A stretch of DNA of 64,000 nucleotides from Chelatococcus sp. YT9 (GCF_018398315.1 NZ_JAHBRW010000003.1:1-64000), one strand, 5' to 3'. Shown: positions 1 through 64,000, counted from the first letter of the stretch. A program made the numbers and translations. The notes: a model not told the origin generated them from the letters alone.

Positions 1-885
1 TCCATCACCCCTGATTTTAGTGAAAAGGCCACTAAGCGGGATGATTCGACTCCGCCGTTATGCGGCGTCAACAGTTTTTTGATCAAATTTTATTACCACA
101 AAGCGCGGTGTAACGGACGCCTCGTTATCATGCTTAGAACGAGTAAGGTCTCGGAGCCAGTCAGGAATCGAAGGCACGGTCCATCCCGGCCAGGCACCAA
201 GGTCAGAATCACCCCCAAAACACCCCACCGAACATGTACCGATCATGTTCATGAAAGGCCCACAAACCAACCCGAAGCCAGAACCGCCATGTTCAGCACA
301 GGTTGACGTCAAGTGGGGCAGGAAATCCTCCAATCCCAGCAATCTCAGACGCTAAGCGAAACAGACAGCGAGAATGACACTCTGGATTAGCGCTAGAATG
401 AGCAGGGACACGTCACAGAGACGCACGAGCTAAATAGCTAGAGCGAGATAGCGCAAACAGACAAAGAGCGCTCAGAAGCGATCCCACCGACATAAGCCCT
501 GGCCAAAGGGAAAAGCAAACCGAGTGATCCGCACGAAGCGTCTCCCAAGTGAGAGATCCGGACATAGGGAGCAAGAACGGGGAGTGGGAAGGGCAGGGGA
601 GCGCGTAAAGAGGGGTGAAGTGGGGGAGAGGTTTGGAGGGTAGAGAGGGGAGGGATGTGTGAGGTGTGGGGAAGCCACCATCTCCTAGCCTTCCCACGCA
701 TACCCAAGGATAACATCCCCGACAGACACCGATTCACAACCTGCAGCTTCTGATGCACTCTCAAACAGTTAGGGTTCTCGACATCGGCATAGAGCGCGGC
801 GGAGCGGTCGCTATAGTTCGGCTTCATGGCTGGACTTCCCTCGCAGGGCTTATGGGAAAGCGCGTTGTGAAGGCGCCCCGGCGCA
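1..885. other. Non-coding region with G-rich tract
   Basis: No convincing gene is visible on either strand. Bases 1-50 are AT-richer than the rest and their complement resembles the kind of terminal sequence seen at insertion-sequence ends; this is a weak impression only. A short stem CGCCG-TTATG-CGGCG near 52-66 is followed a few bases later by a run of six T, a poor terminator candidate. Bases about 550-665 are strongly purine-biased with many runs of three to five G (see findings). The ORFs here are low-complexity or composition-driven and match no family I recognise. Confidence 0.55.
579..599 (+). other. Candidate G-quadruplex motif
   Basis: Four G-runs (579-582, 586-588, 591-593, 596-599) are separated by loops of three, two and two bases, which fits the classical G3+N1-7 quadruplex pattern. 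Further G-runs follow at 612-615, 622-626, 638-640, 647-650 and 652-654. The tract is non-coding. Fold and function are inferred from pattern only. Confidence 0.5.
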
Positions 886-905
886 CTCGCCGGAGCGCCG
901 CTCCA

Positions 906-1886
906 TCAGCCCTTCACGAAGGCGAGCAGGTCGGGGTTGATCACATCGGCATGGGTGGTGAGCATGCCGTGCGGATAGCCCTTGTAGAGCTTCAGCGTCC
1001 CGTGCTTCAGCAGCTTGACCGACTTTTCGGCCGCATCCTGATAGGGCACCACCTGGTCGTCATCACCATGCAGGACGAGGGTCGGCACGGTGATCGCCTT
1101 CAGGTCCCCGGTCTGGTCGGTCTCCGAGAAGGCCTTGATGCCGTCATAATGCGCCTTGGCCGAGCCGATCATCCCCTGCCGCCACCAGTTCTGGATGGTG
1201 CCGGGGATCGGCGTCACGCCGGGGCGGTTGAAGCCGTAGAACGGCCCGGAGGGCACATCGAGGAAGAACTGGGCGCGATTGGCAGCCAGGGCGGCGCGGA
1301 ACCCGTCGAACACCTCGATCGGCGTGCCCTCGGGATTGGTCGCGGACTTGACCATGATCGGCGGGATCGCCGACACCAGAACCGCCTTCGCGACGCGCCC
1401 CTGCGGCTGGCCATGTTTCGCAACATAGCGTGCAACCTCGCCGCCACCGGTCGAGTGACCGATATGGACAGCATTGCGCAGGTCGAGGTGCTCGGCCACG
1501 ACCGAGGCGTCGGCGGCATAGTGATCTATGTCGTGGCCTTCGCTGACCTGCGACGAGCGGCCGTGACCGCGCCGGTCATGGGCGACGACGCGATAGCCGT
1601 GCTGGAGGAAGAACAGCATCTGGGTGTCCCAGTCGTCAGACGACAGCGGCCAGCCATGATGGAACACGATCGGCTGCGCGGTCTTCGGACCCCAGTCCTT
1701 GTAGAAGATCTCGACACCGTCCTTGGTGGTGACGTAAGCGGAAGTCATGTAGTGGGATCCTTTCGCGGTCTGGACCTGTAGTGATTGCGCGATGCTCTCT
1801 CCCATCGGCAGGAGAGCCGCAGCCGAGATGCCGGCTGCTCCGGCAAGGAAAGTGCGCCGGCTATGTACGGATGCTGGAAGATCCAT
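906..1886 (-). CDS. Tat-exported alpha/beta hydrolase (non-heme chloroperoxidase-like)
   Basis: 326-residue alpha/beta-hydrolase of the non-heme chloroperoxidase/arylesterase type. Residues about 8-35 form a twin-arginine signal (SRRTFLAG followed by an alanine-rich hydrophobic stretch), so the enzyme is probably exported folded to the periplasm. The core starts near residue 47. The oxyanion segment HHGWP lies near 76, the nucleophile elbow GHSTGG places the catalytic Ser at 145, an acid in GDDDQVVP near 275 and the His in YPHGM near 307 complete the triad. I chose the ATG at 1886 because a GAGG lies eight bases upstream; a GTG nine bases earlier would overlap that site. Substrate unknown. 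A core-only start near residue 47 is possible if the leader is not used. Confidence 0.85.
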   Translation of the reverse strand: MDLPASVHSRRTFLAGAAGISAAALLPMGESIAQSLQVQTAKGSHYMTSAYVTTKDGVEIFYKDWGPKTAQPIVFHHGWPLSSDDWDTQMLFFLQHGYRVVAHDRRGHGRSSQVSEGHDIDHYAADASVVAEHLDLRNAVHIGHSTGGGEVARYVAKHGQPQGRVAKAVLVSAIPPIMVKSATNPEGTPIEVFDGFRAALAANRAQFFLDVPSGPFYGFNRPGVTPIPGTIQNWWRQGMIGSAKAHYDGIKAFSETDQTGDLKAITVPTLVLHGDDDQVVPYQDAAEKSVKLLKHGTLKLYKGYPHGMLTTHADVINPDLLAFVKG

Positions 1887-2094
1887 CGGGAACACCTCGT
1901 CTATTCGTTCTGAGATCAGCTATACCGGCATTCCGGGGTCCCGGTCGGACATAGACACTCAAGATCAGGACATTCTGAAGTGCCGCTTTATGCGCAAGAA
2001 ATAACTATAAGAGAAGTGTGCATTCAAAATATCGTAATATTATAAAAATGAACTAGACGAACTGAATTCAGAATCATAATTCTAATCTAGAAGC
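1887..2094. other. AT-rich intergenic region
   Basis: This gap between the DsrE-like gene and the hydrolase is far more AT-rich than its surroundings, especially 1985-2095. It contains a weak inverted repeat AGAAT-CATA-ATTCT near 2071-2084. It probably carries the end of the upstream transcript and the promoter of the exported hydrolase. No clear -10/-35 pair could be assigned. Confidence 0.4.
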
Positions 2095-2532
2095 CTATTC
2101 GGTTATTTTAACATAACCGCTTTGCACGAGCTCGATCGTACGGGACATGGCGTCGGTGTTCACCGGGATGGACGGAAGCAGGTCCTCATTGCCCCAGCCA
2201 TGAGCTTTGGCCGTTGCGCCGCAAAGTTCGACGCGAACACCACGATCCTGCAGGTCCTTGATCATGTGGTTGTAGGGATTGCCGGTCGAAATATTGCGAT
2301 CGGCGTGGTAGGCATCATCGTGCAGCGTGACGTGGCCGGCATTGGTGTGGAAGACCGCGACCACGTCGGCGCTGACTTTCCAGTCCGCAGCGTCGCCCGT
2401 GATGAGTCGCATATGGAATATCGAGGCGGGAAGATCGCCCTCGAATGCCAGGCTGCCGACGCTGAAGACGGCCTTGACCGATTTCAGGACGACCGGGATG
2501 TCGATGGTCAGAGGCTTTGCGGTGGAGGTCAT
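2095..2532 (-). CDS. DsrE-family-like small protein
   Basis: 145-residue protein resembling the DsrE/YchN-like fold family: a short beta-alpha-beta protein with hydrophobic strands such as VELCGATAKA near residue 105 and a C-terminal strand ending in a lysine-rich tail. The Cys in that segment is where DsrE-like proteins carry a conserved cysteine used in sulfur relay. The start is set by a good AGGAG nine bases upstream of the ATG; an in-frame upstream extension has no such site. It lies upstream of the exported hydrolase on the same strand, separated by about 200 AT-rich bases, so co-transcription is uncertain. Physiological role unknown. Confidence 0.75.
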   Translation of the reverse strand: MTSTAKPLTIDIPVVLKSVKAVFSVGSLAFEGDLPASIFHMRLITGDAADWKVSADVVAVFHTNAGHVTLHDDAYHADRNISTGNPYNHMIKDLQDRGVRVELCGATAKAHGWGNEDLLPSIPVNTDAMSRTIELVQSGYVKITE

Positions 2533-2646
2533 CGGATGGCTCCTCATTGAGTATCTTGACTGCCGCGGCTCAGCGCCGGGCTGATGGCGCCTTGCTCGCG
2601 CCGAGCGGGGATCGCAGGCCGGAGCGCGCACGTTCCGGCCGGGTCG

Positions 2647-2745
2647 TCAAACGCCCTCGAAGACAAGCCGAGTGAAGAACGCGGGCGAGATCACCGCCTT
2701 GCCCCACTTCTCGTCGAAGGCACGTGTCAAGCCGGCTGATGTGAA
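2647..2745 (-). pseudogene. C-terminal remnant of an unidentified gene
   Basis: An open reading stretch of about 30 codons without a start ends at a TGA at 2647-2649. Its conceptual peptide (including the segments AFDEKWGK and SPAFFTRLVFEG) looks like genuine protein sequence rather than noise, with coding-type third-position GC, but I cannot assign a family. It lies between the DsrE-like gene and the tRNA, the side opposite to the integrated element, and is probably the tail of a gene lost by rearrangement. Confidence 0.3.
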
Positions 2746-2846
2746 AAGTGCGGAAAAAAGAGTATTGGAATACAAGGGTTTACAAGGGTTGCACGTAGGG
2801 GCTTAACACCTGCACAAAATCCGCGTAAGCACTACGTAAGCGGTAA

Positions 2847-2923
2847 GCACCCGTAGCTCAGCTGGATAGAGCGTCGCCCTCCGAAGGCGAAGGCCACACG
2901 TTCGAATCGTGTCGGGTGCGCCA
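2847..2923 (+). tRNA. tRNA-Arg (anticodon CCG)
   Basis: A 77-base cloverleaf folds with no mismatch in the main stems: acceptor GCACCCG (2847-2853) with CGGGTGC (2913-2919), anticodon stem TCGCC (2874-2878) with GGCGA (2886-2890), loop CTCCGAA giving anticodon CCG at 2881-2883, T-arm ACACG-TTCGAAT-CGTGT, and an encoded G-CCA end. It reads codon CGG. The leader carries three close copies of GTAAGC (2825, 2836, 2843). The 3' end abuts the recombinase pseudogene, so the tRNA 3' half is the likely attachment site used by an integrated element. Confidence 0.97.
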
Positions 2924-4484
2924 CTTCCGTTCAAAACTGCGAACACCCAGATTGCGCGCGGCATTGCCCGCGATCGCCTGCTCCAGGGTGGATTTATCCC
3001 CGATGATACGGACGAGATCGTCATCGACTTCGATACGATCGACGACCGCCTGGATGTAGGCCTTGCGAAACGCGATGTCGCCGGAGGTAACGCTTTCGCG
3101 CATCAGGCGTCCGAACCGTTCGATGGCTTCCGGCTCCAGGACGGTCGGCGGAGCGGCTTGGGCCTTGATCCGCTCGAGCGCAGCGGTTGCGCGATCACGC
3201 TCCAGCTTGAGGGCGGCGATCCGCTCCTTCAGCAGGTCGTCAAGATCGGTCACGCCGTCCTCGACCATCTTGTAGAGACGCTTCAACCGATCCTCGGCCT
3301 GGCTCGCCTCGCTCTGGAGCGTGGTGATCCGACCATCGACCTCAAGCGCACGCTCGGCGCGCCCCGCCGCGAGGCCCGCGAGCATGGTCGTGAGCCGGTC
3401 CCGCTGGAACAGGTGGTCGACGAGATGATCGGTGACGAGCGTGTCGAGCCTGTCCATCCGAATGGCTCGTCCCCTTGCAGGCCGTCTTGCCCATCCGGCC
3501 ATGGACAGAGCATGAGTAGTAGCGGTGGACCTGCCCCGATTTCGAGGTGCCGGTCCGCAGCGTCATCGCGCCCGAGCAGGTGGCGCAGGTCGCAAGACCG
3601 GTCAACAGGATCGGGCCGGTGACGACACGCGGCGGCGTGGTCATCGGGGCGTTGACCTTCATGCGCGTCTGCACCGCGTCGAATTCGTCGCGCGGGATAA
3701 TGGCCGGCACCTCGACAACGATGTGCTCGCTCGCCGGTTTCTGGGTCAGCGTCTTGGCCTCGCGCTTGTTGAAAACCCATTCGCCGATATAGACGGTGTT
3801 GGTCAGGATGCCGTGGACGGTCGCGACGCCGAAGCGGGCTCCCTTGCGCGTGCGGTAGCCGCGCTCGTTCAGCCAGCAGGTCACCTGCTTGATGCCGAGC
3901 GGTCCGCTCGTCCCGTCACCCGACCGGTAGAGCTTGAAGATCTGCCGCATGGTCTCCGCTTCGACCGGATCCTCGACGAGCTTCTTCTTGGTCCGGTTGC
4001 CGCGCTTCTCGACTTCAGCGGTGGTGAAACCGAGCGGAACCGGCGAGCCATTATAAAAACCTTGGCGTGCATTTTCTTTCATTGCACGTAAAACGTGTTT
4101 TGCGTTCTCCCGGCTCTGATATTCGTCGAAGAGTGCAATCACCTGGCGCATCATCACCTGAGCCGGATCGTCTCCCAGTTCCTGGGTAATAGAAACAAGG
4201 CGCACGCCCGCCTTCGCGAGCTTGCGGATATACATCTCCAGCCCGAAGGCATCGCGGAAGAAGCGGCTGAACGAGTGGACCAGGATCATGTCGAACGGCC
4301 GATCGTCGTCGCAAGCGCGCTCGATCATCTTCTGGAATTCCGGCCGGGCATCGTCGGTCGCCGAGGCGCCGGGCTTGACATATTCGGCGACGAGGTTCCA
4401 GCCTTTGCCGGCACAGAAAGCGAGGATCTGCTTGCGCTGATCGAAGATCGACAGGTCAGACTCGGCTTGCCTTCCGGTCGACAC
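2858..4484 (-). pseudogene. Serine recombinase, frameshifted and 5'-defective
   Basis: A site-specific serine recombinase with resolvase domain (about 1-145, including the Ser-Arg-rich HSFSRFFRD segment), recombinase domain and a zinc-ribbon (CATC...C) followed by a coiled coil. Two lesions are visible. First, a run CCCC at 3471-3474 shifts frame; removing one base joins the end of the first frame (GKTACKG) to RAIRMDRLDTLV in the second, restoring the family's normal reading. Second, the catalytic-serine motif YFRVST straddles the first usable codon (GTG at 4484), and a TGA lies six codons upstream of that GTG, so the beta-strand before the nucleophile has no ordinary start. At the other end the frame runs into the antisense of tRNA-Arg before stopping at 2858. 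A sequencing error could explain the frameshift but not the start defect. Confidence 0.85.
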
Positions 4485-5001
4485 ACGAAAGTATCCACAC
4501 GCTCAAACGGAGCCGTCCGATATCGTCGACACAAAATTCGACTTGTGGAGATACTGGTTCATCTTTGCCTTCCCGCGCAGATCGATTTCAGATTGGAGCA
4601 TAATTCTTGTTGTAGATCAAATGTTTACAACGAGACGACGAACGATATCCTCACTCGGATTGATCTCGCGCCAGTGACAACGGGGGCAAACCGGCGCTCG
4701 CTATCTCTCAGCCCCAGTTTGGCGGCGCCTGACCGCCGCCTCGTCGTCATCCGCTTGCCGGTGTATCCAACAAGGAGCCGATACGGGTCGGCGCCGTGCC
4801 CTGCATGCCCCGAGGGGAGCCCGGCCCCAGCGTCGAGCCAGGCCGACCTTCTCTCTGAGACCGCGAGCATACCGGCAGGCGGCGCGCGTCAAGGACGGGC
4901 GGTTCCCCCACCCGCCGGCAGGCCGGTCGCTGCGCGATCCCTGACCCGATCCTCCAACACCCGGTCAGCGACCTCCGTTATCGAGACAACGGAGGTTCAC
5001 C
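4485..5001. other. Intergenic stretch within the element remnant
   Basis: No gene I recognise. An 81-codon open frame exists on the minus strand at 4625-4870 but lacks a clear ribosome site and any family motif. Bases 4555-4640 are AT-rich compared with their surroundings and could hold the old recombinase promoter. Recombinases of this type are often preceded by a DUF2924 gene; I see none here. Confidence 0.4.
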
Positions 5002-5160
5002 ATGACCAACTTCTTCGACATCCATGCCGAAATCGCCGAATTGCGCGCGGAACTCGCCGAGTGCATCCTCACCCGCAAAGAGCGCGCCACGACCCTTCGC
5101 CGCCTCGAAACCTTGCTCGTCGAGGTCGAGCGGCACCGCGAAAAGGAGGAGGGAGCATAA
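5002..5160 (+). CDS. Small coiled-coil-like protein of the integrated element
   Basis: A 52-codon gene with an excellent GGAGG six bases upstream of ATG. The peptide begins MTNFFDIHAEIAELRAEL and is highly charged with regular leucine/isoleucine/alanine spacing, so it should be almost wholly alpha-helical and probably forms a coiled coil. There is no signal or membrane segment. Two strong hairpins follow at once (5147-5170 overlapping the stop codon, and 5176-5205), which supports a discrete short transcript. Small proteins of this kind sit beside DUF736 genes in alphaproteobacterial plasmids and islands; its function is unknown to me. Confidence 0.65.
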   Translation: MTNFFDIHAEIAELRAELAECILTRKERATTLRRLETLLVEVERHREKEEGA

Positions 5161-5170
5161 GCTCCCTCCT
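5147..5170 (+). terminator. Hairpin overlapping the stop of the small ORF
   Basis: Perfect 10-bp inverted repeat AGGAGGGAGC (5147-5156), four-base loop ATAA (5157-5160, containing the TAA stop) and GCTCCCTCCT (5161-5170), then ATTCT. The geometry fits a compact intrinsic terminator, although the T-tract is short. The left arm also contains AGGAGG, which the hairpin would hide. Confidence 0.6.
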
Positions 5171-5175
5171 ATTCT

Positions 5176-5205
5176 GACGCCGGTCGCGTCAGCGCGACCG
5201 GCGTC
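5176..5205 (+). terminator. Second strong hairpin (13-bp stem)
   Basis: Perfect 13-bp stem: GACGCCGGTCGCG (5176-5188), loop TCAG (5189-5192), CGCGACCGGCGTC (5193-5205). No T-run follows, so it may be a transcript-stabilising or protein-binding element rather than a classical terminator. It lies six bases after the first hairpin. Confidence 0.55.
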
Positions 5206-5870
5206 GTCTGTTCGGCCGGCGATGGCGATGCCCCACCGGAAGTGCTCCGCTGGGCAGGCGTGCTGCTCGCCTCGGCGCCGTCAGGCGAACGCAGCGCGGC
5301 GACCGATCACGTCATCATCGTCATCAAAGGGCGGGCAGGTCGATGGAGAGCGGGATCGACGTCTCCCGCCCATCCCGACAGCGCAGAGCGTTGGGCGCCG
5401 GGCGTCAGCATCATCCCGGTCGGACGGAGACAGGCGAACCGGCAGCATCTCCGTCGCAACGTCTCACCATGATCGCGCTTCACAGCCCGGACCGGATCGA
5501 GGCAGGCCGGCAGCCGGCGAGCCCCGGTGACGGTTATCGTGAACCCGCCGAGCCCGGCCAGATTCTCCTTACCCTGCCAGTTGCCGCGCTCCGAAACGGC
5601 CTCTCCAATGGGCTGATCTGGCCGAAGGACGGCTGACGCCTCGACCGCCTCAGGCGCAACAGCTCCGTCAAAACTTTCTTCCCCTGAGGGGTCACCCCAC
5701 GCGACAGGTCGCGCGGGGACCCCGAACCCCTCATTCCTCGCGAAACAAGAAACTTCCTCCTCTGCTGTCAGGCCCCCTTTCGGGGGTGCGCCGGCGCTCG
5801 CCTCCGGCCTGCCGATCGCCATCGAGGCCGCACCGGTGCGGGCTCGAAGCAGACATCGAGGAGAACCACC
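5206..5870. other. Gene-poor stretch between element genes
   Basis: No family is recognisable. A plus-strand frame from an ATG at 5469 to a TGA at 5636 (about 55 codons, with segments such as ALRNGLSNGLIWPKDG) has plausible codon use but no clear ribosome site and no homologue I know. Bases 5690-5850 precede the DUF736 gene and probably contain its promoter and leader. Overlapping long minus-strand frames here are composition artefacts of GC-rich DNA. Confidence 0.35.
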
Positions 5871-6197
5871 ATGGCCACCATCGGCACCTTCAAGCAGACC
5901 GCCACCAACGAGTTCGCCGGCGACATCGTCACCCTCAGCGTCCAGGCCAAAGGTGTCCGCATCGTCCCGGAGACCCGCATCACCGGCGAGAATGCTCCCA
6001 GCCACCGCGTCTTTGTCGGCCGCGCCGAGATCGGAGCCGCCTGGTCCAAGCGCTCCAGCGAGGGCCGCGACTATCTCGGGCTCAAGCTCGACGATCCCAG
6101 CTTCACCGCCCCGATCTTCGCCAACCTCTTCGACGACGAGGACGGCGAAGGCTTCAGCCTGATCTGGTCCCGCCCCAGCCGCCGCAGCGGCGAATGA
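5871..6197 (+). CDS. DUF736 family protein
   Basis: 108-residue protein of the DUF736 family, recognisable from its opening MATIGTFK, the central LSVQAKGVRIVP segment, the W-rich AAWSK stretch and the DYLGLKLDDPSF motif near residues 67-78. DUF736 proteins are small, soluble and carried mainly by plasmids, integrative elements and conjugation regions of Alphaproteobacteria; their biochemical role is not established. GAGGAG lies just upstream of the ATG. With the broken recombinase and tRNA at one side it marks this stretch as the remnant of a mobile element. Confidence 0.9.
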   Translation: MATIGTFKQTATNEFAGDIVTLSVQAKGVRIVPETRITGENAPSHRVFVGRAEIGAAWSKRSSEGRDYLGLKLDDPSFTAPIFANLFDDEDGEGFSLIWSRPSRRSGE

Positions 6198-6291
6198 GAC
6201 CGGCACCCCAGCCCCGCCGGACATATCCGGCGGGGCATCGCCCAAGCTGTCGCGGAGACGGACCGGGCCGCGGAGACGCGCCCGGCTGATG

Positions 6292-6492
6292 TCATTGCTC
6301 CCGCCTCAGGCGGGCGGCTCGTTTCATATAGGCGAGAAGCGCATTGCCCTCCGGCTGCGCGGCGGGGCTTCCATCGGGGCCTGCGCTGCCGGCAGGCGGT
6401 TTCGGCAGAGCCCCTGGGAAAGCCAGCGTTCCCTCCGCAGGCTGCGGCTTTCGTCCGCGCGCGGGCTTGGTGCTCTTGCCCGCCGCAGGCAA
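6292..6492 (-). CDS. Possible small basic protein or gene tail, unrecognised
   Basis: An open frame of 66 codons begins at a TTG (6492); a TAG lies fifteen codons further upstream. The peptide is proline/alanine-rich and basic, ending AYMKRAARLRREQ. The proline-rich linker followed by a basic helical tail looks like the C-terminal end of a larger protein whose front is lost, or a small nucleic-acid-associated protein of the element. No clear ribosome site is visible. I do not recognise a family, and coding status is uncertain. Confidence 0.3.
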   Translation of the reverse strand: MPAAGKSTKPARGRKPQPAEGTLAFPGALPKPPAGSAGPDGSPAAQPEGNALLAYMKRAARLRREQ

Positions 6493-6573
6493 TCGAGCGG
6501 GGCCACAGGGCGGACGGCCGCCCTATGGCTCATGCTGATGCCGAGATCTGGTGATTCAGACGATGCTGCTCGG

Positions 6574-7518
6574 CTATTGTCCGATCTTGGCGAGCTCGGC
6601 CTCGAGCTCGGGCAGGACGGTGAAGAGGTCGCCGACGAGGCCGTAATCGGCGATCTGGAAGATCGGCGCCTCCTCGTCCTTGTTGATGGCGACGATGACC
6701 TTCGAGTCCTTCATGCCAGCGAGATGCTGGATCGCGCCGGAGATGCCGACGGCGATGTAGAGTTCGGGCGCGACCACCTTGCCGGTCTGGCCGACCTGCC
6801 AGTCGTTCGGGGCATAGCCGGCATCGACCGCGGCGCGCGAGGCGCCCATCGCGGCGCCGAGCCGGTCGGCCACCGGCTCGATCACCTTGCCGAAGTTCTC
6901 GGCCGAAGCCAGCGCCCGGCCGCCCGAGATGATGATCCGGGCGGAAGCCAGCTCCGGCCGGTCGGACTTGGCGACCTCCTCGCCCTTGAAGGACGAATTG
7001 CCGGGGTTCTCAGCCGCCGAGACGTTCTCGACCGCAGCCGAGCCGCCTTCGCCCGCCGCCGCGAAGGAGGCGGTGCGGATGGTCAAGAGCTTCTTGGCGT
7101 CGGTCGACTGCACGGTCTGGATGGCATTTCCGGCATAGACCGGGCGCTCGAACGTGTCGGGCGAGACGATCGCGCTGACATCCGAGACCTGCATCACGTC
7201 GAGCAGGGCGGCGACGCGCGGCAGCACGTTCTTGCCGGTCGTGGTCGAGGGCGCGACGATGGCGTCGTAGCCAGCGGCCAGCTTGGCGATCAGCGCGGCG
7301 AGCGGCTCGGCCAGCGCATGGCCATAGGCCGCGTTATCGGCAAGCAGCACCTTCTCGACGCCGGCGAGCTTGGCGGCCGCATCGGCCGCGCCCTTGGCGC
7401 CCTGGCCGGCGACGAGGACATGCACGGGGCCGCCGAGCTTGGCAGCGGCGGTCAGCGCCTTGGCGGTGGCGTCCTTGACGGAGGCGTTGTCGTGTTCGGC
7501 GATCAGCAGCGTGGTCAT
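6574..7518 (-). CDS. etfA: Electron transfer flavoprotein alpha subunit
   Basis: 314-residue ETF alpha subunit (FixB type). ETF accepts electrons from acyl-CoA dehydrogenases and passes them to ETF:ubiquinone oxidoreductase in the membrane. The N-terminal domain opens [11 protein letters not shown]. The C-terminal FAD-binding domain shows the family signature: ISGGRALAS near 198, [20 protein letters not shown] near 225, then [16 protein letters not shown] and [13 protein letters not shown]. Length is normal for the family. It overlaps etfB by one base in a TGATG junction, so translation is probably coupled. It would serve the five acyl-CoA dehydrogenases encoded downstream in this window. Confidence 0.97.
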
Positions 7519-8264
7519 CAGATCACCCCGGCGGTCTTGAGCTTGGAGACGAGTTCGGCGGCGTTGGCCACCTTGACGCCGGCGGAGCGGCCGGCGGGCT
7601 CGACCGTCTTCAGAACCTTGAGGCGGGGCGCGACATCGACGCCGAGCGCATCGGCCGAGGTCTCGTCGAGCGGCTTCTTCTTCGCCTTCATGATGTTCGG
7701 CAACGAGGCATAGCGCGGCTCGTTGAGGCGCAGATCGGTGGTGACGATCGCCGGCAGCTTCAAGCCGACCGTCTGCAGGCCGCCATCGACCTCGCGGGTG
7801 ACGTCGACCAAGCCGTCGCCGACCACGACCTTCGAGGCGAAGGTGCCCTGGCCCCAGCCGAGCAGGGCTGCGAGCATCTGGCCGGTCTGGTTGCAGTCGT
7901 CGTCGATCGCCTGCTTGCCGAGGATGACGAGGCCGGGATTCTCCTGCTCGACCACCTTCTTAAGGAGCTTGGCGACGGCGAGCGGCTCGACCACGCCGTC
8001 GACCTTCACGAGGATGCCGCGATCGGCGCCCATGGCCAGCCCGGTACGGATCGTCTCGGCCGCCTGCGCCGGGCCGATCGAGACAACGACCACTTCGGTC
8101 GCCTTGCCGGCTTCCTTCAGGCGCAGCGCCTCTTCCACCGCGATCTCGTCGAACGGGTTCATCGACATCTTGACGTTGGCAAGCTCGACGCCAGAACCGT
8201 CAGCCTTCACGCGGATCTTCACGTTAAAGTCCGCTACCCGCTTAACCCCGACTAGAATTCTCAT
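7518..8264 (-). CDS. etfB: Electron transfer flavoprotein beta subunit
   Basis: 248-residue ETF beta subunit, the AMP-binding partner of EtfA. It begins [19 protein letters not shown] and contains the beta-subunit signature region with [21 protein letters not shown] near 160-180 followed by [22 protein letters not shown], which includes the recognition loop that contacts dehydrogenases. An AAGGTG lies ahead of the ATG. The gene is first in the etfB-etfA pair; about 95 bases separate it from the metallo-hydrolase gene upstream on the same strand. Everything about it looks intact and chromosomal. Confidence 0.97.
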
Positions 8265-8358
8265 CGGATCACCTTTATTTTGTCATGGAAATCAGGGACG
8301 ATCGACTTTGTCGAACGCGGCCAAGGCCATCACACCCGCGCCGGCAGGCCGCGCGCAG

Positions 8359-9183
8359 CTATTTGCGCAGCACACTCCATATCTCGCCGATCTGCTCCAC
8401 ACGGTCTTCTGCGTGCAGCTTCTCGAGATGGGCCAGGACGTTGCGCTCGGCCGCCCGCCGCAGCCAGGGATCCGTCTTGGAGTAAAGCCGATCCATCAGA
8501 TCCCAGGCGTTGGACGGCCCTGAGCGCAACGCTTCGTAGATCGCCTCCTCCCGTTCGATCCGGCGATTGAGAAGGTCCGCGACATAGGGCGCCGGATCCG
8601 GCAGCGGCGGGCCATGGCCCGGGAGGTAAAGACGATCGTTCCGCGAGAGCATCAGGCGAAGGCTTGCGCAATAGGTGGCCATGTTGCCGTCGGGTGGAGA
8701 GACGATGCTGCTCGACCACGACATCACGTGATCCGCGCTGAAAACGATTCCGTCCCGAGCTACGAAGCACAGATGGTCGCTCGCGTGGCCCGGCGTGTGA
8801 AGCGCGACCATTCCGGCCACGACGTCGCGATCCTGGACGAGAACATCCGGCTCGAAGGCCGGATCGGCCACCCGATGGAAGGCGAAGGTCGGTGCTCCCG
8901 TTTTGGCCTTGAGGGAGGAGGTGGCACCCAGATGGTCTGAATGCGTGTGGCTGAGGAGAATGGCGCAGACCTTGCCGCCCGTCGCCGTGATGATGTCGTC
9001 GAGGTGACCGGCGTCCTCCGGTCCGGGGTCGAGCACGATGACGCCCTCATCCGCCTCGATGAGGTAGGTATTCGTGCCGTGATAGGTCATGAGGCTCGGA
9101 TTGTTCGCGACGATGCGCCTGATACCCGGCAGAACGGGCAAGGCTACGCCTCGTTGTGGCTCCGGCTCCTCGAGAAATGCCAA
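8359..9183 (-). CDS. Metallo-beta-lactamase-fold hydrolase (LACTB2-like)
   Basis: 274-residue MBL-fold hydrolase. The zinc ligands are all present: HTHSDH near residue 78-83, the later His in HTPGHASDH near 130, the Asp of SADH near 148 and the His of LPGHGPPL near 190. A C-terminal winged-helix-like region of about 70 residues follows, as in LACTB2/RNase-type and glyoxalase-II-like members. The start is a TTG with GGAGGG about nine bases upstream. Precise substrate is not predictable; thioester hydrolysis or RNA cleavage are both known in relatives. Position next to etfB suggests but does not prove a metabolic role. Confidence 0.85.
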   Translation of the reverse strand: MAFLEEPEPQRGVALPVLPGIRRIVANNPSLMTYHGTNTYLIEADEGVIVLDPGPEDAGHLDDIITATGGKVCAILLSHTHSDHLGATSSLKAKTGAPTFAFHRVADPAFEPDVLVQDRDVVAGMVALHTPGHASDHLCFVARDGIVFSADHVMSWSSSIVSPPDGNMATYCASLRLMLSRNDRLYLPGHGPPLPDPAPYVADLLNRRIEREEAIYEALRSGPSNAWDLMDRLYSKTDPWLRRAAERNVLAHLEKLHAEDRVEQIGEIWSVLRK

Positions 9184-9366
9184 TCTTCAGTCCCTCCGGG
9201 GCATATCCAGGGCTCCAGCCCGACGCGAAACGCTCCGAGCCGCCGGCGTCTGGGCGCGTTGAAATCACGCGGCGGGGAGAACCTGCCGACCATGGCGATG
9301 AGGCTGGCCCGACAGATCGGTCGAGGCAAACAATAGTTCAGGGTGGGTCAATTCAACGGGGTTAGG
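9184..9366. other. Intergenic gap at the end of the catabolic minus arm
   Basis: A gap of about 180 bases between the racemase-like gene and the MBL hydrolase, both minus strand. It should contain the end of the long upstream transcript and the hydrolase promoter. No strong hairpin with a T-run was seen. Confidence 0.3.
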
Positions 9367-10116
9367 TCATTGTCGGTACGTCCATGCGCGGCCGGGCCGC
9401 AAATCCGTCGTGCGCCAGAGATCTGCCATCATCATCGCTTGTCGCCAGGCGACCGCGAACACGTCGAGTACTGGCGCGCCGGCAACGCTGGAAAGGCCCG
9501 CACCGGTGATAAGTCGGGCCAGTACCCCTTCGGCCGGGACGATTACGTCGGCACCCTTCGCGACAAGGCGTTCCGCAGTGGCGCGGAAATTGGCGACGAT
9601 GGCCTGCGGATTGCCGTAGGCGCTCGCCAGTTCGAACTCGTCCACCGGCGGCTCCAGCGACGCGACTTCGATGACGCGGCTTGCAAGCGCATGTTTTTCG
9701 ACAGAGCTCCGCGCCATCCACTGCACGTTTGGCGCATTGGAAATCAGCCCCGCAAAGCGTCCCAACGAGCATGAGGTGGTCAGCGCCGCCTCGGTCATCG
9801 AAACGACCGGAATATCGACGGCGGTGCGCGCCTCGCGCAGAAAAGGTTCGCTGAACGAGCCGATGACGAAGGCATCGAAGCCCTGGCGCTCGGCCTCGAC
9901 GGCCAGATCGACGATTTGGGACAGCGCGCGGTGATAGGTCGCGGAATTACCAAGGGCTTCGGTCGGCGATTTTCCGCCATACGTCCCGGATGCGAGGCCG
10001 TTGACCGTCACGGTTACATCCATCGGCAAGACGTTTGCGGCATGCTGACTAATGGCCGCCCGATAGGCGGAGATATGGTCGAGTTCGTTGACTGACTGAT
10101 GCCAGATGCGTGTCAT
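9367..10116 (-). CDS. Asp/Glu/hydantoin racemase-family protein lacking both catalytic Cys
   Basis: 249-residue member of the Asp/Glu/hydantoin racemase superfamily, two Rossmann-like halves. In true racemases each half supplies a catalytic cysteine. Here the first site reads IGSFSEP (near residue 88) and the second VPAEGVLA (near 190), so neither position carries Cys; the only Cys, in TTSCSLG near 118, is elsewhere. The protein is therefore unlikely to be a two-base cysteine racemase, and may be a decarboxylase- or isomerase-like relative. It is the last gene of the long minus-strand cluster and overlaps the MmgE/PrpD gene by four bases (ATGA). Confidence 0.75.
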   Translation of the reverse strand: MTRIWHQSVNELDHISAYRAAISQHAANVLPMDVTVTVNGLASGTYGGKSPTEALGNSATYHRALSQIVDLAVEAERQGFDAFVIGSFSEPFLREARTAVDIPVVSMTEAALTTSCSLGRFAGLISNAPNVQWMARSSVEKHALASRVIEVASLEPPVDEFELASAYGNPQAIVANFRATAERLVAKGADVIVPAEGVLARLITGAGLSSVAGAPVLDVFAVAWRQAMMMADLWRTTDLRPGRAWTYRQ

Positions 10117-11495
10117 GCAGTGTCCCTTTTGAGAGCCGGCGCGGTCGACAGGTCCAGGTCGCGCAGTGAGGCCAGCGTGGTGAGATCACGCAGTTGCGCC
10201 CATAGACGAGGGGCTGCATCCGCTCCCAGTGCCAGTGTCACGCAGGCGGTGAATTTTTCCATGAGTTCCGCATCGCTCAACGGCCTCTGCCAGCTACCCC
10301 GCGCATGGCTGACGGGTGGGCTGGACACGGTGTCGCCCGTGACCGTGGTCACCGCGACCTGGTCGAATGGCGCAAAAGTCTCGTCCCCCGCCATGCGTTC
10401 GTCGGTCGTCGTGATCGACACTTTTTCGAACTGCGACTGGACGTCGGCACGCTGGACGAAGGCGTCCGTCAGTTGATCCAGCCCGACCATCCGTGCCACC
10501 AGCGCCGAGGCCATGGCAAACTCCATGCTGAACTTTGCCTCCAGCCCGGTCCGCGGGCGGGCATTGCGCAACATGCCGTGCTGTGTGGAGCCGGTTCTAA
10601 CCTGGATAAGGGCGACCTGATCCGGCGTCAGTGCCCGATCTTCGACGAGGCCCAGCATGGCATCGATGGATCGGTGGGTGGCATAACAGGTCGGGTATCG
10701 CTTGATGTTGACGCCGTTGCGCTCCAGCCGCCAGGGGCGGCCTGCATCGAGCGGCTGATGGAGCAGGGGCGCGCCGGAAGGCGAGTGGGCCTTCAGAAAC
10801 CCGGACCGATGCTCGATCGTGTCAGGCGAGGCGGTAAAGCCGTCGCGGGCCAGCCGAGCCGACATGATGCCGGACTGTGCGGCGCGACCGACATGCAGCG
10901 ATTTCGTCATGCTGCCAAAATTCGAGACAAGGCCCGATGCCAGCGATGCCGCGAGCGCCAGGGCGTGCGTGGTCTGCTCCGCATCGAGCCGATAGAGCCG
11001 GGAGGCCGCAGCGGCGGCGGCGATCGTGCCCATCACCGCTGTCGGGTGAAAGCCTCTGTCGTGCAACTGGCCGGTTTCGAGCGCCTGCAACTGGGCCCAG
11101 ACTTCGTAGCCGGCGGCATAGGCGGCAAGCGCCTCTCGCCCGCTTGCCCCTTCGGTCTGTCCCACGGCGAGAATGGCCGGGGTCAGCGCCGCGCTCGGAT
11201 GCCCGGACAAGGCGACGTCGTCGTAGTCGAGGACATGGGCGGCGGTGCCGTTGACGAGCGCCGCATCCGCTGCCGAAAGCCTGCCGCCCGTCACCGCCTC
11301 GGTGGCAAAGTTGTTGCCCGTCGCCGCGGCCACGGTCGCGGCGACCAGTTTCGGCGCCGGTTCTCCGGCGCCGGCAAGCATCGTGCCGATACAGTCCAGC
11401 ATGCCGATATTGGCCGCTTCCAGTGCCAGTGCCGGAATCTCCTCGAAGCGGAGCCGGGAGACGAACTGGCCAAGCCCGCGTGTAACCTCGGTCAT
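10113..11495 (-). CDS. MmgE/PrpD family protein (copy 1)
   Basis: 460-residue MmgE/PrpD-fold protein; characterised members include 2-methylcitrate dehydratase, cis-aconitate decarboxylase and iminodisuccinate epimerase. Family hallmarks are the alpha-helical N-terminal domain with NGTAAHVLDYDDVALSGHPS near residues 80-100, the GxMTKSLHVGRAAQ stretch near 200 and the conserved KRYPTCYATHRSIDAM segment near 265. These residues line the active site in structures. It is one of two copies in the operon; they differ widely in sequence, so they are not a recent duplication. It sits twelve bases after the acyl-CoA dehydrogenase. Substrate unknown, probably a small polycarboxylate or its CoA-free product. 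Confidence 0.88.
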   Translation of the reverse strand: MTEVTRGLGQFVSRLRFEEIPALALEAANIGMLDCIGTMLAGAGEPAPKLVAATVAAATGNNFATEAVTGGRLSAADAALVNGTAAHVLDYDDVALSGHPSAALTPAILAVGQTEGASGREALAAYAAGYEVWAQLQALETGQLHDRGFHPTAVMGTIAAAAAASRLYRLDAEQTTHALALAASLASGLVSNFGSMTKSLHVGRAAQSGIMSARLARDGFTASPDTIEHRSGFLKAHSPSGAPLLHQPLDAGRPWRLERNGVNIKRYPTCYATHRSIDAMLGLVEDRALTPDQVALIQVRTGSTQHGMLRNARPRTGLEAKFSMEFAMASALVARMVGLDQLTDAFVQRADVQSQFEKVSITTTDERMAGDETFAPFDQVAVTTVTGDTVSSPPVSHARGSWQRPLSDAELMEKFTACVTLALGADAAPRLWAQLRDLTTLASLRDLDLSTAPALKRDTA

Positions 11496-11507
11496 GAATT
11501 GCCCAGC

Positions 11508-12701
11508 TCAATAGGATCGCGGCAGGCCGAGCACATGCTGCGCCACATAGGCCAGCACCATGTTCGTGGATATCGGCGCCGTCTGGTAAAGGCGCACCTC
11601 ACGCCATTTGCGCTCGATGTCGTATTCCTGCGCGTAGCCGAATCCGCCGAAGGTCTGGAGGGTCGTATCGGCGGCCTTCCATGTGGCTTCCGACGCCAGC
11701 ATCTTGGCGATGTTTGCTTCCGGCCCGCAGGGCAGGTGCGCATCGAACATGGCGGCGGCCTTGCGGCACATCATGTCGGCCGCCTCCAGTTCCGCATGGG
11801 CGCGGGCGAGCGGGAACTGGATGCCCTGATTCTGGCCGATCGGCTTTCCGAACACGACGCGCTGTCCTGCATATTCGACGCCGCGCTTCAGGAGCCAGCG
11901 ACCATCGCCGACGCATTCGGATGCGACCAGGATCCGCTCCGCGTTCATGCCATCGAGGATATAGCGGAAGCCCTTGCCCTCCTCGCCGATCAGGTTCTCG
12001 GCAGGTACGACGAGATCATTGATGAAGACCTCGGTGGTGTTGTGGTTGATCAGCGCCTTGATCGGCCGGATGTCGATGCCTTTGCCGCATGCTTCGCGCA
12101 GGTCGACGAGGAAGACCGACAGCCCGTCCGTGCGTTTCGTGACCTCCTCGGCTGGTGTGGTGCGCGCAAGAAGCAGCATCAGGTCGGAATGCAGCGCCCG
12201 CGATGTCCAGACCTTCTGGCCGTTGATGATGTAGTGGTCGCCATTGCGCACGGCGCGCGTCTTCAACTGGGTCGTGTCGGAGCCGGTGTTCGGTTCCGTG
12301 ACGCCGAATGCCTGCAGGCGAAGCCGCCCGGCGGCGATCTCCGGCAGATATTTGCGCTTCTGCGCAGGGCTGCCGTGGCGCAGAACAGTGCCCATGATAT
12401 ACATCTGAGCATGGGCGGGGCTGGCGACGCAGCCGCTGGCATTGATCTCCTCGAGGATGACGGCTGCCGCCCGCAGCGGCAGGCCCGACCCGCCATAGTC
12501 CTCCGGCACGAGTGCGGCCAGATAGCCCGCCTCCGTCAATGCGGTGACGAACGCGGTCGGGTAGCCGCGTTCGTCGTCCAGATTGCGCCAGTAGGCGCCG
12601 TCGAACTTCTCGCAGACTTTGCGCACGCCTTCGCGCAGTTCGGGATAGTCCTCGCCTATGGCGATCGAAACGCTCTCCGGCGCCGGGCTGGAATCATGCA
12701 T
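11508..12701 (-). CDS. Acyl-CoA dehydrogenase
   Basis: 397-residue acyl-CoA dehydrogenase. The order is standard: helical N domain, FAD-binding FGVTEPNTGSDTTQLKTRA near 135, beta domain with VWTSRA, and C domain ending in LYQTAPISTNM...HVLGLPRSY. The residue where MCAD has its Glu base is not Glu; the likely base is the Glu in GMNAERI near 245, as in isovaleryl-CoA-type enzymes. The ATG at 12701 lies inside the end of the HMG-CoA-lyase-like gene (eight-base overlap), so translation is coupled. Electrons would go to ETF. The acyl substrate is probably short or branched but cannot be fixed. Confidence 0.93.
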   Translation of the reverse strand: MHDSSPAPESVSIAIGEDYPELREGVRKVCEKFDGAYWRNLDDERGYPTAFVTALTEAGYLAALVPEDYGGSGLPLRAAAVILEEINASGCVASPAHAQMYIMGTVLRHGSPAQKRKYLPEIAAGRLRLQAFGVTEPNTGSDTTQLKTRAVRNGDHYIINGQKVWTSRALHSDLMLLLARTTPAEEVTKRTDGLSVFLVDLREACGKGIDIRPIKALINHNTTEVFINDLVVPAENLIGEEGKGFRYILDGMNAERILVASECVGDGRWLLKRGVEYAGQRVVFGKPIGQNQGIQFPLARAHAELEAADMMCRKAAAMFDAHLPCGPEANIAKMLASEATWKAADTTLQTFGGFGYAQEYDIERKWREVRLYQTAPISTNMVLAYVAQHVLGLPRSY

Positions 12702-13632
12702 GCGCTTGGCTCGTCTTTCCCGAATAGGTTTTCGGAAGGCCGGCGCGGGCGATGGCACCGGAAAAGCGTTCGCCTGGCAGCCAGTCCTCGACCCGCCCGC
12801 GCAGGGCGATGAGCTTTCCGATATCGATACCGGTGTCGAAGCCCAGCTGTTCGAGAAGAAACGCTGTGTCCTCGGTATTGATGTTGCCGGTCGCGCCGGG
12901 CGCGAATGGGCAGCCGCCCAGCCCGCCGAGCGAGGAATCGAACGCCCGGACGCCGACTTCGAGGGCTGCCGTAACATTGGCGAGGCCGAGACCGCGCGTA
13001 TCGTGGAAATGACAGGAGACCGGCAGCGGTGAAACGGCTGCGATGACTTGGGCCATGATGCGGCGCACGGCACCGGGATCGCCATAGCCGACCGTATCGG
13101 CAATCACGATCTCGTCGGCGCCCATCTGCGCATAGCGCGCCGCGATCTCCACGACCCGCTTTTCCGCCACCGCGCCCGAAATGGAACAGCCGAAAGCCGT
13201 CGCCACACACCCTCCGAGGTCGATCCGGGGGCCGTCTCGCAGATTGCGCTCGGCCACGATCCGCTCGAACTCGGCGAGCGATTCGTCGGTGCTGCGGCGT
13301 ACATTCGCCTGATTATGCGCCTCGCTGGCCGAGAGCACGAAATTGACGAGCGGCAGGCCGCTTGCGAAGGCGTCGCGGGCGCCGCGCAAATTCGGAACCA
13401 GCGCCGCCGCTCGGAACGTGCCGATGGCCAACGCACCACGGGCCACCTCGCCGGCATCGGCAAATTGCGGCACGACCTTGGCCGGAACGAAGGAGGTGAC
13501 CTCGATCTCCCGCATTCCGGCCTCGGCAGCCAATCTGCACCAGTCGAGCTTTCGCCCGGTGGACAGGATGTCATGGGCCATCTGCAGGCCGTCGCGCGGG
13601 CCGACTTCGCGTATATGGACCTGGTCACGCAT
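12694..13632 (-). CDS. Hydroxymethylglutaryl-CoA lyase-like enzyme
   Basis: 312-residue DRE-TIM metallolyase of the HMG-CoA lyase type, which cleaves 3-hydroxy-3-methylglutaryl-CoA (or a related 3-hydroxy-3-alkyl acyl-CoA) to acetyl-CoA and an acid. Seen motifs: VGPRDGLQ at residues 9-16 with the catalytic Arg-Asp, GCSISG near 150, metal-binding CHFHDTRG near 208, and the loop GLGGCPFAPGATGN near 240 with the catalytic Cys. Length matches the family. It overlaps both neighbours by eight bases. With the adjacent acyl-CoA dehydrogenase it forms a leucine-degradation-like step, but no methylcrotonyl-CoA carboxylase is present, so a different branched acyl-CoA is likely. Confidence 0.9.
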   Translation of the reverse strand: MRDQVHIREVGPRDGLQMAHDILSTGRKLDWCRLAAEAGMREIEVTSFVPAKVVPQFADAGEVARGALAIGTFRAAALVPNLRGARDAFASGLPLVNFVLSASEAHNQANVRRSTDESLAEFERIVAERNLRDGPRIDLGGCVATAFGCSISGAVAEKRVVEIAARYAQMGADEIVIADTVGYGDPGAVRRIMAQVIAAVSPLPVSCHFHDTRGLGLANVTAALEVGVRAFDSSLGGLGGCPFAPGATGNINTEDTAFLLEQLGFDTGIDIGKLIALRGRVEDWLPGERFSGAIARAGLPKTYSGKTSQAHA

Positions 13633-15028
13633 GGGCTCGTCGTCCTTCCGTCTGCAATGCCGCGCGGATCGCATCGAATATGTCGGCAACCGGCATCGGT
13701 CTCTCGCCCGCCGCAGCGCCCAGTATCCGGGCCGCGAGATCTCCGGCCGCATCGGCTTGCAGGCCCGCACGCGAAAACCGCTCCCTGAACACCTCCACGG
13801 CGCGCGCTTCGTTCTGGAAGAGCAGTGTCTCGGGCGCCTCTTTCGCATCCGCCGTGACAATGGACCCGTCCTTGAGCGTGACGGTGACGGTCGAATCGAG
13901 TGCGCCGCGTTCGTCGTCGGGCACGATGGTCGTCTTCGCGACGAGCGCGTTCAGAAGCGGATCCGAGCGGCCGGTCGTGCCCATCTCGTAGGTCAGGTCG
14001 CCATGTATCAGCATGGCGGCGACGGCAAAGGCCGTGCTGGCCTGCGTCTGCACGATCCGTTCGAACGGCCCCTTGAAGGCCGTGCCGGGATACTCGCTGT
14101 AGGGGCGCCAGAGGGTGACACGGATCGAGCAGATGCGCGCGGGCTCGATGCCATGCGCGCGTGCGGCACGCGCCGCCATCACGGCCGGCATGTTGTCGCC
14201 CAGCGTCGCGAAGGGTTTTGCCATGATTTGCAGCATGATCGACGGGTCGGGATCGGTCTTCCAGGCGTCCGGCGGAGCGTCCATGCCGGCAAGCGCCATG
14301 AGGAAGCCACGCCGGCCGCAGAGCGCATCCGGCGCGCCGACCACGCCCTGTTGCGCCATCAGCGCGGCGAGCAACCCGCCCTGCGCCGCGCGACCGTTCT
14401 GGATGCGCCATTCGTCCGAGCCGCAGCGCACCGGCTCCAGCGTGCCGCCGGTGGTGGAGGCGGCAATCGCGACAGCGGATGCCGCCTCGTCAGCGCCGAG
14501 ACCCAGCGCGGCAGCGCCTGCCGCCGCCGCGCCGATCGTCCCGAATGTCGGGCTGGTGCGCATGCCGCGCGCAATCAATCGGCGCGAGACGATCTCGTCC
14601 ACACCGAGCCAGTTCATCACCGCATAGCCGGCGACCAGTGCCCGAAGCGCCTGCGCGACCGAGCCGCCCGACGCTTCCACGAGCGCGATGGCGACCGGGG
14701 GCACCAGCGAGCCGGGATGCGACCACGAGACGTGATCGGTATCGTCCTGGAAATGCGCGTGCACCGCGATGCCGTTCGCGAACGCCGCATCGGCTGGGCT
14801 GGCACGGGTTCCGTCCGCCCAGATGCTGGAAACGCCCTGGGACGTGGGCAAGATGACCCGGCGTGCGGCTTTCGCCGTCGTTTCCTCGCGCGCGACGACC
14901 GCAAGTCCAAGCGCGTCGATGAGGCAGATAGCAGCCTTGGTGGCGACATCGTTTCGAAGCGGCCGGGTCGCGGCCTGCGCCAGATACTGGCCGAGCCTTT
15001 GTGTGGACGTGAAGGTGCCGGTCGTCAT
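13625..15028 (-). CDS. MmgE/PrpD family protein (copy 2)
   Basis: 467-residue MmgE/PrpD-fold protein with the hallmark NGIAVHAHFQDDTDHVSWSHPG segment near residue 85 (copy 1 has the simpler DYDD version) and RIQNGRAAQGG near 220. It lacks the KRYPTCYATH-type segment of copy 1; the corresponding part reads IMAKPFATLGDN. The ATG at 15028 overlaps the livF stop in TGATG, preferred over the GTG three bases earlier. The two MmgE/PrpD genes bracket the HMG-CoA-lyase-like and acyl-CoA dehydrogenase genes. Likely lyase or isomerase acting on a hydroxy polycarboxylate; substrate unknown. Confidence 0.87.
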   Translation of the reverse strand: MTTGTFTSTQRLGQYLAQAATRPLRNDVATKAAICLIDALGLAVVAREETTAKAARRVILPTSQGVSSIWADGTRASPADAAFANGIAVHAHFQDDTDHVSWSHPGSLVPPVAIALVEASGGSVAQALRALVAGYAVMNWLGVDEIVSRRLIARGMRTSPTFGTIGAAAAGAAALGLGADEAASAVAIAASTTGGTLEPVRCGSDEWRIQNGRAAQGGLLAALMAQQGVVGAPDALCGRRGFLMALAGMDAPPDAWKTDPDPSIMLQIMAKPFATLGDNMPAVMAARAARAHGIEPARICSIRVTLWRPYSEYPGTAFKGPFERIVQTQASTAFAVAAMLIHGDLTYEMGTTGRSDPLLNALVAKTTIVPDDERGALDSTVTVTLKDGSIVTADAKEAPETLLFQNEARAVEVFRERFSRAGLQADAAGDLAARILGAAAGERPMPVADIFDAIRAALQTEGRRAHA

Positions 15029-15720
15029 CACAGATATTCCTCGGAAAGCGCGACGTCCCGGATCTCCGCAACGGTGCCCTGGCGCCGCACGGCCCCGCCT
15101 CGCATGACGTAGCCGCGTGTCGCGAGCTTCAGCGCCGGACGCGCCATTTGTTCAGTCATCAGGATGGTGATGCCGCGCGCCTGCATCTGCCGGATGGCAT
15201 CGCTGATGCGGGCGATCCAGACCGGTGCGAGCCCGAGAAACGGCTCATCGAGCAGGAGGAGCTTTGGGAACGAACTCATGGCGCGGGCGAAGGCGACGAT
15301 CTGCTGCTGGCCGCCGGATAATTGTCCGGCCGGTTGCCCGGCGCGCTCCTTCAGCATGGGGAAGACTCCGGAGAGCCATTCCCAGGCTTCGGCCTGCCGG
15401 GCGCGGCCGCGGCCGATGGCGCCGGCCATGACATTGTCGTAGACCGACATGCTGGCGAAAACCCGACGGCCTTCGGGCGAATAGCCGATGCCAGCCAGAG
15501 CCCGCCGGTCGCACGAAAGCCTGCCGATATCCTGCCCGTCGAAGCGGATGCTGCCTTTCTGCGCGTCGGTGAGCCCGATCACCGCGTTGATGAGGCTGGA
15601 CTTGCCGGCTCCGTTGGCGCCCACGAGAAGCACGGTCTCGCCCTTGGCCACCTCGATCGAGACGCGCCGTAGCGCGACGATGCCGCCATAGCGCACGTCG
15701 AGACTGTCGACGGACAGCAT
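15028..15720 (-). CDS. Liv-type ABC transporter ATP-binding protein (system A, LivF)
   Basis: 230-residue LivF-type ATPase of a branched-chain-amino-acid-like (HAAT) importer. Walker A is GANGAGKSS near 36, the signature is LSGGQQQIVAFARAM near 134 and Walker B is LLLLDEPFLGLAP near 154. It pairs with the LivG-type subunit encoded directly upstream; the genes share one base at TGATG. System A is the first of three Liv transporters in the window. HAAT systems also import aromatic acids, dicarboxylates and amides, so the ligand here is more likely the substrate of the surrounding catabolic genes than leucine. Confidence 0.93.
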   Translation of the reverse strand: MLSVDSLDVRYGGIVALRRVSIEVAKGETVLLVGANGAGKSSLINAVIGLTDAQKGSIRFDGQDIGRLSCDRRALAGIGYSPEGRRVFASMSVYDNVMAGAIGRGRARQAEAWEWLSGVFPMLKERAGQPAGQLSGGQQQIVAFARAMSSFPKLLLLDEPFLGLAPVWIARISDAIRQMQARGITILMTEQMARPALKLATRGYVMRGGAVRRQGTVAEIRDVALSEEYL

Positions 15721-16457
15721 CACGCCTCCTCCTCTTCCTGCGCGCCGACATAGGCGTCGATGACGTCCTTGCGGCTCAGCACCTCCGCGGGCGGTCCCGA
15801 TGCGATCAGCCTCCCAGCATCGAGCACGAGGATGTTCGGACAAAGCCGCTTCACGAGATCCATGTCGTGCTCGACGATCATCACGCTGCATCCGAGATTG
15901 CCGCAGGCACGGCCGACGAAACTGTCGATACGCGTGCGCTCCCGGCCCTCCAGGCCGGCGGCCGGCTCATCCATCAGAAGCACGCGCGGCGAGGTGACAT
16001 AGGTCAACATCAGGCCGAGCATCTTCTGCAGGCCATAGGGCAGGCTGTCGCTTCGCTCGTCGAGGCGCTGCGACAGTTCGAACTCCTCCAGCATGTCGGC
16101 GATCGACGCCCAGGCGACCTGCCGGCTGCCGGCAAACCGCATGGCGCGGGAGATGTTTTCCCTGACCGAGGCCGTCTTGAACGTGTTGGTCTGCTGAAAC
16201 GTGCGCACCACGCCCGCACGCGCCATGCTGTGCATTTGGGCGCCGGTTACGTCCTGCCCTCCCAGCCGCACGCTGCCGGTGCTCGGCGGCAGCTTGCCGC
16301 AGACGATGTTGATCAGGGTCGTCTTGCCTGCTCCGTTCGGCCCGATGACGCCGAGGATCTCGCCGGGATCGAGCGAGAAACTGATCTCGTCGAAAACGAG
16401 CACGCCGCCGAACCGCTTGGAAATGCCGACGATTTCGAGTTTCGCCTTTTCGGTCAC
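15720..16457 (-). CDS. Liv-type ABC transporter ATP-binding protein (system A, LivG)
   Basis: 245-residue LivG-type ATPase. Walker A GPNGAGKTT near 37, signature LPYGLQKMLGL near 145 and Walker B VLLMDEPAAGLE near 160. The start is the GTG at 16457, which overlaps the livM stop as GTGA; no ATG in the region fits the family's usual N-terminus. The last residues are an acidic run (EEEEA). It acts at the inner face of the membrane with LivF, LivH and LivM of the same cluster. Confidence 0.92.
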   Translation of the reverse strand: MTEKAKLEIVGISKRFGGVLVFDEISFSLDPGEILGVIGPNGAGKTTLINIVCGKLPPSTGSVRLGGQDVTGAQMHSMARAGVVRTFQQTNTFKTASVRENISRAMRFAGSRQVAWASIADMLEEFELSQRLDERSDSLPYGLQKMLGLMLTYVTSPRVLLMDEPAAGLEGRERTRIDSFVGRACGNLGCSVMIVEHDMDLVKRLCPNILVLDAGRLIASGPPAEVLSRKDVIDAYVGAQEEEEA

Positions 16458-17461
16458 GGGCGTTCCTCCGTGGCGGCAAGGCGCAGGGGCTGGTTTCGGC
16501 CCTTCATCAGCGTCGCGAGGTTGAACAGAGTGCCGACGATGCCGGCGCGAGCGCTGAGCACGACCACGACGATCAGCAGGCCGAAGAGCATCTGCGAATA
16601 TTCGCCGCGCAGCGAGAACAGTTCCGCCGCCCAGACCAGCACGCCGGCGCCGACCAGCGGCCCGAGTATCGAGGCCTGTCCGCCGATGAAGGCATAGGCG
16701 ATGAAATTGACAGAGGAGAGTGGCGCAAACGAAGTGGGATGGGCAGTCAGAAGCATGTTGACGAGCGCGAACCCGGCCAGCCCGGAAACGCCGCCTGCGA
16801 TCACGAAGCCGAACGCCTTGTAGTGCCAGACCACCAGGCCGAGGCTCTGCGAGAGCATCTCGTTTTCCTCGATTCCGGCGAATTGCTGGCGAAAAACCCG
16901 GGTCACGACGGCGGTAACGATGGCGGCGACCAGGGCAAGGCCGATCGTGGTCTGCACGACGGCGCGGTTGTCGGCGAGGCTTACGCCGAAAAAGGTCAAT
17001 GCCGGCATGCCGATCAGCCCGTTCGATCCGCCCGTCAATGTCGGTGTCTCGAACAGCAGAAGCTGGGTGATTTCCGTCAGCACGAAGGTGACGAGCACGA
17101 AGTAGACGCCACGCAGCCGGAGCACCAGCGCGCCGATGGGCAGGGCAAAAAGCGCTGGGATGAAGAAGCACAAAAGGCCGATGACGATGACGTCGGTCAT
17201 GCCGTAGTTGAGCCCGCAGATCGCGGAGGTATAGCCGCCGATCGCCATGAAGGTCGGCACGGCGAAGGTCATCAGGTTCATGCGCAGCATGATGTAGACG
17301 CTGAACGACGCCGTGGCCGCGATCAGGATCTGGTTGGTCAGGGAATAGGCGAGTGGGTTTGCCGTCAGTACCGGCACCGCGAAAGCGGCGGCGATGATCA
17401 CGATGACGGCGATTTCGGCGGCTCCGGCTTTGCGCAGGAGCGTGGTCAGCGAGGTGCTCAT
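16454..17461 (-). CDS. Liv-type ABC transporter permease (system A, LivM)
   Basis: 335-residue integral membrane permease with eight to ten hydrophobic segments, starting with a long one at about residues 17-45. The conserved LivM core GLxxWxYKAFGFVIAGGVSGLAGF lies near 215-235 (here with LVVWHYKAFGFV) and IAYAFIGGQASILGP near 260. The C-terminus is a short charged tail. It follows livH with a three-base gap and forms the heterodimeric channel with it. Confidence 0.93.
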   Translation of the reverse strand: MSTSLTTLLRKAGAAEIAVIVIIAAAFAVPVLTANPLAYSLTNQILIAATASFSVYIMLRMNLMTFAVPTFMAIGGYTSAICGLNYGMTDVIVIGLLCFFIPALFALPIGALVLRLRGVYFVLVTFVLTEITQLLLFETPTLTGGSNGLIGMPALTFFGVSLADNRAVVQTTIGLALVAAIVTAVVTRVFRQQFAGIEENEMLSQSLGLVVWHYKAFGFVIAGGVSGLAGFALVNMLLTAHPTSFAPLSSVNFIAYAFIGGQASILGPLVGAGVLVWAAELFSLRGEYSQMLFGLLIVVVVLSARAGIVGTLFNLATLMKGRNQPLRLAATEERP

Positions 17462-17464
17462 GGG

Positions 17465-18331
17465 TCAGGCCTCCCGCGCCGTCTGGCCCATGAGCCCGGA
17501 GGGCCGGATGACCAGGACGATGAGAACCACGACGAACAGCAGCAGCGCACCCTTCGAGCCGCCGAGATAGACTGCGGAATAGGCTTCCACCATGCCAACC
17601 GCGAAGGCGGCGATCGTGGCGCCGGCAATGCTGCCCAGCCCGCCCAGGATGACCACGAGGAAGGAGATCGCCAGGACAGGATCGCCGACATGCGGCGCAA
17701 GCGAAAGGATCGGCGTGACCAGCGCGCCTGTCAGGCCGGCAAGGCCGGTGGCGAGCGCGAAGGCGAGCGGAAAGAGCAGGGTCGGACGCATGCCCTGGGC
17801 CATCGCCACGCGGCGGTCGTCCGCAAGCGCCCGCAGCGCCCGGCCGAAATCCGTCTTGTAGATCACGAGGTAGACCAGCACGATGGCGGTCAGGCAGACG
17901 CCGATGACCACGATATTTTCCAGCGGCAGATAGAGCCGCCCCGCCCGCAAGACGCCCTGGAGCGGGAAATCAAAGGCCGGCGATTCCGGACCGAAGGTCG
18001 CGAGAATGCCGCTCGACATCATCAGATACAGGCCAAGCGTCAGCATCAGTGTCGCCAGATGATCGTCGATCACCCGTTCGAGCAGGAGACGCTCGAACAG
18101 GAAACCGAGGACGGCGGTCGACGCTGCGGCTAGGGCGACGGCGAGTGCGTAGGGAAGGCCGAGGAATTGCACGGCGGAATAGGCGACATACCCGCCGAGC
18201 ACATAGAATCCGCCATGAGCAAAGTTCACGACGCCGAGGATTCCGAAGATTAGCGTGAAACCTAGGGCGAGAAGCGCGTACTGCCCTCCAAGACTGATGC
18301 CGATGAGCCCGGTCGATATGATGCCTTCCAC
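17465..18331 (-). CDS. Liv-type ABC transporter permease (system A, LivH)
   Basis: 288-residue LivH-type permease. It opens with the family pattern ISLGGQYALLALGFTLIFG followed by LGVVNFAHGGFYVLGGY near 35-50, and has the conserved EAA-like region ISFLVVILGGLGSIAGA near 220. About eight membrane segments. It lies fifteen bases after the binding-protein gene, so all five system A genes are one transcription unit. Confidence 0.93.
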   Translation of the reverse strand: MEGIISTGLIGISLGGQYALLALGFTLIFGILGVVNFAHGGFYVLGGYVAYSAVQFLGLPYALAVALAAASTAVLGFLFERLLLERVIDDHLATLMLTLGLYLMMSSGILATFGPESPAFDFPLQGVLRAGRLYLPLENIVVIGVCLTAIVLVYLVIYKTDFGRALRALADDRRVAMAQGMRPTLLFPLAFALATGLAGLTGALVTPILSLAPHVGDPVLAISFLVVILGGLGSIAGATIAAFAVGMVEAYSAVYLGGSKGALLLFVVVLIVLVIRPSGLMGQTAREA

Positions 18332-18346
18332 GTCATGCCCTCCGAG

Positions 18347-19525
18347 CTATTCGCGGGCTGCCGGCATGGACGTGACCGGCTGCACGGTGCCGCCGGAGAC
18401 CACGCCCATCCCGAAGGGGAAGGAGAGTTCCTGGTTGATGCCGAAGAATTTCTGGCCGACCCAGTAACCGTCGCCGATCTGCTGGTCAGAGACCGGCATC
18501 TTGCGGAGAATCTCGGCGATCTTTGCCGTGTCGGTGACGCTCTGGGCTTCGATGGCCGCCTTGACGACCATGCGGGCCGAAATAACCCACTGGTAGAACA
18601 GATTGTTCTCCGGCCTGTCCTCGCCCATCAGCGCCTTGTAGTCGCTGTCGAGCTTGCGGGTATTATCGTCGATGACGATCGGCTCGAACCAGTAGAAGTC
18701 CTTGAGAACCGCGTCGCCGCCAGCAATGCGCGAGATTTCGCTATAGCCCGGCCCGCCGAGACGGCCGATCGCGCCTTGAAAGCCTGCCTGCCGCAACTGT
18801 TTGACCAGAGTGCCGGCATCGCCTGGGGGCGAGGAGGCGAGATCGACCGAGCCAGGGTTGGCGTTCATGATGCGCGTGACGATCGGCGCGAAATTGGTTG
18901 TGCCGCGCTGGTAGTATTCCTCGGTCGCCTTGACGCCGTTGGCCCTGAACGCTTCGGCGTTGACTGACGCGATGTCGGTGCCGCCCTGGTCGTTCGGCGC
19001 GACGATGACGACGCTGTCGAATTTGAACTTCTCTTTAGCCACCTTGATGATCGGGTCCGCCCAAACGGAGGGGCCGGGGCTCATGTGGAAGACCAGCGGC
19101 CATTGCGGCCCGATCGCGTTCTTGGCGTAGCTGCTGACCATCAGGAGCATGTTGTTGCGGGTCGCGATCGGCTTCATGCCGGTGACTTCAGGCGAGCCTG
19201 CACCGCCGATGACGATCTTGACGCCCTGGCTGGCCAGCGTGTTGGCGCCGGCAGCCGCCCCCTCGACCGTGTATTTGCCGTCGATCGATACAACTGAGAG
19301 CTTGACGGGCTTGCCGTCGATCTTGAACAGGTTGTCGCGATTGGCTTCCGCTACGGCGAATTCCGTGGCCTTGCGGGCGGCGATGCCCCATTGCGCCGCG
19401 GGGCCGGATTGAGCGGCGACGACGCCGATCTTGGCCTCCTGCTGCGCAAGCACCGGGGCGCCTGTCAGGCCGAGCAGAGCCATGACGGCTGTCCCGGCAG
19501 TCAGCATTCTGCGTGTCGGTTTCAT
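18347..19525 (-). CDS. Liv-type substrate-binding protein (system A)
   Basis: 392-residue periplasmic binding protein of the LivK/HAAT family. Residues 1-27 are a Sec signal peptide (basic start MKPTRR, hydrophobic core, cleavage likely after APVLAQ). The mature part opens with the fold's first strand KIGVVAAQSGPAAQWG, and has the hinge region IATRNNMLLMVSS near 120. It differs clearly from the system B protein, so the two transporters should have different ligands. It precedes livH and is separated by 90 bases from the enoyl-CoA hydratase gene upstream, where an internal promoter is possible. Confidence 0.92.
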   Translation of the reverse strand: MKPTRRMLTAGTAVMALLGLTGAPVLAQQEAKIGVVAAQSGPAAQWGIAARKATEFAVAEANRDNLFKIDGKPVKLSVVSIDGKYTVEGAAAGANTLASQGVKIVIGGAGSPEVTGMKPIATRNNMLLMVSSYAKNAIGPQWPLVFHMSPGPSVWADPIIKVAKEKFKFDSVVIVAPNDQGGTDIASVNAEAFRANGVKATEEYYQRGTTNFAPIVTRIMNANPGSVDLASSPPGDAGTLVKQLRQAGFQGAIGRLGGPGYSEISRIAGGDAVLKDFYWFEPIVIDDNTRKLDSDYKALMGEDRPENNLFYQWVISARMVVKAAIEAQSVTDTAKIAEILRKMPVSDQQIGDGYWVGQKFFGINQELSFPFGMGVVSGGTVQPVTSMPAARE

Positions 19526-19615
19526 GTCTTCCTCCCATTGAAGAATGGCGTTTTGTGTGGGTTGCCGGGACCTGTTCTTGAATTCGATTCGGTCAGGTCT
19601 CGCGGCGGGGCCGTC

Positions 19616-20425
19616 TCAGCGCCCGATGAACACCGCCTCGCGCTTTTCGTTGAAGGCGGCGATCCCCTCTCGCCTGTCTTCGGTTGGGATCAGGCGGCTA
19701 TAGGCTTCGATCTCGAAGTACATGCTGGTGCGTAGGTCCATCTGCAGGCCGTGGGCGATGGATTTCTTGGCCTGCGCGGTCGAGAGGGGGGCGTTCCGGC
19801 AGATGGTCGCGGCGGTCGCGTTGGCCTCGGCCATAAGCTGGCCGGCCGGCACGAGCCGGTTGACGACCCCCCATTCAAGCGCGTCTTGCGCGGAAAACAG
19901 GCGGCCCGTCAGCACCATTTCCTTGGCGCGCGCCGAGCCGATCCGGCGCGGCAGATGCTGCGTCCCGCCACCGCCGGGCATGATGCCGCGCAGGACTTCC
20001 GGAAAGCCGAACTTGGCGGTGTCCACCGCATAAGCGAAGTCGCACTGGAGCATCAGCTCCAGCCCACCGGCGACGGTCGCGCCGTTGAGCGCGGCGATGA
20101 TCGGCACCGGGCAATCGTATATCGCCCGCATCATCCGCTCGAACAGATAGTGCTGGCGGGTGAAAGCCTCGTCGTCCATGCCGTTACGCTCAGCGAGATC
20201 GGCCCCGGCGCAGAACACGCGTTCGCCGGCACCAGTGAAGACAACGCAGCGATAGTGCCAAGGCTCACGCTCAAGAGCGGAGAACACGGTGATGAGATCG
20301 CGGCCCATCTGGGTCGTCAGCGAATTGGCGCGGTCGGGCCGGTTCAGCGTCACCTGCAACTGGTACTCGCCGCTCTCTTCCACCAGCAGCGTTTCGAACG
20401 GCTGCTCAAGCTCCTTCAGTCGCAT
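19616..20425 (-). CDS. Enoyl-CoA hydratase/isomerase family protein
   Basis: 269-residue crotonase-fold protein. The oxyanion-hole regions are FCAGADLAE near 68 and ALNGATVAGGLELMLQCDFAYA near 105, and the catalytic loop is FPEVLRGIMPGGGGTQHLPR near 140, with Glu at the first catalytic position (FPE) and Gly instead of the second Glu seen in classical hydratases, so isomerase, hydrolase or atypical hydratase activity is possible. GGAGG lies upstream of the ATG at 20425. The start overlaps the end of the CoA-transferase gene by 20 bases. Confidence 0.9.
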   Translation of the reverse strand: MRLKELEQPFETLLVEESGEYQLQVTLNRPDRANSLTTQMGRDLITVFSALEREPWHYRCVVFTGAGERVFCAGADLAERNGMDDEAFTRQHYLFERMMRAIYDCPVPIIAALNGATVAGGLELMLQCDFAYAVDTAKFGFPEVLRGIMPGGGGTQHLPRRIGSARAKEMVLTGRLFSAQDALEWGVVNRLVPAGQLMAEANATAATICRNAPLSTAQAKKSIAHGLQMDLRTSMYFEIEAYSRLIPTEDRREGIAAFNEKREAVFIGR

Positions 20426-21569
20426 CCTGTCCTCCCAAAATCGCCACATGCTCGCCGAGCTTCGGAGAGCGGCCTGCCACTGGCGGCCTCACCCCGTCGA
20501 AGGACAGGGGAATACCGACGATCTGCACGCCGTCGCCGGGAGTTTTTTCGATGATGCCGAGTGCCTCCGTCTGCGGCGATGCGGCAGACGTGGCGATCGT
20601 GTTGATGGGGCCCGCGGGGACGCCATTTGCCTCCAATCGCCTCTCGAGCTCCGCGACGGGGAACTTTGCGATTGCCGCTTGAAGCAGGGCGACAAGTGCC
20701 GGCTTGTTACGAATCCGCGCCGAATTGGTGGCATAGAGCGGGTCGGTGCCGTATTCCGGCATGTCGATGGCCACGCACAACGCCCGGAAGAGCCTGTCGT
20801 TGCCAGCGGCGATCAGAAGTTCGCCGTCGAGGCAGCGGAAACTCTGGTAAGGCACGATATTGGCATTGCCCGACCCGTGCTTGCCGGGCAGCTCGCCGGA
20901 CGCCAGATAGTCCGAAAGCTGCACCGTGATCCACGCGAGCGAGGTTTCGTAGAGGGACGTGTCGATCGTCCGGCCGAAGCCGCTTCGCTCCTGTTCGAGG
21001 CAGGCGGACAGGATGCCGATGACGGACCACATGCCCGAGCCCATGTCGTTGAGAGACACAGGAACGCGTACCGGCTCGCCGCCCGGATTTCCGGTCAGGC
21101 TCATGAGGCCGCTCACAGCCTGCACCAGCGGATCGTAGCCCGGAGCGTCGCGCAGCGGCCCGACTTGCCCGAACGCGCTAATGTTGCAGTATATCAGCCC
21201 AGGCTTTTTGGCGCGCAGCGTCTGCGCATCCAGACCGATCCTCTCGACGGTGCCGGCCTTCATGTTCTGGACGACGATATCGGCCTCGTGGAAAATGAAA
21301 CGCTTCAACCGCTGGACTGAAAGCGTGTCGCGCAGGTCTGCGACTATGCTCTTCTTGCCGCAATTGATGGCGTGGAACATCACGGCCATGCCGCCGGACG
21401 AGGCCACGCCCCAGTCGCGGGCATAGTCGCCGCTGCCAGCCGGCTCGATCTTGATGACCTGCGCACCGAGATGCGCAAGGATATGTCCTGCATAGGGAGC
21501 CGCAAGACTATGGCCCAGTTCGACCACCGTCTTACCCTCAAGGGGGAGTTTGGAGGAGAATAGGACCAT
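20406..21569 (-). CDS. CaiB/BaiF family CoA-transferase (cluster A)
   Basis: 387-residue class III CoA-transferase, which moves CoA between two carboxylic acids through an aspartyl-CoA mixed anhydride. The N-terminal Rossmann part starts GKTVVELGHSLAAPYAGHILAHLGAQVIKIEP-like near residues 12-45. The catalytic Asp is in SLNDMGSGM near 165. The segment IDTSLYETSLAW near 200 is family-typical. It begins one base after hyuB and would activate the product of the upstream enzymes or exchange CoA with a dicarboxylate. Start chosen at ATG 21569; upstream in-frame sequence overlaps hyuB and has no family similarity. Confidence 0.92.
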   Translation of the reverse strand: MVLFSSKLPLEGKTVVELGHSLAAPYAGHILAHLGAQVIKIEPAGSGDYARDWGVASSGGMAVMFHAINCGKKSIVADLRDTLSVQRLKRFIFHEADIVVQNMKAGTVERIGLDAQTLRAKKPGLIYCNISAFGQVGPLRDAPGYDPLVQAVSGLMSLTGNPGGEPVRVPVSLNDMGSGMWSVIGILSACLEQERSGFGRTIDTSLYETSLAWITVQLSDYLASGELPGKHGSGNANIVPYQSFRCLDGELLIAAGNDRLFRALCVAIDMPEYGTDPLYATNSARIRNKPALVALLQAAIAKFPVAELERRLEANGVPAGPINTIATSAASPQTEALGIIEKTPGDGVQIVGIPLSFDGVRPPVAGRSPKLGEHVAILGGQDATEGA

Positions 21570-21570
21570 C

Positions 21571-23295
21571 TCAGGCGATTCCCTTAAGGGCCTGCTGCGC
21601 CACTTCGACCTGGTAGTCGTCCTCCATGGCCGCCTGCGTGATGTAGCCGTCGTCGAGATCGGCCAGCACCTTCGCCTGCTGCCGCTCGCGGGGATCGCCG
21701 TAACCGCCGCTCCCGGCCGGCTGCACCATGACACGGTCCCCCTTGTGCACGACGATATGGCCGCCGCGGGCGGTGACCGGATGGACGGAGCCGTCGGCCC
21801 GTCGCACTTCGGCTTTGAAGGCGCTGCCGGTTGCCCCTCCGAACTGGCCGCGCGGCGGCTGGTGCTCGCGCTCGCCCGATACCGTGAAGGTCGCCTCGTC
21901 GAACAGGATTCGATATACCCGCCGCGCCGCAAGCCCGCCGCGATTGCGGCCGGCGCCGCCGCTATCGGCCACCAGCGACCATTCGTCGATGGCGAGCGGA
22001 TAGGTCTGCTCGATCGATTCCACCGATTGCGCGCCGGCATTGCCGACATAGACGCGCACGGCGCTGATCCCGTCCTTGCCATGCCGAGCGCCCATGCCGC
22101 CGGCATGCACGTCGATCATGCTGAGATATCTGCGGCCGGTGCGCTTGACCCGGTCCTCGTCGGGATCGGCACCGCTGAACACGCCCGCGCAAGCCGCGCA
22201 GTTGCTCTGGCCTACGACCCGTTCCGGCACCGCCGTGGCGAGCGCCTGCAAGAGCAGGTCGATGACGCGCGGCGACGTCTCGGTGACGCCCGAAACGACC
22301 GAGGCCGGGAATTCGCAGTTGAGCACCGAGCCCTTCGGTGCGGTGATCCTCACCGGCCGATAGCAGCCCTGGTTGATCGGAATCGTGGTGTCGGTGATCG
22401 CCTTGACCGTGAACCAGGTGCTGTTGCAGGTCACCGAAAACGGGCAGTTCACGCCCCCGCGAACCTGTCGGCCGCTGCCGGTATAGTCGAACTCGATCTC
22501 GTCGCCGGATTTGCGGATCGTCACCTTGAGCGGCACTTTGGCGCGCACGCCATCCACCTCGAAGACACCGTCGATCTCGTCCTCGGCGGAGTATTCGCCG
22601 TCCGGGATCTTGCGCAGCGCGTCGCGCATCAGCTTCTCGGAATGATCCAGAGAGCGCGACATGGCGGAGGCGATCGCTTCGGTCCCGTATTTGCGCGTCA
22701 GCGAGGCAATGCGCTGGTCACCGACATAGCAGCCGGCATATTGGGCCAGCACGTCGAGAAGCCGGGTTTCCGGATCCCGCGTGTTCTGCAGGATCATGGT
22801 CTGGACGTCGGTCACGACCTCGTCGTTGCGGTAGAGCCTGACCGGAGGAATGCGCACGCCTTCGCCGAAAATGTCCCAGGTGTCGGCCGCATAGCTACCG
22901 GGCGACTGGCCGCCGATATCGCTCCAGTGACCGCGCGTCATGGTGAAGGCGACGATCTCGCCATCGACGAAGACCGGTCGCGTGAACTGCACGTCGGAGT
23001 GATGGTTGCCGCCGCCGAGATAGACGTCGTTGGAGATGATAACGTCGCCGGGTCTCAGGTTCTCCCGGCCGATCGCCTCCACGGACACCCGCGTCGAGAC
23101 CACCGCCGAGCCGAGCATGGTGGGAATGTCGTTGCCCTGCGCGACGAGCTGCATGTCCGCGTCGAAGATGGCCGCCGATGCGTCGCCGCCGGAATGGATG
23201 ATGGGGCTGCCCGCCGTACGGGTCATCGCCACCTTCATCTCGCGGGCGATGGCATAGAGGCTGCTGCGGATGATTTCGTAGGTAATGGTGTCCAT
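21571..23295 (-). CDS. Hydantoinase B/oxoprolinase family protein
   Basis: 574-residue HyuB/acetone-carboxylase-alpha-like subunit. It opens DTITYEIIRSSLYAIAREM and shows family blocks SNDVYLGGGNHHSDVQ near 90, FTMTRGHWSDIGGQSPGSY near 118, and AGSGGYGDPRERQ near the C-terminus. With HyuA it forms an ATP-dependent amidohydrolase (hydantoins, 5-oxoproline) or carboxylase (acetone, acetophenone). The start at 23295 sits one base after the hyuA stop. Length is typical of hydantoinase B and shorter than acetone carboxylase alpha, which favours hydrolysis of a cyclic amide or a related lactam-like substrate. Confidence 0.93.
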   Translation of the reverse strand: MDTITYEIIRSSLYAIAREMKVAMTRTAGSPIIHSGGDASAAIFDADMQLVAQGNDIPTMLGSAVVSTRVSVEAIGRENLRPGDVIISNDVYLGGGNHHSDVQFTRPVFVDGEIVAFTMTRGHWSDIGGQSPGSYAADTWDIFGEGVRIPPVRLYRNDEVVTDVQTMILQNTRDPETRLLDVLAQYAGCYVGDQRIASLTRKYGTEAIASAMSRSLDHSEKLMRDALRKIPDGEYSAEDEIDGVFEVDGVRAKVPLKVTIRKSGDEIEFDYTGSGRQVRGGVNCPFSVTCNSTWFTVKAITDTTIPINQGCYRPVRITAPKGSVLNCEFPASVVSGVTETSPRVIDLLLQALATAVPERVVGQSNCAACAGVFSGADPDEDRVKRTGRRYLSMIDVHAGGMGARHGKDGISAVRVYVGNAGAQSVESIEQTYPLAIDEWSLVADSGGAGRNRGGLAARRVYRILFDEATFTVSGEREHQPPRGQFGGATGSAFKAEVRRADGSVHPVTARGGHIVVHKGDRVMVQPAGSGGYGDPRERQQAKVLADLDDGYITQAAMEDDYQVEVAQQALKGIA

Positions 23296-23296
23296 C

Positions 23297-25333
23297 TCAG
23301 AGCTCCACGATGAGATTGCTCTGCGCATCGATATGCGCCCTCTGGCCTGCCTCGAAGACAAGGCAACTGCTGGCTTCCTCGATGACCGCGGGTCCGTCTA
23401 TGCGGGTGCCGGAGGCAAGACCTTCGCGGCGGAAGACCGGCACGTCGCGGATCTGGCCGGAGAGATAGATCGCCCGAGTGCGCTTCTCCCCGCTGGCTGC
23501 ATGTCGCTCGATGCTCGCGTCGATCGAGCCACGCCAGCCGGTTTCCGCCTCGCCCTTGACGCGGATATTGTTGCAGACGAGCGGATGGTCGCGCCGCACG
23601 AAGTTCCAGTGGCGCATATGCGCCTCCTCGAAGCTCTTGCGGATCTGCCCGAGATCGATACGGCCCTTCGGCACGTCCACCGTGATCGGTTCCGGCTGGC
23701 CGGCGTAACGGCAGTCGATCTTGCGCTGGAAGGTGAGCGCCACGTTGGCGAGCGCGCCGCCGAAACGGCCGCCGACCGTTTCCTCCAGATTGCTGAACGC
23801 CTGTTCCAGCCCTTCCGGTGCCAGCCCGTCCAGCTGACGCTCGATGGCCACCTGCTGGTCGCTCGACTGGTCTGCCACTGTCATGCCGAACGCACTGAAC
23901 AGGCCGGGCAGGGCAGGCACCACAACCCGCTTGATTTCAAGCTCGCGGGCGAGCTCGACGGCATGCACGGGGCCCGCGCCGCCATAGCATACATAGGTGA
24001 AGTCGCGCGGGTCGTAGCCGCGCTCGACGGTCATCAGCCGCATCGCCTGCGCCATCAGCGCGTTGGCGATGGCGCGTACCGCATGGGCGGCCTCCACGAC
24101 TGAAACGCCGAGCGGCGTCGCCAGGTGCTCCTCGACCGCGCGGTGCGCAGCCTCGCGGTTCAGTTTGAAGCTGCCGTTGAGGAACGTGTCCGGGTCGATG
24201 TAGCCAAGGATGACGTTGCAATCGGTCACAGTCGGACGCTGGCCGCCACGGCCATAACAGGCCGGGCCTGGGTCCGCCCCGGCGCTTTCCGGCCCGATGC
24301 GCACGCCGCCGCCCGCATCGATCCAGGCGATGGAGCCGCCGCCGGCGCCGACCGAGTCGATGTCGATGGTCGGGGAGCGGACAGAATAGGTGTGCAGCAG
24401 GCCGCCGTTGCGGATTTCCGGTCGCCCCTCGCGGATCAGAGACACGTCGAAGGTGGTGCCGCCCATGTCGCCCAGCAGGATGTTTTCGACGCCGATCTTC
24501 TGCGCCAGCCGCGAGGTCGCGCTGACGCCGCCGGCCGGGCCGCTTTCCAGAAGCACGACCGGGCGCGACTCCACCAGTTCGGCCGAGGCCAAACCGCCAT
24601 TCGACTGCATGAACATGATCTCGCCACGGAACCCGAGGCGCCGCAATTCTTGCATGAACGATCGGATGTAGCGGTTACAGACCGGACCGAGCATGGCGTT
24701 GATGACCGTCGTGCTGGTCCGCTCGTATTCCATCAGCTCAGGATTGACGTCGAAGGACGCCGTCACGAACTGGTCGGGCAGGCGGGCGCGCAGCGTCTCC
24801 AGAACCTGCCGCTCATGATCTGGATTGACGTAGGAATGGATCAGGCAAATGGCCACCGCCTCGATGTCCGAACGGCGGATCTCCTCGGCCAGGGTCTCGA
24901 CCTCTGCCATATCCAGCGGCTTTTCGACCGCGCCCGTGGCGGAAATCCGCTCGTCGAGTTCAAGGCACCAGCGGCGGCGCACCAAGGGCTTGGGCGCATC
25001 GAACTGCAGGTCGTAGAGATCGGCGCGATCATGGCGATAGACGCGGCGGATCTCCAGGATATCGCGAAAACCCTTCGTCGTGATCAGCGCGGTCCTGGCG
25101 CCCTTGTGCTCGACGATCATGTTCGTGGCCATGGTCGTGCCGTGACCGATGAAGTCGATCTCGCCACTCGACAAGCCGCTGATCCGGAGGATTTCGTTGA
25201 AGCCGTTAATGGCGCCGATCACCCGGTTAGCGGGAGTAGTTGGAACCTTGACTGACCAGTGCCGGCCGCTTTGATCGTCGATCAGCACGACGTCCGTGAA
25301 CGTGCCTCCCACGTCGATTCCAAGTCTCCTCAT
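23297..25333 (-). CDS. Hydantoinase A/oxoprolinase family protein
   Basis: 678-residue HyuA-type ATPase subunit. Residues 4-18 carry the phosphate-binding motif GIDVGGTFTDVVLID of the ASKHA fold; FIGHGTTMATNMIVE lies near 70, GDMGGTTFDVSLI near 285 and YGGAGPVHA near 455. It phosphorylates the carbonyl/enol substrate for the HyuB partner. GGAGGAAG lies before the ATG at 25333. It is first in the long minus-strand operon, sits 68 bases after the LacI-family gene, and has a regulator palindrome in its leader (25349-25362), so it is probably the controlled entry gene of this arm. Confidence 0.94.
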   Translation of the reverse strand: MRRLGIDVGGTFTDVVLIDDQSGRHWSVKVPTTPANRVIGAINGFNEILRISGLSSGEIDFIGHGTTMATNMIVEHKGARTALITTKGFRDILEIRRVYRHDRADLYDLQFDAPKPLVRRRWCLELDERISATGAVEKPLDMAEVETLAEEIRRSDIEAVAICLIHSYVNPDHERQVLETLRARLPDQFVTASFDVNPELMEYERTSTTVINAMLGPVCNRYIRSFMQELRRLGFRGEIMFMQSNGGLASAELVESRPVVLLESGPAGGVSATSRLAQKIGVENILLGDMGGTTFDVSLIREGRPEIRNGGLLHTYSVRSPTIDIDSVGAGGGSIAWIDAGGGVRIGPESAGADPGPACYGRGGQRPTVTDCNVILGYIDPDTFLNGSFKLNREAAHRAVEEHLATPLGVSVVEAAHAVRAIANALMAQAMRLMTVERGYDPRDFTYVCYGGAGPVHAVELARELEIKRVVVPALPGLFSAFGMTVADQSSDQQVAIERQLDGLAPEGLEQAFSNLEETVGGRFGGALANVALTFQRKIDCRYAGQPEPITVDVPKGRIDLGQIRKSFEEAHMRHWNFVRRDHPLVCNNIRVKGEAETGWRGSIDASIERHAASGEKRTRAIYLSGQIRDVPVFRREGLASGTRIDGPAVIEEASSCLVFEAGQRAHIDAQSNLIVEL

Positions 25334-25348
25334 GAACTTCCTCCAACG

Positions 25349-25362
25349 TAGAAACGTTTCCA
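25349..25362 (-). promoter_or_regulatory. LacI-type operator in front of hyuA
   Basis: TAGAAACGTTTCCA carries the perfect ten-base palindrome GAAACGTTTC, shared with three other sites in this window. It lies 16 bases upstream of the hyuA start, between lacI and hyuA. The central CG palindrome is typical of LacI/GalR-family operators. Confidence 0.8.
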
Positions 25363-25400
25363 CGAAAGCCCCTCAAAACGGGCAGCCGGTGGCTTGATTA

Positions 25401-26552
25401 TCAGGCAGGTACGGGACCGCAGGAATCCCGCACGATGAGTTCCGTAGGGAAGATCTGGCGCTGCACCGGGCAGTCGGGCCGCTTGATGCGGTTCAGCAGG
25501 AACCGCGCCGCTGCCGTGCCCAGGCGGTCGTGATCCCAGCGGACGACTGTCACGGACGGCGAAAAAAGCGAGGCCAGTTCGCTGTCAGCGCCGCCGATCA
25601 CCGAAATATCGCGCGGAATCTGCAGCCCGCTGTCCTTGACCGCGCGCAACACCCCAGGAAGCATAGCCGTGCCGCCCGCGAAAATGGCGGTTGGGCGATC
25701 CAGCAACTGGAGCAGTCGCAGCGTCTCCTCGTAGGTGTAATCCGCGCTGAACGATCCCATGCGCACGAGATCCTCCGGAACGGAAAGCCCGCGCTCGGTG
25801 AATGCTTGCCGGAACCCTTCAAGGCGCTCGACGACCGGGCGCACGGCTTCCTGACCCGAAAGCACGGCGATCCGGCGGTGTCCGAGGTCGATCAGGTAGC
25901 GGATCGCGTGCTTCACGCCCCGCAGGTGGTCGATGAGCACGGAATCCAAATGGACCGGCGTCTGCCGATCGAGAAGCACCACAGGTGCATTGAGCTTCTC
26001 CAACGCCTCATTCAGCGCGGCATTTCCTTCGGTCGATGTCGCAATCACCATGCCGTCCGTGCGGCGCATGGACAGCTTATGGAGCATCTCCACCTCGCGC
26101 TGGGGATCGTGATAGGACGAAGCCACCATCAGCCCGTAGCCTTCCGCGTCGACTGCGGTTTGCATGGCGTTCACGAAGACGCTCAGGACAGGGACCGTAA
26201 GATCTCTCACGATGCATGCAAAGGTTTTGGTTTGGCCGTTGCGCATCGACTGCGCGATCGGATCCGGGTTGAAATTCAAACGCTTGATGGCGCCGGACAC
26301 CCGTTCCCGAATATCGTCGCCGAGTGCGCCGTTACCGTTGATGTAACGGGATACCGTGCCGACGCCGACGCCCGCTTCCATGGCGACATCCTTCATGGTC
26401 AGCCGCCCGCTGCGCGCGCGCCCTGCTACCCGGTGCTTCGGCGTCTTCGGCTCGTCCGGGGCGTCAGGCCGGCCTTCTGGATGCTTGGTGTCTGCCACGG
26501 ACGATCCCGAAAATCTGTTGGCGATGCAGTCTTGCTGCGTCAGGTATTTCAT
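25401..26552 (-). CDS. LacI-family transcriptional regulator
   Basis: About 383 residues. The helix-turn-helix RLTMKDVAMEAGVGVGTVSRYING begins near residue 50 (the family usually starts within five residues of it), followed by the hinge-helix region and a periplasmic-binding-like ligand domain (VRDLTVPVLSVFVNAMQ... and LGHRRIAVLSG). The N-terminal extension of about 50 residues is unusual. I set the start at the ATG at 26552 because the operator palindrome at 26561-26574 would fall inside any longer reading; the GTG at 26498 or an internal ATG are alternatives, since no strong ribosome site marks any of them. It likely represses both flanking arms and itself, released by a pathway intermediate. 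Confidence 0.9.
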   Translation of the reverse strand: MKYLTQQDCIANRFSGSSVADTKHPEGRPDAPDEPKTPKHRVAGRARSGRLTMKDVAMEAGVGVGTVSRYINGNGALGDDIRERVSGAIKRLNFNPDPIAQSMRNGQTKTFACIVRDLTVPVLSVFVNAMQTAVDAEGYGLMVASSYHDPQREVEMLHKLSMRRTDGMVIATSTEGNAALNEALEKLNAPVVLLDRQTPVHLDSVLIDHLRGVKHAIRYLIDLGHRRIAVLSGQEAVRPVVERLEGFRQAFTERGLSVPEDLVRMGSFSADYTYEETLRLLQLLDRPTAIFAGGTAMLPGVLRAVKDSGLQIPRDISVIGGADSELASLFSPSVTVVRWDHDRLGTAAARFLLNRIKRPDCPVQRQIFPTELIVRDSCGPVPA

Positions 26553-26560
26553 GCAATGGC

Positions 26561-26574
26561 TGGAAACGTTTCCA
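26561..26574 (-). promoter_or_regulatory. LacI-type operator between the divergent arms
   Basis: Perfect 14-base palindrome TGGAAACGTTTCCA, nine bases upstream of the regulator's chosen start and 80 bases before the aldehyde dehydrogenase gene. Its place just downstream of the regulator's putative -10 box fits autorepression and could also cover the divergent promoter. Confidence 0.85.
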
Positions 26575-26576
26575 CA

Positions 26577-26605
26577 CTGGTAGGTCATCGATAGGGCCAA
26601 GTCAA
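26577..26605 (-). promoter_or_regulatory. Putative promoter of the LacI-family gene
   Basis: On the minus strand TTGACT (26605-26600) is followed after 17 bases by TACCAG (26582-26577). The -35 is near consensus and the -10 is weak. The operator lies directly downstream, around the expected transcription start. Confidence 0.45.
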
Positions 26606-26653
26606 CGGCTCCGCCGAAATTATCGGACCAGCCACCAGGCTTAGGAGGAGTTC

Positions 26654-27571
26654 ATGGAAAAACGAACCCAGGTAGCGATCATCGGCTCGGGTAATATTGG
26701 CACCGACCTGATGATCAAGGTCATGCGCAACTCCAAACGGCTCGAAATGGGCGCCATGGTCGGCATCGACCGGGAGTCGGAGGGTCTCAAGCGGGCGGAA
26801 AGGCTGGGCGTTGCCGTCACGCATCAGGGGCTGGAGGGGCTCCGTTCGCTGCCGAATTACGGCGATATCGACATCGTCTTCGACGCCACCTCGGCCTCGG
26901 CCCATGAGCGGCACAGCGAGGTCCTGCAGAGCGACGGCAAGATGGTGATAGACCTGACGCCGGCAGCCATCGGCCCTTATGTCATCCCGGTCGTCAATCT
27001 CGAGCAGCAGCTCAAGGGGCGGAACCTCAACATGGTTACCTGCGGCGGCCAGGCGACGATCCCGATCGTCGCCGCGATCAGCAGCGTCACTCAGGTTCAC
27101 TACGCCGAGATCGTCGCGTCCATCGCCTCCAAATCCGCAGGCCCCGGAACGCGGGCCAATATCGATGAATTCACCGAAACCACGTCGCGCGCCATCGAGA
27201 GCGTCGGCGGGGCGACGCGTGGCAAGGCCATCATCGTTCTCAACCCGGCCGATCCGCCGCTGATCATGCGCGATACCGTGCTGTGCTTCGTCGACGAAGC
27301 GGACACCGCGGAAATTGCAGCCGCTGTGGAGGCGATGGTCGCGAAGGTTCAGAGCTATGTGCCGGGTTACCGGCTGAAGCAGCAGGTCCAGTTCGAGCGC
27401 GTCGGCGGCAACAATGCCGCCGGTGCTCCCGTTGGCGGTCCGAAATCGGGCATCAAGGTCACCGTTTTCCTGGAGGTCGAAGGTGCTGCGCACTACCTGC
27501 CCGCCTATGCGGGGAATCTCGACATCATGACCTCGGCGGCCCTCGCCACCGCCGAACGCCTGGCCAGTTGA
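26654..27571 (+). CDS. mhpF: Acetaldehyde dehydrogenase (acylating)
   Basis: 305-residue acylating aldehyde dehydrogenase of the MhpF/DmpF type, which turns acetaldehyde (or propanal) plus CoA and NAD into acyl-CoA. The NAD-binding motif [11 protein letters not shown] is at residues 9-19; the catalytic Cys is in [11 protein letters not shown] near 128; [10 protein letters not shown] lies near 255. Relatives form a channelled complex with the aldolase encoded next, 13 bases downstream. GGAGGAG precedes the ATG. No hydratase (MhpD) or ring-cleavage enzyme accompanies the pair, so the aldehyde may come from another lyase. Confidence 0.95.
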
Positions 27572-27584
27572 AGGGAGCGCACAC

Positions 27585-28607
27585 ATGAAGCGGAAAATCT
27601 TCATCCAGGACGTCACCCTGCGTGACGGCATGCATGCGATAAAGCACCGTTATTCGCTCGATCAGGTTCGCGAGATCGCCCGAGCGCTCGACGAGGCCGG
27701 TGTGGACGCGATCGAGATCGCCCATGGCGACGGCTTGTCGGGATCGAGCTTCACCTATGGCTTCGGCGCCCACAGCGATCTCGAATGGATCGAGGCCGTG
27801 GCGAGCGTCGTCACGCGAGCCCGGGTGACGACCCTGCTTCTGCCCGGCATCGGCACGCTGCACGATCTGCGCGAGGCCTATCGGGCGGGCGCCCGTTCGG
27901 TGCGGGTCGCGACGCTCTGCACCGAGCCGGATGTCGGAAAGCAACATATTGAGATGGCACGCGAAATCGGCATGGACGTGTCGGGCTTTCTGATGATGGC
28001 GCACAAGCTCGATCCTACGCAACTCGCCAAGAACGCTAAGTTGATGGAGAGCTATGGCGCTCATTGCGTCTACCTGACGGACTCGGCTGGCGCGCTGGTC
28101 ATGAATGGCGTGGCCGAGAGGATCAAAGCTATGGCGAGCGCGCTGGATTCGAAGACCGAGATCGGTATTCACGCCCACCAGAACCTGTCGGTCAGCGTCG
28201 CCAATTCGATCGTTGCGGTGGAAAATGGCGCCTTCCGGGTCGATGCCTCGCTGTCGGGTCTGGGCGCCGGTGCCGGCAATACGCCGCTTGAAGCCTTTGT
28301 GGCGACTGCCGACCGGATGGATTTCGACCACGGCTGCGATCTCTTCAAGCTCATGGACGCGGCCGAGGATATCGTGCGCCCGTTGCAGGACCGGCCGGTG
28401 CGTGTCGATCGCGAAACGCTTTCGCTTGGCTATGCCGGGGTCTATTCGAGCTTCTTGCGACATGCCGAACACGCCGCCCAGCAATACGGTGTCGATACGC
28501 GCGCCATTCTCGTAGAACTCGGCAAGCGCAATGCCGTCGGTGGGCAGGAGGATATGATCGTCGATGTGGCGCTGGACCTATTGAGCAGAGCGCAAGCCGC
28601 CGCATGA
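27585..28607 (+). CDS. mhpE: 4-hydroxy-2-oxovalerate aldolase
   Basis: 340-residue DRE-TIM aldolase of the MhpE/DmpG type, cleaving 4-hydroxy-2-oxoacids to pyruvate and an aldehyde. The metal/catalytic motif VTLRDGMHA is at residues 8-16, the second-site [14 protein letters not shown] near 197 carries the metal His pair, and [13 protein letters not shown] near 225 is conserved. A channel to the preceding dehydrogenase is known for this pair. The gene ends just before a hairpin at 28617-28648, suggesting that the aldehyde dehydrogenase-aldolase pair is one transcript and the transporter operon another. Confidence 0.95.
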
Positions 28608-28616
28608 CAAGTTCAG

Positions 28617-28648
28617 GAAGCCTCAGGTCGGGACATGCCGGAGGCTTC
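28617..28648 (+). terminator. Inverted repeat after the aldolase gene
   Basis: Arms GAAGCCTC (28617-28624) and GAGGCTTC (28641-28648) match perfectly, with a smaller CGG-CCG stem inside the loop. No T-run follows, so termination is uncertain. A second perfect palindrome, CCTCGCCGGCGAGG, lies at 28667-28680. Confidence 0.4.
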
Positions 28649-28764
28649 GGCGCGGACCTGGATTATCCTCGCCGGCGAGGTTGACCGCGCGTCTGCCGAT
28701 TGCATTTGCTGGCGAACGCCCTTCGGAAGGCTCGCGGGCGAGGATGGCTGGGTTAAAAACATGC

Positions 28765-28790
28765 TTGACAAGCACCTGGAAACGTTTCCA
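28765..28790 (+). promoter_or_regulatory. -35 box and LacI-type operator upstream of the second transporter
   Basis: A consensus -35 TTGACA (28765-28770) is followed by the perfect operator TGGAAACGTTTCCA (28777-28790) in the spacer where polymerase binds; the -10 is not clear (CATATC-like, 28789-28794). A repressor here would block transcription directly. Confidence 0.75.
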
Positions 28791-28906
28791 TATCAGGCAA
28801 AGAAATAGAGCAGGGACGGTTTGCGAGCCGGCCCGAAAAATGCGGTCTTGCGTGGCGCTGTCGGCATTTTGACGCGCACGCAGGCATCAAAAAGATTTGG
28901 GTAATC

Positions 28907-28920
28907 AGGAAACGTTTCCA
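28907..28920 (+). promoter_or_regulatory. Second LacI-type operator upstream of the second transporter
   Basis: AGGAAACGTTTCCA contains the 12-base palindrome GGAAACGTTTCC and ends 34 bases before the binding-protein start. Its centre is 130 bases from the centre of the upstream copy, so a looped, two-site repression complex is plausible. Confidence 0.78.
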
Positions 28921-28954
28921 GATTCACTGGAACTTGCTTCGGGAGGGAATTGGG

Positions 28955-30178
28955 ATGAGGACGCTTCTCACGATGGCGGCAGCGGTATCGATGTTTGCCG
29001 GCTCCGCCGCGGCTGACGTCAAGGTTGCCTATCTGGACACGTTGTCGGGTCCGTTCGGTGCGATCGGCGAAAACGGCCTAACAACGTTTCAACTTGTCGC
29101 CGAGCAGATCAATGCGGCGGGCGGGATCAAGGGCGAAAAACTCGAGATCAAGGCGTATGATAACGGAGGCACGCCGGAGGGAACGCTGCTGCAGATGCAG
29201 AAGGCGATCGATGGCGGTGCGCGCTTCGTGATGATTGCCAATGGCTCCGCGCTCGCTGCGGCGCTCGTCGACGGCGTCAACAAATACAATGCCCGCAATC
29301 CCGGAAACGAGGTCTTGTATCTCAACTGGGGTGCGTCGGCGCCCGAGCTCACCAATGAGAACTGCTCCTTCTGGCATTTCCGCTTCGCGCCGCATTCCGG
29401 CATGGCGGTCAACGCGCTGACGGATTTCGTCAAGAACCGGACGGATATCAAGAAAGTCTACCTGATCGGCCAGGACTACGTTTTCGGCCGCTCCGTGCTG
29501 GAGGCTGCGGTCGAGCAACTCAAGGTGAAGCGCCCGGATGTCGAGATCGTCGGCAAGGAGTATCATCCGGTCGGCAAGGTGAAAGACTTCACGCCCTATG
29601 TGCAGAAGATCATCACCTCCGGCGCGGACGCGGTGCTGACCGGCAACTGGGGCCAGGACATGGTTCTTCTGGTCAAGGCCGCCGCGGATTCCGGCGCCAA
29701 GATGCCGTTCCTGACGGTCTTCGGGGGCTCACGCGGCACGATCGCGGCACTCGGACAAGCCGCGGTCGGCAAGCTGCTCTTCGTCAACGAAGGCAACAAC
29801 AACATGGACGTGCCGAAGGACCAGTCGGATCTGGTGGCCGAATACAAGAAGCGCTTCCCCGAATACGACTATCTCTACCACCGCAACCGCACCACGCTCG
29901 AGATGCTCAAATTGGCCATCGAGAAGGCCGGTTCCAGCAAGGCGCTCCCAGTCGCCAAGGCCCTGGAAGGGCTGACCTATAATGATCCCTACGGCCCGGT
30001 GACGATGCGCGCGTCGGATCATCAGCTGCAGCTCAACCAGTATGTCAGCGTGGTCGCTGAAGGCGTGAAGGTGACGTCGGACGGCACGCCCTATGGCTGG
30101 AAACTGGTCGAGGGCGGCGAGGTCCCGATGGCGGCCGGAGAGATGGAAACCACCTGCAAGATGAAGCGGCCCAACTAA
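28955..30178 (+). CDS. Liv-type substrate-binding protein (system B)
   Basis: 407-residue HAAT-family periplasmic binding protein. A Sec signal peptide covers about residues 1-20 (MRTLLTMAAAVSMFAGSAAA). The mature fold opens KVAYLDTLSGPFGAIGEN; the hinge region includes FRFAPHSGMAVNALTDF near 145 and LIGQDYVFG near 170, and a Cys pair (one near 140 in ENCSFWHF, one in METTCKMKR at the end) could form a disulfide. GGGAGGG lies before the ATG at 28955. It heads a five-gene transporter operon with two regulator sites upstream and is unlike the system A binding protein. Confidence 0.93.
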   Translation: MRTLLTMAAAVSMFAGSAAADVKVAYLDTLSGPFGAIGENGLTTFQLVAEQINAAGGIKGEKLEIKAYDNGGTPEGTLLQMQKAIDGGARFVMIANGSALAAALVDGVNKYNARNPGNEVLYLNWGASAPELTNENCSFWHFRFAPHSGMAVNALTDFVKNRTDIKKVYLIGQDYVFGRSVLEAAVEQLKVKRPDVEIVGKEYHPVGKVKDFTPYVQKIITSGADAVLTGNWGQDMVLLVKAAADSGAKMPFLTVFGGSRGTIAALGQAAVGKLLFVNEGNNNMDVPKDQSDLVAEYKKRFPEYDYLYHRNRTTLEMLKLAIEKAGSSKALPVAKALEGLTYNDPYGPVTMRASDHQLQLNQYVSVVAEGVKVTSDGTPYGWKLVEGGEVPMAAGEMETTCKMKRPN

Positions 30179-30192
30179 GGCCGTTCTTCATG

Positions 30193-30226
30193 CGCGACGC
30201 GGCCTCGCATGATGTGCGGCGTCGCG
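30193..30226 (+). other. Hairpin between binding-protein and permease genes
   Basis: Outer arms CGCGACGC (30193-30200) and GCGTCGCG (30219-30226) plus inner CGCA/TGCG (30206-30209, 30215-30218) form a 12-bp stem with a five-base bulge. Hairpins in this position often stabilise the binding-protein message and lower permease expression. Confidence 0.55.
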
Positions 30227-30275
30227 TTCACCGAGCGAAAGCTGCCGGGGCGCTGCCCGGTCTGGCAGGGAACCC

Positions 30276-31208
30276 ATGCAGACGATTATTTTTTCTCTTA
30301 TGAACGGCGCGATCTACGGTCTTTTGCTGTTCATGCTGTCCAGCGGATTGACGCTGATCTTTTCGATGATGGGCGTGCTGAACTTCGCGCATGCGAGCTT
30401 CTACATGCTCGGCGCCTATCTGGCCTTCACCGTGACCGGCGCGACCAATTACTGGATTGCCCTGTTCCTGGCGCCCATCGTCGTCGGCATCGTAGGCATG
30501 GGGGTCGAGAAATGGGGATTGCGCCGCGTCCATGCCAACGGGCATGTCGCCGAACTGCTTTTCACCTTCGGGCTGGCCTACGTCATCGATGAGGTGGTGA
30601 AGATCATCTGGGGACGCAATGCTGTCAATTACCGGGTTCCCGATGCGCTCAACTTCCCGCTTTTCAATCTCTATGGCGCGGACTTCCCGGCTTATCGCAT
30701 CTTCATCATCGTCGTCGCAGTAGCCATGCTGGCCGGCCTGTGGTTCATCCTCCGGCGCACCCGCGCAGGCCTGATCATCCAGGCGGCGCTGACGCATCCG
30801 CAGATGGTCGGACATCTCGGCCATAATGTGCCAGCCGTTTTCACGATGGTTTTCGGCGTCGGTTGTGCGCTGGCGGGGCTCGCGGGCGTGATCGGCGGGA
30901 ACTATTTCATCACAGAGCCGGCAATGGCCTTGCAGATGGGGCCGATCGTCTTCGTGGTCGTCGTCCTCGGCGGTCTCGGCTCGCTGAGCGGCGCCTTTAT
31001 CGCCGCCATGCTCATCGGCATGCTCCAGACCTTCGCGATCTCGATCAACCTGTCCGTCGCCGACATATTCGGCTTCACAGGTCTGTCGCCGAGCAGCGAA
31101 CTCGGACGCATCACCATTTCGTCGCTCTCGGCCTCGGTGCCGTTTCTGCTTCTGGTCGTGGTCCTGATGGTTTGGCCGGCCGGCCTGATGGGGGAGCGTG
31201 AGGCATGA
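30276..31208 (+). CDS. Liv-type ABC transporter permease (system B, LivH)
   Basis: 310-residue LivH-type permease with about eight membrane segments. The family opening MNGAIYGLLLFMLSSGLTLIF and MGVLNFAHASFYMLGAYLAF lie at residues 9-55; the conserved VFVVVVLGGLGSLSGAFIAA segment is near 225. The start at 30276 lacks a strong ribosome site (AGGGAA), in keeping with lower expression than the binding protein. It overlaps livM by four bases (ATGA). Confidence 0.92.
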   Translation: MQTIIFSLMNGAIYGLLLFMLSSGLTLIFSMMGVLNFAHASFYMLGAYLAFTVTGATNYWIALFLAPIVVGIVGMGVEKWGLRRVHANGHVAELLFTFGLAYVIDEVVKIIWGRNAVNYRVPDALNFPLFNLYGADFPAYRIFIIVVAVAMLAGLWFILRRTRAGLIIQAALTHPQMVGHLGHNVPAVFTMVFGVGCALAGLAGVIGGNYFITEPAMALQMGPIVFVVVVLGGLGSLSGAFIAAMLIGMLQTFAISINLSVADIFGFTGLSPSSELGRITISSLSASVPFLLLVVVLMVWPAGLMGEREA

Positions 31209-32470
31209 GCGACGCATCCCTGGCCATGTCCGAGCAAAAGGCGTCCGACATGAAGAAACATGCAGGCGCCATCCTGGGGTTCGGCCTGCTCCTGGCTGTC
31301 ATGATCGTCATCCCGATGTTTGGGCCTTCACGCGGCGCCTATACGCTGCTCAATCATATCGGCATCAGCATCGTCTTTGCGCTCTCCTTCAACATGCTTC
31401 TCGGCGGCGCCGGCATGCTGAGCTTCGGACATGGGGTTTATTTCGGGCTGGCCGGCTTTTCCTGCGTGCATGTCATGCAGTGGATTGCCGCTGGCGAGGG
31501 CATCTGGGCCCATGTCCCGGTTGCCTCCATGCCCGTTATCGGCTTCGCCATGGGGGCTCTGGTCGCTGCGGTGATCGGCTGGCCGTCCTGCCGGCGCTCG
31601 GGCACGGCATTCGCCATGATCTCGCTCGGCATTGCCGAATTGGTCGCTGCCGCCGGCTATCTGTTCGACAGCTTTTTCGGCGGAGAGGTGGGCGTCGCCG
31701 GCGATCGTATGGCGGGACCGGTTTTTGCCGGCCTGACGCTCGGTCCTGTGAGCGAGGTCTACTGGTTCATCGCCTTCTGGACGTTTGTCGGCTTGCTCGG
31801 CACCTATCTCTTCACCCGCACGCCGCTGGGCCGCCTCAGCGAGGCGACACGCGACAACGCGCAGCGCGTGCAGTTCGTCGGCTATGATCCGACCCGCATC
31901 CGCTATCTCGTGTTCATCATCGCCGGCGGCTTTGCCGGCTTGGCGGGCGGTATGGCAGCGGTGCAGAACGAGATTTTCACGCTCAGCGCCTTTTCTCTCC
32001 AGGCGTCAGGCGCGGTGCTGATCGCGGCTTATCTCGGCGGTATCCGCTATTTCAGCGGCCCGATTCTCGGCGCCGTGCTGATGACCTGCATCCAGTCCAG
32101 CCTGTCGGATTATACCAGTGCGTGGCTGCTCTATATCGGCCTGCTGTTCATCGCTGTCGTCATGTTCTCGCCGAACGGCTTCGCTGGCATCGCCTACGGC
32201 TTCTGGCAGGGGCTGCGCTCGCCGGCGCCGCAGCAGTTCCTGCGGCGTTCGGCGGTTCTGGCCGTGGCTGCGACCGCGATCGCCACTGCCGTCGTCATCT
32301 TTTCGGAGGTCGCGATCCGCTGGTCGGAGGGCAAGGGCGAGGTGTTTGCGCCCTTCGGCCGGGCTCTGCGGCATGACGGCATGCTGACGTTGGTCGCGAT
32401 CGCCGTTCCGCTGGCGATCGGGGTTGCGGCGATCAGGCGCCTGAACCTGCTCGAGGGCCGCAAAAGATGA
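31205..32470 (+). CDS. Liv-type ABC transporter permease with C-terminal extension (system B, LivM)
   Basis: 421-residue LivM-type permease, about 85 residues longer than the other two LivM proteins in this window. The core has the usual LLGGAGMLSFGHGVYFGLAGF near 65 and AYLGGIRYFSGPILGA near 280. After the normal end at about residue 340 there is an extension with two more hydrophobic segments (about 350-365 and 398-412) joined by a charged loop, ending in LLEGRKR. The extra helices are unusual and their role unknown. Overlaps of four bases with both neighbours indicate tight coupling. Confidence 0.9.
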   Translation: MSDASLAMSEQKASDMKKHAGAILGFGLLLAVMIVIPMFGPSRGAYTLLNHIGISIVFALSFNMLLGGAGMLSFGHGVYFGLAGFSCVHVMQWIAAGEGIWAHVPVASMPVIGFAMGALVAAVIGWPSCRRSGTAFAMISLGIAELVAAAGYLFDSFFGGEVGVAGDRMAGPVFAGLTLGPVSEVYWFIAFWTFVGLLGTYLFTRTPLGRLSEATRDNAQRVQFVGYDPTRIRYLVFIIAGGFAGLAGGMAAVQNEIFTLSAFSLQASGAVLIAAYLGGIRYFSGPILGAVLMTCIQSSLSDYTSAWLLYIGLLFIAVVMFSPNGFAGIAYGFWQGLRSPAPQQFLRRSAVLAVAATAIATAVVIFSEVAIRWSEGKGEVFAPFGRALRHDGMLTLVAIAVPLAIGVAAIRRLNLLEGRKR

Positions 32471-33243
32471 GTGATCACATTCTCGAACTGCGCAACCTCA
32501 GAAAGAGTTTTGGCGCGATCAACATTATCCAAGGTGTCGACCTTGCGGTGCGTCGCGGCGAGCGTCACGCGATCATCGGCCCGAACGGGGCCGGCAAGTC
32601 GACCTTGTTCAACCTGATTTCCGGGCTCCTGCAGCCGAGCTCAGGCGAGGTTCTTCTGAACGGCCAGTCCATCGGCGGGCAGCCGGCCTTCGAGATCAAC
32701 CGCAAGGGGCTGTCCCGCTCGTTTCAGGTCTCCAACATCTTCGCCAACATGTCGGTTTACGAAAACGTGCGCTGCGGCGTGCTGCGTTCGGCCCATACAG
32801 GCTACGCCTTCTGGAAGTCGGTCGACGGGTTGCAGGAGGTCGCGGACAAGACGCGTGCCATCATCGAAGAGGTCGGCCTGTCCGACAAGTCGGCGCAGAT
32901 GGCGGCGCTCCTGCCCTATGCGGACCAGCGAACGTTGGAAATCGCCATGACCATTGCCGGAAACCCGGATGTGGTCCTGCTCGACGAGCCGACCGCCGGC
33001 ATGTCCAACTCCGAGACGGAACGGGCCGTGGCGCTGATCGACAAGGCGACGAGGAACAAGACCCTGCTGATCGTCGAGCATGACATGAGCGTGGTCTTCG
33101 GCCTGGCCGATCGGATTTCGGTGCTGGTCTACGGCAAGATCATAGCCACCGGCACGCCGGCCGAAATCCGCGGCAACCCGGCGGTGCGCGAAGCCTATCT
33201 CGGCGAGGAAGCCGACCATATCGACGCGGGGTATGCGGCATGA
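32467..33243 (+). CDS. Liv-type ABC transporter ATP-binding protein (system B, LivG)
   Basis: 258-residue LivG-type ATPase. Walker A GPNGAGKSTLFN near 38, Q-loop region SRSFQVSNIFANMSVYENV near 84, signature LPYADQRTLEIAM (with Asp where most members have Gly) near 152, Walker B VVLLDEPTAGMS near 170, and switch His in VEHDMSVVF near 205. It is the partner of the LivF gene overlapping its 3' end by four bases. Confidence 0.92.
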   Translation: MSDHILELRNLRKSFGAINIIQGVDLAVRRGERHAIIGPNGAGKSTLFNLISGLLQPSSGEVLLNGQSIGGQPAFEINRKGLSRSFQVSNIFANMSVYENVRCGVLRSAHTGYAFWKSVDGLQEVADKTRAIIEEVGLSDKSAQMAALLPYADQRTLEIAMTIAGNPDVVLLDEPTAGMSNSETERAVALIDKATRNKTLLIVEHDMSVVFGLADRISVLVYGKIIATGTPAEIRGNPAVREAYLGEEADHIDAGYAA

Positions 33244-33962
33244 CCGCGGTTTCCACAGCCGAGCCGATCCTGTCCGTGCGCGATCTGCATGCCTATTACG
33301 GCAAGTCGCATGTCCTGCACGGGGTCAATATCGAGGTCATGCCGGGTGAGGTGATCGCACTTCTCGGCCGCAATGGCGTCGGCCGCTCGACCACCGCCAA
33401 GGCGATCATGGGCGAGGTCGCACCTCTCGGCTCGATCCGCTTCAAGGGGCGCGATATCGCCGGTCTCGCCAATTACCAGATCGCCCGCCTAGGGCTGGGC
33501 TATGTGCCCGAAAGCCGCGACATTTTCCCAAGCCTTACCGTCCGGCAGAACCTGATGCTCGGCATCAAGGACCTGCGCAGGCCCGGACGCTGGAGCGTGG
33601 CACAGGTGCTGGACATGTTCCCGAACCTGAAATCGCGCGCCGACAGCCCGGCCGGCGTCCTGTCCGGCGGCGAGAAACAGATGCTCGCCATCTGCCGCAC
33701 GCTGATGGGCGATCCCGACCTCGTCATCATCGACGAGCCGACGGAAGGCCTTGCGCCGAAGATCGTGCAGCAGGTGGGCGACATGATCGCCGGCATCGCA
33801 AAGGCCGGAGTGGCCATCCTTCTGGTGGAGCAGAAACTCTCCATCGCGCTCAGGATCGCCGACCGGGTCTATGTCATGGGCCATGGCGACATCGTCTATG
33901 CCGGTACGCCGGAGGCGTTCCGCGAGCGCGACGACGTGCGGCGGGAATGGCTTGAGGTTTGA
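33240..33962 (+). CDS. Liv-type ABC transporter ATP-binding protein with Arg in Walker A (system B, LivF)
   Basis: 240-residue LivF-type ATPase. The Walker A loop reads GRNGVGRST, with Arg in place of the invariant Lys that contacts the nucleotide phosphates; the codon is CGC, so no single ambiguous base explains it. The remaining motifs are normal: LSGGEKQMLAICRTL near 140, VIIDEPTEGLAP near 160 and VEQKLSIAL near 197. A similar GR(N)GxGRST reading occurs in some LivF proteins as far as I recall, so it is probably functional in a heterodimer with the normal LivG. Confidence 0.9.
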   Translation: MTAVSTAEPILSVRDLHAYYGKSHVLHGVNIEVMPGEVIALLGRNGVGRSTTAKAIMGEVAPLGSIRFKGRDIAGLANYQIARLGLGYVPESRDIFPSLTVRQNLMLGIKDLRRPGRWSVAQVLDMFPNLKSRADSPAGVLSGGEKQMLAICRTLMGDPDLVIIDEPTEGLAPKIVQQVGDMIAGIAKAGVAILLVEQKLSIALRIADRVYVMGHGDIVYAGTPEAFRERDDVRREWLEV

Positions 33963-34041
33963 GAGCGGCCTGCAAGGCCCGTGGGGAGCGTTCGAAGCCA
34001 ACGTGTCCGCCACATACCGGGATTTCAGAGGAAGAGTCTAA

Positions 34042-35184
34042 ATGAAATTGCTGCGCAGTGAGGATACGCAGGAACAGGCGATGTTCCGCCGTAGCGTCCG
34101 CACCTTTATGCGGGGGCTGGCGGAGCAGGAGGCCGGTTGGGAAGAGGCCGGCATGGTGCCGCGCTCGGTGTGGCTGGAAGCCGGCGAGCTCGGCATTCTC
34201 GGGCCGACCGTCCCCTCCGAATATGGCGGGCTCGACCTCGACCGGCGGTTTGCGGCCATCGCCATCGAGGAGCAGGCACGCGCTCTTCTGGGCGGCCCCG
34301 GCTTTTGCGGCCATTCCAACATGACCACGCCCTATATCACCCGCTACGGGTCCGAGGAGCAGAAGGCAAAATGGCTGCCCAAGACCGTGACCGGCGAGAT
34401 CGTCATGGCGCTGGCGATGACGGAGCCGGATGCCGGTTCTGACCTGCAGAACATCCGCACCACGGCGATCCGCGACGGCGACGATTATGTCGTAAACGGC
34501 TCGAAAATCTTCATAACCAACGGCATTTCGGCGGATCTGGTGATCGTCGCATGCAAGACCGATCCGGCGGCGCGGGGACGCGGCATCTCTCTCTTCGTTG
34601 TCGAGGCGGATCGCGCGGGCTTCCGCAAGGGCCGCAACCTGAAGAAGCTCGGCCGCAAGATCCAGGATACGGCCGAGCTGTTCTTCGACGATGTGCGGGT
34701 GCCGCATACCAATCTCCTCGGCAATGAGGGTGAGGGCTTCCGCTACATGAAGACGGAGTTGGCCTGGGAGCGTATCCAGGCCAGCGTCGAAGCGCTGGGC
34801 GCCTGCGAAGGCATGATGGATGCGACCATCGAATACACGCGCAACCGCAAGGCGTTCGGCAGGACCGTGTCGGAGTTCCAGAACACCCGGTTCAAGCTGG
34901 CGGAACTGGCGACGGAAATCCAGGTGATTGCCGTCATGGTCGACCGCTGCATGGACCTCGTCTGCGAGGACAGCCTCGATGCGTCGATCGCGGCCATGGC
35001 GAAGCTGAAATCCACCGAGCTGCAAGGCCGCGTCGCCGATGAATGCCTGCAGCTGCACGGCGGCAATGGCTACATGCTCGAATATCCGATCTGCCGCGCC
35101 TTCGCCGATGCCCGCATCCAGCGCATCTGGGCCGGAACCAGCGAGATCATGAAGGAAATCATCGCGCGCGACGTCTTCAGCTAA
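34042..35184 (+). CDS. Acyl-CoA dehydrogenase
   Basis: 380-residue acyl-CoA dehydrogenase. FAD-binding MAMTEPDAGSDLQNIRT-type motif near 125-145, the second signature with LQLHGGNGYMLEYPICRAFADARI near 335, and the end RIWAGTSEIMKEII. The residue after W is Ala, so the base is not at the MCAD position; the Glu in LAWERIQ near 238, the isovaleryl/long-chain-type position, is the candidate. It starts the enzyme section after the transporter genes with an 80-base gap and GAGGAAGAG upstream. It would introduce the alpha,beta double bond in the first round of this plus-arm pathway. Confidence 0.93.
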   Translation: MKLLRSEDTQEQAMFRRSVRTFMRGLAEQEAGWEEAGMVPRSVWLEAGELGILGPTVPSEYGGLDLDRRFAAIAIEEQARALLGGPGFCGHSNMTTPYITRYGSEEQKAKWLPKTVTGEIVMALAMTEPDAGSDLQNIRTTAIRDGDDYVVNGSKIFITNGISADLVIVACKTDPAARGRGISLFVVEADRAGFRKGRNLKKLGRKIQDTAELFFDDVRVPHTNLLGNEGEGFRYMKTELAWERIQASVEALGACEGMMDATIEYTRNRKAFGRTVSEFQNTRFKLAELATEIQVIAVMVDRCMDLVCEDSLDASIAAMAKLKSTELQGRVADECLQLHGGNGYMLEYPICRAFADARIQRIWAGTSEIMKEIIARDVFS

Positions 35185-35225
35185 GGGCCGCACCCCGGCG
35201 ACCATCCACAACGAAAGGCCCATTT

Positions 35226-36398
35226 ATGACGATCAAGGGCACGGCCTGCATCGTAGGTGCCTATGAGCACCCGACGCGAAAGGCTCCCCATCTCACGCTG
35301 GCGCAGATCCACGCCGAATCCACGCTCGGCGCTCTGCGTGACGCCGGCCTCGGCAAAGCGGATATCGACGGCTATTTCTGCGACAGCGAGGCTCCCGGCC
35401 TCGGCGCCAACTCGATGGCGGATTACATGGGGCTGAAGCTTCGCCATGTGGACACGACCGAAACCGGCGGGTCGTCCTATCTCGCCCATGTCAGCCACGC
35501 CGCGCAGGCGATTGCGGCGGGCAAGTGCAATGTCGCGCTGATCACGCTCGCCGGCCGGCCGCGCTTCGAAGGGAGTTCGGTCTCGTCGCAGTCACCCTTC
35601 CTCAGTCCGACCATACCGGACGTGGATTTCGAGGTCCCGTACGGCGCGGCGCTCGTCAATCTCTACGCGCTGTGCGCCGCCCGGCACATGCACGAATACG
35701 GCACGACCAGCGAGCAGCTCGCCTGGATCAAGGTCGCGGCCTCTCATCACGCACAGCACAATCCGCATGCCATGCTGAAGACCGTGGTCACGGTCGAGGA
35801 TGTCGTGAACTCGCCGATGATCGCCGACCCCCTGCATCGGCTCGATTGCTGCGTGGTCAGCGATGGCGGCGGCGCGCTGATCGTCGCCCGCCCGGAAATT
35901 GCCAGAAGCCTGAAAAGCCCGCTCGTTTCGGTCATGGGCGCGGGCGAGGCGATCAAAACGCAGAATGGCGGCCGCATCGACGTGACCTATACGGCTGCGG
36001 CGGCCTCGGGCCGCGCCGCCTTCGCGGAAGCTGGCGTTACGCCGTCCGACATCGACTACGCCTCGATCTATGACAGCTTCACCATAACGGTCCTGATGCA
36101 GCTCGAAGATCTGGGCTTCTGCGAGAAGGGCAAGGGTGGCCGCTTCGTTGCCGATGGCAACCTGATCTCGGGCGTCGGCAAGCTGCCCTTCAACACCGAT
36201 GGCGGCGGACTCTGCAACAACCATCCCGGCAATCGCGGCGGCATCACCAAGGTCATCGAGGCCGTGCGGCAATTGCGCGGCGAGGCGCATCCTGCCGTGC
36301 AGGTTAAGGACTGCCGCCTGGCGCTCGCGCAGGGGATCGGCGGGCCGCTTTCGACCCGCCATGCCAGCGCAACCCTCGTTCTGGAGCGCCAGTCATGA
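35226..36398 (+). CDS. Thiolase-fold protein without catalytic cysteines (SCP-x/Ltp2-like)
   Basis: 390-residue thiolase-superfamily protein closest in style to SCP-x/Ltp2. In thiolases the nucleophile Cys sits in a motif like NNNCATG; here the aligned segment is DTTETGG, giving Glu79. The C-terminal acid/base Cys region (CIGGG) reads AQGIGGP, again without Cys, while the His motif is kept as GGGLCNNHPGNRGG near 320. This pattern is that of Ltp2-type acyl-CoA retro-aldolases, which work with a DUF35 partner, and a DUF35 gene follows with a four-base overlap. I infer a C-C lyase acting on a 3-hydroxyacyl-CoA, not a thiolytic enzyme. Confidence 0.85.
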   Translation: MTIKGTACIVGAYEHPTRKAPHLTLAQIHAESTLGALRDAGLGKADIDGYFCDSEAPGLGANSMADYMGLKLRHVDTTETGGSSYLAHVSHAAQAIAAGKCNVALITLAGRPRFEGSSVSSQSPFLSPTIPDVDFEVPYGAALVNLYALCAARHMHEYGTTSEQLAWIKVAASHHAQHNPHAMLKTVVTVEDVVNSPMIADPLHRLDCCVVSDGGGALIVARPEIARSLKSPLVSVMGAGEAIKTQNGGRIDVTYTAAAASGRAAFAEAGVTPSDIDYASIYDSFTITVLMQLEDLGFCEKGKGGRFVADGNLISGVGKLPFNTDGGGLCNNHPGNRGGITKVIEAVRQLRGEAHPAVQVKDCRLALAQGIGGPLSTRHASATLVLERQS

Positions 36399-36790
36399 CC
36401 GAATCCGTTCCGGCCTTCGCCAATCCCGAAACTGCGACCTACTGGGAAGCGGCATCCAAGGGGAAGCTTCTGCTCAAATCCTGCAACGCCTGTGGCGCGG
36501 TGCATTTCTACCCGCGCAACATCTGTCCGCATTGCTTTTCCGACGAGACCTCCTGGGTGGAAAGTCGCGAGCGTGGGAAGATCTATACGCTCAGCACCAT
36601 GCGGCGCGCCGGCGCCCCTTACGTGATCGCCTATGTGTCGCTGGAGGAGGGCGTGGCGATGCTCACCAATATCCTCTGCGACGATCCCGCCGACCTCGCC
36701 ATCGGCGACGCCGTCGACGTGGAATTCATCGAGCGGGACGGCCGGTCCGTCCCCGTTTTCAGGAAACGCGAAGCAGGAGCCTCGGAATGA
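36395..36790 (+). CDS. DUF35/Zn-ribbon OB-fold protein
   Basis: 131-residue DUF35 protein. Residues 27-48 hold the rubredoxin-like zinc ribbon, two CxxC pairs (CNAC and CPHC) separated by 12 residues, followed by an OB-fold with GKIYTLSTMRR near 65 and EEGVAMLTNI near 88. DUF35 proteins bind thiolase-fold partners: in steroid degradation they are needed by the Ltp2 aldolase, in archaea by HMG-CoA synthase. The gene overlaps both its neighbours by four bases, which makes a complex with the preceding protein likely. Confidence 0.92.
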   Translation: MTESVPAFANPETATYWEAASKGKLLLKSCNACGAVHFYPRNICPHCFSDETSWVESRERGKIYTLSTMRRAGAPYVIAYVSLEEGVAMLTNILCDDPADLAIGDAVDVEFIERDGRSVPVFRKREAGASE

Positions 36791-37710
36791 CGATCCGGTT
36801 CGACGGACGGACAGCGCTGGTCACGGGCGCCGGAAACGGTCTGGGGCGGCACTATGCGCTGCTTCTGGCCAGCCTTGGCGCGAATGTCGTCGTCAACGAT
36901 CTCGGCACCGGGCTGGACGGCAGCACCAGCGGCGACAGCCCGGCAGACCGGGTGGTGGAGGAAATCCACGCGGCGGGCGGGCAGGCGGTCGCCAATGGCG
37001 ACAGCGTCACCGATCCGGCGGGCGCACGGCGCATGGTCGATCAGGCGGTCGCGGCGTTCGGCGGGCTGGATATTCTCGTATGCAATGCCGGCATTCTGCG
37101 CGACCGCTCGCTTCTGAAGATGACGGACGAGGATTTCCGCGCCGTCATGGACATCCACATGATGGGGAGTTTCTTCTGCGCGCGGGCGGCTGCGGCGGTC
37201 ATGGTCGAGAGAGGCTATGGTCGCATCGTTCTCACCACCTCGCCGTCCGGGCTTTACGGCAATTTCGGCCAGTCGAACTACGCGGCGGCCAAGATGGCGC
37301 TCGTCGGTTTTGCCAACGCGGTCAAGCTGGAGCTGGGCCGCAAGGGCGTCCTCATCAACTGCCTGGCGCCGTCGGCCACGACGCGCATGACCGAGGCCTT
37401 GCTGGATAGCGAGACCGCCGAGGCGATGAAGCCGGAATATGTGGCGCCCATGGTCGCCTATCTGTGCAGCGAGGCCTGCAGTGAGAGCGGCGGCATCTTC
37501 ACCGCCGGCGCGCGCCATTTCGCGATCAATCGCATGGTGCATGGCAGGGGCGTGACCTTCGGCGAGGGCACGCCTGACGTCGACGACATCGCAACCCGCA
37601 TCGATGAGATCGTCTCGCTGGACGGAGCGCAGGCCTTTCCGTCCATCGGCGAGCAGACGGCACGTCTGATGGACGCCTATCGCGTCGCGAAGACCGGCAT
37701 GCGGCAGTGA
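36787..37710 (+). CDS. Short-chain dehydrogenase of the MFE-2 (17beta-HSD4) type
   Basis: 307-residue SDR resembling the N-terminal domain of peroxisomal multifunctional enzyme 2. Cofactor motif TGAGNGLGRHYALLL at residues 13-27, NDLGTGLDGS near 38 with the longer insert typical of MFE-2, NAG near 100, catalytic Ser in TTSPSGLYG near 152 and YAAAK near 165. It should oxidise a 3-hydroxyacyl-CoA to the 3-oxo form. Gene overlaps of four bases link it to the DUF35 gene. The C-terminus is about 40 residues longer than a minimal SDR, as in the MFE-2 group. Confidence 0.9.
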   Translation: MTIRFDGRTALVTGAGNGLGRHYALLLASLGANVVVNDLGTGLDGSTSGDSPADRVVEEIHAAGGQAVANGDSVTDPAGARRMVDQAVAAFGGLDILVCNAGILRDRSLLKMTDEDFRAVMDIHMMGSFFCARAAAAVMVERGYGRIVLTTSPSGLYGNFGQSNYAAAKMALVGFANAVKLELGRKGVLINCLAPSATTRMTEALLDSETAEAMKPEYVAPMVAYLCSEACSESGGIFTAGARHFAINRMVHGRGVTFGEGTPDVDDIATRIDEIVSLDGAQAFPSIGEQTARLMDAYRVAKTGMRQ

Positions 37711-37736
37711 CGACGGCGGCACAAGGAGCAGGAAAC

Positions 37737-38591
37737 GTGCTGACCTACAAGCACCTGAGAGAATACCGCCCGCCCGAGGCGCGCGCCACGTACGGCACGC
37801 GGGAGGTTATCCTCTATGCGCTGGCCGTGGGCGCCGGCGCCGATCTTCCGGCCGGAGAGGCGCTTCCCTTCGTTTACGAAAAAGGGCTGAAACCCCTGCC
37901 TTCATTCTACAGTATCCTGTGCTGGCCGACCAATGCCTGGCTGCCGCAGCTCGGCGTCGACCTGAAGCGGCTCCTGCACGGCTCCGAACGGCTGGAAATC
38001 CTCCAGCCGCTGGCGCCGGAGGGATCGATCGTCGTCCGCTATCATATCGGGACGGTCGCCGACCGCGGCGCGGGCAAGGGCCTGATCGTCGATGTCGTCG
38101 CCGAAGTGTTTTCCGCGAGTGACAACAGTCTTCTGGCGCGTGCCACGAGCTCGCTGTTTTGCATGGGGGATGGCGGGTTGGACGGCGCGCCCAGGGCGGA
38201 ACGCGTCGAGCCGGAGCCTCTGCCCGACCGCGGGCCGGATGGCATCCTGGAGGTCGAGACGCGGCCCGACCAGGCCGCTCTCTATCGGCTGTGCGGCGAC
38301 GGCAATCCGATCCATATCGATCCGGATGCGGCCCGCGGATTGGGGCTCGAGAAGCCGCTTCTTCACGGCCTGTGCACGCTCGGCATGAGCGTTCACGCTC
38401 TTGCCCGGCAGGATGCCCGCGTCGCGGATGGCCTCGTCGCGGAGGTGGGTGCCCGCTTTTCGGCGCCGGTATATCCCGGCGAGCGGCTTCGCCTGGAGTT
38501 GTGGCGCGAAGAGGGGCGCATACGGTTCGTGACGAAAGTCGGCGCGGACAGAACCGTTCTCAAGGACGGTGTGCTTGGATTCAGGCGATAG
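37737..38591 (+). CDS. MaoC-like enoyl-CoA hydratase 2
   Basis: 284-residue double hot-dog protein like the hydratase-2 domain of MFE-2. The C-terminal half holds the catalytic motif YRLCGDGNPIHIDPDAA near residue 195 (consensus YRLSGDxNPLHxDP; the Asp and His are kept) and the second GLCTLGM element. The N-terminal half is the degenerate acyl-chain-binding hot dog. I use the GTG at 37737, which has AGGAG eight bases before it and matches the usual N-terminus (LTYKHLREYRPPE); a GTG at 37707 overlapping the preceding stop is the alternative. It would hydrate trans-2-enoyl-CoA to the (3R)-hydroxy product used by the neighbouring SDR. Confidence 0.9.
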   Translation: MLTYKHLREYRPPEARATYGTREVILYALAVGAGADLPAGEALPFVYEKGLKPLPSFYSILCWPTNAWLPQLGVDLKRLLHGSERLEILQPLAPEGSIVVRYHIGTVADRGAGKGLIVDVVAEVFSASDNSLLARATSSLFCMGDGGLDGAPRAERVEPEPLPDRGPDGILEVETRPDQAALYRLCGDGNPIHIDPDAARGLGLEKPLLHGLCTLGMSVHALARQDARVADGLVAEVGARFSAPVYPGERLRLELWREEGRIRFVTKVGADRTVLKDGVLGFRR

Positions 38592-38607
38592 GCGGAGCAG
38601 CGCACAC

Positions 38608-40224
38608 ATGTTCGAGGCGAAGTACGACAATACGCAATGGAGCCTGCCGGTCGTGGTGGCCGCGCAGGCGAAAAGCCTAGGGGACAAGCCCTTTATCGTC
38701 AGCATCGGCGAAGGCGTGCTGAGCTACGCGCAGGCAAACGAGGATGCCCGACGCGTCGCGGACTATCTCAACGGTCTCGGTATCCAGCCGGGCGACCGGG
38801 TGATCGTCATGACCCCGAACAGCCTCGATTTCATCCGCATCTGGATTGGGCTGGGACGGCTCGGCGCCATCATGGTCGCTATGAATACCGGCCTCAGCGG
38901 CCCGATCCTCGAATCGCAGGTCCTGCGTTCGAAGGCCCGCTACGCCATCGTCGGCGGCCAGTGCATCGCGCCCCTGGCCGAGGTCCTTCATCAGGCACCC
39001 GATGTCGGGACGATCGTGGTGGTTGGCGCGGAAGCATTCCCCGGACATGAGGCCCGCCGTATCCTGCCCTTCGCAGGCTGGCGCGGCGCCGGGCTTTACG
39101 ACGGCCCCATGCCGCGGCCGCAGGACATTGCCTGCATCCTCTATACCTCCGGCACGACGGGGCCTTCGAAGGGCGTGCTCATGCCGCATGCCCATTGTTA
39201 CCTCTACGGGCTGGGCATGGCCGACAACACGCTGATGACGCCGGACGACGTGCTCTACGACGTGCTGCCGCTCTACCATGTCAACGGCCTGTTCATTCAG
39301 GTCTATGGAGGTCTGGTTTCCGGCGCGGCGGTCGTCATCCGGCCGAAATTCAGCGCCAGCGCCTGGCTGGACGACGTGATCTCCCATGGCGTGACACTGA
39401 CCGTGGTGGTGGGCGCCGTCATTCCCTTCGTGCTCAACCAGCCACCGAGCCCGAGGGACAGGCAGCACAAGCTGCGGCTCGTCATGCCCGGCCCCAATCT
39501 GACGGAGCATGAAAAGGTCTGGCGCGAGCGCTTCGGCGTGCCGGAAATCGTTTCCAGCTACGGCATGACGGAATGCAACATCCCGACCTACGAGAAGGTG
39601 GGCGACACCCGGTCCGGCTCCTGCGGCAAGGCATACGGACCCTATTTCGACGTGCGCATCGTGGATCCGGATACCGACCGCGAGATGCCGCGCAACAGCG
39701 TCGGCGAGATCGTCGTGCGCCCGAACGCGGCGAGCGGCTTCATGGCCGGCTATGACGGCATGCCGGAAAAGACGGTCGAGGCCACCCGCAATCTCTGGTT
39801 CCATACCGGCGATGCCGGGCGGATGGATGAGGACGGCTTCGTTTTCTTCATCGACCGCATCAAGGACCGTATCCGCAGGCGCGGCGAGAATGTGTCCTCC
39901 TACGAGGTGGAGGAAGCGCTTGAACGCCTGGACGCGATCAAGGAAGCCGCGGTCTTCGCCGTGCCCTCGGATCTCGACGACGGCGAGGACGAAATCATGG
40001 TCGCTGCCGTGCTGGTGGAAGGCCAGGCCATCGGGCCGCAGGACATCGCCCGCTTTGCCGAACAGGTCCTGCCGAAGTTCTGCCGCCCCCGCTACATCGA
40101 GATCGTCGACGCCCTTCCGCGCACCAAGACCGAGAAGGTGCAGCGCAATCTGCTGCGCGAGCGAGGCCTGACGGCCGGCGCCTTCGATGTGGCGCGGGCA
40201 GCCTTTGTCGGCGCCGGAAGCTGA
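38608..40224 (+). CDS. Acyl-CoA synthetase (AMP-dependent ligase)
   Basis: 538-residue ANL-superfamily ligase that activates a carboxylic acid to its CoA thioester with ATP. Motifs in order: P-loop YTSGTTGPSKGVL near 190, the A5 element SYGMTECN near 318, the FHTGDAGRMDEDGFVFFIDR stretch near 402 with the core Asp, and the hinge/A10 Lys in RTKTEKVQRN near 510. It starts with ATG at 38608 after a 16-base gap. As the only ligase in the plus arm, it probably primes the transported substrate for the dehydrogenase, hydratase, SDR and lyase encoded upstream. Confidence 0.94.
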   Translation: MFEAKYDNTQWSLPVVVAAQAKSLGDKPFIVSIGEGVLSYAQANEDARRVADYLNGLGIQPGDRVIVMTPNSLDFIRIWIGLGRLGAIMVAMNTGLSGPILESQVLRSKARYAIVGGQCIAPLAEVLHQAPDVGTIVVVGAEAFPGHEARRILPFAGWRGAGLYDGPMPRPQDIACILYTSGTTGPSKGVLMPHAHCYLYGLGMADNTLMTPDDVLYDVLPLYHVNGLFIQVYGGLVSGAAVVIRPKFSASAWLDDVISHGVTLTVVVGAVIPFVLNQPPSPRDRQHKLRLVMPGPNLTEHEKVWRERFGVPEIVSSYGMTECNIPTYEKVGDTRSGSCGKAYGPYFDVRIVDPDTDREMPRNSVGEIVVRPNAASGFMAGYDGMPEKTVEATRNLWFHTGDAGRMDEDGFVFFIDRIKDRIRRRGENVSSYEVEEALERLDAIKEAAVFAVPSDLDDGEDEIMVAAVLVEGQAIGPQDIARFAEQVLPKFCRPRYIEIVDALPRTKTEKVQRNLLRERGLTAGAFDVARAAFVGAGS

Positions 40225-40284
40225 CGGAAACGCGGGCAAAACGCAGCCGGCGGAAGCGCCAGCGCGCCGCATCGGGAGGATGAC

Positions 40285-41037
40285 ATGGATCTCCATCTGC
40301 AAGGGCTCCGGGCTCTCGTGACCGGCGCGAGTATCGGTATTGGCCGCGCCATCGCGTTGTCGCTTGCCGCCGAAGGCGTGGAGCTGGCGATCGTGGGCCG
40401 CCGCCCGAACCTGCTGGACGAGGTGGCGGAGGCCTGCCGTCAGGCCGGATCGCCGAAGGTCGGCACGATCGAGGCGGACATGATGGCGCCCGACGCACCG
40501 CAGACCGTCACGGCGCGCGCCATGGAGACGCATGGCGGCATCGACATCCTGGTCAACTGCATGGGTGCCAGCAAGACGATCGGCCTGGACGAAAGCGAGG
40601 AGGATTGGGAGGCGTCCATGACGCTGAACTGGCTACGCCACCGGCAGGTCGCCAAATACGTCCTGCCCGGAATGCAGCAGCGGCGCTGGGGCCGCATCCT
40701 GAACGTCACCGGTCCCAGCGAGGTCATGGGGCTCAATTCCGCCGGCGTCGCCAAGGTCGCGGTCCATGCTTGGGCGAAGGGCGTGTCGGACCTCGTGGCG
40801 AAGGACGGGATTACCGTCAACTGCATTGGTCCGGGCAAGATCCATTCGGAGCAGATGACGCGACTTTATGCGCCTGAACGCGAAAAGCAGTTCTCCGAGG
40901 ACCTCATTCCCATGGGGCGCTTCGGCGAGCCGGAAGAACTGGCCGACCTGGTGACGTTCCTGGCATCGCCGCGGGCGGGCTACATCACCGGCACGGTCAT
41001 TCCCGTCGATGGCGGCTTCAAGCGCTACATGTTCTGA
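40285..41037 (+). CDS. SDR-family protein lacking the catalytic Tyr
   Basis: 250-residue SDR. The cofactor motif TGASIGIGRAIAL (residues 13-25) and the C-terminal GTVIPVDGGF are normal, but at the active site, where YxxxK is expected, the sequence is NSAGVAKVAVHAWAKG: the Lys is kept and the Tyr position is Ala. The Ser is in NVTGPSE. I recall related proteins with the same loss, so this may be a conserved non-classical branch with altered chemistry (isomerase, binding protein or different acid). GGGAGGATG precedes the ATG. Its role in the pathway is open. Confidence 0.85.
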   Translation: MDLHLQGLRALVTGASIGIGRAIALSLAAEGVELAIVGRRPNLLDEVAEACRQAGSPKVGTIEADMMAPDAPQTVTARAMETHGGIDILVNCMGASKTIGLDESEEDWEASMTLNWLRHRQVAKYVLPGMQQRRWGRILNVTGPSEVMGLNSAGVAKVAVHAWAKGVSDLVAKDGITVNCIGPGKIHSEQMTRLYAPEREKQFSEDLIPMGRFGEPEELADLVTFLASPRAGYITGTVIPVDGGFKRYMF

Positions 41038-41062
41038 ACCGGCAGATCGTAAAGGGATATCG

Positions 41063-41734
41063 ATGATAAAGCTGATCTTCTGCTACCGCCGGAAGCCGGG
41101 CATGCCGGTCGAAGACTTCCAGGCTTACTGGAGTGACACCCATAGGCGGCTGGCCGCGAGAATTCCAGGCCTGCGCCACTACGAGCAAAACCATGTGAAG
41201 CCGTCAGCCTATGCCCGGACGGTCGCGCCGATTTTCGACGGCGTCGAGAAGTTCTGGGTGGATTCGGTCGAGGCGCTCCAGGCGATGCGCGCTGGCGCCG
41301 CTTTTGGCGCGGCGAGCGCCGACCTCGACATTTTCACCGACACCGCCGCGACGAAATCGATCGTCGCGCAGGAGGCCGTGATCAAGGACGGGCCGCGCTC
41401 CGACGGCATGCTGCGGCTGATCGAGTTTCTGACCCGCCGGCCGGGCATGGAGACCGCTGCCTTCCATGACCACTGGGAAAAGATCCACGGGCCACTGGTG
41501 GCAAAACAGCCGCAGATCCGGCGTTATGTGCAATCCCACACGCTGATGGAGGAATACGCCGAGCCGACATGGCCCGATTACGACGGCGTGACGGAGGCAT
41601 GGTTCGACGGCACGGACGCGATGCGCGAGGCGGTAGCCGCTCCTCTCTGGGCCGAGGTGTTACAGGACGAGGAGAATTTCGTGCCTAAGAACACGCCGTT
41701 CATCCTGTCCATCGACCGGACCGTAACGCTGTAG
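41063..41734 (+). CDS. Two-domain EthD-family protein
   Basis: 223-residue protein made of two tandem ferredoxin-like EthD units of about 105 residues: the first begins MIKLIFCYRRKPGMPVEDF with YWSDTHR near 27, the second MLRLIEFLTRRPGMETAAF with HWEKIHG near 138. EthD proteins accompany oxidative degradation pathways (ether and aromatic compounds) but most have no known chemistry; some dimers act as small lyases or monooxygenase partners. It is the last gene of the plus arm, 25 bases after the SDR. Confidence 0.87.
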   Translation: MIKLIFCYRRKPGMPVEDFQAYWSDTHRRLAARIPGLRHYEQNHVKPSAYARTVAPIFDGVEKFWVDSVEALQAMRAGAAFGAASADLDIFTDTAATKSIVAQEAVIKDGPRSDGMLRLIEFLTRRPGMETAAFHDHWEKIHGPLVAKQPQIRRYVQSHTLMEEYAEPTWPDYDGVTEAWFDGTDAMREAVAAPLWAEVLQDEENFVPKNTPFILSIDRTVTL

Positions 41735-42037
41735 GGACCGCAAGTATCGCTTCGCAACTGAATGGGTTCTGACTCGCTGTGTGGGCAAGTGGCAGAATTC
41801 TGCCCGGTGCAGCGCCGGACCAGCCCGACCGTACATGCGCGCTTTATGGCCTTGAGGCGATTGGCCTGCCCTTTGAAAGGGCCAGATCACTCGTCTCAAG
41901 CTTGTGAACGCCAAATGTACGGCTGCGGAAAATCGATCTCCTCCAAGCTCGTCTGATCGGTGCTCAATGACCCCAGTTCTCAGCAGAACTGCGTCGCATG
42001 CAGCCGTGAGACGCTGTGCAAGCGCGGGACTGTCAAT
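41735..42037. other. Gap before pyruvate carboxylase
   Basis: About 300 bases with no recognisable gene; both strands have only short open frames. It should contain the end of the plus-arm transcript and the pyruvate carboxylase promoter. No strong terminator hairpin or consensus promoter was found. Confidence 0.4.
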
Positions 42038-45000
42038 ATGGTCAAGACCATCACAAAGATCCTTGTCGCCAACCGGTCTGAGATCGCGATCCGCGTCTTT
42101 CGGGCGGCCAATGAGCTTGGCCTCAAGACGGTCGCGGTCTGGGCCGAGGAAGACAAGCTCTCGCTCCACCGCTTCAAGGCGGATGAGAGCTACCGGATCG
42201 GGCGTGGTCCGCATCTGCGGAAGGATCTCGGCCCGATCGAGAGCTATCTGTCGATCGACGAGGTGATCCGGGTGGCGAAGCTATCGCACGCCGATGCGAT
42301 CCACCCCGGATATGGATTGCTCTCCGAAAGTCCGGAATTCGTCGAGGTCTGCAACAAGGCCGGCATCGCCTTCATCGGCCCGACTGCCGATACGATGCGG
42401 CAACTCGGCAACAAGGTCGCGGCCCGCAACCTCGCCATTTCGGTCGGCGTGCCGGTCGTGCCCGCCACGGATCCGCTGCCCGACGACATGGCGGTGGTGG
42501 CGCAGATGGCCGAGACGATCGGCTACCCGGTGATGCTCAAGGCCTCCTGGGGCGGCGGCGGGCCCGGCATGCGCGTCATACGCGCCGCCGCCGATCTCGC
42601 TCGCGAGGTCACCGAAGCGAAGCGTGAGGCCAAGGCCGCCTTCGGCAAGGACGAGGTCTATCTGGAGAAGCTCGTCGAGCGGGCCCGCCATGTCGAGAGC
42701 CAGATCCTCGGCGACACCCATGGCAACGCGGTCCACCTTTTCGAACGCGACTGCTCGATCCAGCGGCGCAATCAGAAGGTCGTCGAGCGGGCGCCCGCCC
42801 CTTATCTCACCGACGCACAGCGGGCCGAGCTCGCCGACTACTCCCTGCGCATCGCCAGGGCGTCGAACTATGTCGGCGCGGGCACGGTCGAGTACCTGAT
42901 GGATGTCGACACCGGCCGATTCTACTTCATCGAGGTCAATCCGCGCATCCAGGTCGAGCATACGGTCACCGAGCTCGTCACCGGGATCGACATCGTCAAG
43001 GCGCAGATCCACATCCTCGAAGGCCATGCCATCGGCACGGAAGCCTCAGGCGTGCCGCCCCAGGAGGCGATCCGTCTCAACGGCCACGCACTCCAGTGCC
43101 GCGTGACGACCGAGGACCCCGAGCAGAGCTTCATCCCGGACTATGGCCGCATCACCGGCTATCGCGCGGCTTCCGGCTTCGGCATCCGGCTCGATGGCGG
43201 CACCGCCTATCCCGGCGCGGTGATCACGCGCCACTACGACCCGCTCCTGGAGAAGGTCACCGCCTGGGCGCCGACGCCGCATGAGGCGATCGCGCGCATG
43301 GATCGCGCCTTGCGCGAGTTCCGGATCCGCGGCGTCGCGACGAACCTGACCTTCCTCGAGGCGATCGTCGGCCACCCGTCCTTTGCCGATCTGAGCTACA
43401 CGACCCGCTTCATCGACACGACGCCCGAGCTTTTCCGGCAGGTGAAGCGGCAGGATCGTGCGACCAAGCTGCTGAGCTATCTCGCCGACGTGACGGTGAA
43501 CGGCCATCCCGAGACGCGCGACCGCGACCGCGCTCCGGCCGATGCCGCCGCGCCCGTGCTGCCTTTCGTCGACGCGCCGATCATGCCGGGCACCCGCGAG
43601 AAGCTCGCCGAGCTGGGTCCGCAGGGATTTGCCCGCTGGGTGCGCGACCAGAAGCAGGTGCTGCTCACCGACACCACCATGCGGGACGCCCACCAGTCGC
43701 TTCTTGCGACGCGGATGCGGACGTATGACATCGCCCGGATCGCGCCGGTCTATGCGAGCGCGCTGCCGAACCTGTTCTCGCTCGAATGCTGGGGCGGGGC
43801 GACCTTCGACGTCGCCATGCGCTTCCTGACGGAGGATCCCTGGGAGCGTCTCGCCCGTATCCGCGAAGGCGCGCCCAACATCCTGTTCCAGATGCTGCTG
43901 CGCGGCGCCAACGGCGTCGGCTACAAGAACTACCCCGACAATGTCGTGCGCTATTTCATCCGCGAGGCCGCCAGGGGCGGGATCGACGTATTCCGAATTT
44001 TCGACTGCCTGAACTGGGTCGAGAACATGCGCGTCGCGATGGATGGCGTTCTCGCCGAGGGCAAGCTCTGCGAGGCGGCGATCTGCTATACCGGCGACAT
44101 CCTCAACTCCGCCCGGCCGAAATACGATCTGAAGTACTATGCCGGCCTCGCCGCCCAGCTGGAAAAGGCGGGCGCGCATATCATCGCGGTCAAGGACATG
44201 GCCGGGCTGCTCAAGCCGCGCGCCGCGCAGATCCTGTTCAAGGCCCTGCGGGAGGCGACGGACATTCCGATCCATTTCCACACCCACGATACCTCGGGCA
44301 TCGCCGCCGCGACCGTGCTGGCCGCGGTCGAAGCCGGCGTCGACATCGTCGATGCGGCGATGGACGCCTTCTCGGGAGGGACCTCGCAGCCCTGCTTGGG
44401 CTCGATCGTGGAAGCCCTGAGCGGCACCGACCGGGACCCCGGGCTCGACACGGCCTGGATCCGGCGCATCTCGTTCTATTGGGAAGCCGTCCGCAGCCAG
44501 TACGCCGCCTTCGAGAGTGACCTGAAGGGCCCCGCCTCCGAGGTCTATCTCCATGAGATGCCGGGCGGCCAATTCACCAACCTCAAGGAACAGGCCCGCG
44601 CGCTCGGGCTGGAGACGCGGTGGCACGGCGTGGCGCAAGCCTATGCCGATGCGAACCGCATGTTCGGCGACATCGTCAAGGTGACCCCCTCCTCCAAGGT
44701 GGTCGGCGACATGGCCTTGATGATGGTCAGCCAAGACCTCACCGTCGCCGATGTCGAGAGCCCGGACCGCGATATCGCCTTTCCGGAATCTGTCGTCTCG
44801 ATGCTGAAGGGGGATCTGGGACAGCCGCCGGGAGGCTGGCCCGAGGCCCTGCAGACGAAGGCCCTGAAGGGCGAGGCGCCCTTTACCGCTCGCCCCGGCT
44901 CGCTCCTGCCGGACGCCGACCTCGCCGCCGAGCGCAAGACCGTCGAGGCACAGCTCGGCCGCCCCGTCAGCGGCCCCGAATTCGCCTCCTATCTGATGTA

Positions 45001-45499
45001 TCCGAAGGTCTTCACCGACTTTGCGATGGCGGCAGAGAAATACGGCCCGGTCAGCACCCTGCCGACGCCGGCCTATTTTTACGGTGTGGCGGTCGGTGAA
45101 GAGGTGCTGCCCGAGATCTACACCGGCAAGACGCTCGTGATCCAGCACCAGGCGACCGCGGAGCCCGACGAGCAGGCGATGGTCAAGGTGTTCTTCGAGC
45201 TCAACGGCCAGCCCCGAATCGTCAAGGTGCCGGACCGCAACCGCGTCGCCAGCCGGCCGGTTTGCCGAAAGGCGGAAGCAGGCCATCCCGGCCAGGTCGG
45301 CGCGCCGATGCCCGGGGTGATCTCCACCGTGGCCGTGTCCGCAGGACAGGCGATCAAGGCCGGTGACGTCCTGCTGTCGATCGAGGCCATGAAGACGGAG
45401 ACCTCGCTGCATGCGGACCGCGACGGTACGGTGAGCGAGGTGCTGGTCAAGGCCGGCGACCAGATCGACACCAAGGATCTGCTACTCACACTGAGCTGA
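42038..45499 (+). CDS. pyc: Pyruvate carboxylase
   Basis: 1153-residue single-chain pyruvate carboxylase, full length. The biotin carboxylase domain (1-455) starts ILVANRSEIAIRVFRAANELG and carries the ATP-grasp loop KASWGGGGPGMRV near 168-180, where the usual Arg is Pro; the RDCSIQRRNQK and EVNPRIQVEH motifs are normal. The carboxyltransferase domain starts with TMRDAHQSLLATRM near 547. The biotin domain ends the protein, with GAPMPGV near 1090 and the biotinyl Lys in EAMKTET near 1119 (Thr instead of the common Met after Lys). It makes oxaloacetate from the pyruvate that the neighbouring aldolase would release. The start has no strong ribosome site. Confidence 0.95.
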   Translation: MVKTITKILVANRSEIAIRVFRAANELGLKTVAVWAEEDKLSLHRFKADESYRIGRGPHLRKDLGPIESYLSIDEVIRVAKLSHADAIHPGYGLLSESPEFVEVCNKAGIAFIGPTADTMRQLGNKVAARNLAISVGVPVVPATDPLPDDMAVVAQMAETIGYPVMLKASWGGGGPGMRVIRAAADLAREVTEAKREAKAAFGKDEVYLEKLVERARHVESQILGDTHGNAVHLFERDCSIQRRNQKVVERAPAPYLTDAQRAELADYSLRIARASNYVGAGTVEYLMDVDTGRFYFIEVNPRIQVEHTVTELVTGIDIVKAQIHILEGHAIGTEASGVPPQEAIRLNGHALQCRVTTEDPEQSFIPDYGRITGYRAASGFGIRLDGGTAYPGAVITRHYDPLLEKVTAWAPTPHEAIARMDRALREFRIRGVATNLTFLEAIVGHPSFADLSYTTRFIDTTPELFRQVKRQDRATKLLSYLADVTVNGHPETRDRDRAPADAAAPVLPFVDAPIMPGTREKLAELGPQGFARWVRDQKQVLLTDTTMRDAHQSLLATRMRTYDIARIAPVYASALPNLFSLECWGGATFDVAMRFLTEDPWERLARIREGAPNILFQMLLRGANGVGYKNYPDNVVRYFIREAARGGIDVFRIFDCLNWVENMRVAMDGVLAEGKLCEAAICYTGDILNSARPKYDLKYYAGLAAQLEKAGAHIIAVKDMAGLLKPRAAQILFKALREATDIPIHFHTHDTSGIAAATVLAAVEAGVDIVDAAMDAFSGGTSQPCLGSIVEALSGTDRDPGLDTAWIRRISFYWEAVRSQYAAFESDLKGPASEVYLHEMPGGQFTNLKEQARALGLETRWHGVAQAYADANRMFGDIVKVTPSSKVVGDMALMMVSQDLTVADVESPDRDIAFPESVVSMLKGDLGQPPGGWPEALQTKALKGEAPFTARPGSLLPDADLAAERKTVEAQLGRPVSGPEFASYLMYPKVFTDFAMAAEKYGPVSTLPTPAYFYGVAVGEEVLPEIYTGKTLVIQHQATAEPDEQAMVKVFFELNGQPRIVKVPDRNRVASRPVCRKAEAGHPGQVGAPMPGVISTVAVSAGQAIKAGDVLLSIEAMKTETSLHADRDGTVSEVLVKAGDQIDTKDLLLTLS

Positions 45500-45805
45500 C
45501 CGGACGCACTCTCTCAGGTGACTCCGTCAGCACTGCTGCTGATTTCAGGAGTCCGCACCGTCATCCAGGCCAGACTATTGCTGCTGGGATTTCCGATCAA
45601 ACTAAGGGATCGTGCTTGTCACCTGCGCCGCCCGCCACACGTCTGGGCGAGCATACGGCTGAGTTGGTGAACCTGAGCGGCCCCCGATGAGTCGATCGCT
45701 AGATGGCCACTAGCCCGGAACGCGACCGGAAATGCGTCTGCAATATCTTCGCTCGAAAAACTATACGGGAGGCGGCGCACATTGCCGCCGCACCCCATGG
45801 CAAGC
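45500..45805. other. Convergent gap after pyruvate carboxylase
   Basis: About 300 bases between convergent genes. A 70-codon minus-strand frame at 45619-45831 (segment LPYSFSSEDIADAF) has some protein character and could be the tail of a lost gene, but I cannot assign it. No clear bidirectional terminator. The base composition changes from GC-rich on the left to less GC-rich on the right near here. Confidence 0.35.
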
Positions 45806-46813
45806 TCACGTCTTAAGGTTCCGAAGATCAATCGCGATCTTGCCGGCCGCGGCGCGAGCCTTGATCAAAGCGATGCCATCTGACGCTTTATCGAATGGAA
45901 GGACAACGGTGGGCTTGGGCCGCAAACGGCCAGCCTTGATGTGCTCAAGCATGGCGCCCACTTGGCTCGAAAAAGCATTCGGATTTCGCCGCAGAACTTC
46001 ACCCCAGAAGACGCCGCGAATATCGCAACCCTTTAGGAGCGGCAAATTGAGAGGCAGGTTCGGAATCCCTGCGGTAAAGCCAATGACGAGATATCGACCT
46101 TCCCAACCGACCGCCCTCAGCGCCGGCTCGGCGTAGAGGCCGCCCACCGGATCCACGACCACATCAATCCCTGACGGGCCTGCGCTGCTCTTCAAGGCCG
46201 CGCCCAATGGCCTTTGGTCCGTGGTCGTCATTTCGGCCGGATACTCGATCACGACATCCGCGCCCGCTGCCAACGCGGCGTCGAGTTTCTCGCGGCTACT
46301 GGCCGCTGCTAGCACGATACCGCCGAGCGCCTTTGCGACCTCGCAGGCAGCTTGTCCAATTCCGCCTCCTGCGCCCAGCACAAGAACTCTCTCCCCTTCC
46401 TTCAGGCCTCCACGTTCGACAAGGGCATGCCATACGGTGCCGTATACGAACGGGAAAACAGATGCTGAAATCAGGTCGAATTCTGCAGCTATCGCGGCGC
46501 AGTTTGAGGCATCGATCACGACGAGCTCTTGCAGAGCGCCGAACAATGTTACGGCGACCACCGCATCACCGACACGAAAGCCAGCAACGCCCTCGCCGAC
46601 CATCTCCACCATACCTGCCAGTTCCCCACCCGGCGAGAAGGGTCTCTCGGGCTTGATCTGATAGAGGTCTTCAATGATCAAGCCGTCCGGGAAATTGAGC
46701 CCGACGCCGGCCGTTCGAACCAGCAGTTGTCCCGGACCAGGTACAGGCGCGGGTATATCGGCCCAGTGGAGAGTGTCTGGGCCGCCGGGCTCGCGGCTAA
46801 GCAACGCCTTCAT
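45806..46813 (-). CDS. NADPH:quinone oxidoreductase-like MDR protein
   Basis: 335-residue zinc-free medium-chain reductase. It lacks the structural and catalytic zinc ligands of alcohol dehydrogenases. The GroES-like N half opens MKALLSREPGGPDTL and the Rossmann half has VLVLGAGGGIGQAACEVAKALG near 140-160 (typical AxxGxxG) and NLPLLKGCDIRGVFWG near 262. Such enzymes reduce quinones or enoyl thioesters with NADPH. It is the last gene of the third catabolic block and follows the bifunctional gene by 35 bases, so it may reduce an enoyl-CoA intermediate rather than a quinone. Confidence 0.9.
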   Translation of the reverse strand: MKALLSREPGGPDTLHWADIPAPVPGPGQLLVRTAGVGLNFPDGLIIEDLYQIKPERPFSPGGELAGMVEMVGEGVAGFRVGDAVVAVTLFGALQELVVIDASNCAAIAAEFDLISASVFPFVYGTVWHALVERGGLKEGERVLVLGAGGGIGQAACEVAKALGGIVLAAASSREKLDAALAAGADVVIEYPAEMTTTDQRPLGAALKSSAGPSGIDVVVDPVGGLYAEPALRAVGWEGRYLVIGFTAGIPNLPLNLPLLKGCDIRGVFWGEVLRRNPNAFSSQVGAMLEHIKAGRLRPKPTVVLPFDKASDGIALIKARAAAGKIAIDLRNLKT

Positions 46814-46848
46814 AGTATACTCCAGAGAACTGTTTTTACGGGTGAGCT

Positions 46849-48792
46849 TCAGCTTTGTGTCGAGGCCTCAAGCTCCGCAGCAAACATCGGACCACCGCGA
46901 TGGCGCGGAAAACCGTATCCATTCAGATAGACGACATCGATGTCGGTTGCAGAAGCGGCATGTCCTTCTGCGAGAATCGCGGCCCCCTCCTTTGCCAATG
47001 CCTCGGTGAGCTCCGCCACGATCTCCCCGCGTGAATATGAACGCGGTGTGCGCCCGATGCTGCGTCGCGCCTCTTCAAGGAGTTGTTCAGCTGCCTTCGC
47101 AGGCACCCCTCTGGCTTTTCCAGGCGTGAAATCGTACCAGCCGGCACCCGACTTCTGGCCCAGGCGACCAGCCGGGGTCATGATCTCTCCGATTGGAGAG
47201 ATATACGTTTCCGGGAACCGTCGGCGTCGATCTAAACGCACGCGATGGGAAACGTCGTTCCCTACCAAGTCGAGCATCCGGAACGGCCCCATAGCCATTC
47301 CCCATTCCTCCAGAGCATCGTCGATCTCATAGGGGCTGACACCCTCTTCGACCATAAGGTATGTCCGGTCCAGGTAAGCCTCGAGCATCCGGTTGCCGAT
47401 GAATCCGTGGCAACTACCGGCCACGACAGCGACCTTCCCGATCCGTTTTGCAAAATCCAGTGCTGTTGCAAGGGTTTCTCGAGAGGTCTCATCACTCCTC
47501 ACAACTTCGAGCAAACGCATGACGTTTGCTGGAGAGAAGAAATGCAGTCCTACGACACGCGGCGGATCGGATGTTCTCGATGCGATTTCATTGATGTCGA
47601 GCATCGAAGTGTTCGAGGCCAGGATCGCATCGGGTCTGCAGATCTTATCCAGCATCGAGAATACCTCGTGCTTGACATTCATGTCTTCAAACACCGCCTC
47701 GATCACCATATCGACCGACCGCAAGTCTGGAAGATCTTCATGGTATGTAATGCGGGACAATGCAGAGTCTCGCTGCGGAGCGGAGATGCGATTCTTCTCC
47801 ACGTCGCGATCAAACATTGTACCGATCGCGTTTTGGGCGGCGGTGAGCGCCGCGGGATTGGCATCAACCAGTCGAACCGAGATCCCGGCTCGGGCGACTG
47901 CTATCGCAATGCCGCGGCCCATCGTCCCGCTGCCGACGATGCCGACGGTTTCGATGCGTTTCGCTTGGACCGTTGGTCCGTCAAGCTTGCCGGCGGCTCG
48001 CTCCGCAAAAAAAGCATAGCGCAGAGCCTTGGCTTCAGGGCTGTTTTCAAGCTCATTGAAAATGCGGCTTTCGAGCGCAATTCCTTCCTCGAACGGCAAC
48101 TTCGCTGTCGCGGTGATGGCCTCGAGCGCGGCGATTGCAGCCGGACGCAACCCTGGAGTTCGACGGGCTTCAACTGCTGCCATTACAGCTTCGGCGTCGA
48201 CAGCTCGGTCGCGGAGCAGAGACTGCTGCCGAGCGCCGCTAGCGAGGTCCTGGGCAATTTTAGTGGCTGCGTTGACGACATCATCGTCGATAGCATCAAG
48301 CAATCCGCTCCCGGCCAGGTCACGAGCACTTCGCACGCGCCCGGTGACGATCATGTCGACCGCATCGGCCGGTTGCACCGCCCGCGGAAGCCGTTGGGTG
48401 CCGCCGGCGCCCGGGATGATGCCGATATTGACCTCCGGCAGTGCCAATCGGGCATCGGGTTTTGCGGCACGCGCATGCGCTGCTAGGGCGAGTTCAAGAC
48501 CGCCACCCATGCAGATACCTGAAATTGCAGCGATTACCGGTTTCGCGCTGCCTTCGACAGCCTGGAGTATCTGCGGGAAATCCGGTGCAGCCGTTGCTTT
48601 CGGAGTGCCGAATTCGCTGATGTCGGCGCCAGCCGAGAAGGTCTTCTCAGACCCGAGAAGAACAATCGCTTCAATTGAGGGATCGTCATTAGCACTTCTC
48701 AGTTGTTCCACGATCGAGGCGCGGAGAGAATGTGAAAGCGCATTTACAGGCGGATTGTCCAACTGGACGTAACGGATCTTCTCGCTGCTCAT
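46849..48792 (-). CDS. Bifunctional enoyl-CoA hydratase/3-hydroxyacyl-CoA dehydrogenase
   Basis: 647-residue FadB/FadJ-like fusion. The crotonase half has FSAGADISE near 55, AISGICMGGGLELALAAHARAA near 92 and LPEVNIGIIPGAGGTQRLPR near 120 with both catalytic Glu positions filled or nearly so. The dehydrogenase half has NAD motif VGIVGSGTMGRGIA near 290, catalytic His in GLHFFSPANVMRLLEVV near 425, and a C-terminal repeat ending with HRGGPMF. It is shorter than E. coli FadB/FadJ (over 700) and closer to the peroxisomal-type fusion. It performs hydration and the second oxidation of beta-oxidation for this cluster. Confidence 0.93.
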   Translation of the reverse strand: MSSEKIRYVQLDNPPVNALSHSLRASIVEQLRSANDDPSIEAIVLLGSEKTFSAGADISEFGTPKATAAPDFPQILQAVEGSAKPVIAAISGICMGGGLELALAAHARAAKPDARLALPEVNIGIIPGAGGTQRLPRAVQPADAVDMIVTGRVRSARDLAGSGLLDAIDDDVVNAATKIAQDLASGARQQSLLRDRAVDAEAVMAAVEARRTPGLRPAAIAALEAITATAKLPFEEGIALESRIFNELENSPEAKALRYAFFAERAAGKLDGPTVQAKRIETVGIVGSGTMGRGIAIAVARAGISVRLVDANPAALTAAQNAIGTMFDRDVEKNRISAPQRDSALSRITYHEDLPDLRSVDMVIEAVFEDMNVKHEVFSMLDKICRPDAILASNTSMLDINEIASRTSDPPRVVGLHFFSPANVMRLLEVVRSDETSRETLATALDFAKRIGKVAVVAGSCHGFIGNRMLEAYLDRTYLMVEEGVSPYEIDDALEEWGMAMGPFRMLDLVGNDVSHRVRLDRRRRFPETYISPIGEIMTPAGRLGQKSGAGWYDFTPGKARGVPAKAAEQLLEEARRSIGRTPRSYSRGEIVAELTEALAKEGAAILAEGHAASATDIDVVYLNGYGFPRHRGGPMFAAELEASTQS

Positions 48793-48857
48793 GGAGTCCT
48801 CGTCTTGATGGGCACGTCACGAATAGCCTCCTGATCGAGGCCGTTCGCCCGTGGCTA

Positions 48858-49913
48858 TTAGTTTGGATGGGTCAGCTCCCTGGCGGCTTCCCATGCTCTT
48901 TCCGCAAAACGCACCGCCAGTGGTCCAACCGCAGCCGCGTCGGCGGAGGCCGCGTTGCCCGCGCGAGCGCGGTCGGCAATGCCGACGAAAATCACTGCGA
49001 AGCGGAAAAGCGCAAAGCATACGTGGAATGGAGTCAACGGCACTGTCGGCACGGCGCTCCCATAATAGCGGCGCACAAACTCGTTCTCGGTCGGAAGTTG
49101 CAAAGACTCCAAATCGAGACCCAGCATGCCTCCATACTCGTCGGGAGCGGAGCGCCACGGCATACAGCACAACCCCAGGTCTGCGAGGGGATGACCAAGC
49201 GTAGAGAGCTCCCAATCAAGGATTGCGACCACCTCCGGCCGCGTGGGATGGAAGAGCATGTTTCCAACCCGGAAGTCGCCGTGAGCGATCGCGATTCGAC
49301 CGTCTTCTGGTGGCTGGTGATCGCTTAGCCAGGAGATCACTCGGTCAAGGGCGGGAATGCGATGCGATGGGGATTCATGGTACTGACGTGACCAGCGCGT
49401 AATCTGGCGCTGGAAGTAATTCCCGGGTTTCCCATAGTCCGACAAGCCAATTGCATTTGGATCGACCGCATGCAGTTTCGCCATGGCGTCGGCTGTTGCG
49501 TAATAGAGCGGCCGGCGTTCTTCTGGTGCAACGTCCGTGAGCGAGCAATCGTGAAAGACGCGACCTTCTACGCGCTCCATCAGATAGAAAGGTGTCCCAA
49601 CGACCCCAGTATCTTCGCACAGCATCAATGCCTTCGGCGCCGGCACATCGGTCTTCTCCAGTGCCTTGAGCACGCGATACTCGCGCTCAACCGCATGTGC
49701 GCCCGGCAGGATTTCGCCAGGCGGCTTCTTACGGAGGACCATGCGGCGGCCCCCGTGGTCGACGAAGAAGGTCGGGTTGGACTGACCGCCGCCGACCCGG
49801 TCGAGTTTGAGGGCCCCCCTTCCAAATGCGGCATCGAGATAAGCGCTGAGCCTCTCCATCGAGAACTCGACGGATCCGGCTCGAGCCGCCGACCCTTCAT
49901 GAACCTCAGTCAT
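48858..49913 (-). CDS. APH-type kinase associated with acyl-CoA dehydrogenase (ACAD10/11- and LvaA-like)
   Basis: 351-residue aminoglycoside-phosphotransferase-fold kinase. The Brenner motif HGDFRVGNMLF near 211 and the metal-binding LDWELSTLGHPLADL near 232 are intact, and the nucleotide-binding lysine lies in RMVLRKKP near 48. In ACAD10/ACAD11 this domain is fused to an acyl-CoA dehydrogenase; in Pseudomonas levulinate degradation the free kinase LvaA phosphorylates the 4-hydroxyl of 4-hydroxyvaleryl-CoA. Here it overlaps the neighbouring ACAD gene by eight bases (start ATG at 49913). I infer a 4-hydroxyacyl-CoA kinase, not an antibiotic-resistance enzyme. Confidence 0.9.
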   Translation of the reverse strand: MTEVHEGSAARAGSVEFSMERLSAYLDAAFGRGALKLDRVGGGQSNPTFFVDHGGRRMVLRKKPPGEILPGAHAVEREYRVLKALEKTDVPAPKALMLCEDTGVVGTPFYLMERVEGRVFHDCSLTDVAPEERRPLYYATADAMAKLHAVDPNAIGLSDYGKPGNYFQRQITRWSRQYHESPSHRIPALDRVISWLSDHQPPEDGRIAIAHGDFRVGNMLFHPTRPEVVAILDWELSTLGHPLADLGLCCMPWRSAPDEYGGMLGLDLESLQLPTENEFVRRYYGSAVPTVPLTPFHVCFALFRFAVIFVGIADRARAGNAASADAAAVGPLAVRFAERAWEAARELTHPN

Positions 49914-51117
49914 TTGAAGACGCTTCCCAGCGCCAGAAGTCTGCGCCGTGCTTCTCAAGATGATTGTTCAGAACCATCTTGTGCACTTCGTCAGCGCCAT
50001 CGACGAGGCGCGCCTGTCGGGCGTATCGGTAAATCCATTCCAGCACAGTGTCTTTTGAATAGCCGCGTGCACCGTTGATCTGGATGGCGATGTCAGCGGC
50101 TTCATGGAGCAAATTGGCGACGTGAACCTTCGCCATCGAGACCTCTTTGCGGGCGAAACGACCGCGATCGAGTTCCCAGGCAGCCTTCATCACCAGCAAT
50201 CGGCCGATCTCTACTTTCATGGCGAGACCGCCCAGCATCATTTGGATCGACTCGCGATCCGCTAGCCGGACGCCGAACCCGGAACGTTCGGAGGCGTAGG
50301 CGCGGGCGATCTCAACGCAGCGCTTCGACAGGCCGAGCCAACGCATGCAATGGGTTAGCCGGGCTGGGCCCAGTCGGATTTGCGTCGCCTTCAGCCCGTC
50401 ACCCTCGTTCATAATGACTTCGGAGGCCGGGATTTCCAGGCCATCGAACACGAGTTCGCAGTGGCCTCCGTGCTCCTCCGGCCCCATGATTTCGATCCGG
50501 CGTTCAATGCGCCAACCCGGCTGATTGCGATCGAACAAGAAAGCTGTCAGTCCCTTGCGGGGATCGTCAGAGGTTTTGGCGATCAAAATGAAGTGCTGCG
50601 CTTCGTCCGCACCAGTGATGAACCATTTGCGGCCGGTTATGATGTATTTTCCGCCACGTTTCTCAGCCCTTGTTTGAATCATGGAAGGGTCCGAGCCCCC
50701 GCCGGGCATCGGCTCCGTCATGGCAAAGGCGGAGCGGACTTTTCCCCCCACGATTGGTTTTAGCCAGCGCTCCTTCTGAGTTTCCGTGCCCACGGCTTCC
50801 AGAAGCATCATGTTGCCATCATCGGGCGCCGCGGAATTGAAAATGACGGGCCCAAAGATCGAACGGTTCATGGCCTCATAGCAAACCGCCATGCCCATCT
50901 TGCCGAGGCCTTGTCCGCCCGTGTTCGGCTTGAGCTGAAGGCACCATAAGCCCTCAGCTCGCGCCTCGGCGCGCAGTTTGTCCGCGAGATCGAGCCGGAT
51001 GTTGTCGTGCTCGTCGTAGCTTGAACGGTTAGCTTCTAGCGGGAGCACCTTGCTCTCAACAAAAGCGGCGATGCGCGTCCGAAACTCTTCGATGCGCGGT
51101 GATACAGTGAAGTCCAT
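49906..51117 (-). CDS. Acyl-CoA dehydrogenase of the ACAD10/11 type
   Basis: 403-residue dehydrogenase. FAD-binding SAFAMTEPMPGGGSDPSMIQT near 130 has the extra glycines typical of the ACAD10/11 group; KWFITGADEAQHF near 165, GPARLTHCMRWLGLSKRCVE near 255 and the tail RQARLVDGADEVHKMV near 372 are also typical. In LvaC-like enzymes this protein eliminates phosphate from a 4-phosphoryloxyacyl-CoA and delivers a normal enoyl/3-hydroxyacyl-CoA. The overlap with the kinase gene supports a two-step 4-hydroxy acid system. No LvaB-like small protein gene is visible here. Confidence 0.93.
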   Translation of the reverse strand: MDFTVSPRIEEFRTRIAAFVESKVLPLEANRSSYDEHDNIRLDLADKLRAEARAEGLWCLQLKPNTGGQGLGKMGMAVCYEAMNRSIFGPVIFNSAAPDDGNMMLLEAVGTETQKERWLKPIVGGKVRSAFAMTEPMPGGGSDPSMIQTRAEKRGGKYIITGRKWFITGADEAQHFILIAKTSDDPRKGLTAFLFDRNQPGWRIERRIEIMGPEEHGGHCELVFDGLEIPASEVIMNEGDGLKATQIRLGPARLTHCMRWLGLSKRCVEIARAYASERSGFGVRLADRESIQMMLGGLAMKVEIGRLLVMKAAWELDRGRFARKEVSMAKVHVANLLHEAADIAIQINGARGYSKDTVLEWIYRYARQARLVDGADEVHKMVLNNHLEKHGADFWRWEASSND

Positions 51118-51131
51118 GAGACGATCCGCAG

Positions 51132-51884
51132 TCAGAGACTAGAGACGAGGTGGCCGCCATCGACAACGATCGACGTCCCGGTGATGTAGCGACCCGCGTC
51201 GGAGGCAAGCAGCAGCAGCGCGCCGTCCAGATCAGCTGGCCTTCCGAGCCGGCGATGCGGAATGCGCTTGATAAGAGCCTTGCCCTGCTCGCTTTCGAAG
51301 AACTCGCGGTTGAGATCTGTCTCTATGTAACCAGGGCAGAGCGCGTTGACGCGGATGCCGTAGCGAGCCCATTCGAGCGCGAGTGCCTCGGTCAGCCTGA
51401 CCACGCCTGCCTTGCTGGCCGTGTAGCTCGCCACACCACCAGCGACGCGGTGCCCCAGAATCGAGGCCACATTGATAATGGACCCGCCGCCATTTGCTTT
51501 CATGCGCCGTGCCGCGGCTTGCGCCATCAGGAAGACGCCGCGCAAATTGGTATCGACAACACGATCCCAATCCGCAGCGGTGATATCCAGCGCGGGCTTT
51601 GCGTCGGTCACACCTGCATTGTTGATCACAACGTCGGCGCGCTCGCCCGAGTCGTGGATCTGCGCAAAGGCCCGACCGATCGAGTCCTCCTCGGACACGT
51701 CCAGCCTCACTGAAATGGCCCGGCCGCCATTTGAGGTGATTTCGTCTTTGAGCGCTTCCAAAGGCTCGAGACGCCTGGCAGCGAGAATGACGCTATGGCC
51801 ATTTTGTGCAACCAGGCGCGCGAAATGCGCGCCTAGGCCCGATGAAGCACCCGTCACCAAGACGGACAGGGTTTCGCTGGTCAT
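51132..51884 (-). CDS. Short-chain dehydrogenase/reductase
   Basis: 250-residue classical SDR: TGASSGLGAHFARLV near 11, NNAG near 89, Ser in INVASILG near 140, YTASK near 156 and the end GTSIVVDGGHLVSSL. It probably oxidises a hydroxyacyl-CoA or reduces a keto group using NAD(P). Start is ATG at 51884 with GGAG upstream. It sits between the ACAD10/11-type gene and the thiolase with 14-base gaps, so all are one operon. The lva operon also has an SDR at the equivalent place. Confidence 0.92.
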   Translation of the reverse strand: MTSETLSVLVTGASSGLGAHFARLVAQNGHSVILAARRLEPLEALKDEITSNGGRAISVRLDVSEEDSIGRAFAQIHDSGERADVVINNAGVTDAKPALDITAADWDRVVDTNLRGVFLMAQAAARRMKANGGGSIINVASILGHRVAGGVASYTASKAGVVRLTEALALEWARYGIRVNALCPGYIETDLNREFFESEQGKALIKRIPHRRLGRPADLDGALLLLASDAGRYITGTSIVVDGGHLVSSL

Positions 51885-51898
51885 CAAGCGCTTCTCCG

Positions 51899-53080
51899 TC
51901 AAACAATTTCGAATAGGCCGGCAGCACCCATCCCGCCGCCCACGCACATCGTGACCACGGCATATTTGGCGCCTCGGCGATTTCCCTCGATCAAGGCGTG
52001 CCCCGATAGGCGCGCGCCGCTCATGCCATAAGGATGGCCGACGGCAATCGCCCCGCCGCTGACGTTGAACTTCTCGGGGTCGATACCAAGGCGATCGCGG
52101 CAGTAGAGCGCCTGAACCGCGAAGGCTTCGTTCAGTTCCCAAATCCCGATGTCGTCAATTTTGAGGCCATGCCGCTCTAGCAACCTCGGAATGGCGACGA
52201 CCGGGCCGATGCCCATCTCGTCTGGCGCGCAACCCGCGACGTTGAAGCCGCGGAAAATACCGAGAGGCTGAATTCCCCGGCGCTCAGCCTCCAGCGAGCT
52301 CATCATGACGTGAGCCGAGGCGCCGTCCGACAGCTGAGAGGCGTTGCCCGCGGTGATAACACCGCCATCTCGGACCGGCTTCAGGTTTGCCAAGCTTTCA
52401 AGAGTGGTTTCGGGACGGGGGCCTTCATCCTGTGCGAGGGTAATGTTCTTGTATGAAACGTCGCCGGTCTGCTTACCGACAGTCGCCATTCGGACCGAAA
52501 TCGGCGCGATTTCTGCGTCAAAGCGATTGGCTTCCCGAGCTACAGCCACCCGACGCTGGCTCTCGAGCGCAAATTCATCCTGCTGTTCGCGAGATATATT
52601 GTAGCGCTTGGCGACGACCTCCGCCGTATCGATCATCGGCAAGTAGACGTCTGCGGCTGGACCGCTGGCCTCTTCGTCGACAAGGCGAAAGCGGTTCTGG
52701 TGGTTGTTTTGAACGAGGCTAATGGACTCCAGGCCGCCAGCGATGCCGATCGACAAGCCATCGTTCCGGATCGCATTCGCAAGGACGGCCATCGCCTGCA
52801 GACCAGAGGAGCATTGGCGATCGATGGTGGTGCCAGACGCGGTAACCGGTAGGCCAGCCGTCAGCGCTGCGCGGCGTGCGACGTTCAAGCCAGTCGTGCC
52901 CTCCGGAAGTGCAGACCCCATCACAACATCCTCGATTTCCGCGCCCTCAATATTGGCGCGCTCCAGGGCATTGCGAATTGCGTGTGCGCCGAGCTGGGCA
53001 CCGGATGTGTCATTGAAAGCGCCGCGATAGGCCTTGCCGATCGGCGTGCGGGCGGTCGCGACAATTACTGCTTCTCTCAT
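51899..53080 (-). CDS. Acetyl-CoA acyltransferase (3-ketoacyl-CoA thiolase)
   Basis: 393-residue intact thiolase. The nucleophile Cys is in [15 protein letters not shown] near 88, NEAFA lies near 318, the His motif is [17 protein letters not shown] near 348, and the second Cys is in [16 protein letters not shown] near the C-terminus. It cleaves 3-oxoacyl-CoA with CoA to release acetyl-CoA, the last step of each beta-oxidation turn. Unlike the cysteine-free protein at 35226, every catalytic residue is here. Tyr and Met in the HPYGM stretch replace common Leu and Ala, a mild specificity change. Confidence 0.95.
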
Positions 53081-53091
53081 GACCTGTCCTC

Positions 53092-53874
53092 TCAGGAAAT
53101 TTGGCGCTGGGTGAGTTTGGACATGCCGCCGATCCAGCGATCATAGTTTTCAGATTTTTTGCTGCAGTATTCCGCCACGATCTTGTGCGGAAGGATCAGA
53201 AAACCTCCCTCATCAAGGCCCTTCAGGGTGGCCTGGGCGACGTCCTTAGCGCTCAACACGCCATCGGAGCTTTCCGGCCCCTTCGGCAGATTATGCAGAA
53301 GTTCGGTATCGACCCCTTGCGGGCAGAGAACCGCAACACGGATGCCCTGGTGACGATGGGAAAATGCTATGTTTTCGGCGAAGCCGATGACCGCATGTTT
53401 GGTCGTGCCGTACACGGCGCTTCCCACTTGGTTCAGCAACCCCGCCGCAGAGGCGGTGACGACAAAAGTCCCCCCTCCACGGCCGATCATCCGAGGCAAG
53501 AGGAAGCGCGCCGCCCTGACGTGCGCTAGGACATTGATTTCCCAGGAACGCTGCCAAATATCGTCCCCAGCGAAGGCCGCATTGTCAGACGGCCCGCCAA
53601 AACCCCATGCCACACCAGCATTGGAGCAAAACGTACCGATTGCACCTTCTTCGGCCTCGATGCGCTGGAGAACAGCTTCAAATGCGCTGGCATCGGTTAC
53701 ATCGACGCCGAAGGCACGGCCCCCGATCGATTCTGCAACCGCTTCTGCCGCCTCGGCATTTTTATCGAGTACGACGACTTTCGTAGCGCCGTCTCCCGTG
53801 AAGGCTTCGCAGAGTGCGCGCCCGATACCCTGGGCGCCCCCTGTAACGACTACGAGGCCGTGGCGATTACTCAT
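53092..53874 (-). CDS. Short-chain dehydrogenase/reductase
   Basis: 260-residue SDR with [15 protein letters not shown] near 12, NAG near 90, Ser in [12 protein letters not shown] near 138 and YGTTK near 153. It ends with an atypical charged tail ([16 protein letters not shown]) rather than the usual VDGG motif, a feature of the NADH-dependent hydroxyacyl/hydroxycyclohexyl type. It overlaps the flavin reductase gene by four bases (ATGA). Confidence 0.9.
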
Positions 53875-55043
53875 TCCGCCGCCTCGGGTAGCTCAGCCCA
53901 ACCGGTCAGGCTTTCGCCCCGGTTCCGGAGCGAAGACCCCCATTTGGTCAACCACCAGCCGTACTGTTCCGGCCAGTCTTCAAATCCGCCGGTCAGGCCG
54001 AAATGTTCTGCGGCATGGTGCGCCCAGAAGGGGTTGAACAGCATCTGGCGCCCCAGGAAGATCAGATCGGCCCGTCCATCTTGAAGAACCTTCTCTGCAA
54101 AGTCCGGGGTGCGGATCATGCCGACGGCGCCGGTAGCTATCTCGGCCTCCCGGCGGATGCGTTCGGCGAAGGGCACTTGATAGCCGGGTCCGCGGGCCAA
54201 ATTGGCGTTTGTGGATCCTGCGCGCAGATTGCCGCCTGTCGAGCAGTCGATGAGGTCGACGCCGAGTTCCTTCAGTTTGCGCGAGAAGATCACACTGTCT
54301 TCAATCTCCCAGCCGCCCTCGATCCAATCGACGGCAGAGATCCGAACGAAGAGGGGCATAGAATCGGGAATGACCGCGCGCACCGCGCGAGTGACCTCCA
54401 GCGGAAGGCGCATGCGATTCTCGAGGCTGCCGCCATACTCATCTGTGCGCATGTTGGTGAGCGGGGAAAGAAATGTTTGAAGCAAATAGCCGTGCGCCAT
54501 GTGGAGCTCGACGATGTCGAAACCTGCGAGCACCGAGCGGATCGCCGCAGCGACGAATGCGTCGCGCACCCCCTCAATGCCGCTATGGCTCAGCGCGGTC
54601 GGCGTCCGGTAGCCTTCAGCGAATGCGATCTCCGAAGGACCAACGGGCGGCCAAGTTTCCTCTCCCATTTCGATATCTCGATCGGAGAGCGGCCCGTTGC
54701 CGCGGAATGCTCGCTGCTGGCCCGCTTTCCGGCCTCCGTGGCCGATCTGGATCGCAGACTTTGATCCATGCAGTCTGATCGCCTGCGTGATCTGGCGCAG
54801 CCCGTCGATGTGTCCATCTTCCCAAATGCCGAGGTCGCCATTGCTGATGCGGCCTTTCCGGACCACGGAGGTCTGTTCGATAAAAACGAGACCGGCTCCG
54901 CCCTGAGCGAATTTTCCGTAGTGAACGAGGTGAAATGGCGTGACGTAGCCATTATGGGCGGAATACATGCCCATTGGTGAAACGACGATCCGGTTGTGTA
55001 GTGGGACGCCTCGGAAGACCGGCTTTTCAAAAAGCTTGACCAT
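53871..55043 (-). CDS. Old-yellow-enzyme family NADH:flavin oxidoreductase
   Basis: 390-residue TIM-barrel flavoenzyme of the YqjM/OYE class. It has FMN-binding [13 protein letters not shown] near 20, [11 protein letters not shown] near 97, substrate His pair in [16 protein letters not shown] near 178, [15 protein letters not shown] near 200 and [14 protein letters not shown] near 228. In YqjM the redox-tuning Cys lies in SPMCMYS; here it is Gly. It probably reduces the C=C bond of a cyclic or conjugated enone/enoyl intermediate. The chosen start is the ATG at 55043, which fits the family's MVKLFEKP opening; upstream in-frame codons lack similarity. Confidence 0.92.
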
Positions 55044-55059
55044 GATGTTCCTGCCTTGA

Positions 55060-55830
55060 TCAGCGCGCCTGGAATTGGGCTGGGCGGCGTTCGGCAGTCG
55101 CGCGAACACCTTCGGCAAAATCTTCCGTCTCACGGAGCCACGACTGTTCATCGAGTTCCCGTTTCAGGCGTTCCTCCACGCGATCCGCCAGACCAAGGCG
55201 AAGAGTTTCGCGTGTAGATTTTACGCCCAAGGGTGAGCTTTCTGCGATCTCCTGAGCGAGCTTCATGGCTTCGTCTCGCAGGCTTTCAGCCGGGGCGAGC
55301 ACATCACACAGGCCGATGCGGAAGGCTTCCTCGCCCTTGACGCGGCGCCCGGTCAGCATGAGCAAGGAGGCCGTCGTGTTACCGACCAGCTCCGGCAACG
55401 TGACGGTCAAGCCGAAGCCGGGATGAAACCCGAGGCGGGTAAAGTTCGCTGAGAAGCTTGTTTCCGGTGTAGCCACTCTGAAATCAGCCGCGAGAGCCAC
55501 TCCGAGACCGCCGCCGATCGCATGACCTTGCACAGCAGCGACGATCGGCTTCTTGCCACGGAAGATCCGAAGCCCTTGGTCATAGAGCTGTCGCGAATCT
55601 GCTCGACGTTCTTCTGGCGTTTCAGGCTGGTTGCCGGTGAAATTCGCTCCGGCGCAGAAAGATTTTCCGTTTGCGCAAAGCAAGGTGACGCGCACGTCCT
55701 TGTCGGCATCCGCCACGTCGAGTGCGTCTGCGATTAGGGCGAGCAGCTCTTTATCGAAGTAGTTATGTGGCGGCCGGTTGATTTCTGCGACCTGAACATA
55801 GCCGGCTCGTGAGATGAGAAGATCGGACAT
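55060..55830 (-). CDS. Enoyl-CoA hydratase/isomerase family protein
   Basis: 256-residue crotonase. FCAGANFTG near 58, AVQGHAIGGGLGVALAADFRVA near 98 and the loop FTRLGFHPGFGLTVTLPELVG near 128. The first catalytic position is Arg-Leu-Gly in place of the usual Glu and the second is Gly-Leu, so this copy is not a normal hydratase; hydrolase- or ring-opening-type crotonases show similar changes. Start ATG 55830 lacks a strong ribosome site. It lies between the OYE gene and the dehydrogenase pair in the third block. Confidence 0.88.
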   Translation of the reverse strand: MSDLLISRAGYVQVAEINRPPHNYFDKELLALIADALDVADADKDVRVTLLCANGKSFCAGANFTGNQPETPEERRADSRQLYDQGLRIFRGKKPIVAAVQGHAIGGGLGVALAADFRVATPETSFSANFTRLGFHPGFGLTVTLPELVGNTTASLLMLTGRRVKGEEAFRIGLCDVLAPAESLRDEAMKLAQEIAESSPLGVKSTRETLRLGLADRVEERLKRELDEQSWLRETEDFAEGVRATAERRPAQFQAR

Positions 55831-55850
55831 TTTTATATAATCCCGAATGT

Positions 55851-57014
55851 TCAGCGAAGACCGAGGCCGCGAGCGATGACGCCACGGAGGATTTCGGTCG
55901 TCCCGCCCTGAATGGTAAGCTTCGGCGCAATTCGGGCCGTGAACTGGAGCACATGCTCGAAGTCGTCGTAGAGAGCAGTATCCCGGGATACGAAAGCAGC
56001 CGCATGGCGCACGCGCTGCGGCAACTCCTGTTCCCACAGCGTACCCAGATCCTTCACAATGGCGGCTTCGGACACGGGCTCGCGTCCTGCCTCAAGCATG
56101 CCGGCGATCGAAACCGACATGCGCCGAAGCGAATGCAACTCAGCGACCAAACGGCCGATGGAGTCTGCTAGCCGAGGGTCGGGGCGGTCGCCTGCGAGTT
56201 CAACAAGCTTGCGGAGCGCTGCGAACGTTTCGAGAAAGCGCTCAGGGCCACTGCGCTCGTAAGCAAGCTCGGTCGTTGCCTGCTTCCAAGCTCCATCGAC
56301 TTCACCGATCAGTCGCTCATCTGGAATAAACGCGTCGTCGAAAACGACTTCATTGAAATCACGGATGCCGCTCATCTGGTGAATGAGATTGCACGTAATT
56401 CCAGGCGTTTTCATATCGACCAGAAACGACGTCAGGCCATGCCGGCGGTTCTCGGTAGTCGGCGGGCTGGTCCGAAATAGACCAATCATGTAATCGGCGT
56501 GGTGAGCGTTTGTGGTCCAGGTCTTGGAGCCGTTGATTTTCCAACCCCCGGGCGCTCGCGTGGCCTTGCACTTGGCGGCAAAAAGATCCGAGCCGCTGTC
56601 GGGTTCAGACATCCCAATGCAGAAGCAGGCTTCACCTACGATGATTTTTGGAAGGACTTCCGATTTAGTCCGCTCCGATGCATACTTGATTAAAGTAGGC
56701 CCCGATTGTCTGTCAGCAGTAAAGTAGACGCTGGTTGGCGCATTTGCCGCCAACATCTCTTCATTGACAACGAAGCGATCGAGAAAGCTGCGCTCTTGAC
56801 CTCCGTATTGGCGCGGCCAAGTCAGTCCAATCCATCCGCGGGACGCAACCTTCTTGGCAAAAGCCTTATGGACGTCCCAATCCTCTGTTGGAATATCCGG
56901 ATTGAAACTTCCGGCGGCGATCTCGGACTGAATGAAGTCCCTCACTTCGCTTCGCAGACGCTGTACATCCGCGGGCAAGCGAAGGGGTTCAAATTCGAGT
57001 GTAGCTGATTGCAT
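55851..57014 (-). CDS. Acyl-CoA dehydrogenase (FadE26/ChsE4-like subunit)
   Basis: 387-residue dehydrogenase. GLTWPRQYGGQERS near 58, the FAD motif CIGMSEPDSGSDLFAAKC near 130, KTWTTNAHHADY near 160, and the end LTIQGGTTEILRGVIARGLGLR. This end is typical of the actinobacterial and proteobacterial steroid-type alpha-subunits (FadE26/ChsE4 class), which form alpha2beta2 tetramers. The likely partner is the next gene upstream, 17 bases away. The pair would dehydrogenate a bulky or cyclic acyl-CoA. Confidence 0.92.
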   Translation of the reverse strand: MQSATLEFEPLRLPADVQRLRSEVRDFIQSEIAAGSFNPDIPTEDWDVHKAFAKKVASRGWIGLTWPRQYGGQERSFLDRFVVNEEMLAANAPTSVYFTADRQSGPTLIKYASERTKSEVLPKIIVGEACFCIGMSEPDSGSDLFAAKCKATRAPGGWKINGSKTWTTNAHHADYMIGLFRTSPPTTENRRHGLTSFLVDMKTPGITCNLIHQMSGIRDFNEVVFDDAFIPDERLIGEVDGAWKQATTELAYERSGPERFLETFAALRKLVELAGDRPDPRLADSIGRLVAELHSLRRMSVSIAGMLEAGREPVSEAAIVKDLGTLWEQELPQRVRHAAAFVSRDTALYDDFEHVLQFTARIAPKLTIQGGTTEILRGVIARGLGLR

Positions 57015-57031
57015 GTGGCTTCACCCCCAAT

Positions 57032-58102
57032 CTATCGCGTCGCCAGAAGCGGCCAGAGCGACTGTGCTCCTCTCGCGGCCACCAGCTGTCCGAGCCTCTC
57101 GGACCACTGTGCCTCGTTGCCGTAGTCGTCGCGCCAAGCGAGAGCGCGAAGCGTTAGGCGATGGAGAATATGTTCGCGAGTTACGCCGATCGCCCCATGG
57201 AGCTGGTGCGCTATTGCTGCGCCTTTCTGAGCTGCGGCCGCCGCTCGAATCTTCGCGGAACTGATTTCCAGAATAAGTTCCGGATCATTGAACCCGCGAA
57301 CCGCGGATAGTGTTTCGAACGCTTCCGCTGCGGATGTCGATGCGCTCAACGATACCGCGACCTCGCCGGCGAGTTGAGCGATACCGTGCTGGACGGCTTG
57401 AAACTTCGAGATCGTACGTTCGAAAGCGCGACGTTGGCCGGCATATTCGCTCGTCAGTGCTAGAATTTTTTCGAGGGCACCGGCGATTTGCATGGCACGG
57501 GCCGCACTCCCCATCAACAGCGTGGTGTGTTTCGTGAAGGTTGCAGGCGCAGGAGCGGCCTCTACTACCGGAGTATTCGCGAAGAATATGCTATCCGCAG
57601 GCTCATCAGCTAAACTGTCGCGATGCTGGATTGATGCCTTGTCCAGCTCGACCAGAACGACTGTGAGAATTTCACCAGAGGTGGCAAGCAATGCTGCGTG
57701 GGAGCATTCGCGGCCGAACGGCAGCCTGGCGATGCGACCGGAAACGGTCTTGCCATCATAAGTGAGGCTATCCGAGAAAGAGCTCGGACCGAAGGTAATC
57801 TTGCCGGACGGCAGGGAAATTCCCGCAGCTCCTAGCATCCAGCCAGCTAACATGGTTTCGGCAAGGGGCACCGAAAGGGCCATGTTGCCTGCGGCCCGCA
57901 GGACGCCGAACACTTCTTGAATGCTAACTCCGACGCCGTCCAGATCCTCGGGGACGGCGGCTATGTTCAGGCCGATTTCCTCAATGCCTTCCCAGAATCG
58001 CGCCTTCCAGATGCCGTTTGGTGCAGCGGTAACAGCCTGAATGTCGGCTAGATCATCGAAAAGCCGCTGGGCGGATGAAATGACAATGCTATCAGCGATC
58101 AT
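57032..58102 (-). CDS. Acyl-CoA dehydrogenase (small partner subunit)
   Basis: 356-residue, shorter ACAD-like protein. The N domain includes GLNIAAVPEDLDGVGVS near 44. The usual TEPxxGSD FAD motif is absent (the corresponding part reads LPFGRECSHAAL), while the C domain is normal (FERTISKFQAVQHGIAQLAGE near 232 and HQLHGAIGVTREH near 305) and it ends WRDDYGNEAQWSERLG. This fits the beta-type subunit of heterotetrameric ACADs such as ChsE5, which contributes part of the active site but little FAD contact. It pairs with the full-length subunit encoded directly after it. Confidence 0.88.
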   Translation of the reverse strand: MIADSIVISSAQRLFDDLADIQAVTAAPNGIWKARFWEGIEEIGLNIAAVPEDLDGVGVSIQEVFGVLRAAGNMALSVPLAETMLAGWMLGAAGISLPSGKITFGPSSFSDSLTYDGKTVSGRIARLPFGRECSHAALLATSGEILTVVLVELDKASIQHRDSLADEPADSIFFANTPVVEAAPAPATFTKHTTLLMGSAARAMQIAGALEKILALTSEYAGQRRAFERTISKFQAVQHGIAQLAGEVAVSLSASTSAAEAFETLSAVRGFNDPELILEISSAKIRAAAAAQKGAAIAHQLHGAIGVTREHILHRLTLRALAWRDDYGNEAQWSERLGQLVAARGAQSLWPLLATR

Positions 58103-58114
58103 GGCGATTTCCGA

Positions 58115-59326
58115 TCACGCTTGAACGATCGCGCCGGACTGGCGCAACGCTTCGATCTTCTCTGCCGAAAGGCCCAGGTACTCTGCGAGAACCGCGCCGT
58201 TGTCCTGCCCCAATCGGGCCGACGGGATGTATTCGGGAGCGGGGGCTCCATGGAGAACGAGCGGGCTACGATGGACGAGGATGTCGCCGTACTCGGGATG
58301 CTGGACTTCGCGGAGCATTCCCCGTTCGTGAAGATGGCGATCCTGCGTGACCTCGAGGAGGTCTCGCACGGCAGCACAAGGAACCTTATGGCGACGGCAA
58401 ACGTCCACGACTTCTTGACGGGTATGCTTGGAAGACCAGGTGGACACGATTTCATCGGTGAGATCGATATGCTTGAGCCTATCGAGCACCGTCGTGAAAC
58501 GTGGATCGTCAAGAAGCTCCGGACGCCCCATTGCCCGGGTCAGACCGACCCAATGCGATTCATTCACACTGATGATCGCAACAAAGCCATCTGACGTCGG
58601 GTAGACGTTGTAGGGAGCTTCGGCCAAGCCGCCATGTCGGCTACCCGTCCTGGGCGCGGCAGACTTACTATTGAAGACGTCGGCCAAGTTGGAAGCCATC
58701 GCCGGATAGACGGCCTCGACCATCGCGATCTCGACCAGTTGTCCCTTTCCGGATTTTTCACGCCCGTAAAGCGCGGTCAGGATTCCAGCGTAGAGATGGA
58801 CTCCGCTGAGGAAGTCAGTGATGGCAGGGCCTGCTTTCACCGGGGGACCATCAGGGAATCCGGTCACGCTTATAATGCCGGAAACGGCCTGGATCGTCAG
58901 ATCCATAGCAAGGTTGTCTCGATCAGGCCCGGACAGGCCGTAGCCTGTAGCGGTACCGTAAATCAGGCGGGGATTGATCGAACTCAGAACCTCATAACCG
59001 ACACCGAGCCGGTCCATCACGCTTGGTGCATAATTCTCGATGAGGATATCAGCCTTCGCCGCGAGAGCCTTGAGAATCGCGATGCCATCCGGGGACTTCA
59101 GGTTGAGGCTGATGTTCTGCTTGTTCGCGTTCAGCATTGCAAACGGGACTGCATTGCCTTTGCTGATGCGGGCACGATGCCTGACCGGCTCGCCATTTGG
59201 CGGCTCAATCTTGATGACCGTAGCCCCAGCTTGCGCCAGGAGAAAGCTCGCGTATGGGCCCTGGTAAACTTGGCCGAGATCGAGCACGACCACTCCTTCG
59301 AGTGGAGATTTGCGGGTGTTGTCCAA
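58115..59326 (-). CDS. CaiB/BaiF family CoA-transferase (third block)
   Basis: 403-residue class III CoA-transferase. VVVLDLGQVYQGPYASFLLAQAG near 11, NKQNISLNLK near 69, catalytic Asp in AITDFLSGVH near 170 and the family-typical QLVEIAMVEAV near 197. The start is a TTG at 59326 with GAGGAAAAG before it. As no acyl-CoA ligase is present in this block, this enzyme probably supplies the CoA thioester that the dehydrogenase pair then oxidises, using another acyl-CoA as donor. It follows the amidohydrolase gene by 15 bases. Confidence 0.92.
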   Translation of the reverse strand: MDNTRKSPLEGVVVLDLGQVYQGPYASFLLAQAGATVIKIEPPNGEPVRHRARISKGNAVPFAMLNANKQNISLNLKSPDGIAILKALAAKADILIENYAPSVMDRLGVGYEVLSSINPRLIYGTATGYGLSGPDRDNLAMDLTIQAVSGIISVTGFPDGPPVKAGPAITDFLSGVHLYAGILTALYGREKSGKGQLVEIAMVEAVYPAMASNLADVFNSKSAAPRTGSRHGGLAEAPYNVYPTSDGFVAIISVNESHWVGLTRAMGRPELLDDPRFTTVLDRLKHIDLTDEIVSTWSSKHTRQEVVDVCRRHKVPCAAVRDLLEVTQDRHLHERGMLREVQHPEYGDILVHRSPLVLHGAPAPEYIPSARLGQDNGAVLAEYLGLSAEKIEALRQSGAIVQA

Positions 59327-59341
59327 CTTTTCCTCGAGTGG

Positions 59342-60202
59342 TCAGAAGCCGTAAAGGCGAGTCGGATTGTCGACGAGAATCCTGCGGCGAACGTCTTCGT
59401 CCGGAACAGTTTCAAAGAAGAGGCGAAGCAAATCCTGCAGATCTGGCACGGATTCGGGGCAGTGCCCGACGTGGGGCCAGTCACTGCCCCATACGACCTG
59501 GTCCGGCGCCGCCTCAACGATCGCACGCATGTAAGGCGCGGTGTCCGAATACGGTCGGCCGACCCGTGTGTTGCGGTCAGCCCCTGAAATCTTGGCCCAA
59601 TAACGTCCGGTTTTCAGGAGTTCAGTAAACCCGATGAAGTCCGGATGCTCGTGACCCTTGTCGGCCATCGTACGCGACATGTGATCAATCACGTACTGCA
59701 TCGGAAACCGCTCCAGTTCCGGCGCGGCGGCTACCAAATCGGAGCTTTCAATCCAGAACTGAGCATGCCAACCGCGCTCAGCGATACGCGGCGCAAGTTG
59801 CACAAAGTCTTCATAGCTTGTGCCCAGCGTCGAGACCGGCTTCCCGTCTTGGCGGATCATTGTCACTCGAACCGCCTTGAAGCCGGCGTCCGTCAGTTCA
59901 TCAAGTCGCCGGTCCGAAACGTCGGGCCGCAGAATTGCGGTTGCCCGAAGGCGGTCTGGAAAGCGACGAAGCGCGTCGTAAGTGACGGCATTGTCGTTAC
60001 CCGAGCCGACGGCATGGACAATAACCCCTCGCGAAACTCCGAGCTTGTCCCAAAGCTTGAAGGCATCCTCGATGGCGAAGGGACGGGATGGAGTAAAGCG
60101 CCCTTCGTCGCCCGCCGGGAAACGATCGAACGGCCCGTAGATGTGAAAATGACAGTCGCAACTGCCTTCCGGCAAGCGATAGCTCGCGATTGTTTCAGCC
60201 AT
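59342..60202 (-). CDS. Amidohydrolase family protein (LigI-like)
   Basis: 286-residue TIM-barrel amidohydrolase of the 2-pyrone-4,6-dicarboxylate lactonase/amidohydrolase-2 group. The opening CDCHFHIYGP gives the HxH of strand 1, VIDHMSR near 162 the strand-5/6 His and VWGSDWPHVG near 236 the conserved Asp. This subgroup often works without bound metal on lactones, or as a decarboxylase with zinc. Length is typical. It is the first catabolic gene after the transporter and would open a lactone or ring product, whose acid then meets the CoA-transferase. Confidence 0.9.
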   Translation of the reverse strand: MAETIASYRLPEGSCDCHFHIYGPFDRFPAGDEGRFTPSRPFAIEDAFKLWDKLGVSRGVIVHAVGSGNDNAVTYDALRRFPDRLRATAILRPDVSDRRLDELTDAGFKAVRVTMIRQDGKPVSTLGTSYEDFVQLAPRIAERGWHAQFWIESSDLVAAAPELERFPMQYVIDHMSRTMADKGHEHPDFIGFTELLKTGRYWAKISGADRNTRVGRPYSDTAPYMRAIVEAAPDQVVWGSDWPHVGHCPESVPDLQDLLRLFFETVPDEDVRRRILVDNPTRLYGF

Positions 60203-60229
60203 GATCCCCCCCTGCCTGCGCGCACAACC

Positions 60230-60943
60230 TCAAAGGCCCAGATAGGCGCGCTGGACGTCCGGTGATTCTGTCAATTCTCTGGCGCTTCCCGCGGCAGTGA
60301 TGCGCCCCACGCGCAAGACGTAGCCGCGGTCGGCGATTTTCAGGGCAGCGCGCACGTTCTGCTCAACCAGGAGCGAGGCAATCCCCCGATTCTTAAGTCC
60401 GCGAATTGCGGTCAGCACGACTCTGCTCAGCATCGGCGAGAGGCCCAAAGATGGCTCGTCGAAGAGAAGGATCTTTGGCGCTGCCATCAGGCCGCGTCCA
60501 ATCGCGAGCATCTGCTGCTCGCCACCCGACAAGGCTCCACCAAGCTGGTCGTGGCGCTCGCGAAGTCGCGGAAAGAGGTTGAAGACATCGTCGATAGTAA
60601 ATTTTGGACCTCCGCCATTGGCGTCGATGAGCCGAAGATTGGCTTCGACAGTCATGCCGGGGAAGATTTCTCGACCTTCCGGGACCTGGCTAAGACCAAG
60701 ACGGCTCATCGTCCAAGGTCGGGCGCCAGTAGTATCGCCGCCAAGGAAACTGACTTTGCCAGACTGGGTCGGGATTACGCCTGTGATGGCGTTTAGCAGC
60801 GTGGTCTTGCCGGCACCGTTTGCACCGAGAATGGCGACGATCTCTCCTGGTGCGACCGACAGCGACACCGACCGGAGGGCCGAAACGCGTCCATACGCAA
60901 CGGTTAAGTCTGATACGTTAAGCAGGTTAGTCGTTGTCGACAT
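60230..60943 (-). CDS. Liv-type ABC transporter ATP-binding protein (system C, LivF)
   Basis: 237-residue LivF-type ATPase. Walker A GANGAGKTTLLN near 40, signature LSGGEQQMLAIGRGL near 138, Walker B ILLFDEPSLGLSP near 158 and switch VEQNVRAAL near 193. It overlaps the livG gene by 17 bases, a little more than the usual four. Third transporter of this family in the window; lower GC than systems A and B. Confidence 0.93.
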   Translation of the reverse strand: MSTTTNLLNVSDLTVAYGRVSALRSVSLSVAPGEIVAILGANGAGKTTLLNAITGVIPTQSGKVSFLGGDTTGARPWTMSRLGLSQVPEGREIFPGMTVEANLRLIDANGGGPKFTIDDVFNLFPRLRERHDQLGGALSGGEQQMLAIGRGLMAAPKILLFDEPSLGLSPMLSRVVLTAIRGLKNRGIASLLVEQNVRAALKIADRGYVLRVGRITAAGSARELTESPDVQRAYLGL

Positions 60944-61712
60944 CGTCGACTCCCAGATAGGCTGCGATCACCTCGGGATGTTGAAGTACTCGACTTGGAA
61001 CATCGGTAACGAGTTGTTTGCCATCGACCATGACCATCACCTCGTCGCAAAGGGCACCGATCGCAGCCATGTCGTGCTCGACGATCACGATGGTGCGGCC
61101 CTTTGCTGTTGCCCGCATCAATCGGATGAATTCGGCAGTCTCCGCCTCGTTCATTCCAGCAACGGGCTCATCCAAGAAGATGATTTTTGGCTCGTTCATC
61201 AGCATGATAGCCACGGCCAGCCGACGCTGAATGCCGTAGGCCAGGACCGAAGCTGTCTGGTCTCGAAGGTCAGAGAGGTCACACATTGAAAGAACCTCCT
61301 CAGCCTTACCAGCAAAAGACTCCATGTCGGACCGCCATGCCGAACTGCGCAAAATGCGCTGAACGACGTTGTGCCGCATCCCGCCGTAGCTGGCATAAAG
61401 GAGGTTTTCGTAGACGGTCGCCTCACCGAACATCGCCGTCCGCTGAAAGCTCCGACCCACGCCGCTGCGTGCCACCGCATGAGCCGGCAAGGCCACTACG
61501 TCCATCCCGAGCACCGAGACTTTCCCGGAAGTGGGCTTTGTGATCCCGCACATAATGTCGAACATCGTCGACTTGCCAGCTCCGTTCGGGCCGATCAGAC
61601 CGAAAATCGAGCCATCGGGAATGCGAACGTCCACGCCCTTGAGCGCTTTGACGCCACCGTAGTGCTTCTCAATGCCGGAGGCTTCAACAGCGTATCGGGT
61701 CACCGGCGTCAT
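60927..61712 (-). CDS. Liv-type ABC transporter ATP-binding protein (system C, LivG)
   Basis: 261-residue LivG-type ATPase. Walker A GPNGAGKSTMFD near 37, FQRTAMFGEATVYENL near 86, signature LAYGIQRRLAVAIML near 158, Walker B IIFLDEPVAGMN near 176 and VEHDMAAIG near 210. The long mid-domain insert with YGGMRHNVVQRILRS is typical of LivG. Its stop lies inside livF. Confidence 0.92.
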   Translation of the reverse strand: MTPVTRYAVEASGIEKHYGGVKALKGVDVRIPDGSIFGLIGPNGAGKSTMFDIMCGITKPTSGKVSVLGMDVVALPAHAVARSGVGRSFQRTAMFGEATVYENLLYASYGGMRHNVVQRILRSSAWRSDMESFAGKAEEVLSMCDLSDLRDQTASVLAYGIQRRLAVAIMLMNEPKIIFLDEPVAGMNEAETAEFIRLMRATAKGRTIVIVEHDMAAIGALCDEVMVMVDGKQLVTDVPSRVLQHPEVIAAYLGVDDVDND

Positions 61713-62713
61713 GGTTGACCCGCCTTTGATCTGGAAAGCCGCGTCAAAAGGGCCTTGAAGATCTGATGGAGTCCGCCAGGGGCTACCATCATTACGAAGA
61801 TAATAAGCAACGAGAAGACAAGAACCTTAACGTTCGCATCGAAATTCAAGAATTGCGGCGCTACCGTGAAGATCACAGATCCGATCACCGGCCCATAGAG
61901 TAGGCCCGTGCCGCCAATGAGCACTGCGAGGAGTGCGTCTACCGTGCGCAGCACCGACATGATTTCGGGCGTGACGATCTGAGAGAATGGGAGGCAGAGA
62001 CTTCCCGCCAAGGCCGCAATCGGCGCGCTAAGTACCAGCGCCTTGAGCCTCTCTCTGAAGACGTTGATCCCTAGCGACTGAGCCAGATGCCGACCCTGGC
62101 GAATGCTCTCCAATGCCCGTCCAAACCTGGAGCTGCGAACATGAGCCAGGATTACGAGCACCAGAAGCAGGATGAGCGCAGTCGCGAGGAAGTAGGTCCG
62201 TGGCGTCGAAAAATCAAAGGGTCCGATTGCGAGGCGCGAGAATCCAAAAAGCCCGAGTGCACCGCCCGCAAAGTCCAGGTTGTGGACCGTCACCATTGCG
62301 ACGCCCGACAACCCCCAGGAGACGATCGAGAAGTAGGCGCCGGTAAGCCTAAGCGTAAGCCAACCGATAAGCAGAGCGGCGACCGCAGCCACCACCATTC
62401 CCATTGCGATACCGAGCTCGTAGGGCAGCCCGGCATTGTTCATCGCGATTGCAGGCGCATAAGCGCCAATGCCAAAAAACATGCAATGGCCAAGCGGCAC
62501 TTCTCCCACTCCACCAAGGATGATGTTCACGCTCAACGCGAACAGGGCAAAGCCGCAGGTGTACGCTGCCAAGTTCAGGAGAAACGGGCTTTCGACAGTC
62601 AAGCCAACGACCAGAATGAACCCGAGCCCAGCGAACAGGAGCAAAAGCTGCGCGACGGGTAGAGTTCTGCCGCTTCTTTGCAACTTCAGGGGGGCAATCG
62701 AAACAGTTGACAT
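61709..62713 (-). CDS. Liv-type ABC transporter permease (system C, LivM)
   Basis: 334-residue LivM-type permease with about nine membrane segments. The conserved LGGVGEVPLGHCMFFGIGAY stretch is near 67, and VDALLAVLIGGTGLLYGPVIG near 262. I chose the ATG at 62713; a GTG three bases earlier sits directly after the livH stop. It overlaps livG by four bases. Confidence 0.93.
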   Translation of the reverse strand: MSTVSIAPLKLQRSGRTLPVAQLLLLFAGLGFILVVGLTVESPFLLNLAAYTCGFALFALSVNIILGGVGEVPLGHCMFFGIGAYAPAIAMNNAGLPYELGIAMGMVVAAVAALLIGWLTLRLTGAYFSIVSWGLSGVAMVTVHNLDFAGGALGLFGFSRLAIGPFDFSTPRTYFLATALILLLVLVILAHVRSSRFGRALESIRQGRHLAQSLGINVFRERLKALVLSAPIAALAGSLCLPFSQIVTPEIMSVLRTVDALLAVLIGGTGLLYGPVIGSVIFTVAPQFLNFDANVKVLVFSLLIIFVMMVAPGGLHQIFKALLTRLSRSKAGQP

Positions 62714-62716
62714 CAC

Positions 62717-63592
62717 TCAGTGCCTATTGATTTGGGCTCGGCCCAGCAGGCCCTGAGGCCAGAAGAGCAGTACAAAAATGACGAGCATCCACCCGAGAGC
62801 TGGCGTCCAGGAAACAGAGACGTAGGTTTCGAACAGCGCATTCGACAGTCCGATGACCATTGCTCCCAGCATGGCACCGCCAATACTGCCTAGACCGCCC
62901 AGGATGACTACAGTAAATGCGACGATTACGTTTGCGTCGCCCATCGTCGGGAAGGCCGCAATCAAGGGAGCCAAGAGTGCGCCTGCGAGCCCGGCGGCGG
63001 ATATGCCGAGAAGGAAAGAGAAACTGCGGATAAACGGGACGTTGATCCCCGAATAGAGCGCGCCCTTGGCATTCTGAGACACCGCGAGGATCTGCTGGCC
63101 TCTGACCGAATGTCGAAGCCACCACGCGAATGCAGTGAGAACGATCACCGAGGTCACGGCGATGAATACGCGCTGCGCCGACAGGAAAAAGCCGAACACT
63201 GATATGGCTGTTTGTCCAAAGGGCGATCTCACCGGCAGCGGATCCGGGCCAACGATAAGGATGATCGAGGCCACGATCGCCTGCGACAGGGCGAATGTGA
63301 TGATGATCGACCCGTGCTCTCCACGATCGTAGAGGGCGCGGCGAACGATCGTCACCTCCAGTAGGTAGCCAATGACGGCGACCCCGACGACCGCGAGAGG
63401 TATCGCGACAAGATACCCCAATCCCGTGTTCTGGAGGAGAAGCACACCGTACGCGCCTAGTGCGAAGAAGGCGCCATGAGCAAAATTGACGATGTGCAGA
63501 GTTCCGAAGATGACCGTCAGGCCGACGGCCACCAAGGCATAACCAGACCCCAGAATCAAACCGTTAATGATCGTTTGGACAAACAGGTCCAT
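62717..63592 (-). CDS. Liv-type ABC transporter permease (system C, LivH)
   Basis: 291-residue LivH-type permease, about eight membrane segments. It opens INGLILGSGYALVAVGLTVIFG and LHIVNFAHGAFFALGAYG near 33-50 and has VVILGGLGSIGGAMLGA near 230. It follows the binding-protein gene by 18 bases, so livK-livH-livM-livG-livF is one unit with the catabolic genes downstream. Confidence 0.93.
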   Translation of the reverse strand: MDLFVQTIINGLILGSGYALVAVGLTVIFGTLHIVNFAHGAFFALGAYGVLLLQNTGLGYLVAIPLAVVGVAVIGYLLEVTIVRRALYDRGEHGSIIITFALSQAIVASIILIVGPDPLPVRSPFGQTAISVFGFFLSAQRVFIAVTSVIVLTAFAWWLRHSVRGQQILAVSQNAKGALYSGINVPFIRSFSFLLGISAAGLAGALLAPLIAAFPTMGDANVIVAFTVVILGGLGSIGGAMLGAMVIGLSNALFETYVSVSWTPALGWMLVIFVLLFWPQGLLGRAQINRH

Positions 63593-63610
63593 CAGCGTTT
63601 GGCCTTGTGC

Positions 63611-64000
63611 TTACTTGACCCGGAAGAGGTCGAGGAGAGCGACGTCATTGCCCTTCACGACATGAATGTAGAAGTAGGGGGCTCGGGCGCGACCTTTCTC
63701 GTCGAAATTCAGGGATCCACGCGGCGTTTCCCAGGTATTCGTGCGGATCGTTTTGGAGATTAGGCCGTAGTCACTATCGCTGCCCGCTTTGTTCATCGCG
63801 CCAGCAATGACCTGAACCGCTTCATAGCTCACAAGGCTGACCTTGTTCGGATCTTCGCCGTACTTGGCTTTGAAGCGTTTGATGAACTCGGCCATCGCGC
63901 CTGTTGCGCCCTCTGCGATGAAAATATCCCCCGTGAGAACGCCTTCCATGGCGCCTTCAGCAGGACGGATAGCGGAAGCCTGCACCGTACCGGTGGAATG
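63611..64000 (-). CDS. Liv-type substrate-binding protein (system C), C-terminal part
   Basis: The last 129 residues of a HAAT-family periplasmic binding protein; the gene continues past the right edge of the window, so its start and signal peptide are not seen. Recognisable elements are FIKRFKAKYGEDPNKVS and YEAVQVIAGAMNKAGSD, the usual C-lobe helices, and the final strand YIHVVKGNDVALLDLFRVK. It belongs with the system C permeases and ATPases next to it. Confidence 0.9.
   Translation of the reverse strand, partial: HSTGTVQASAIRPAEGAMEGVLTGDIFIAEGATGAMAEFIKRFKAKYGEDPNKVSLVSYEAVQVIAGAMNKAGSDSDYGLISKTIRTNTWETPRGSLNFDEKGRARAPYFYIHVVKGNDVALLDLFRVK

What the first reader, a model, noticed from the sequence alone, without database searches (positions are those of the whole stretch)
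9367..41734. 32-kb bipartite catabolic supercluster with two complete Liv importers: candidate undescribed pathway
HyuAB, a class III CoA-transferase, enoyl-CoA hydratase, HMG-CoA-lyase-like enzyme, acyl-CoA dehydrogenase, two MmgE/PrpD proteins and a racemase-like protein share one regulator with an acylating aldehyde dehydrogenase, 4-hydroxy-2-oxoacid aldolase, acyl-CoA ligase, MFE-2-type SDR, hydratase 2, cysteine-free thiolase, DUF35 and EthD. I know no described pathway with this set. Two importers with different binding proteins under one regulator suggest uptake of a substrate and of a second related compound, or two linked pathways ending in pyruvate, acetyl-CoA and a short acyl-CoA. 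Substrate is inference only.
Basis: inference. Interest (0 to 1): 0.8.

Follow-up and report, generated by a model that had tools for sequence, protein, structure and literature searches.

The report
LacI-controlled two-armed catabolic regulon
A bacterium carries two divergent sets of degradation genes, each with its own importer, that seem to be tied together by one repressor and its private DNA switches; one set is a rare pathway that recurs in other bacteria and resembles itaconate breakdown, the other looks like a local add-on, and what they degrade is still unknown.

Summary
"One regulator" is well supported: the palindrome TGGAAACGTTTCCA (at most 1 mismatch) occurs only four times in the 6.74-Mb genome, all in this cluster: before hyuA, between lacI and mhpF, and twice before the second importer. 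Four of five related loci have the same or a similar palindrome before hyuA and a related LacI.

The left arm is a recurring cassette: HyuAB, class III CoA-transferase, crotonase, HMG-CoA lyase, in one relative also acyl-CoA dehydrogenase and MmgE/PrpD. Its enzyme roles parallel the characterised itaconate/methylsuccinate cluster. Transporters vary; one locus has a citryl-CoA-lyase equivalog for the lyase. The right arm as a set was not seen in the DNA read at those loci, nor around the 80 nearest thiolase relatives. Its thiolase-fold/DUF35 pair lacks the thiolase cysteine (YDSF in 81 of 81) and is probably a retro-aldolase.

Best reading: a branched-dicarboxylate pathway opened by an ATP-dependent HyuAB hydrolase, with a retro-aldol arm recruited to its repressor. 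All reactions and the substrate are inferred.

The parts
25401..26396 (-). LacI-family repressor (331 aa from MKDV; an upstream start near 26552 is also possible)
   Evidence: Pfam LacI and Peripla_BP; related LacI at the cassette in Variovorax RA8 (52%), G054 (49%), G211 (41%) and on a G1177 contig (40%)
25349..25362 (.). operator before hyuA (TAGAAACGTTTCCA)
26561..26574 (.). operator between lacI and mhpF (TGGAAACGTTTCCA); may also serve lacI itself
28777..28790 (.). operator before binding protein 2 (TGGAAACGTTTCCA)
28907..28920 (.). second operator before binding protein 2 (AGGAAACGTTTCCA)
23297..25333 (-). HyuA, ATP-dependent hydrolase/carboxylase family, subunit A
   Evidence: Hydantoinase_A; caprolactamase alpha 556 bits against acetophenone carboxylase gamma 329, all below cut-off
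21571..23295 (-). HyuB, subunit B
   Evidence: nearest solved chains N-methylhydantoinase (7hk5) and Hydantoinase (6yra), far above acetophenone carboxylase
20406..21569 (-). class III CoA-transferase, best NCBIfam model succinate-glutarate CoA-transferase, below cut-off
19616..20425 (-). crotonase-type enoyl-CoA hydratase
18347..19525 (-). binding protein 1 of Liv importer 1
15028..18331 (-). Liv importer 1: LivH 17465-18331, LivM 16454-17461, LivG 15720-16457, LivF 15028-15720
13625..15028 (-). MmgE/PrpD-1, divergent: lacks a His and a Lys context that MmgE/PrpD-2 keeps
12694..13632 (-). HMG-CoA lyase family, over its NCBIfam subfamily cut-off
   Evidence: 70% identical in G211
11508..12701 (-). 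acyl-CoA dehydrogenase 1
   Evidence: 79% identical in G211
10113..11495 (-). MmgE/PrpD-2, nearest solved chain iminodisuccinate epimerase
   Evidence: 55% in G211
9367..10116 (-). Asp/Glu/hydantoin racemase family
   Evidence: 49% in Variovorax RA8, 39% in G211
6574..9183 (-). possible extension of the left arm: MBL-fold hydrolase 8359-9183, ETF beta 7518-8264, ETF alpha 6574-7518
   Evidence: operon continuity is inference
26654..27571 (+). acetylating acetaldehyde dehydrogenase (mhpF type)
   Evidence: TIGR03215 469 bits, cut-off 282
27585..28607 (+). 4-hydroxy-2-oxovalerate aldolase (mhpE type)
   Evidence: TIGR03217 558 bits, cut-off 286
28955..33962 (+). Liv importer 2: binding protein 28955-30178, LivH 30276-31208, LivM 31205-32470, LivG 32467-33243, LivF 33240-33962
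34042..35184 (+). acyl-CoA dehydrogenase 2
35226..36398 (+). thiolase-fold protein without nucleophile Cys, YDSF motif; likely retro-aldolase
   Evidence: PRK08142; related solved chains 4u4e, 9myr, 7yvy, 6ok1; motif count
36395..36790 (+). DUF35 partner (zf-ChsH2 + OB_ChsH2_C)
   Evidence: near the thiolase in 78 of 80 named loci
36787..37710 (+). MFE-2-type SDR
37707..38591 (+). hydratase 2 (MFE-2 N-terminal + MaoC)
38608..40224 (+). AMP-forming acyl-CoA ligase
40285..41037 (+). SDR 2
41063..41734 (+). two-domain EthD protein
41960..45499 (+). pyruvate carboxylase, same strand; membership in the regulon unproven
   Evidence: TIGR01235 1906 bits, cut-off 1114

Best explanation
The region is one LacI-repressed regulon with two parts. 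(1) Left arm, a sporadically distributed cassette: the first importer brings in a carboxylate; HyuAB, an ATP-dependent cyclic-amide/imide-type hydrolase, opens it to a branched dicarboxylate; MmgE/PrpD-2 (and perhaps the racemase) adjusts its stereochemistry; the class III CoA-transferase makes the CoA ester; acyl-CoA dehydrogenase 1, perhaps with the neighbouring ETF, desaturates it; the crotonase adds water to give a tertiary 3-hydroxyacyl-CoA; the HMG-CoA-lyase-type enzyme cleaves this to acetyl-CoA and an oxo acid. (2) Right arm, recruited in this lineage by operators before mhpF and before importer 2: a second, probably larger precursor is imported, activated by the CoA ligase, desaturated, hydrated by the MaoC protein and cut by the cysteine-free thiolase-fold/DUF35 retro-aldolase; mhpE/mhpF turn released small pieces into pyruvate and acyl-CoA. 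SHOWN here by sequence: the genes, the operators, the recurrence of the left cassette, and that the right arm as a set is not in the DNA read at the other cassettes. INFERRED: repressor binding, every reaction, the order of steps, the ring-opening role of HyuAB, and that the right arm feeds the left.
For: Operators: 4 sites with at most 1 mismatch in 6.74 Mb, all here, reversed control 0. Same 14-mer, at most 1 mismatch: G054 2 sites in the genome (before hyuA; before an MFS gene); Variovorax RA8 plasmid record 3 sites (two between lacI and hyuA, one before a TTT binding protein); controls 0. Related 12-mer TGAAACGTTTCA, exact: G211 1 site in the genome, 56 bases before hyuA; G1177 3 sites, two upstream of hyuA (243 and 975 bases) and one on a contig with LacI, TRAP genes and a CoA-ligase-like gene; controls 0. 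Cassette identities to the window: HyuA 52-62% and HyuB 63-69% in all five other loci; CoAT 48-53% and crotonase 50-67% in four of the five (not on the G1177 contigs read); HMGL 50, 53 and 70% in three; ACAD1 79% and PrpD-2 55% in G211. Shinella has no HMGL hit but a citryl-CoA lyase equivalog (394 bits, cut-off 261) in the same closely spaced run of genes. The four CoATs scanned (window, Variovorax, Shinella, G054) all score best with the succinate-glutarate CoA-transferase model, 270-318 bits. HyuB scores 260 and 234 bits with N-methylhydantoinase and Hydantoinase 6yra, 101 with acetophenone carboxylase. Transporters at the other cassettes: TTT (Variovorax), MFS of the TIGR00893 type, below cut-off (G054), TRAP (G211; G1177), another Liv (Shinella). 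Precedent: CoA-transferase, hydratase, lyase, acyl-CoA dehydrogenase and MmgE/PrpD isomerase together degrade itaconate/methylsuccinate (PMC12290011: abstract, Results parts 1-2 of 3, whole Discussion). Right arm: Tyr of the YD motif kept and Gly at the nucleophile Cys place in 81 of 81 (window plus 80), as told for Sal (PMC12329534, passages).
Against: No substrate, activity, binding or expression data. HyuAB lies below every functional cut-off, so hydrolase versus carboxylase is open; the CoAT is far below the cut-off of its best model (291 of 750), the crotonase below that of PRK07657 (262 of 363). The other cassettes were found by HyuA, HyuB or LacI, so the constancy of HyuAB is partly by construction; whether CoAT-ECH-HMGL-ACAD runs exist without HyuAB was not tested. 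Shinella's replicon has no operator and no LacI hit beside its cassette. In G211 the CoAT-ECH-HMGL-ACAD-PrpD run is separated from hyuA by a CoA-ligase-like gene and shows no operator of its own in the stretch read. The motif was read from the window's own gaps, so one site is spent on defining it. MmgE/PrpD-1 is unexplained. No amidase, carbamoylase or aminotransferase was recognised in the left arm, though a cyclic amide would leave an amine or amide. That the right arm feeds the left rests only on shared control.
Confidence: 0.5

Rival explanations
1. HyuAB is a biotin-independent, ATP-dependent carboxylase (acetone/acetophenone type). The left arm would carboxylate a beta-methyl enone or related compound, then CoAT, hydratase and HMG-CoA lyase would finish it, as the biotin carboxylase, methylglutaconyl-CoA hydratase and HMG-CoA lyase do in leucine breakdown.
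For: HyuA also matches acetophenone carboxylase gamma over residues 10-498; carboxylase-hydratase-lyase is the known logic for beta-methyl substrates (established knowledge); no amide-processing enzyme was recognised in the arm.
Against: Both subunits score much higher with hydrolase than with carboxylase models and chains; no gene resembling a further carboxylase subunit was recognised; MmgE/PrpD and racemase have no clear place in this scheme.
Confidence: 0.2
2. Two unrelated pathways that merely lie back to back; LacI controls only the left arm.
For: The left cassette occurs without the right arm as a set elsewhere; the lacI gene is upstream of hyuA on the same strand in the window, in Variovorax RA8 and in G054; the site at 26561 could serve lacI itself.
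Against: A perfect and a near-perfect operator lie before importer 2, and a perfect one between lacI and mhpF; apart from the hyuA site there is no other in the genome.
Confidence: 0.1
3. An ordinary itaconate/methylsuccinate or leucine-type pathway with accessory genes; nothing new in chemistry.
For: Same set of enzyme roles as the itaconate/methylsuccinate cluster (PMC12290011); the HMGL is over its subfamily cut-off; the crotonase scores best with PRK07657 and solved chain 3kqf.
Against: HyuAB goes with CoAT and crotonase in five of the six loci known here (window included); hydratase and lyase appear to be of other families than in that cluster (its families are recalled; a word search of the paper for MaoC, CitE, CaiB and HMG gave 0); HyuAB, racemase and LacI were not named as members of the five-gene cluster in the parts read.
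Confidence: 0.15
4. The right arm is a side-chain-shortening module for a steroid- or terpenoid-like acid (bile-acid Shy/Sal logic), the main pathway of the region, and the left arm handles its residue.
For: CoA ligase, ACAD, MaoC, thiolase-fold aldolase with DUF35, SDR and mhpEF have counterparts in steroid degradation (established knowledge); sequence relation to solved chains 9myr and 6ok1.
Against: No ring-degrading oxygenase recognised among the genes examined; Ser in place of the Cys/His of Sal/Ltp2; thiolase-fold/DUF35 pairs of this type occur in many unlike contexts.
Confidence: 0.1

Closest known systems
Itaconate/methylsuccinate degradation cluster of Cupriavidus necator and Pseudomonas aeruginosa (PMC12290011)
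   Same: CoA-transferase, hydratase, lyase, acyl-CoA dehydrogenase and MmgE/PrpD protein encoded together for a branched dicarboxylate
   Different: Here with HyuAB, racemase, LacI and operators; crotonase and HMG-CoA-lyase-type enzymes (the families of Ich and Ccl are recalled as MaoC and CitE, not read); a second, divergent MmgE/PrpD; orthology to the described enzymes not tested
ATP-dependent lactam/hydantoin hydrolases (caprolactamase CapAB, N-methylhydantoinase)
   Same: Two-part HyuA/HyuB architecture; best NCBIfam models and nearest solved relatives
   Different: Far below the caprolactamase equivalog cut-offs (556 and 293 of 1000 bits); linked to CoA-ester breakdown
Distal leucine pathway (methylglutaconyl-CoA hydratase, HMG-CoA lyase)
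   Same: Crotonase hydratase plus HMG-CoA lyase over its subfamily cut-off
   Different: No biotin acyl-CoA carboxylase recognised beside them; a CoA-transferase and HyuAB instead
Steroid side-chain aldolases Sal and Ltp2 with DUF35 partners (PMC12329534)
   Same: Thiolase fold, Tyr of the YD motif, Gly for the nucleophile Cys, DUF35 gene beside it
   Different: Motif YDSF (81 of 81) instead of YDCY or YDHF; separate MaoC protein without a fused DUF35; not linked here to recognised steroid genes
4-hydroxy-2-oxovalerate aldolase/acetylating acetaldehyde dehydrogenase pair (MhpE/MhpF)
   Same: Both over the equivalog cut-offs
   Different: No hydratase (MhpD) or ring-cleavage gene recognised beside them

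Membership tests
Itaconate/methylsuccinate degradation cluster | CoA-transferase, hydratase, lyase, ACAD and MmgE/PrpD encoded together | tested here: met
   Window left arm and G211 by similarity: all five roles by family
Itaconate/methylsuccinate degradation cluster | Enzymes orthologous to Ict, Ich, Ccl, Mcd, Msi | not tested
   No sequences of those enzymes were compared; hydratase and lyase appear to be other families (recalled)
Itaconate/methylsuccinate degradation cluster | Activity on itaconate or methylsuccinate | not testable with these tools
   Needs enzyme assay
Caprolactamase (CapAB equivalog) | NCBIfam equivalog cut-offs, 1000 bits each | tested here: not met
   556 and 293 bits
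ATP-dependent cyclic amide hydrolases (broad HyuAB hydrolase branch) | Closer to hydrolases than to carboxylases | tested here: met
   HyuB 260/234 bits against 101; HyuA 556 against 329; by score only, no tree built
Acetophenone carboxylase | NCBIfam equivalog cut-offs | tested here: not met
   HyuA 329 of 1500 (gamma) and 222 of 1250 (alpha); HyuB 115 of 1500 (delta)
HMG-CoA lyase | NCBIfam subfamily PRK05692 cut-off 246 | tested here: met
   290 bits
Sal/Ltp2 thiolase-fold aldolase | Catalytic Tyr, no nucleophile Cys, DUF35 partner | tested here: met
   81 of 81 aligned sequences (window and the 80 kept of 584 relatives); DUF35 in 78 of 80 loci
Sal/Ltp2 thiolase-fold aldolase | Second catalytic residue (Cys of YDCY, or the extra Tyr of Ltp2) | tested here: inconclusive
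   Ser instead of Cys or His in 81 of 81, so the Sal form is not met; the extra Tyr of Ltp2 was not mapped
Single LacI regulon | Operators at the starts of both arms and nowhere else in the genome | tested here: met
   (at most 1 mismatch)
Single LacI regulon | Repressor binding and co-induction | not testable with these tools
   Needs gel shift, transcriptomics

The most novel reading that the evidence does not exclude
A so far undescribed, horizontally mobile pathway in which an ATP-dependent HyuAB ring-opening enzyme feeds a branched dicarboxylate into CoA-transferase, hydratase and interchangeable lyases (HMG-CoA-lyase type or citryl-CoA-lyase type), a HyuAB-fed counterpart of the itaconate route; in this genome its repressor has also captured a second pathway built on a new YDSF class of thiolase-fold aldolases, so that two importers and two pathways answer one signal.
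Probability: 0.4. Interest if true: 0.65.

Novelty: new variant of a known kind. Interest (0 to 1): 0.5.

Why it matters
If right, it gives the large and mostly uncharacterised HyuAB family (18 Hydantoinase_A matches in this genome alone) a concrete metabolic setting, adds a branched-dicarboxylate pathway beside the itaconate one, and offers an easily assayed repressor-operator pair, shared in form across several bacteria, whose inducer would name the substrate. It also points to an unassigned YDSF clade of thiolase-fold/DUF35 proteins, found in many Proteobacteria and some other bacteria, that should not work as ordinary thiolases.

Tried and rejected
At a loose threshold (E 1e-10, 24% identity, 60% coverage) DUF35 is the only regular neighbour (78 of 80); next are CoAT-family (21), SDR 1-family (19) and crotonase-family genes (17), mostly at low identity; CoA ligase and ACAD2 families 11 each, MaoC and ACAD1 10 each, HyuB family 5 (31-32%); LacI, HyuA, HMGL, MmgE/PrpD-1, racemase, mhpF, mhpE, EthD and both binding proteins 0. 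Flanks were at most 10 kb and many contigs shorter. MaoC as a marker: 5 of 289 class genomes at 1e-60, the four others 38-41% identical; 158 plasmid records at 1e-30, the 25 listed at most 41%; one of these, a Sulfitobacter plasmid, has an unlike gene set. MmgE/PrpD-1 as a marker: 1 of 289 class genomes (the own) at 1e-70, no plasmid at 1e-40. LacI as a marker: 12 of 199 family genomes at 1e-60, the own included; the other 11 are 36-49% identical and only the best, G054, was followed. HyuB: 1 of 398 in the phylum sample at 1e-170, 2 of 397 in the family sample at 1e-140, 3 of 219 in the order sample at 1e-120, own genome counted each time; the samples overlap. HyuA in plasmids: 649 records at 1e-100; of the 15 listed only two stand out, at 62 and 55%, the next at 42%. 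A Rhizobium gallicum locus found with SDR 1 showed no cassette. Single distant family matches at the other cassettes (CoA ligase 34% in G054, ACAD2 37% in G211, SDR 2 31% in Shinella) were not taken as a right arm.

Isophorone carboxylase as a precedent: 3 papers listed, none relevant by title and abstract start. Paper searches for hydantoinase together with HMG-CoA lyase, 3-methylglutaconyl-CoA or itaconate returned 0; they cover open-licence PMC papers only. 'Variovorax sp. RA8' gave 5 papers, none opened. The motif YDSF does not occur in the 5 papers listed of 9. Structure prediction and fold search were not used; no phylogenetic tree was built. Solved-structure searches for the binding proteins gave no ligand.

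Considered and dropped without test: biotin, camphor, abscisic acid and haem-derived maleimides as substrates, and 2,6-dihydroxy-4-methylpyridine or citrazinate-type imides (chemically neat, no gene evidence).

Full report
OBSERVATION. All gene families named in the finding are present on the stated strands. On the left, on the same strand as the left arm, lie an MBL-fold hydrolase, ETF beta and ETF alpha (6574-9183), then a resolvase-type recombinase (3342-4484). On the right pyruvate carboxylase (41960-45499) follows the EthD gene on the same strand. The two Liv importers are complete and not recent copies of each other. The window is the start of contig C3, of 275,901 bases.

ONE REGULATOR. 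A search for palindromes in the intergenic gaps gave TGGAAACGTTTCCA. In the window it occurs four times with at most two mismatches, against 0.15 expected from shuffles. In the whole genome of 6.74 Mb it occurs four times with at most one mismatch, all in this cluster, and the reversed control has none: 25349-25362 just upstream of the HyuA start, 26561-26574 between lacI and mhpF, and 28777-28790 and 28907-28920 before binding protein 2. A TTGACA lies just upstream of the operator at 28777 (sequence), but the promoter scan found no site that meets its rule.

The same palindrome marks the left cassette elsewhere. The G054 genome has two sites, before hyuA and before an MFS gene; the Variovorax RA8 plasmid record has three, two between lacI and hyuA and one before a TTT binding protein. 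A near relative, TGAAACGTTTCA, occurs once in the G211 genome, before hyuA, and three times in G1177, twice upstream of hyuA and once on a small contig beside a CoA-ligase-like gene, with LacI and TRAP genes. The Shinella replicon has no site, and no LacI was found beside its cassette. So the operator belongs to the left cassette, and in the window the right arm carries it too.

THE LEFT CASSETTE. They were found by LacI, HyuA or HyuB, so HyuAB is present in them partly by construction. Identity to the window in this order (Variovorax, Shinella, G054, G211, G1177): HyuA 62, 55, 62, 53, 52%; HyuB 67, 63, 69, 63, 63%. CoAT (52, 48, 52, 51%) and crotonase (62, 55, 67, 62%) are found in the first four; in G1177 they are not on the contigs read, which are broken. 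HMGL is found in Variovorax (53%), G054 (50%) and G211 (70%). G211 has a run CoAT-ECH-HMGL-ACAD1-PrpD2 with 51, 50, 70, 79 and 55% identity, and beside hyuAB another ECH (62%), racemase (39%) and LacI (41%). Shinella has no HMGL hit; the same closely spaced run of genes encodes a citryl-CoA lyase equivalog (394 bits, cut-off 261), an aldehyde dehydrogenase and a 4-hydroxybutyrate dehydrogenase (543 bits, cut-off 500). Transporter types vary: TTT (Variovorax), MFS with best model TIGR00893, below its cut-off (G054), TRAP (G211, and G1177), a distantly related Liv whose binding protein gives no match to the window's over 60 bits (Shinella), and Liv 1 in the window. TTT, TRAP and this MFS type usually import organic anions (established knowledge), which suggests an anionic substrate. 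The cassette is rare: HyuB relatives in 2 of 397 family genomes at 1e-140, 3 of 219 order genomes at 1e-120 and 1 of 398 phylum genomes at 1e-170, the own genome counted each time; the three congeners listed have none. With a recombinase nearby this fits horizontal spread (inference).

MECHANISM, LEFT ARM. HyuAB scores nearer to hydrolases than to carboxylases but below all functional cut-offs. The four CoATs scanned (G211's was not) score best with the succinate-glutarate CoA-transferase model; among solved chains the best is an unassigned CAIB/BAIF protein, 4ed9, and succinate-hydroxymethylglutarate CoA-transferase is among the seven listed. The crotonase keeps both Glu contexts and the HMGL the recalled active-site motifs (read by eye); the HMGL is over its subfamily cut-off. 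MmgE/PrpD-2 is nearest to iminodisuccinate epimerase. PMC12290011 reports that the MmgE/PrpD protein of the itaconate cluster is a methylsuccinate isomerase, that the cluster's acyl-CoA dehydrogenase acts on methylsuccinyl-CoA, and that characterised MmgE/PrpD substrates share a 1,4-dicarboxylate backbone (abstract, Results parts 1-2 of 3 and whole Discussion read). The left arm therefore reads as the same logic with other enzymes: isomerase, CoA-transferase, dehydrogenase, hydratase, lyase. HyuAB in front suggests that the dicarboxylate is released from a cyclic amide- or imide-type precursor. MmgE/PrpD-1 lacks a His and a Lys context that MmgE/PrpD-2 keeps (alignment; residue roles inferred from motif position), and its role is unknown.

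MECHANISM, RIGHT ARM. The thiolase-fold protein is related to chains 4u4e, 9myr, 7yvy and 6ok1. I take 9myr for CtSal and 6ok1 for Ltp2 from the motif in the alignment (9myr), the entry names and recall. At the place of the thiolase nucleophile it has Gly, and it has the motif YDSF, in 81 of 81 sequences (window and the 80 loci kept), where Sal has YDCY and Ltp2 YDHF (PMC12329534, passages). It should not be a normal thiolase; a retro-aldol cleavage with the DUF35 partner is likeliest. CoA ligase, acyl-CoA dehydrogenase 2, MaoC hydratase and SDR would supply its substrate; mhpE/mhpF (over their equivalog cut-offs) would make pyruvate and acyl-CoA from released fragments. DUF35 is the only regular neighbour in 80 named loci, other families being present in at most 21 of 80 and mostly at low identity, so the right arm as a whole appears local to this genome, within the limits of a capped scan that may leave out near-identical genomes. 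A second copy of the thiolase/DUF35 pair, 69% and 47% identical, lies on contig C2 near a CoA-ligase match (26%) and a Liv importer.

HOW THE ARMS FIT. Shared control is shown by sequence only. Because other bacteria have the cassette without the right arm as a set, with their own importers, the simplest reading is that importer 1 takes up the cassette substrate itself and importer 2 a precursor or companion that the right arm converts; this order is inference. Pyruvate carboxylase next to the right arm would suit two pathways that end in pyruvate and acetyl-CoA, but it has no operator of its own.

VERDICT. A tightly defined regulon by sequence; left arm a recurring, apparently undescribed variant of branched-dicarboxylate catabolism; right arm a seemingly lineage-specific partner with an uncharacterised aldolase class; substrate open. 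'Undescribed' rests on paper searches in an open-licence library and on my own knowledge.

Noticed in passing
window 45806-64000: A further minus-strand catabolic cluster at lower GC follows pyruvate carboxylase: zinc alcohol dehydrogenase, FadB-like protein, APH-type phosphotransferase, acyl-CoA dehydrogenases, a Liv-type permease (only some of its ORFs were scanned).
   Followed up: no
window 3342-4484: Serine recombinase (resolvase family) beside the left arm, near the start of contig C3; fits a mobile origin.
   Followed up: no
genome G000: 18 Hydantoinase_A matches over the family cut-off in one genome, seemingly a large set.
   Followed up: no
L138 (own genome, C2:1205000-1220000): Second thiolase/DUF35 pair of the same family with CoA-ligase, partial crotonase and acyl-CoA dehydrogenase matches and a Liv importer (its own YDSF motif was not checked).
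   Followed up: partly
L023, L024, L036, L041, L046: Acyl-CoA dehydrogenases 62-64% identical to the left-arm ACAD1 lie near thiolase relatives of the right arm in other genomes, a possible functional bridge between the arms.
   Followed up: partly
L143 7738-8613; L125 10725-11603; window 8359-9183: MBL-fold hydrolase genes lie near the cassette in G211 (read by eye) and the window, with no similarity to each other at 1e-8; a stretch 26% similar to the G211 protein follows the HMGL in G054.
   Followed up: partly
window 13625-15028: MmgE/PrpD-1 has lost two conserved residue contexts and has no relative at 1e-70 in 288 other class genomes.
   Followed up: partly
window 40285-41037: SDR 2 seems to lack the usual catalytic Tyr of the YxxxK motif (read by eye).
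   Followed up: no
L142 7428-8909: YcaO cyclodehydratase gene and a methyltransferase gene near hyuAB in G1177.
   Followed up: no
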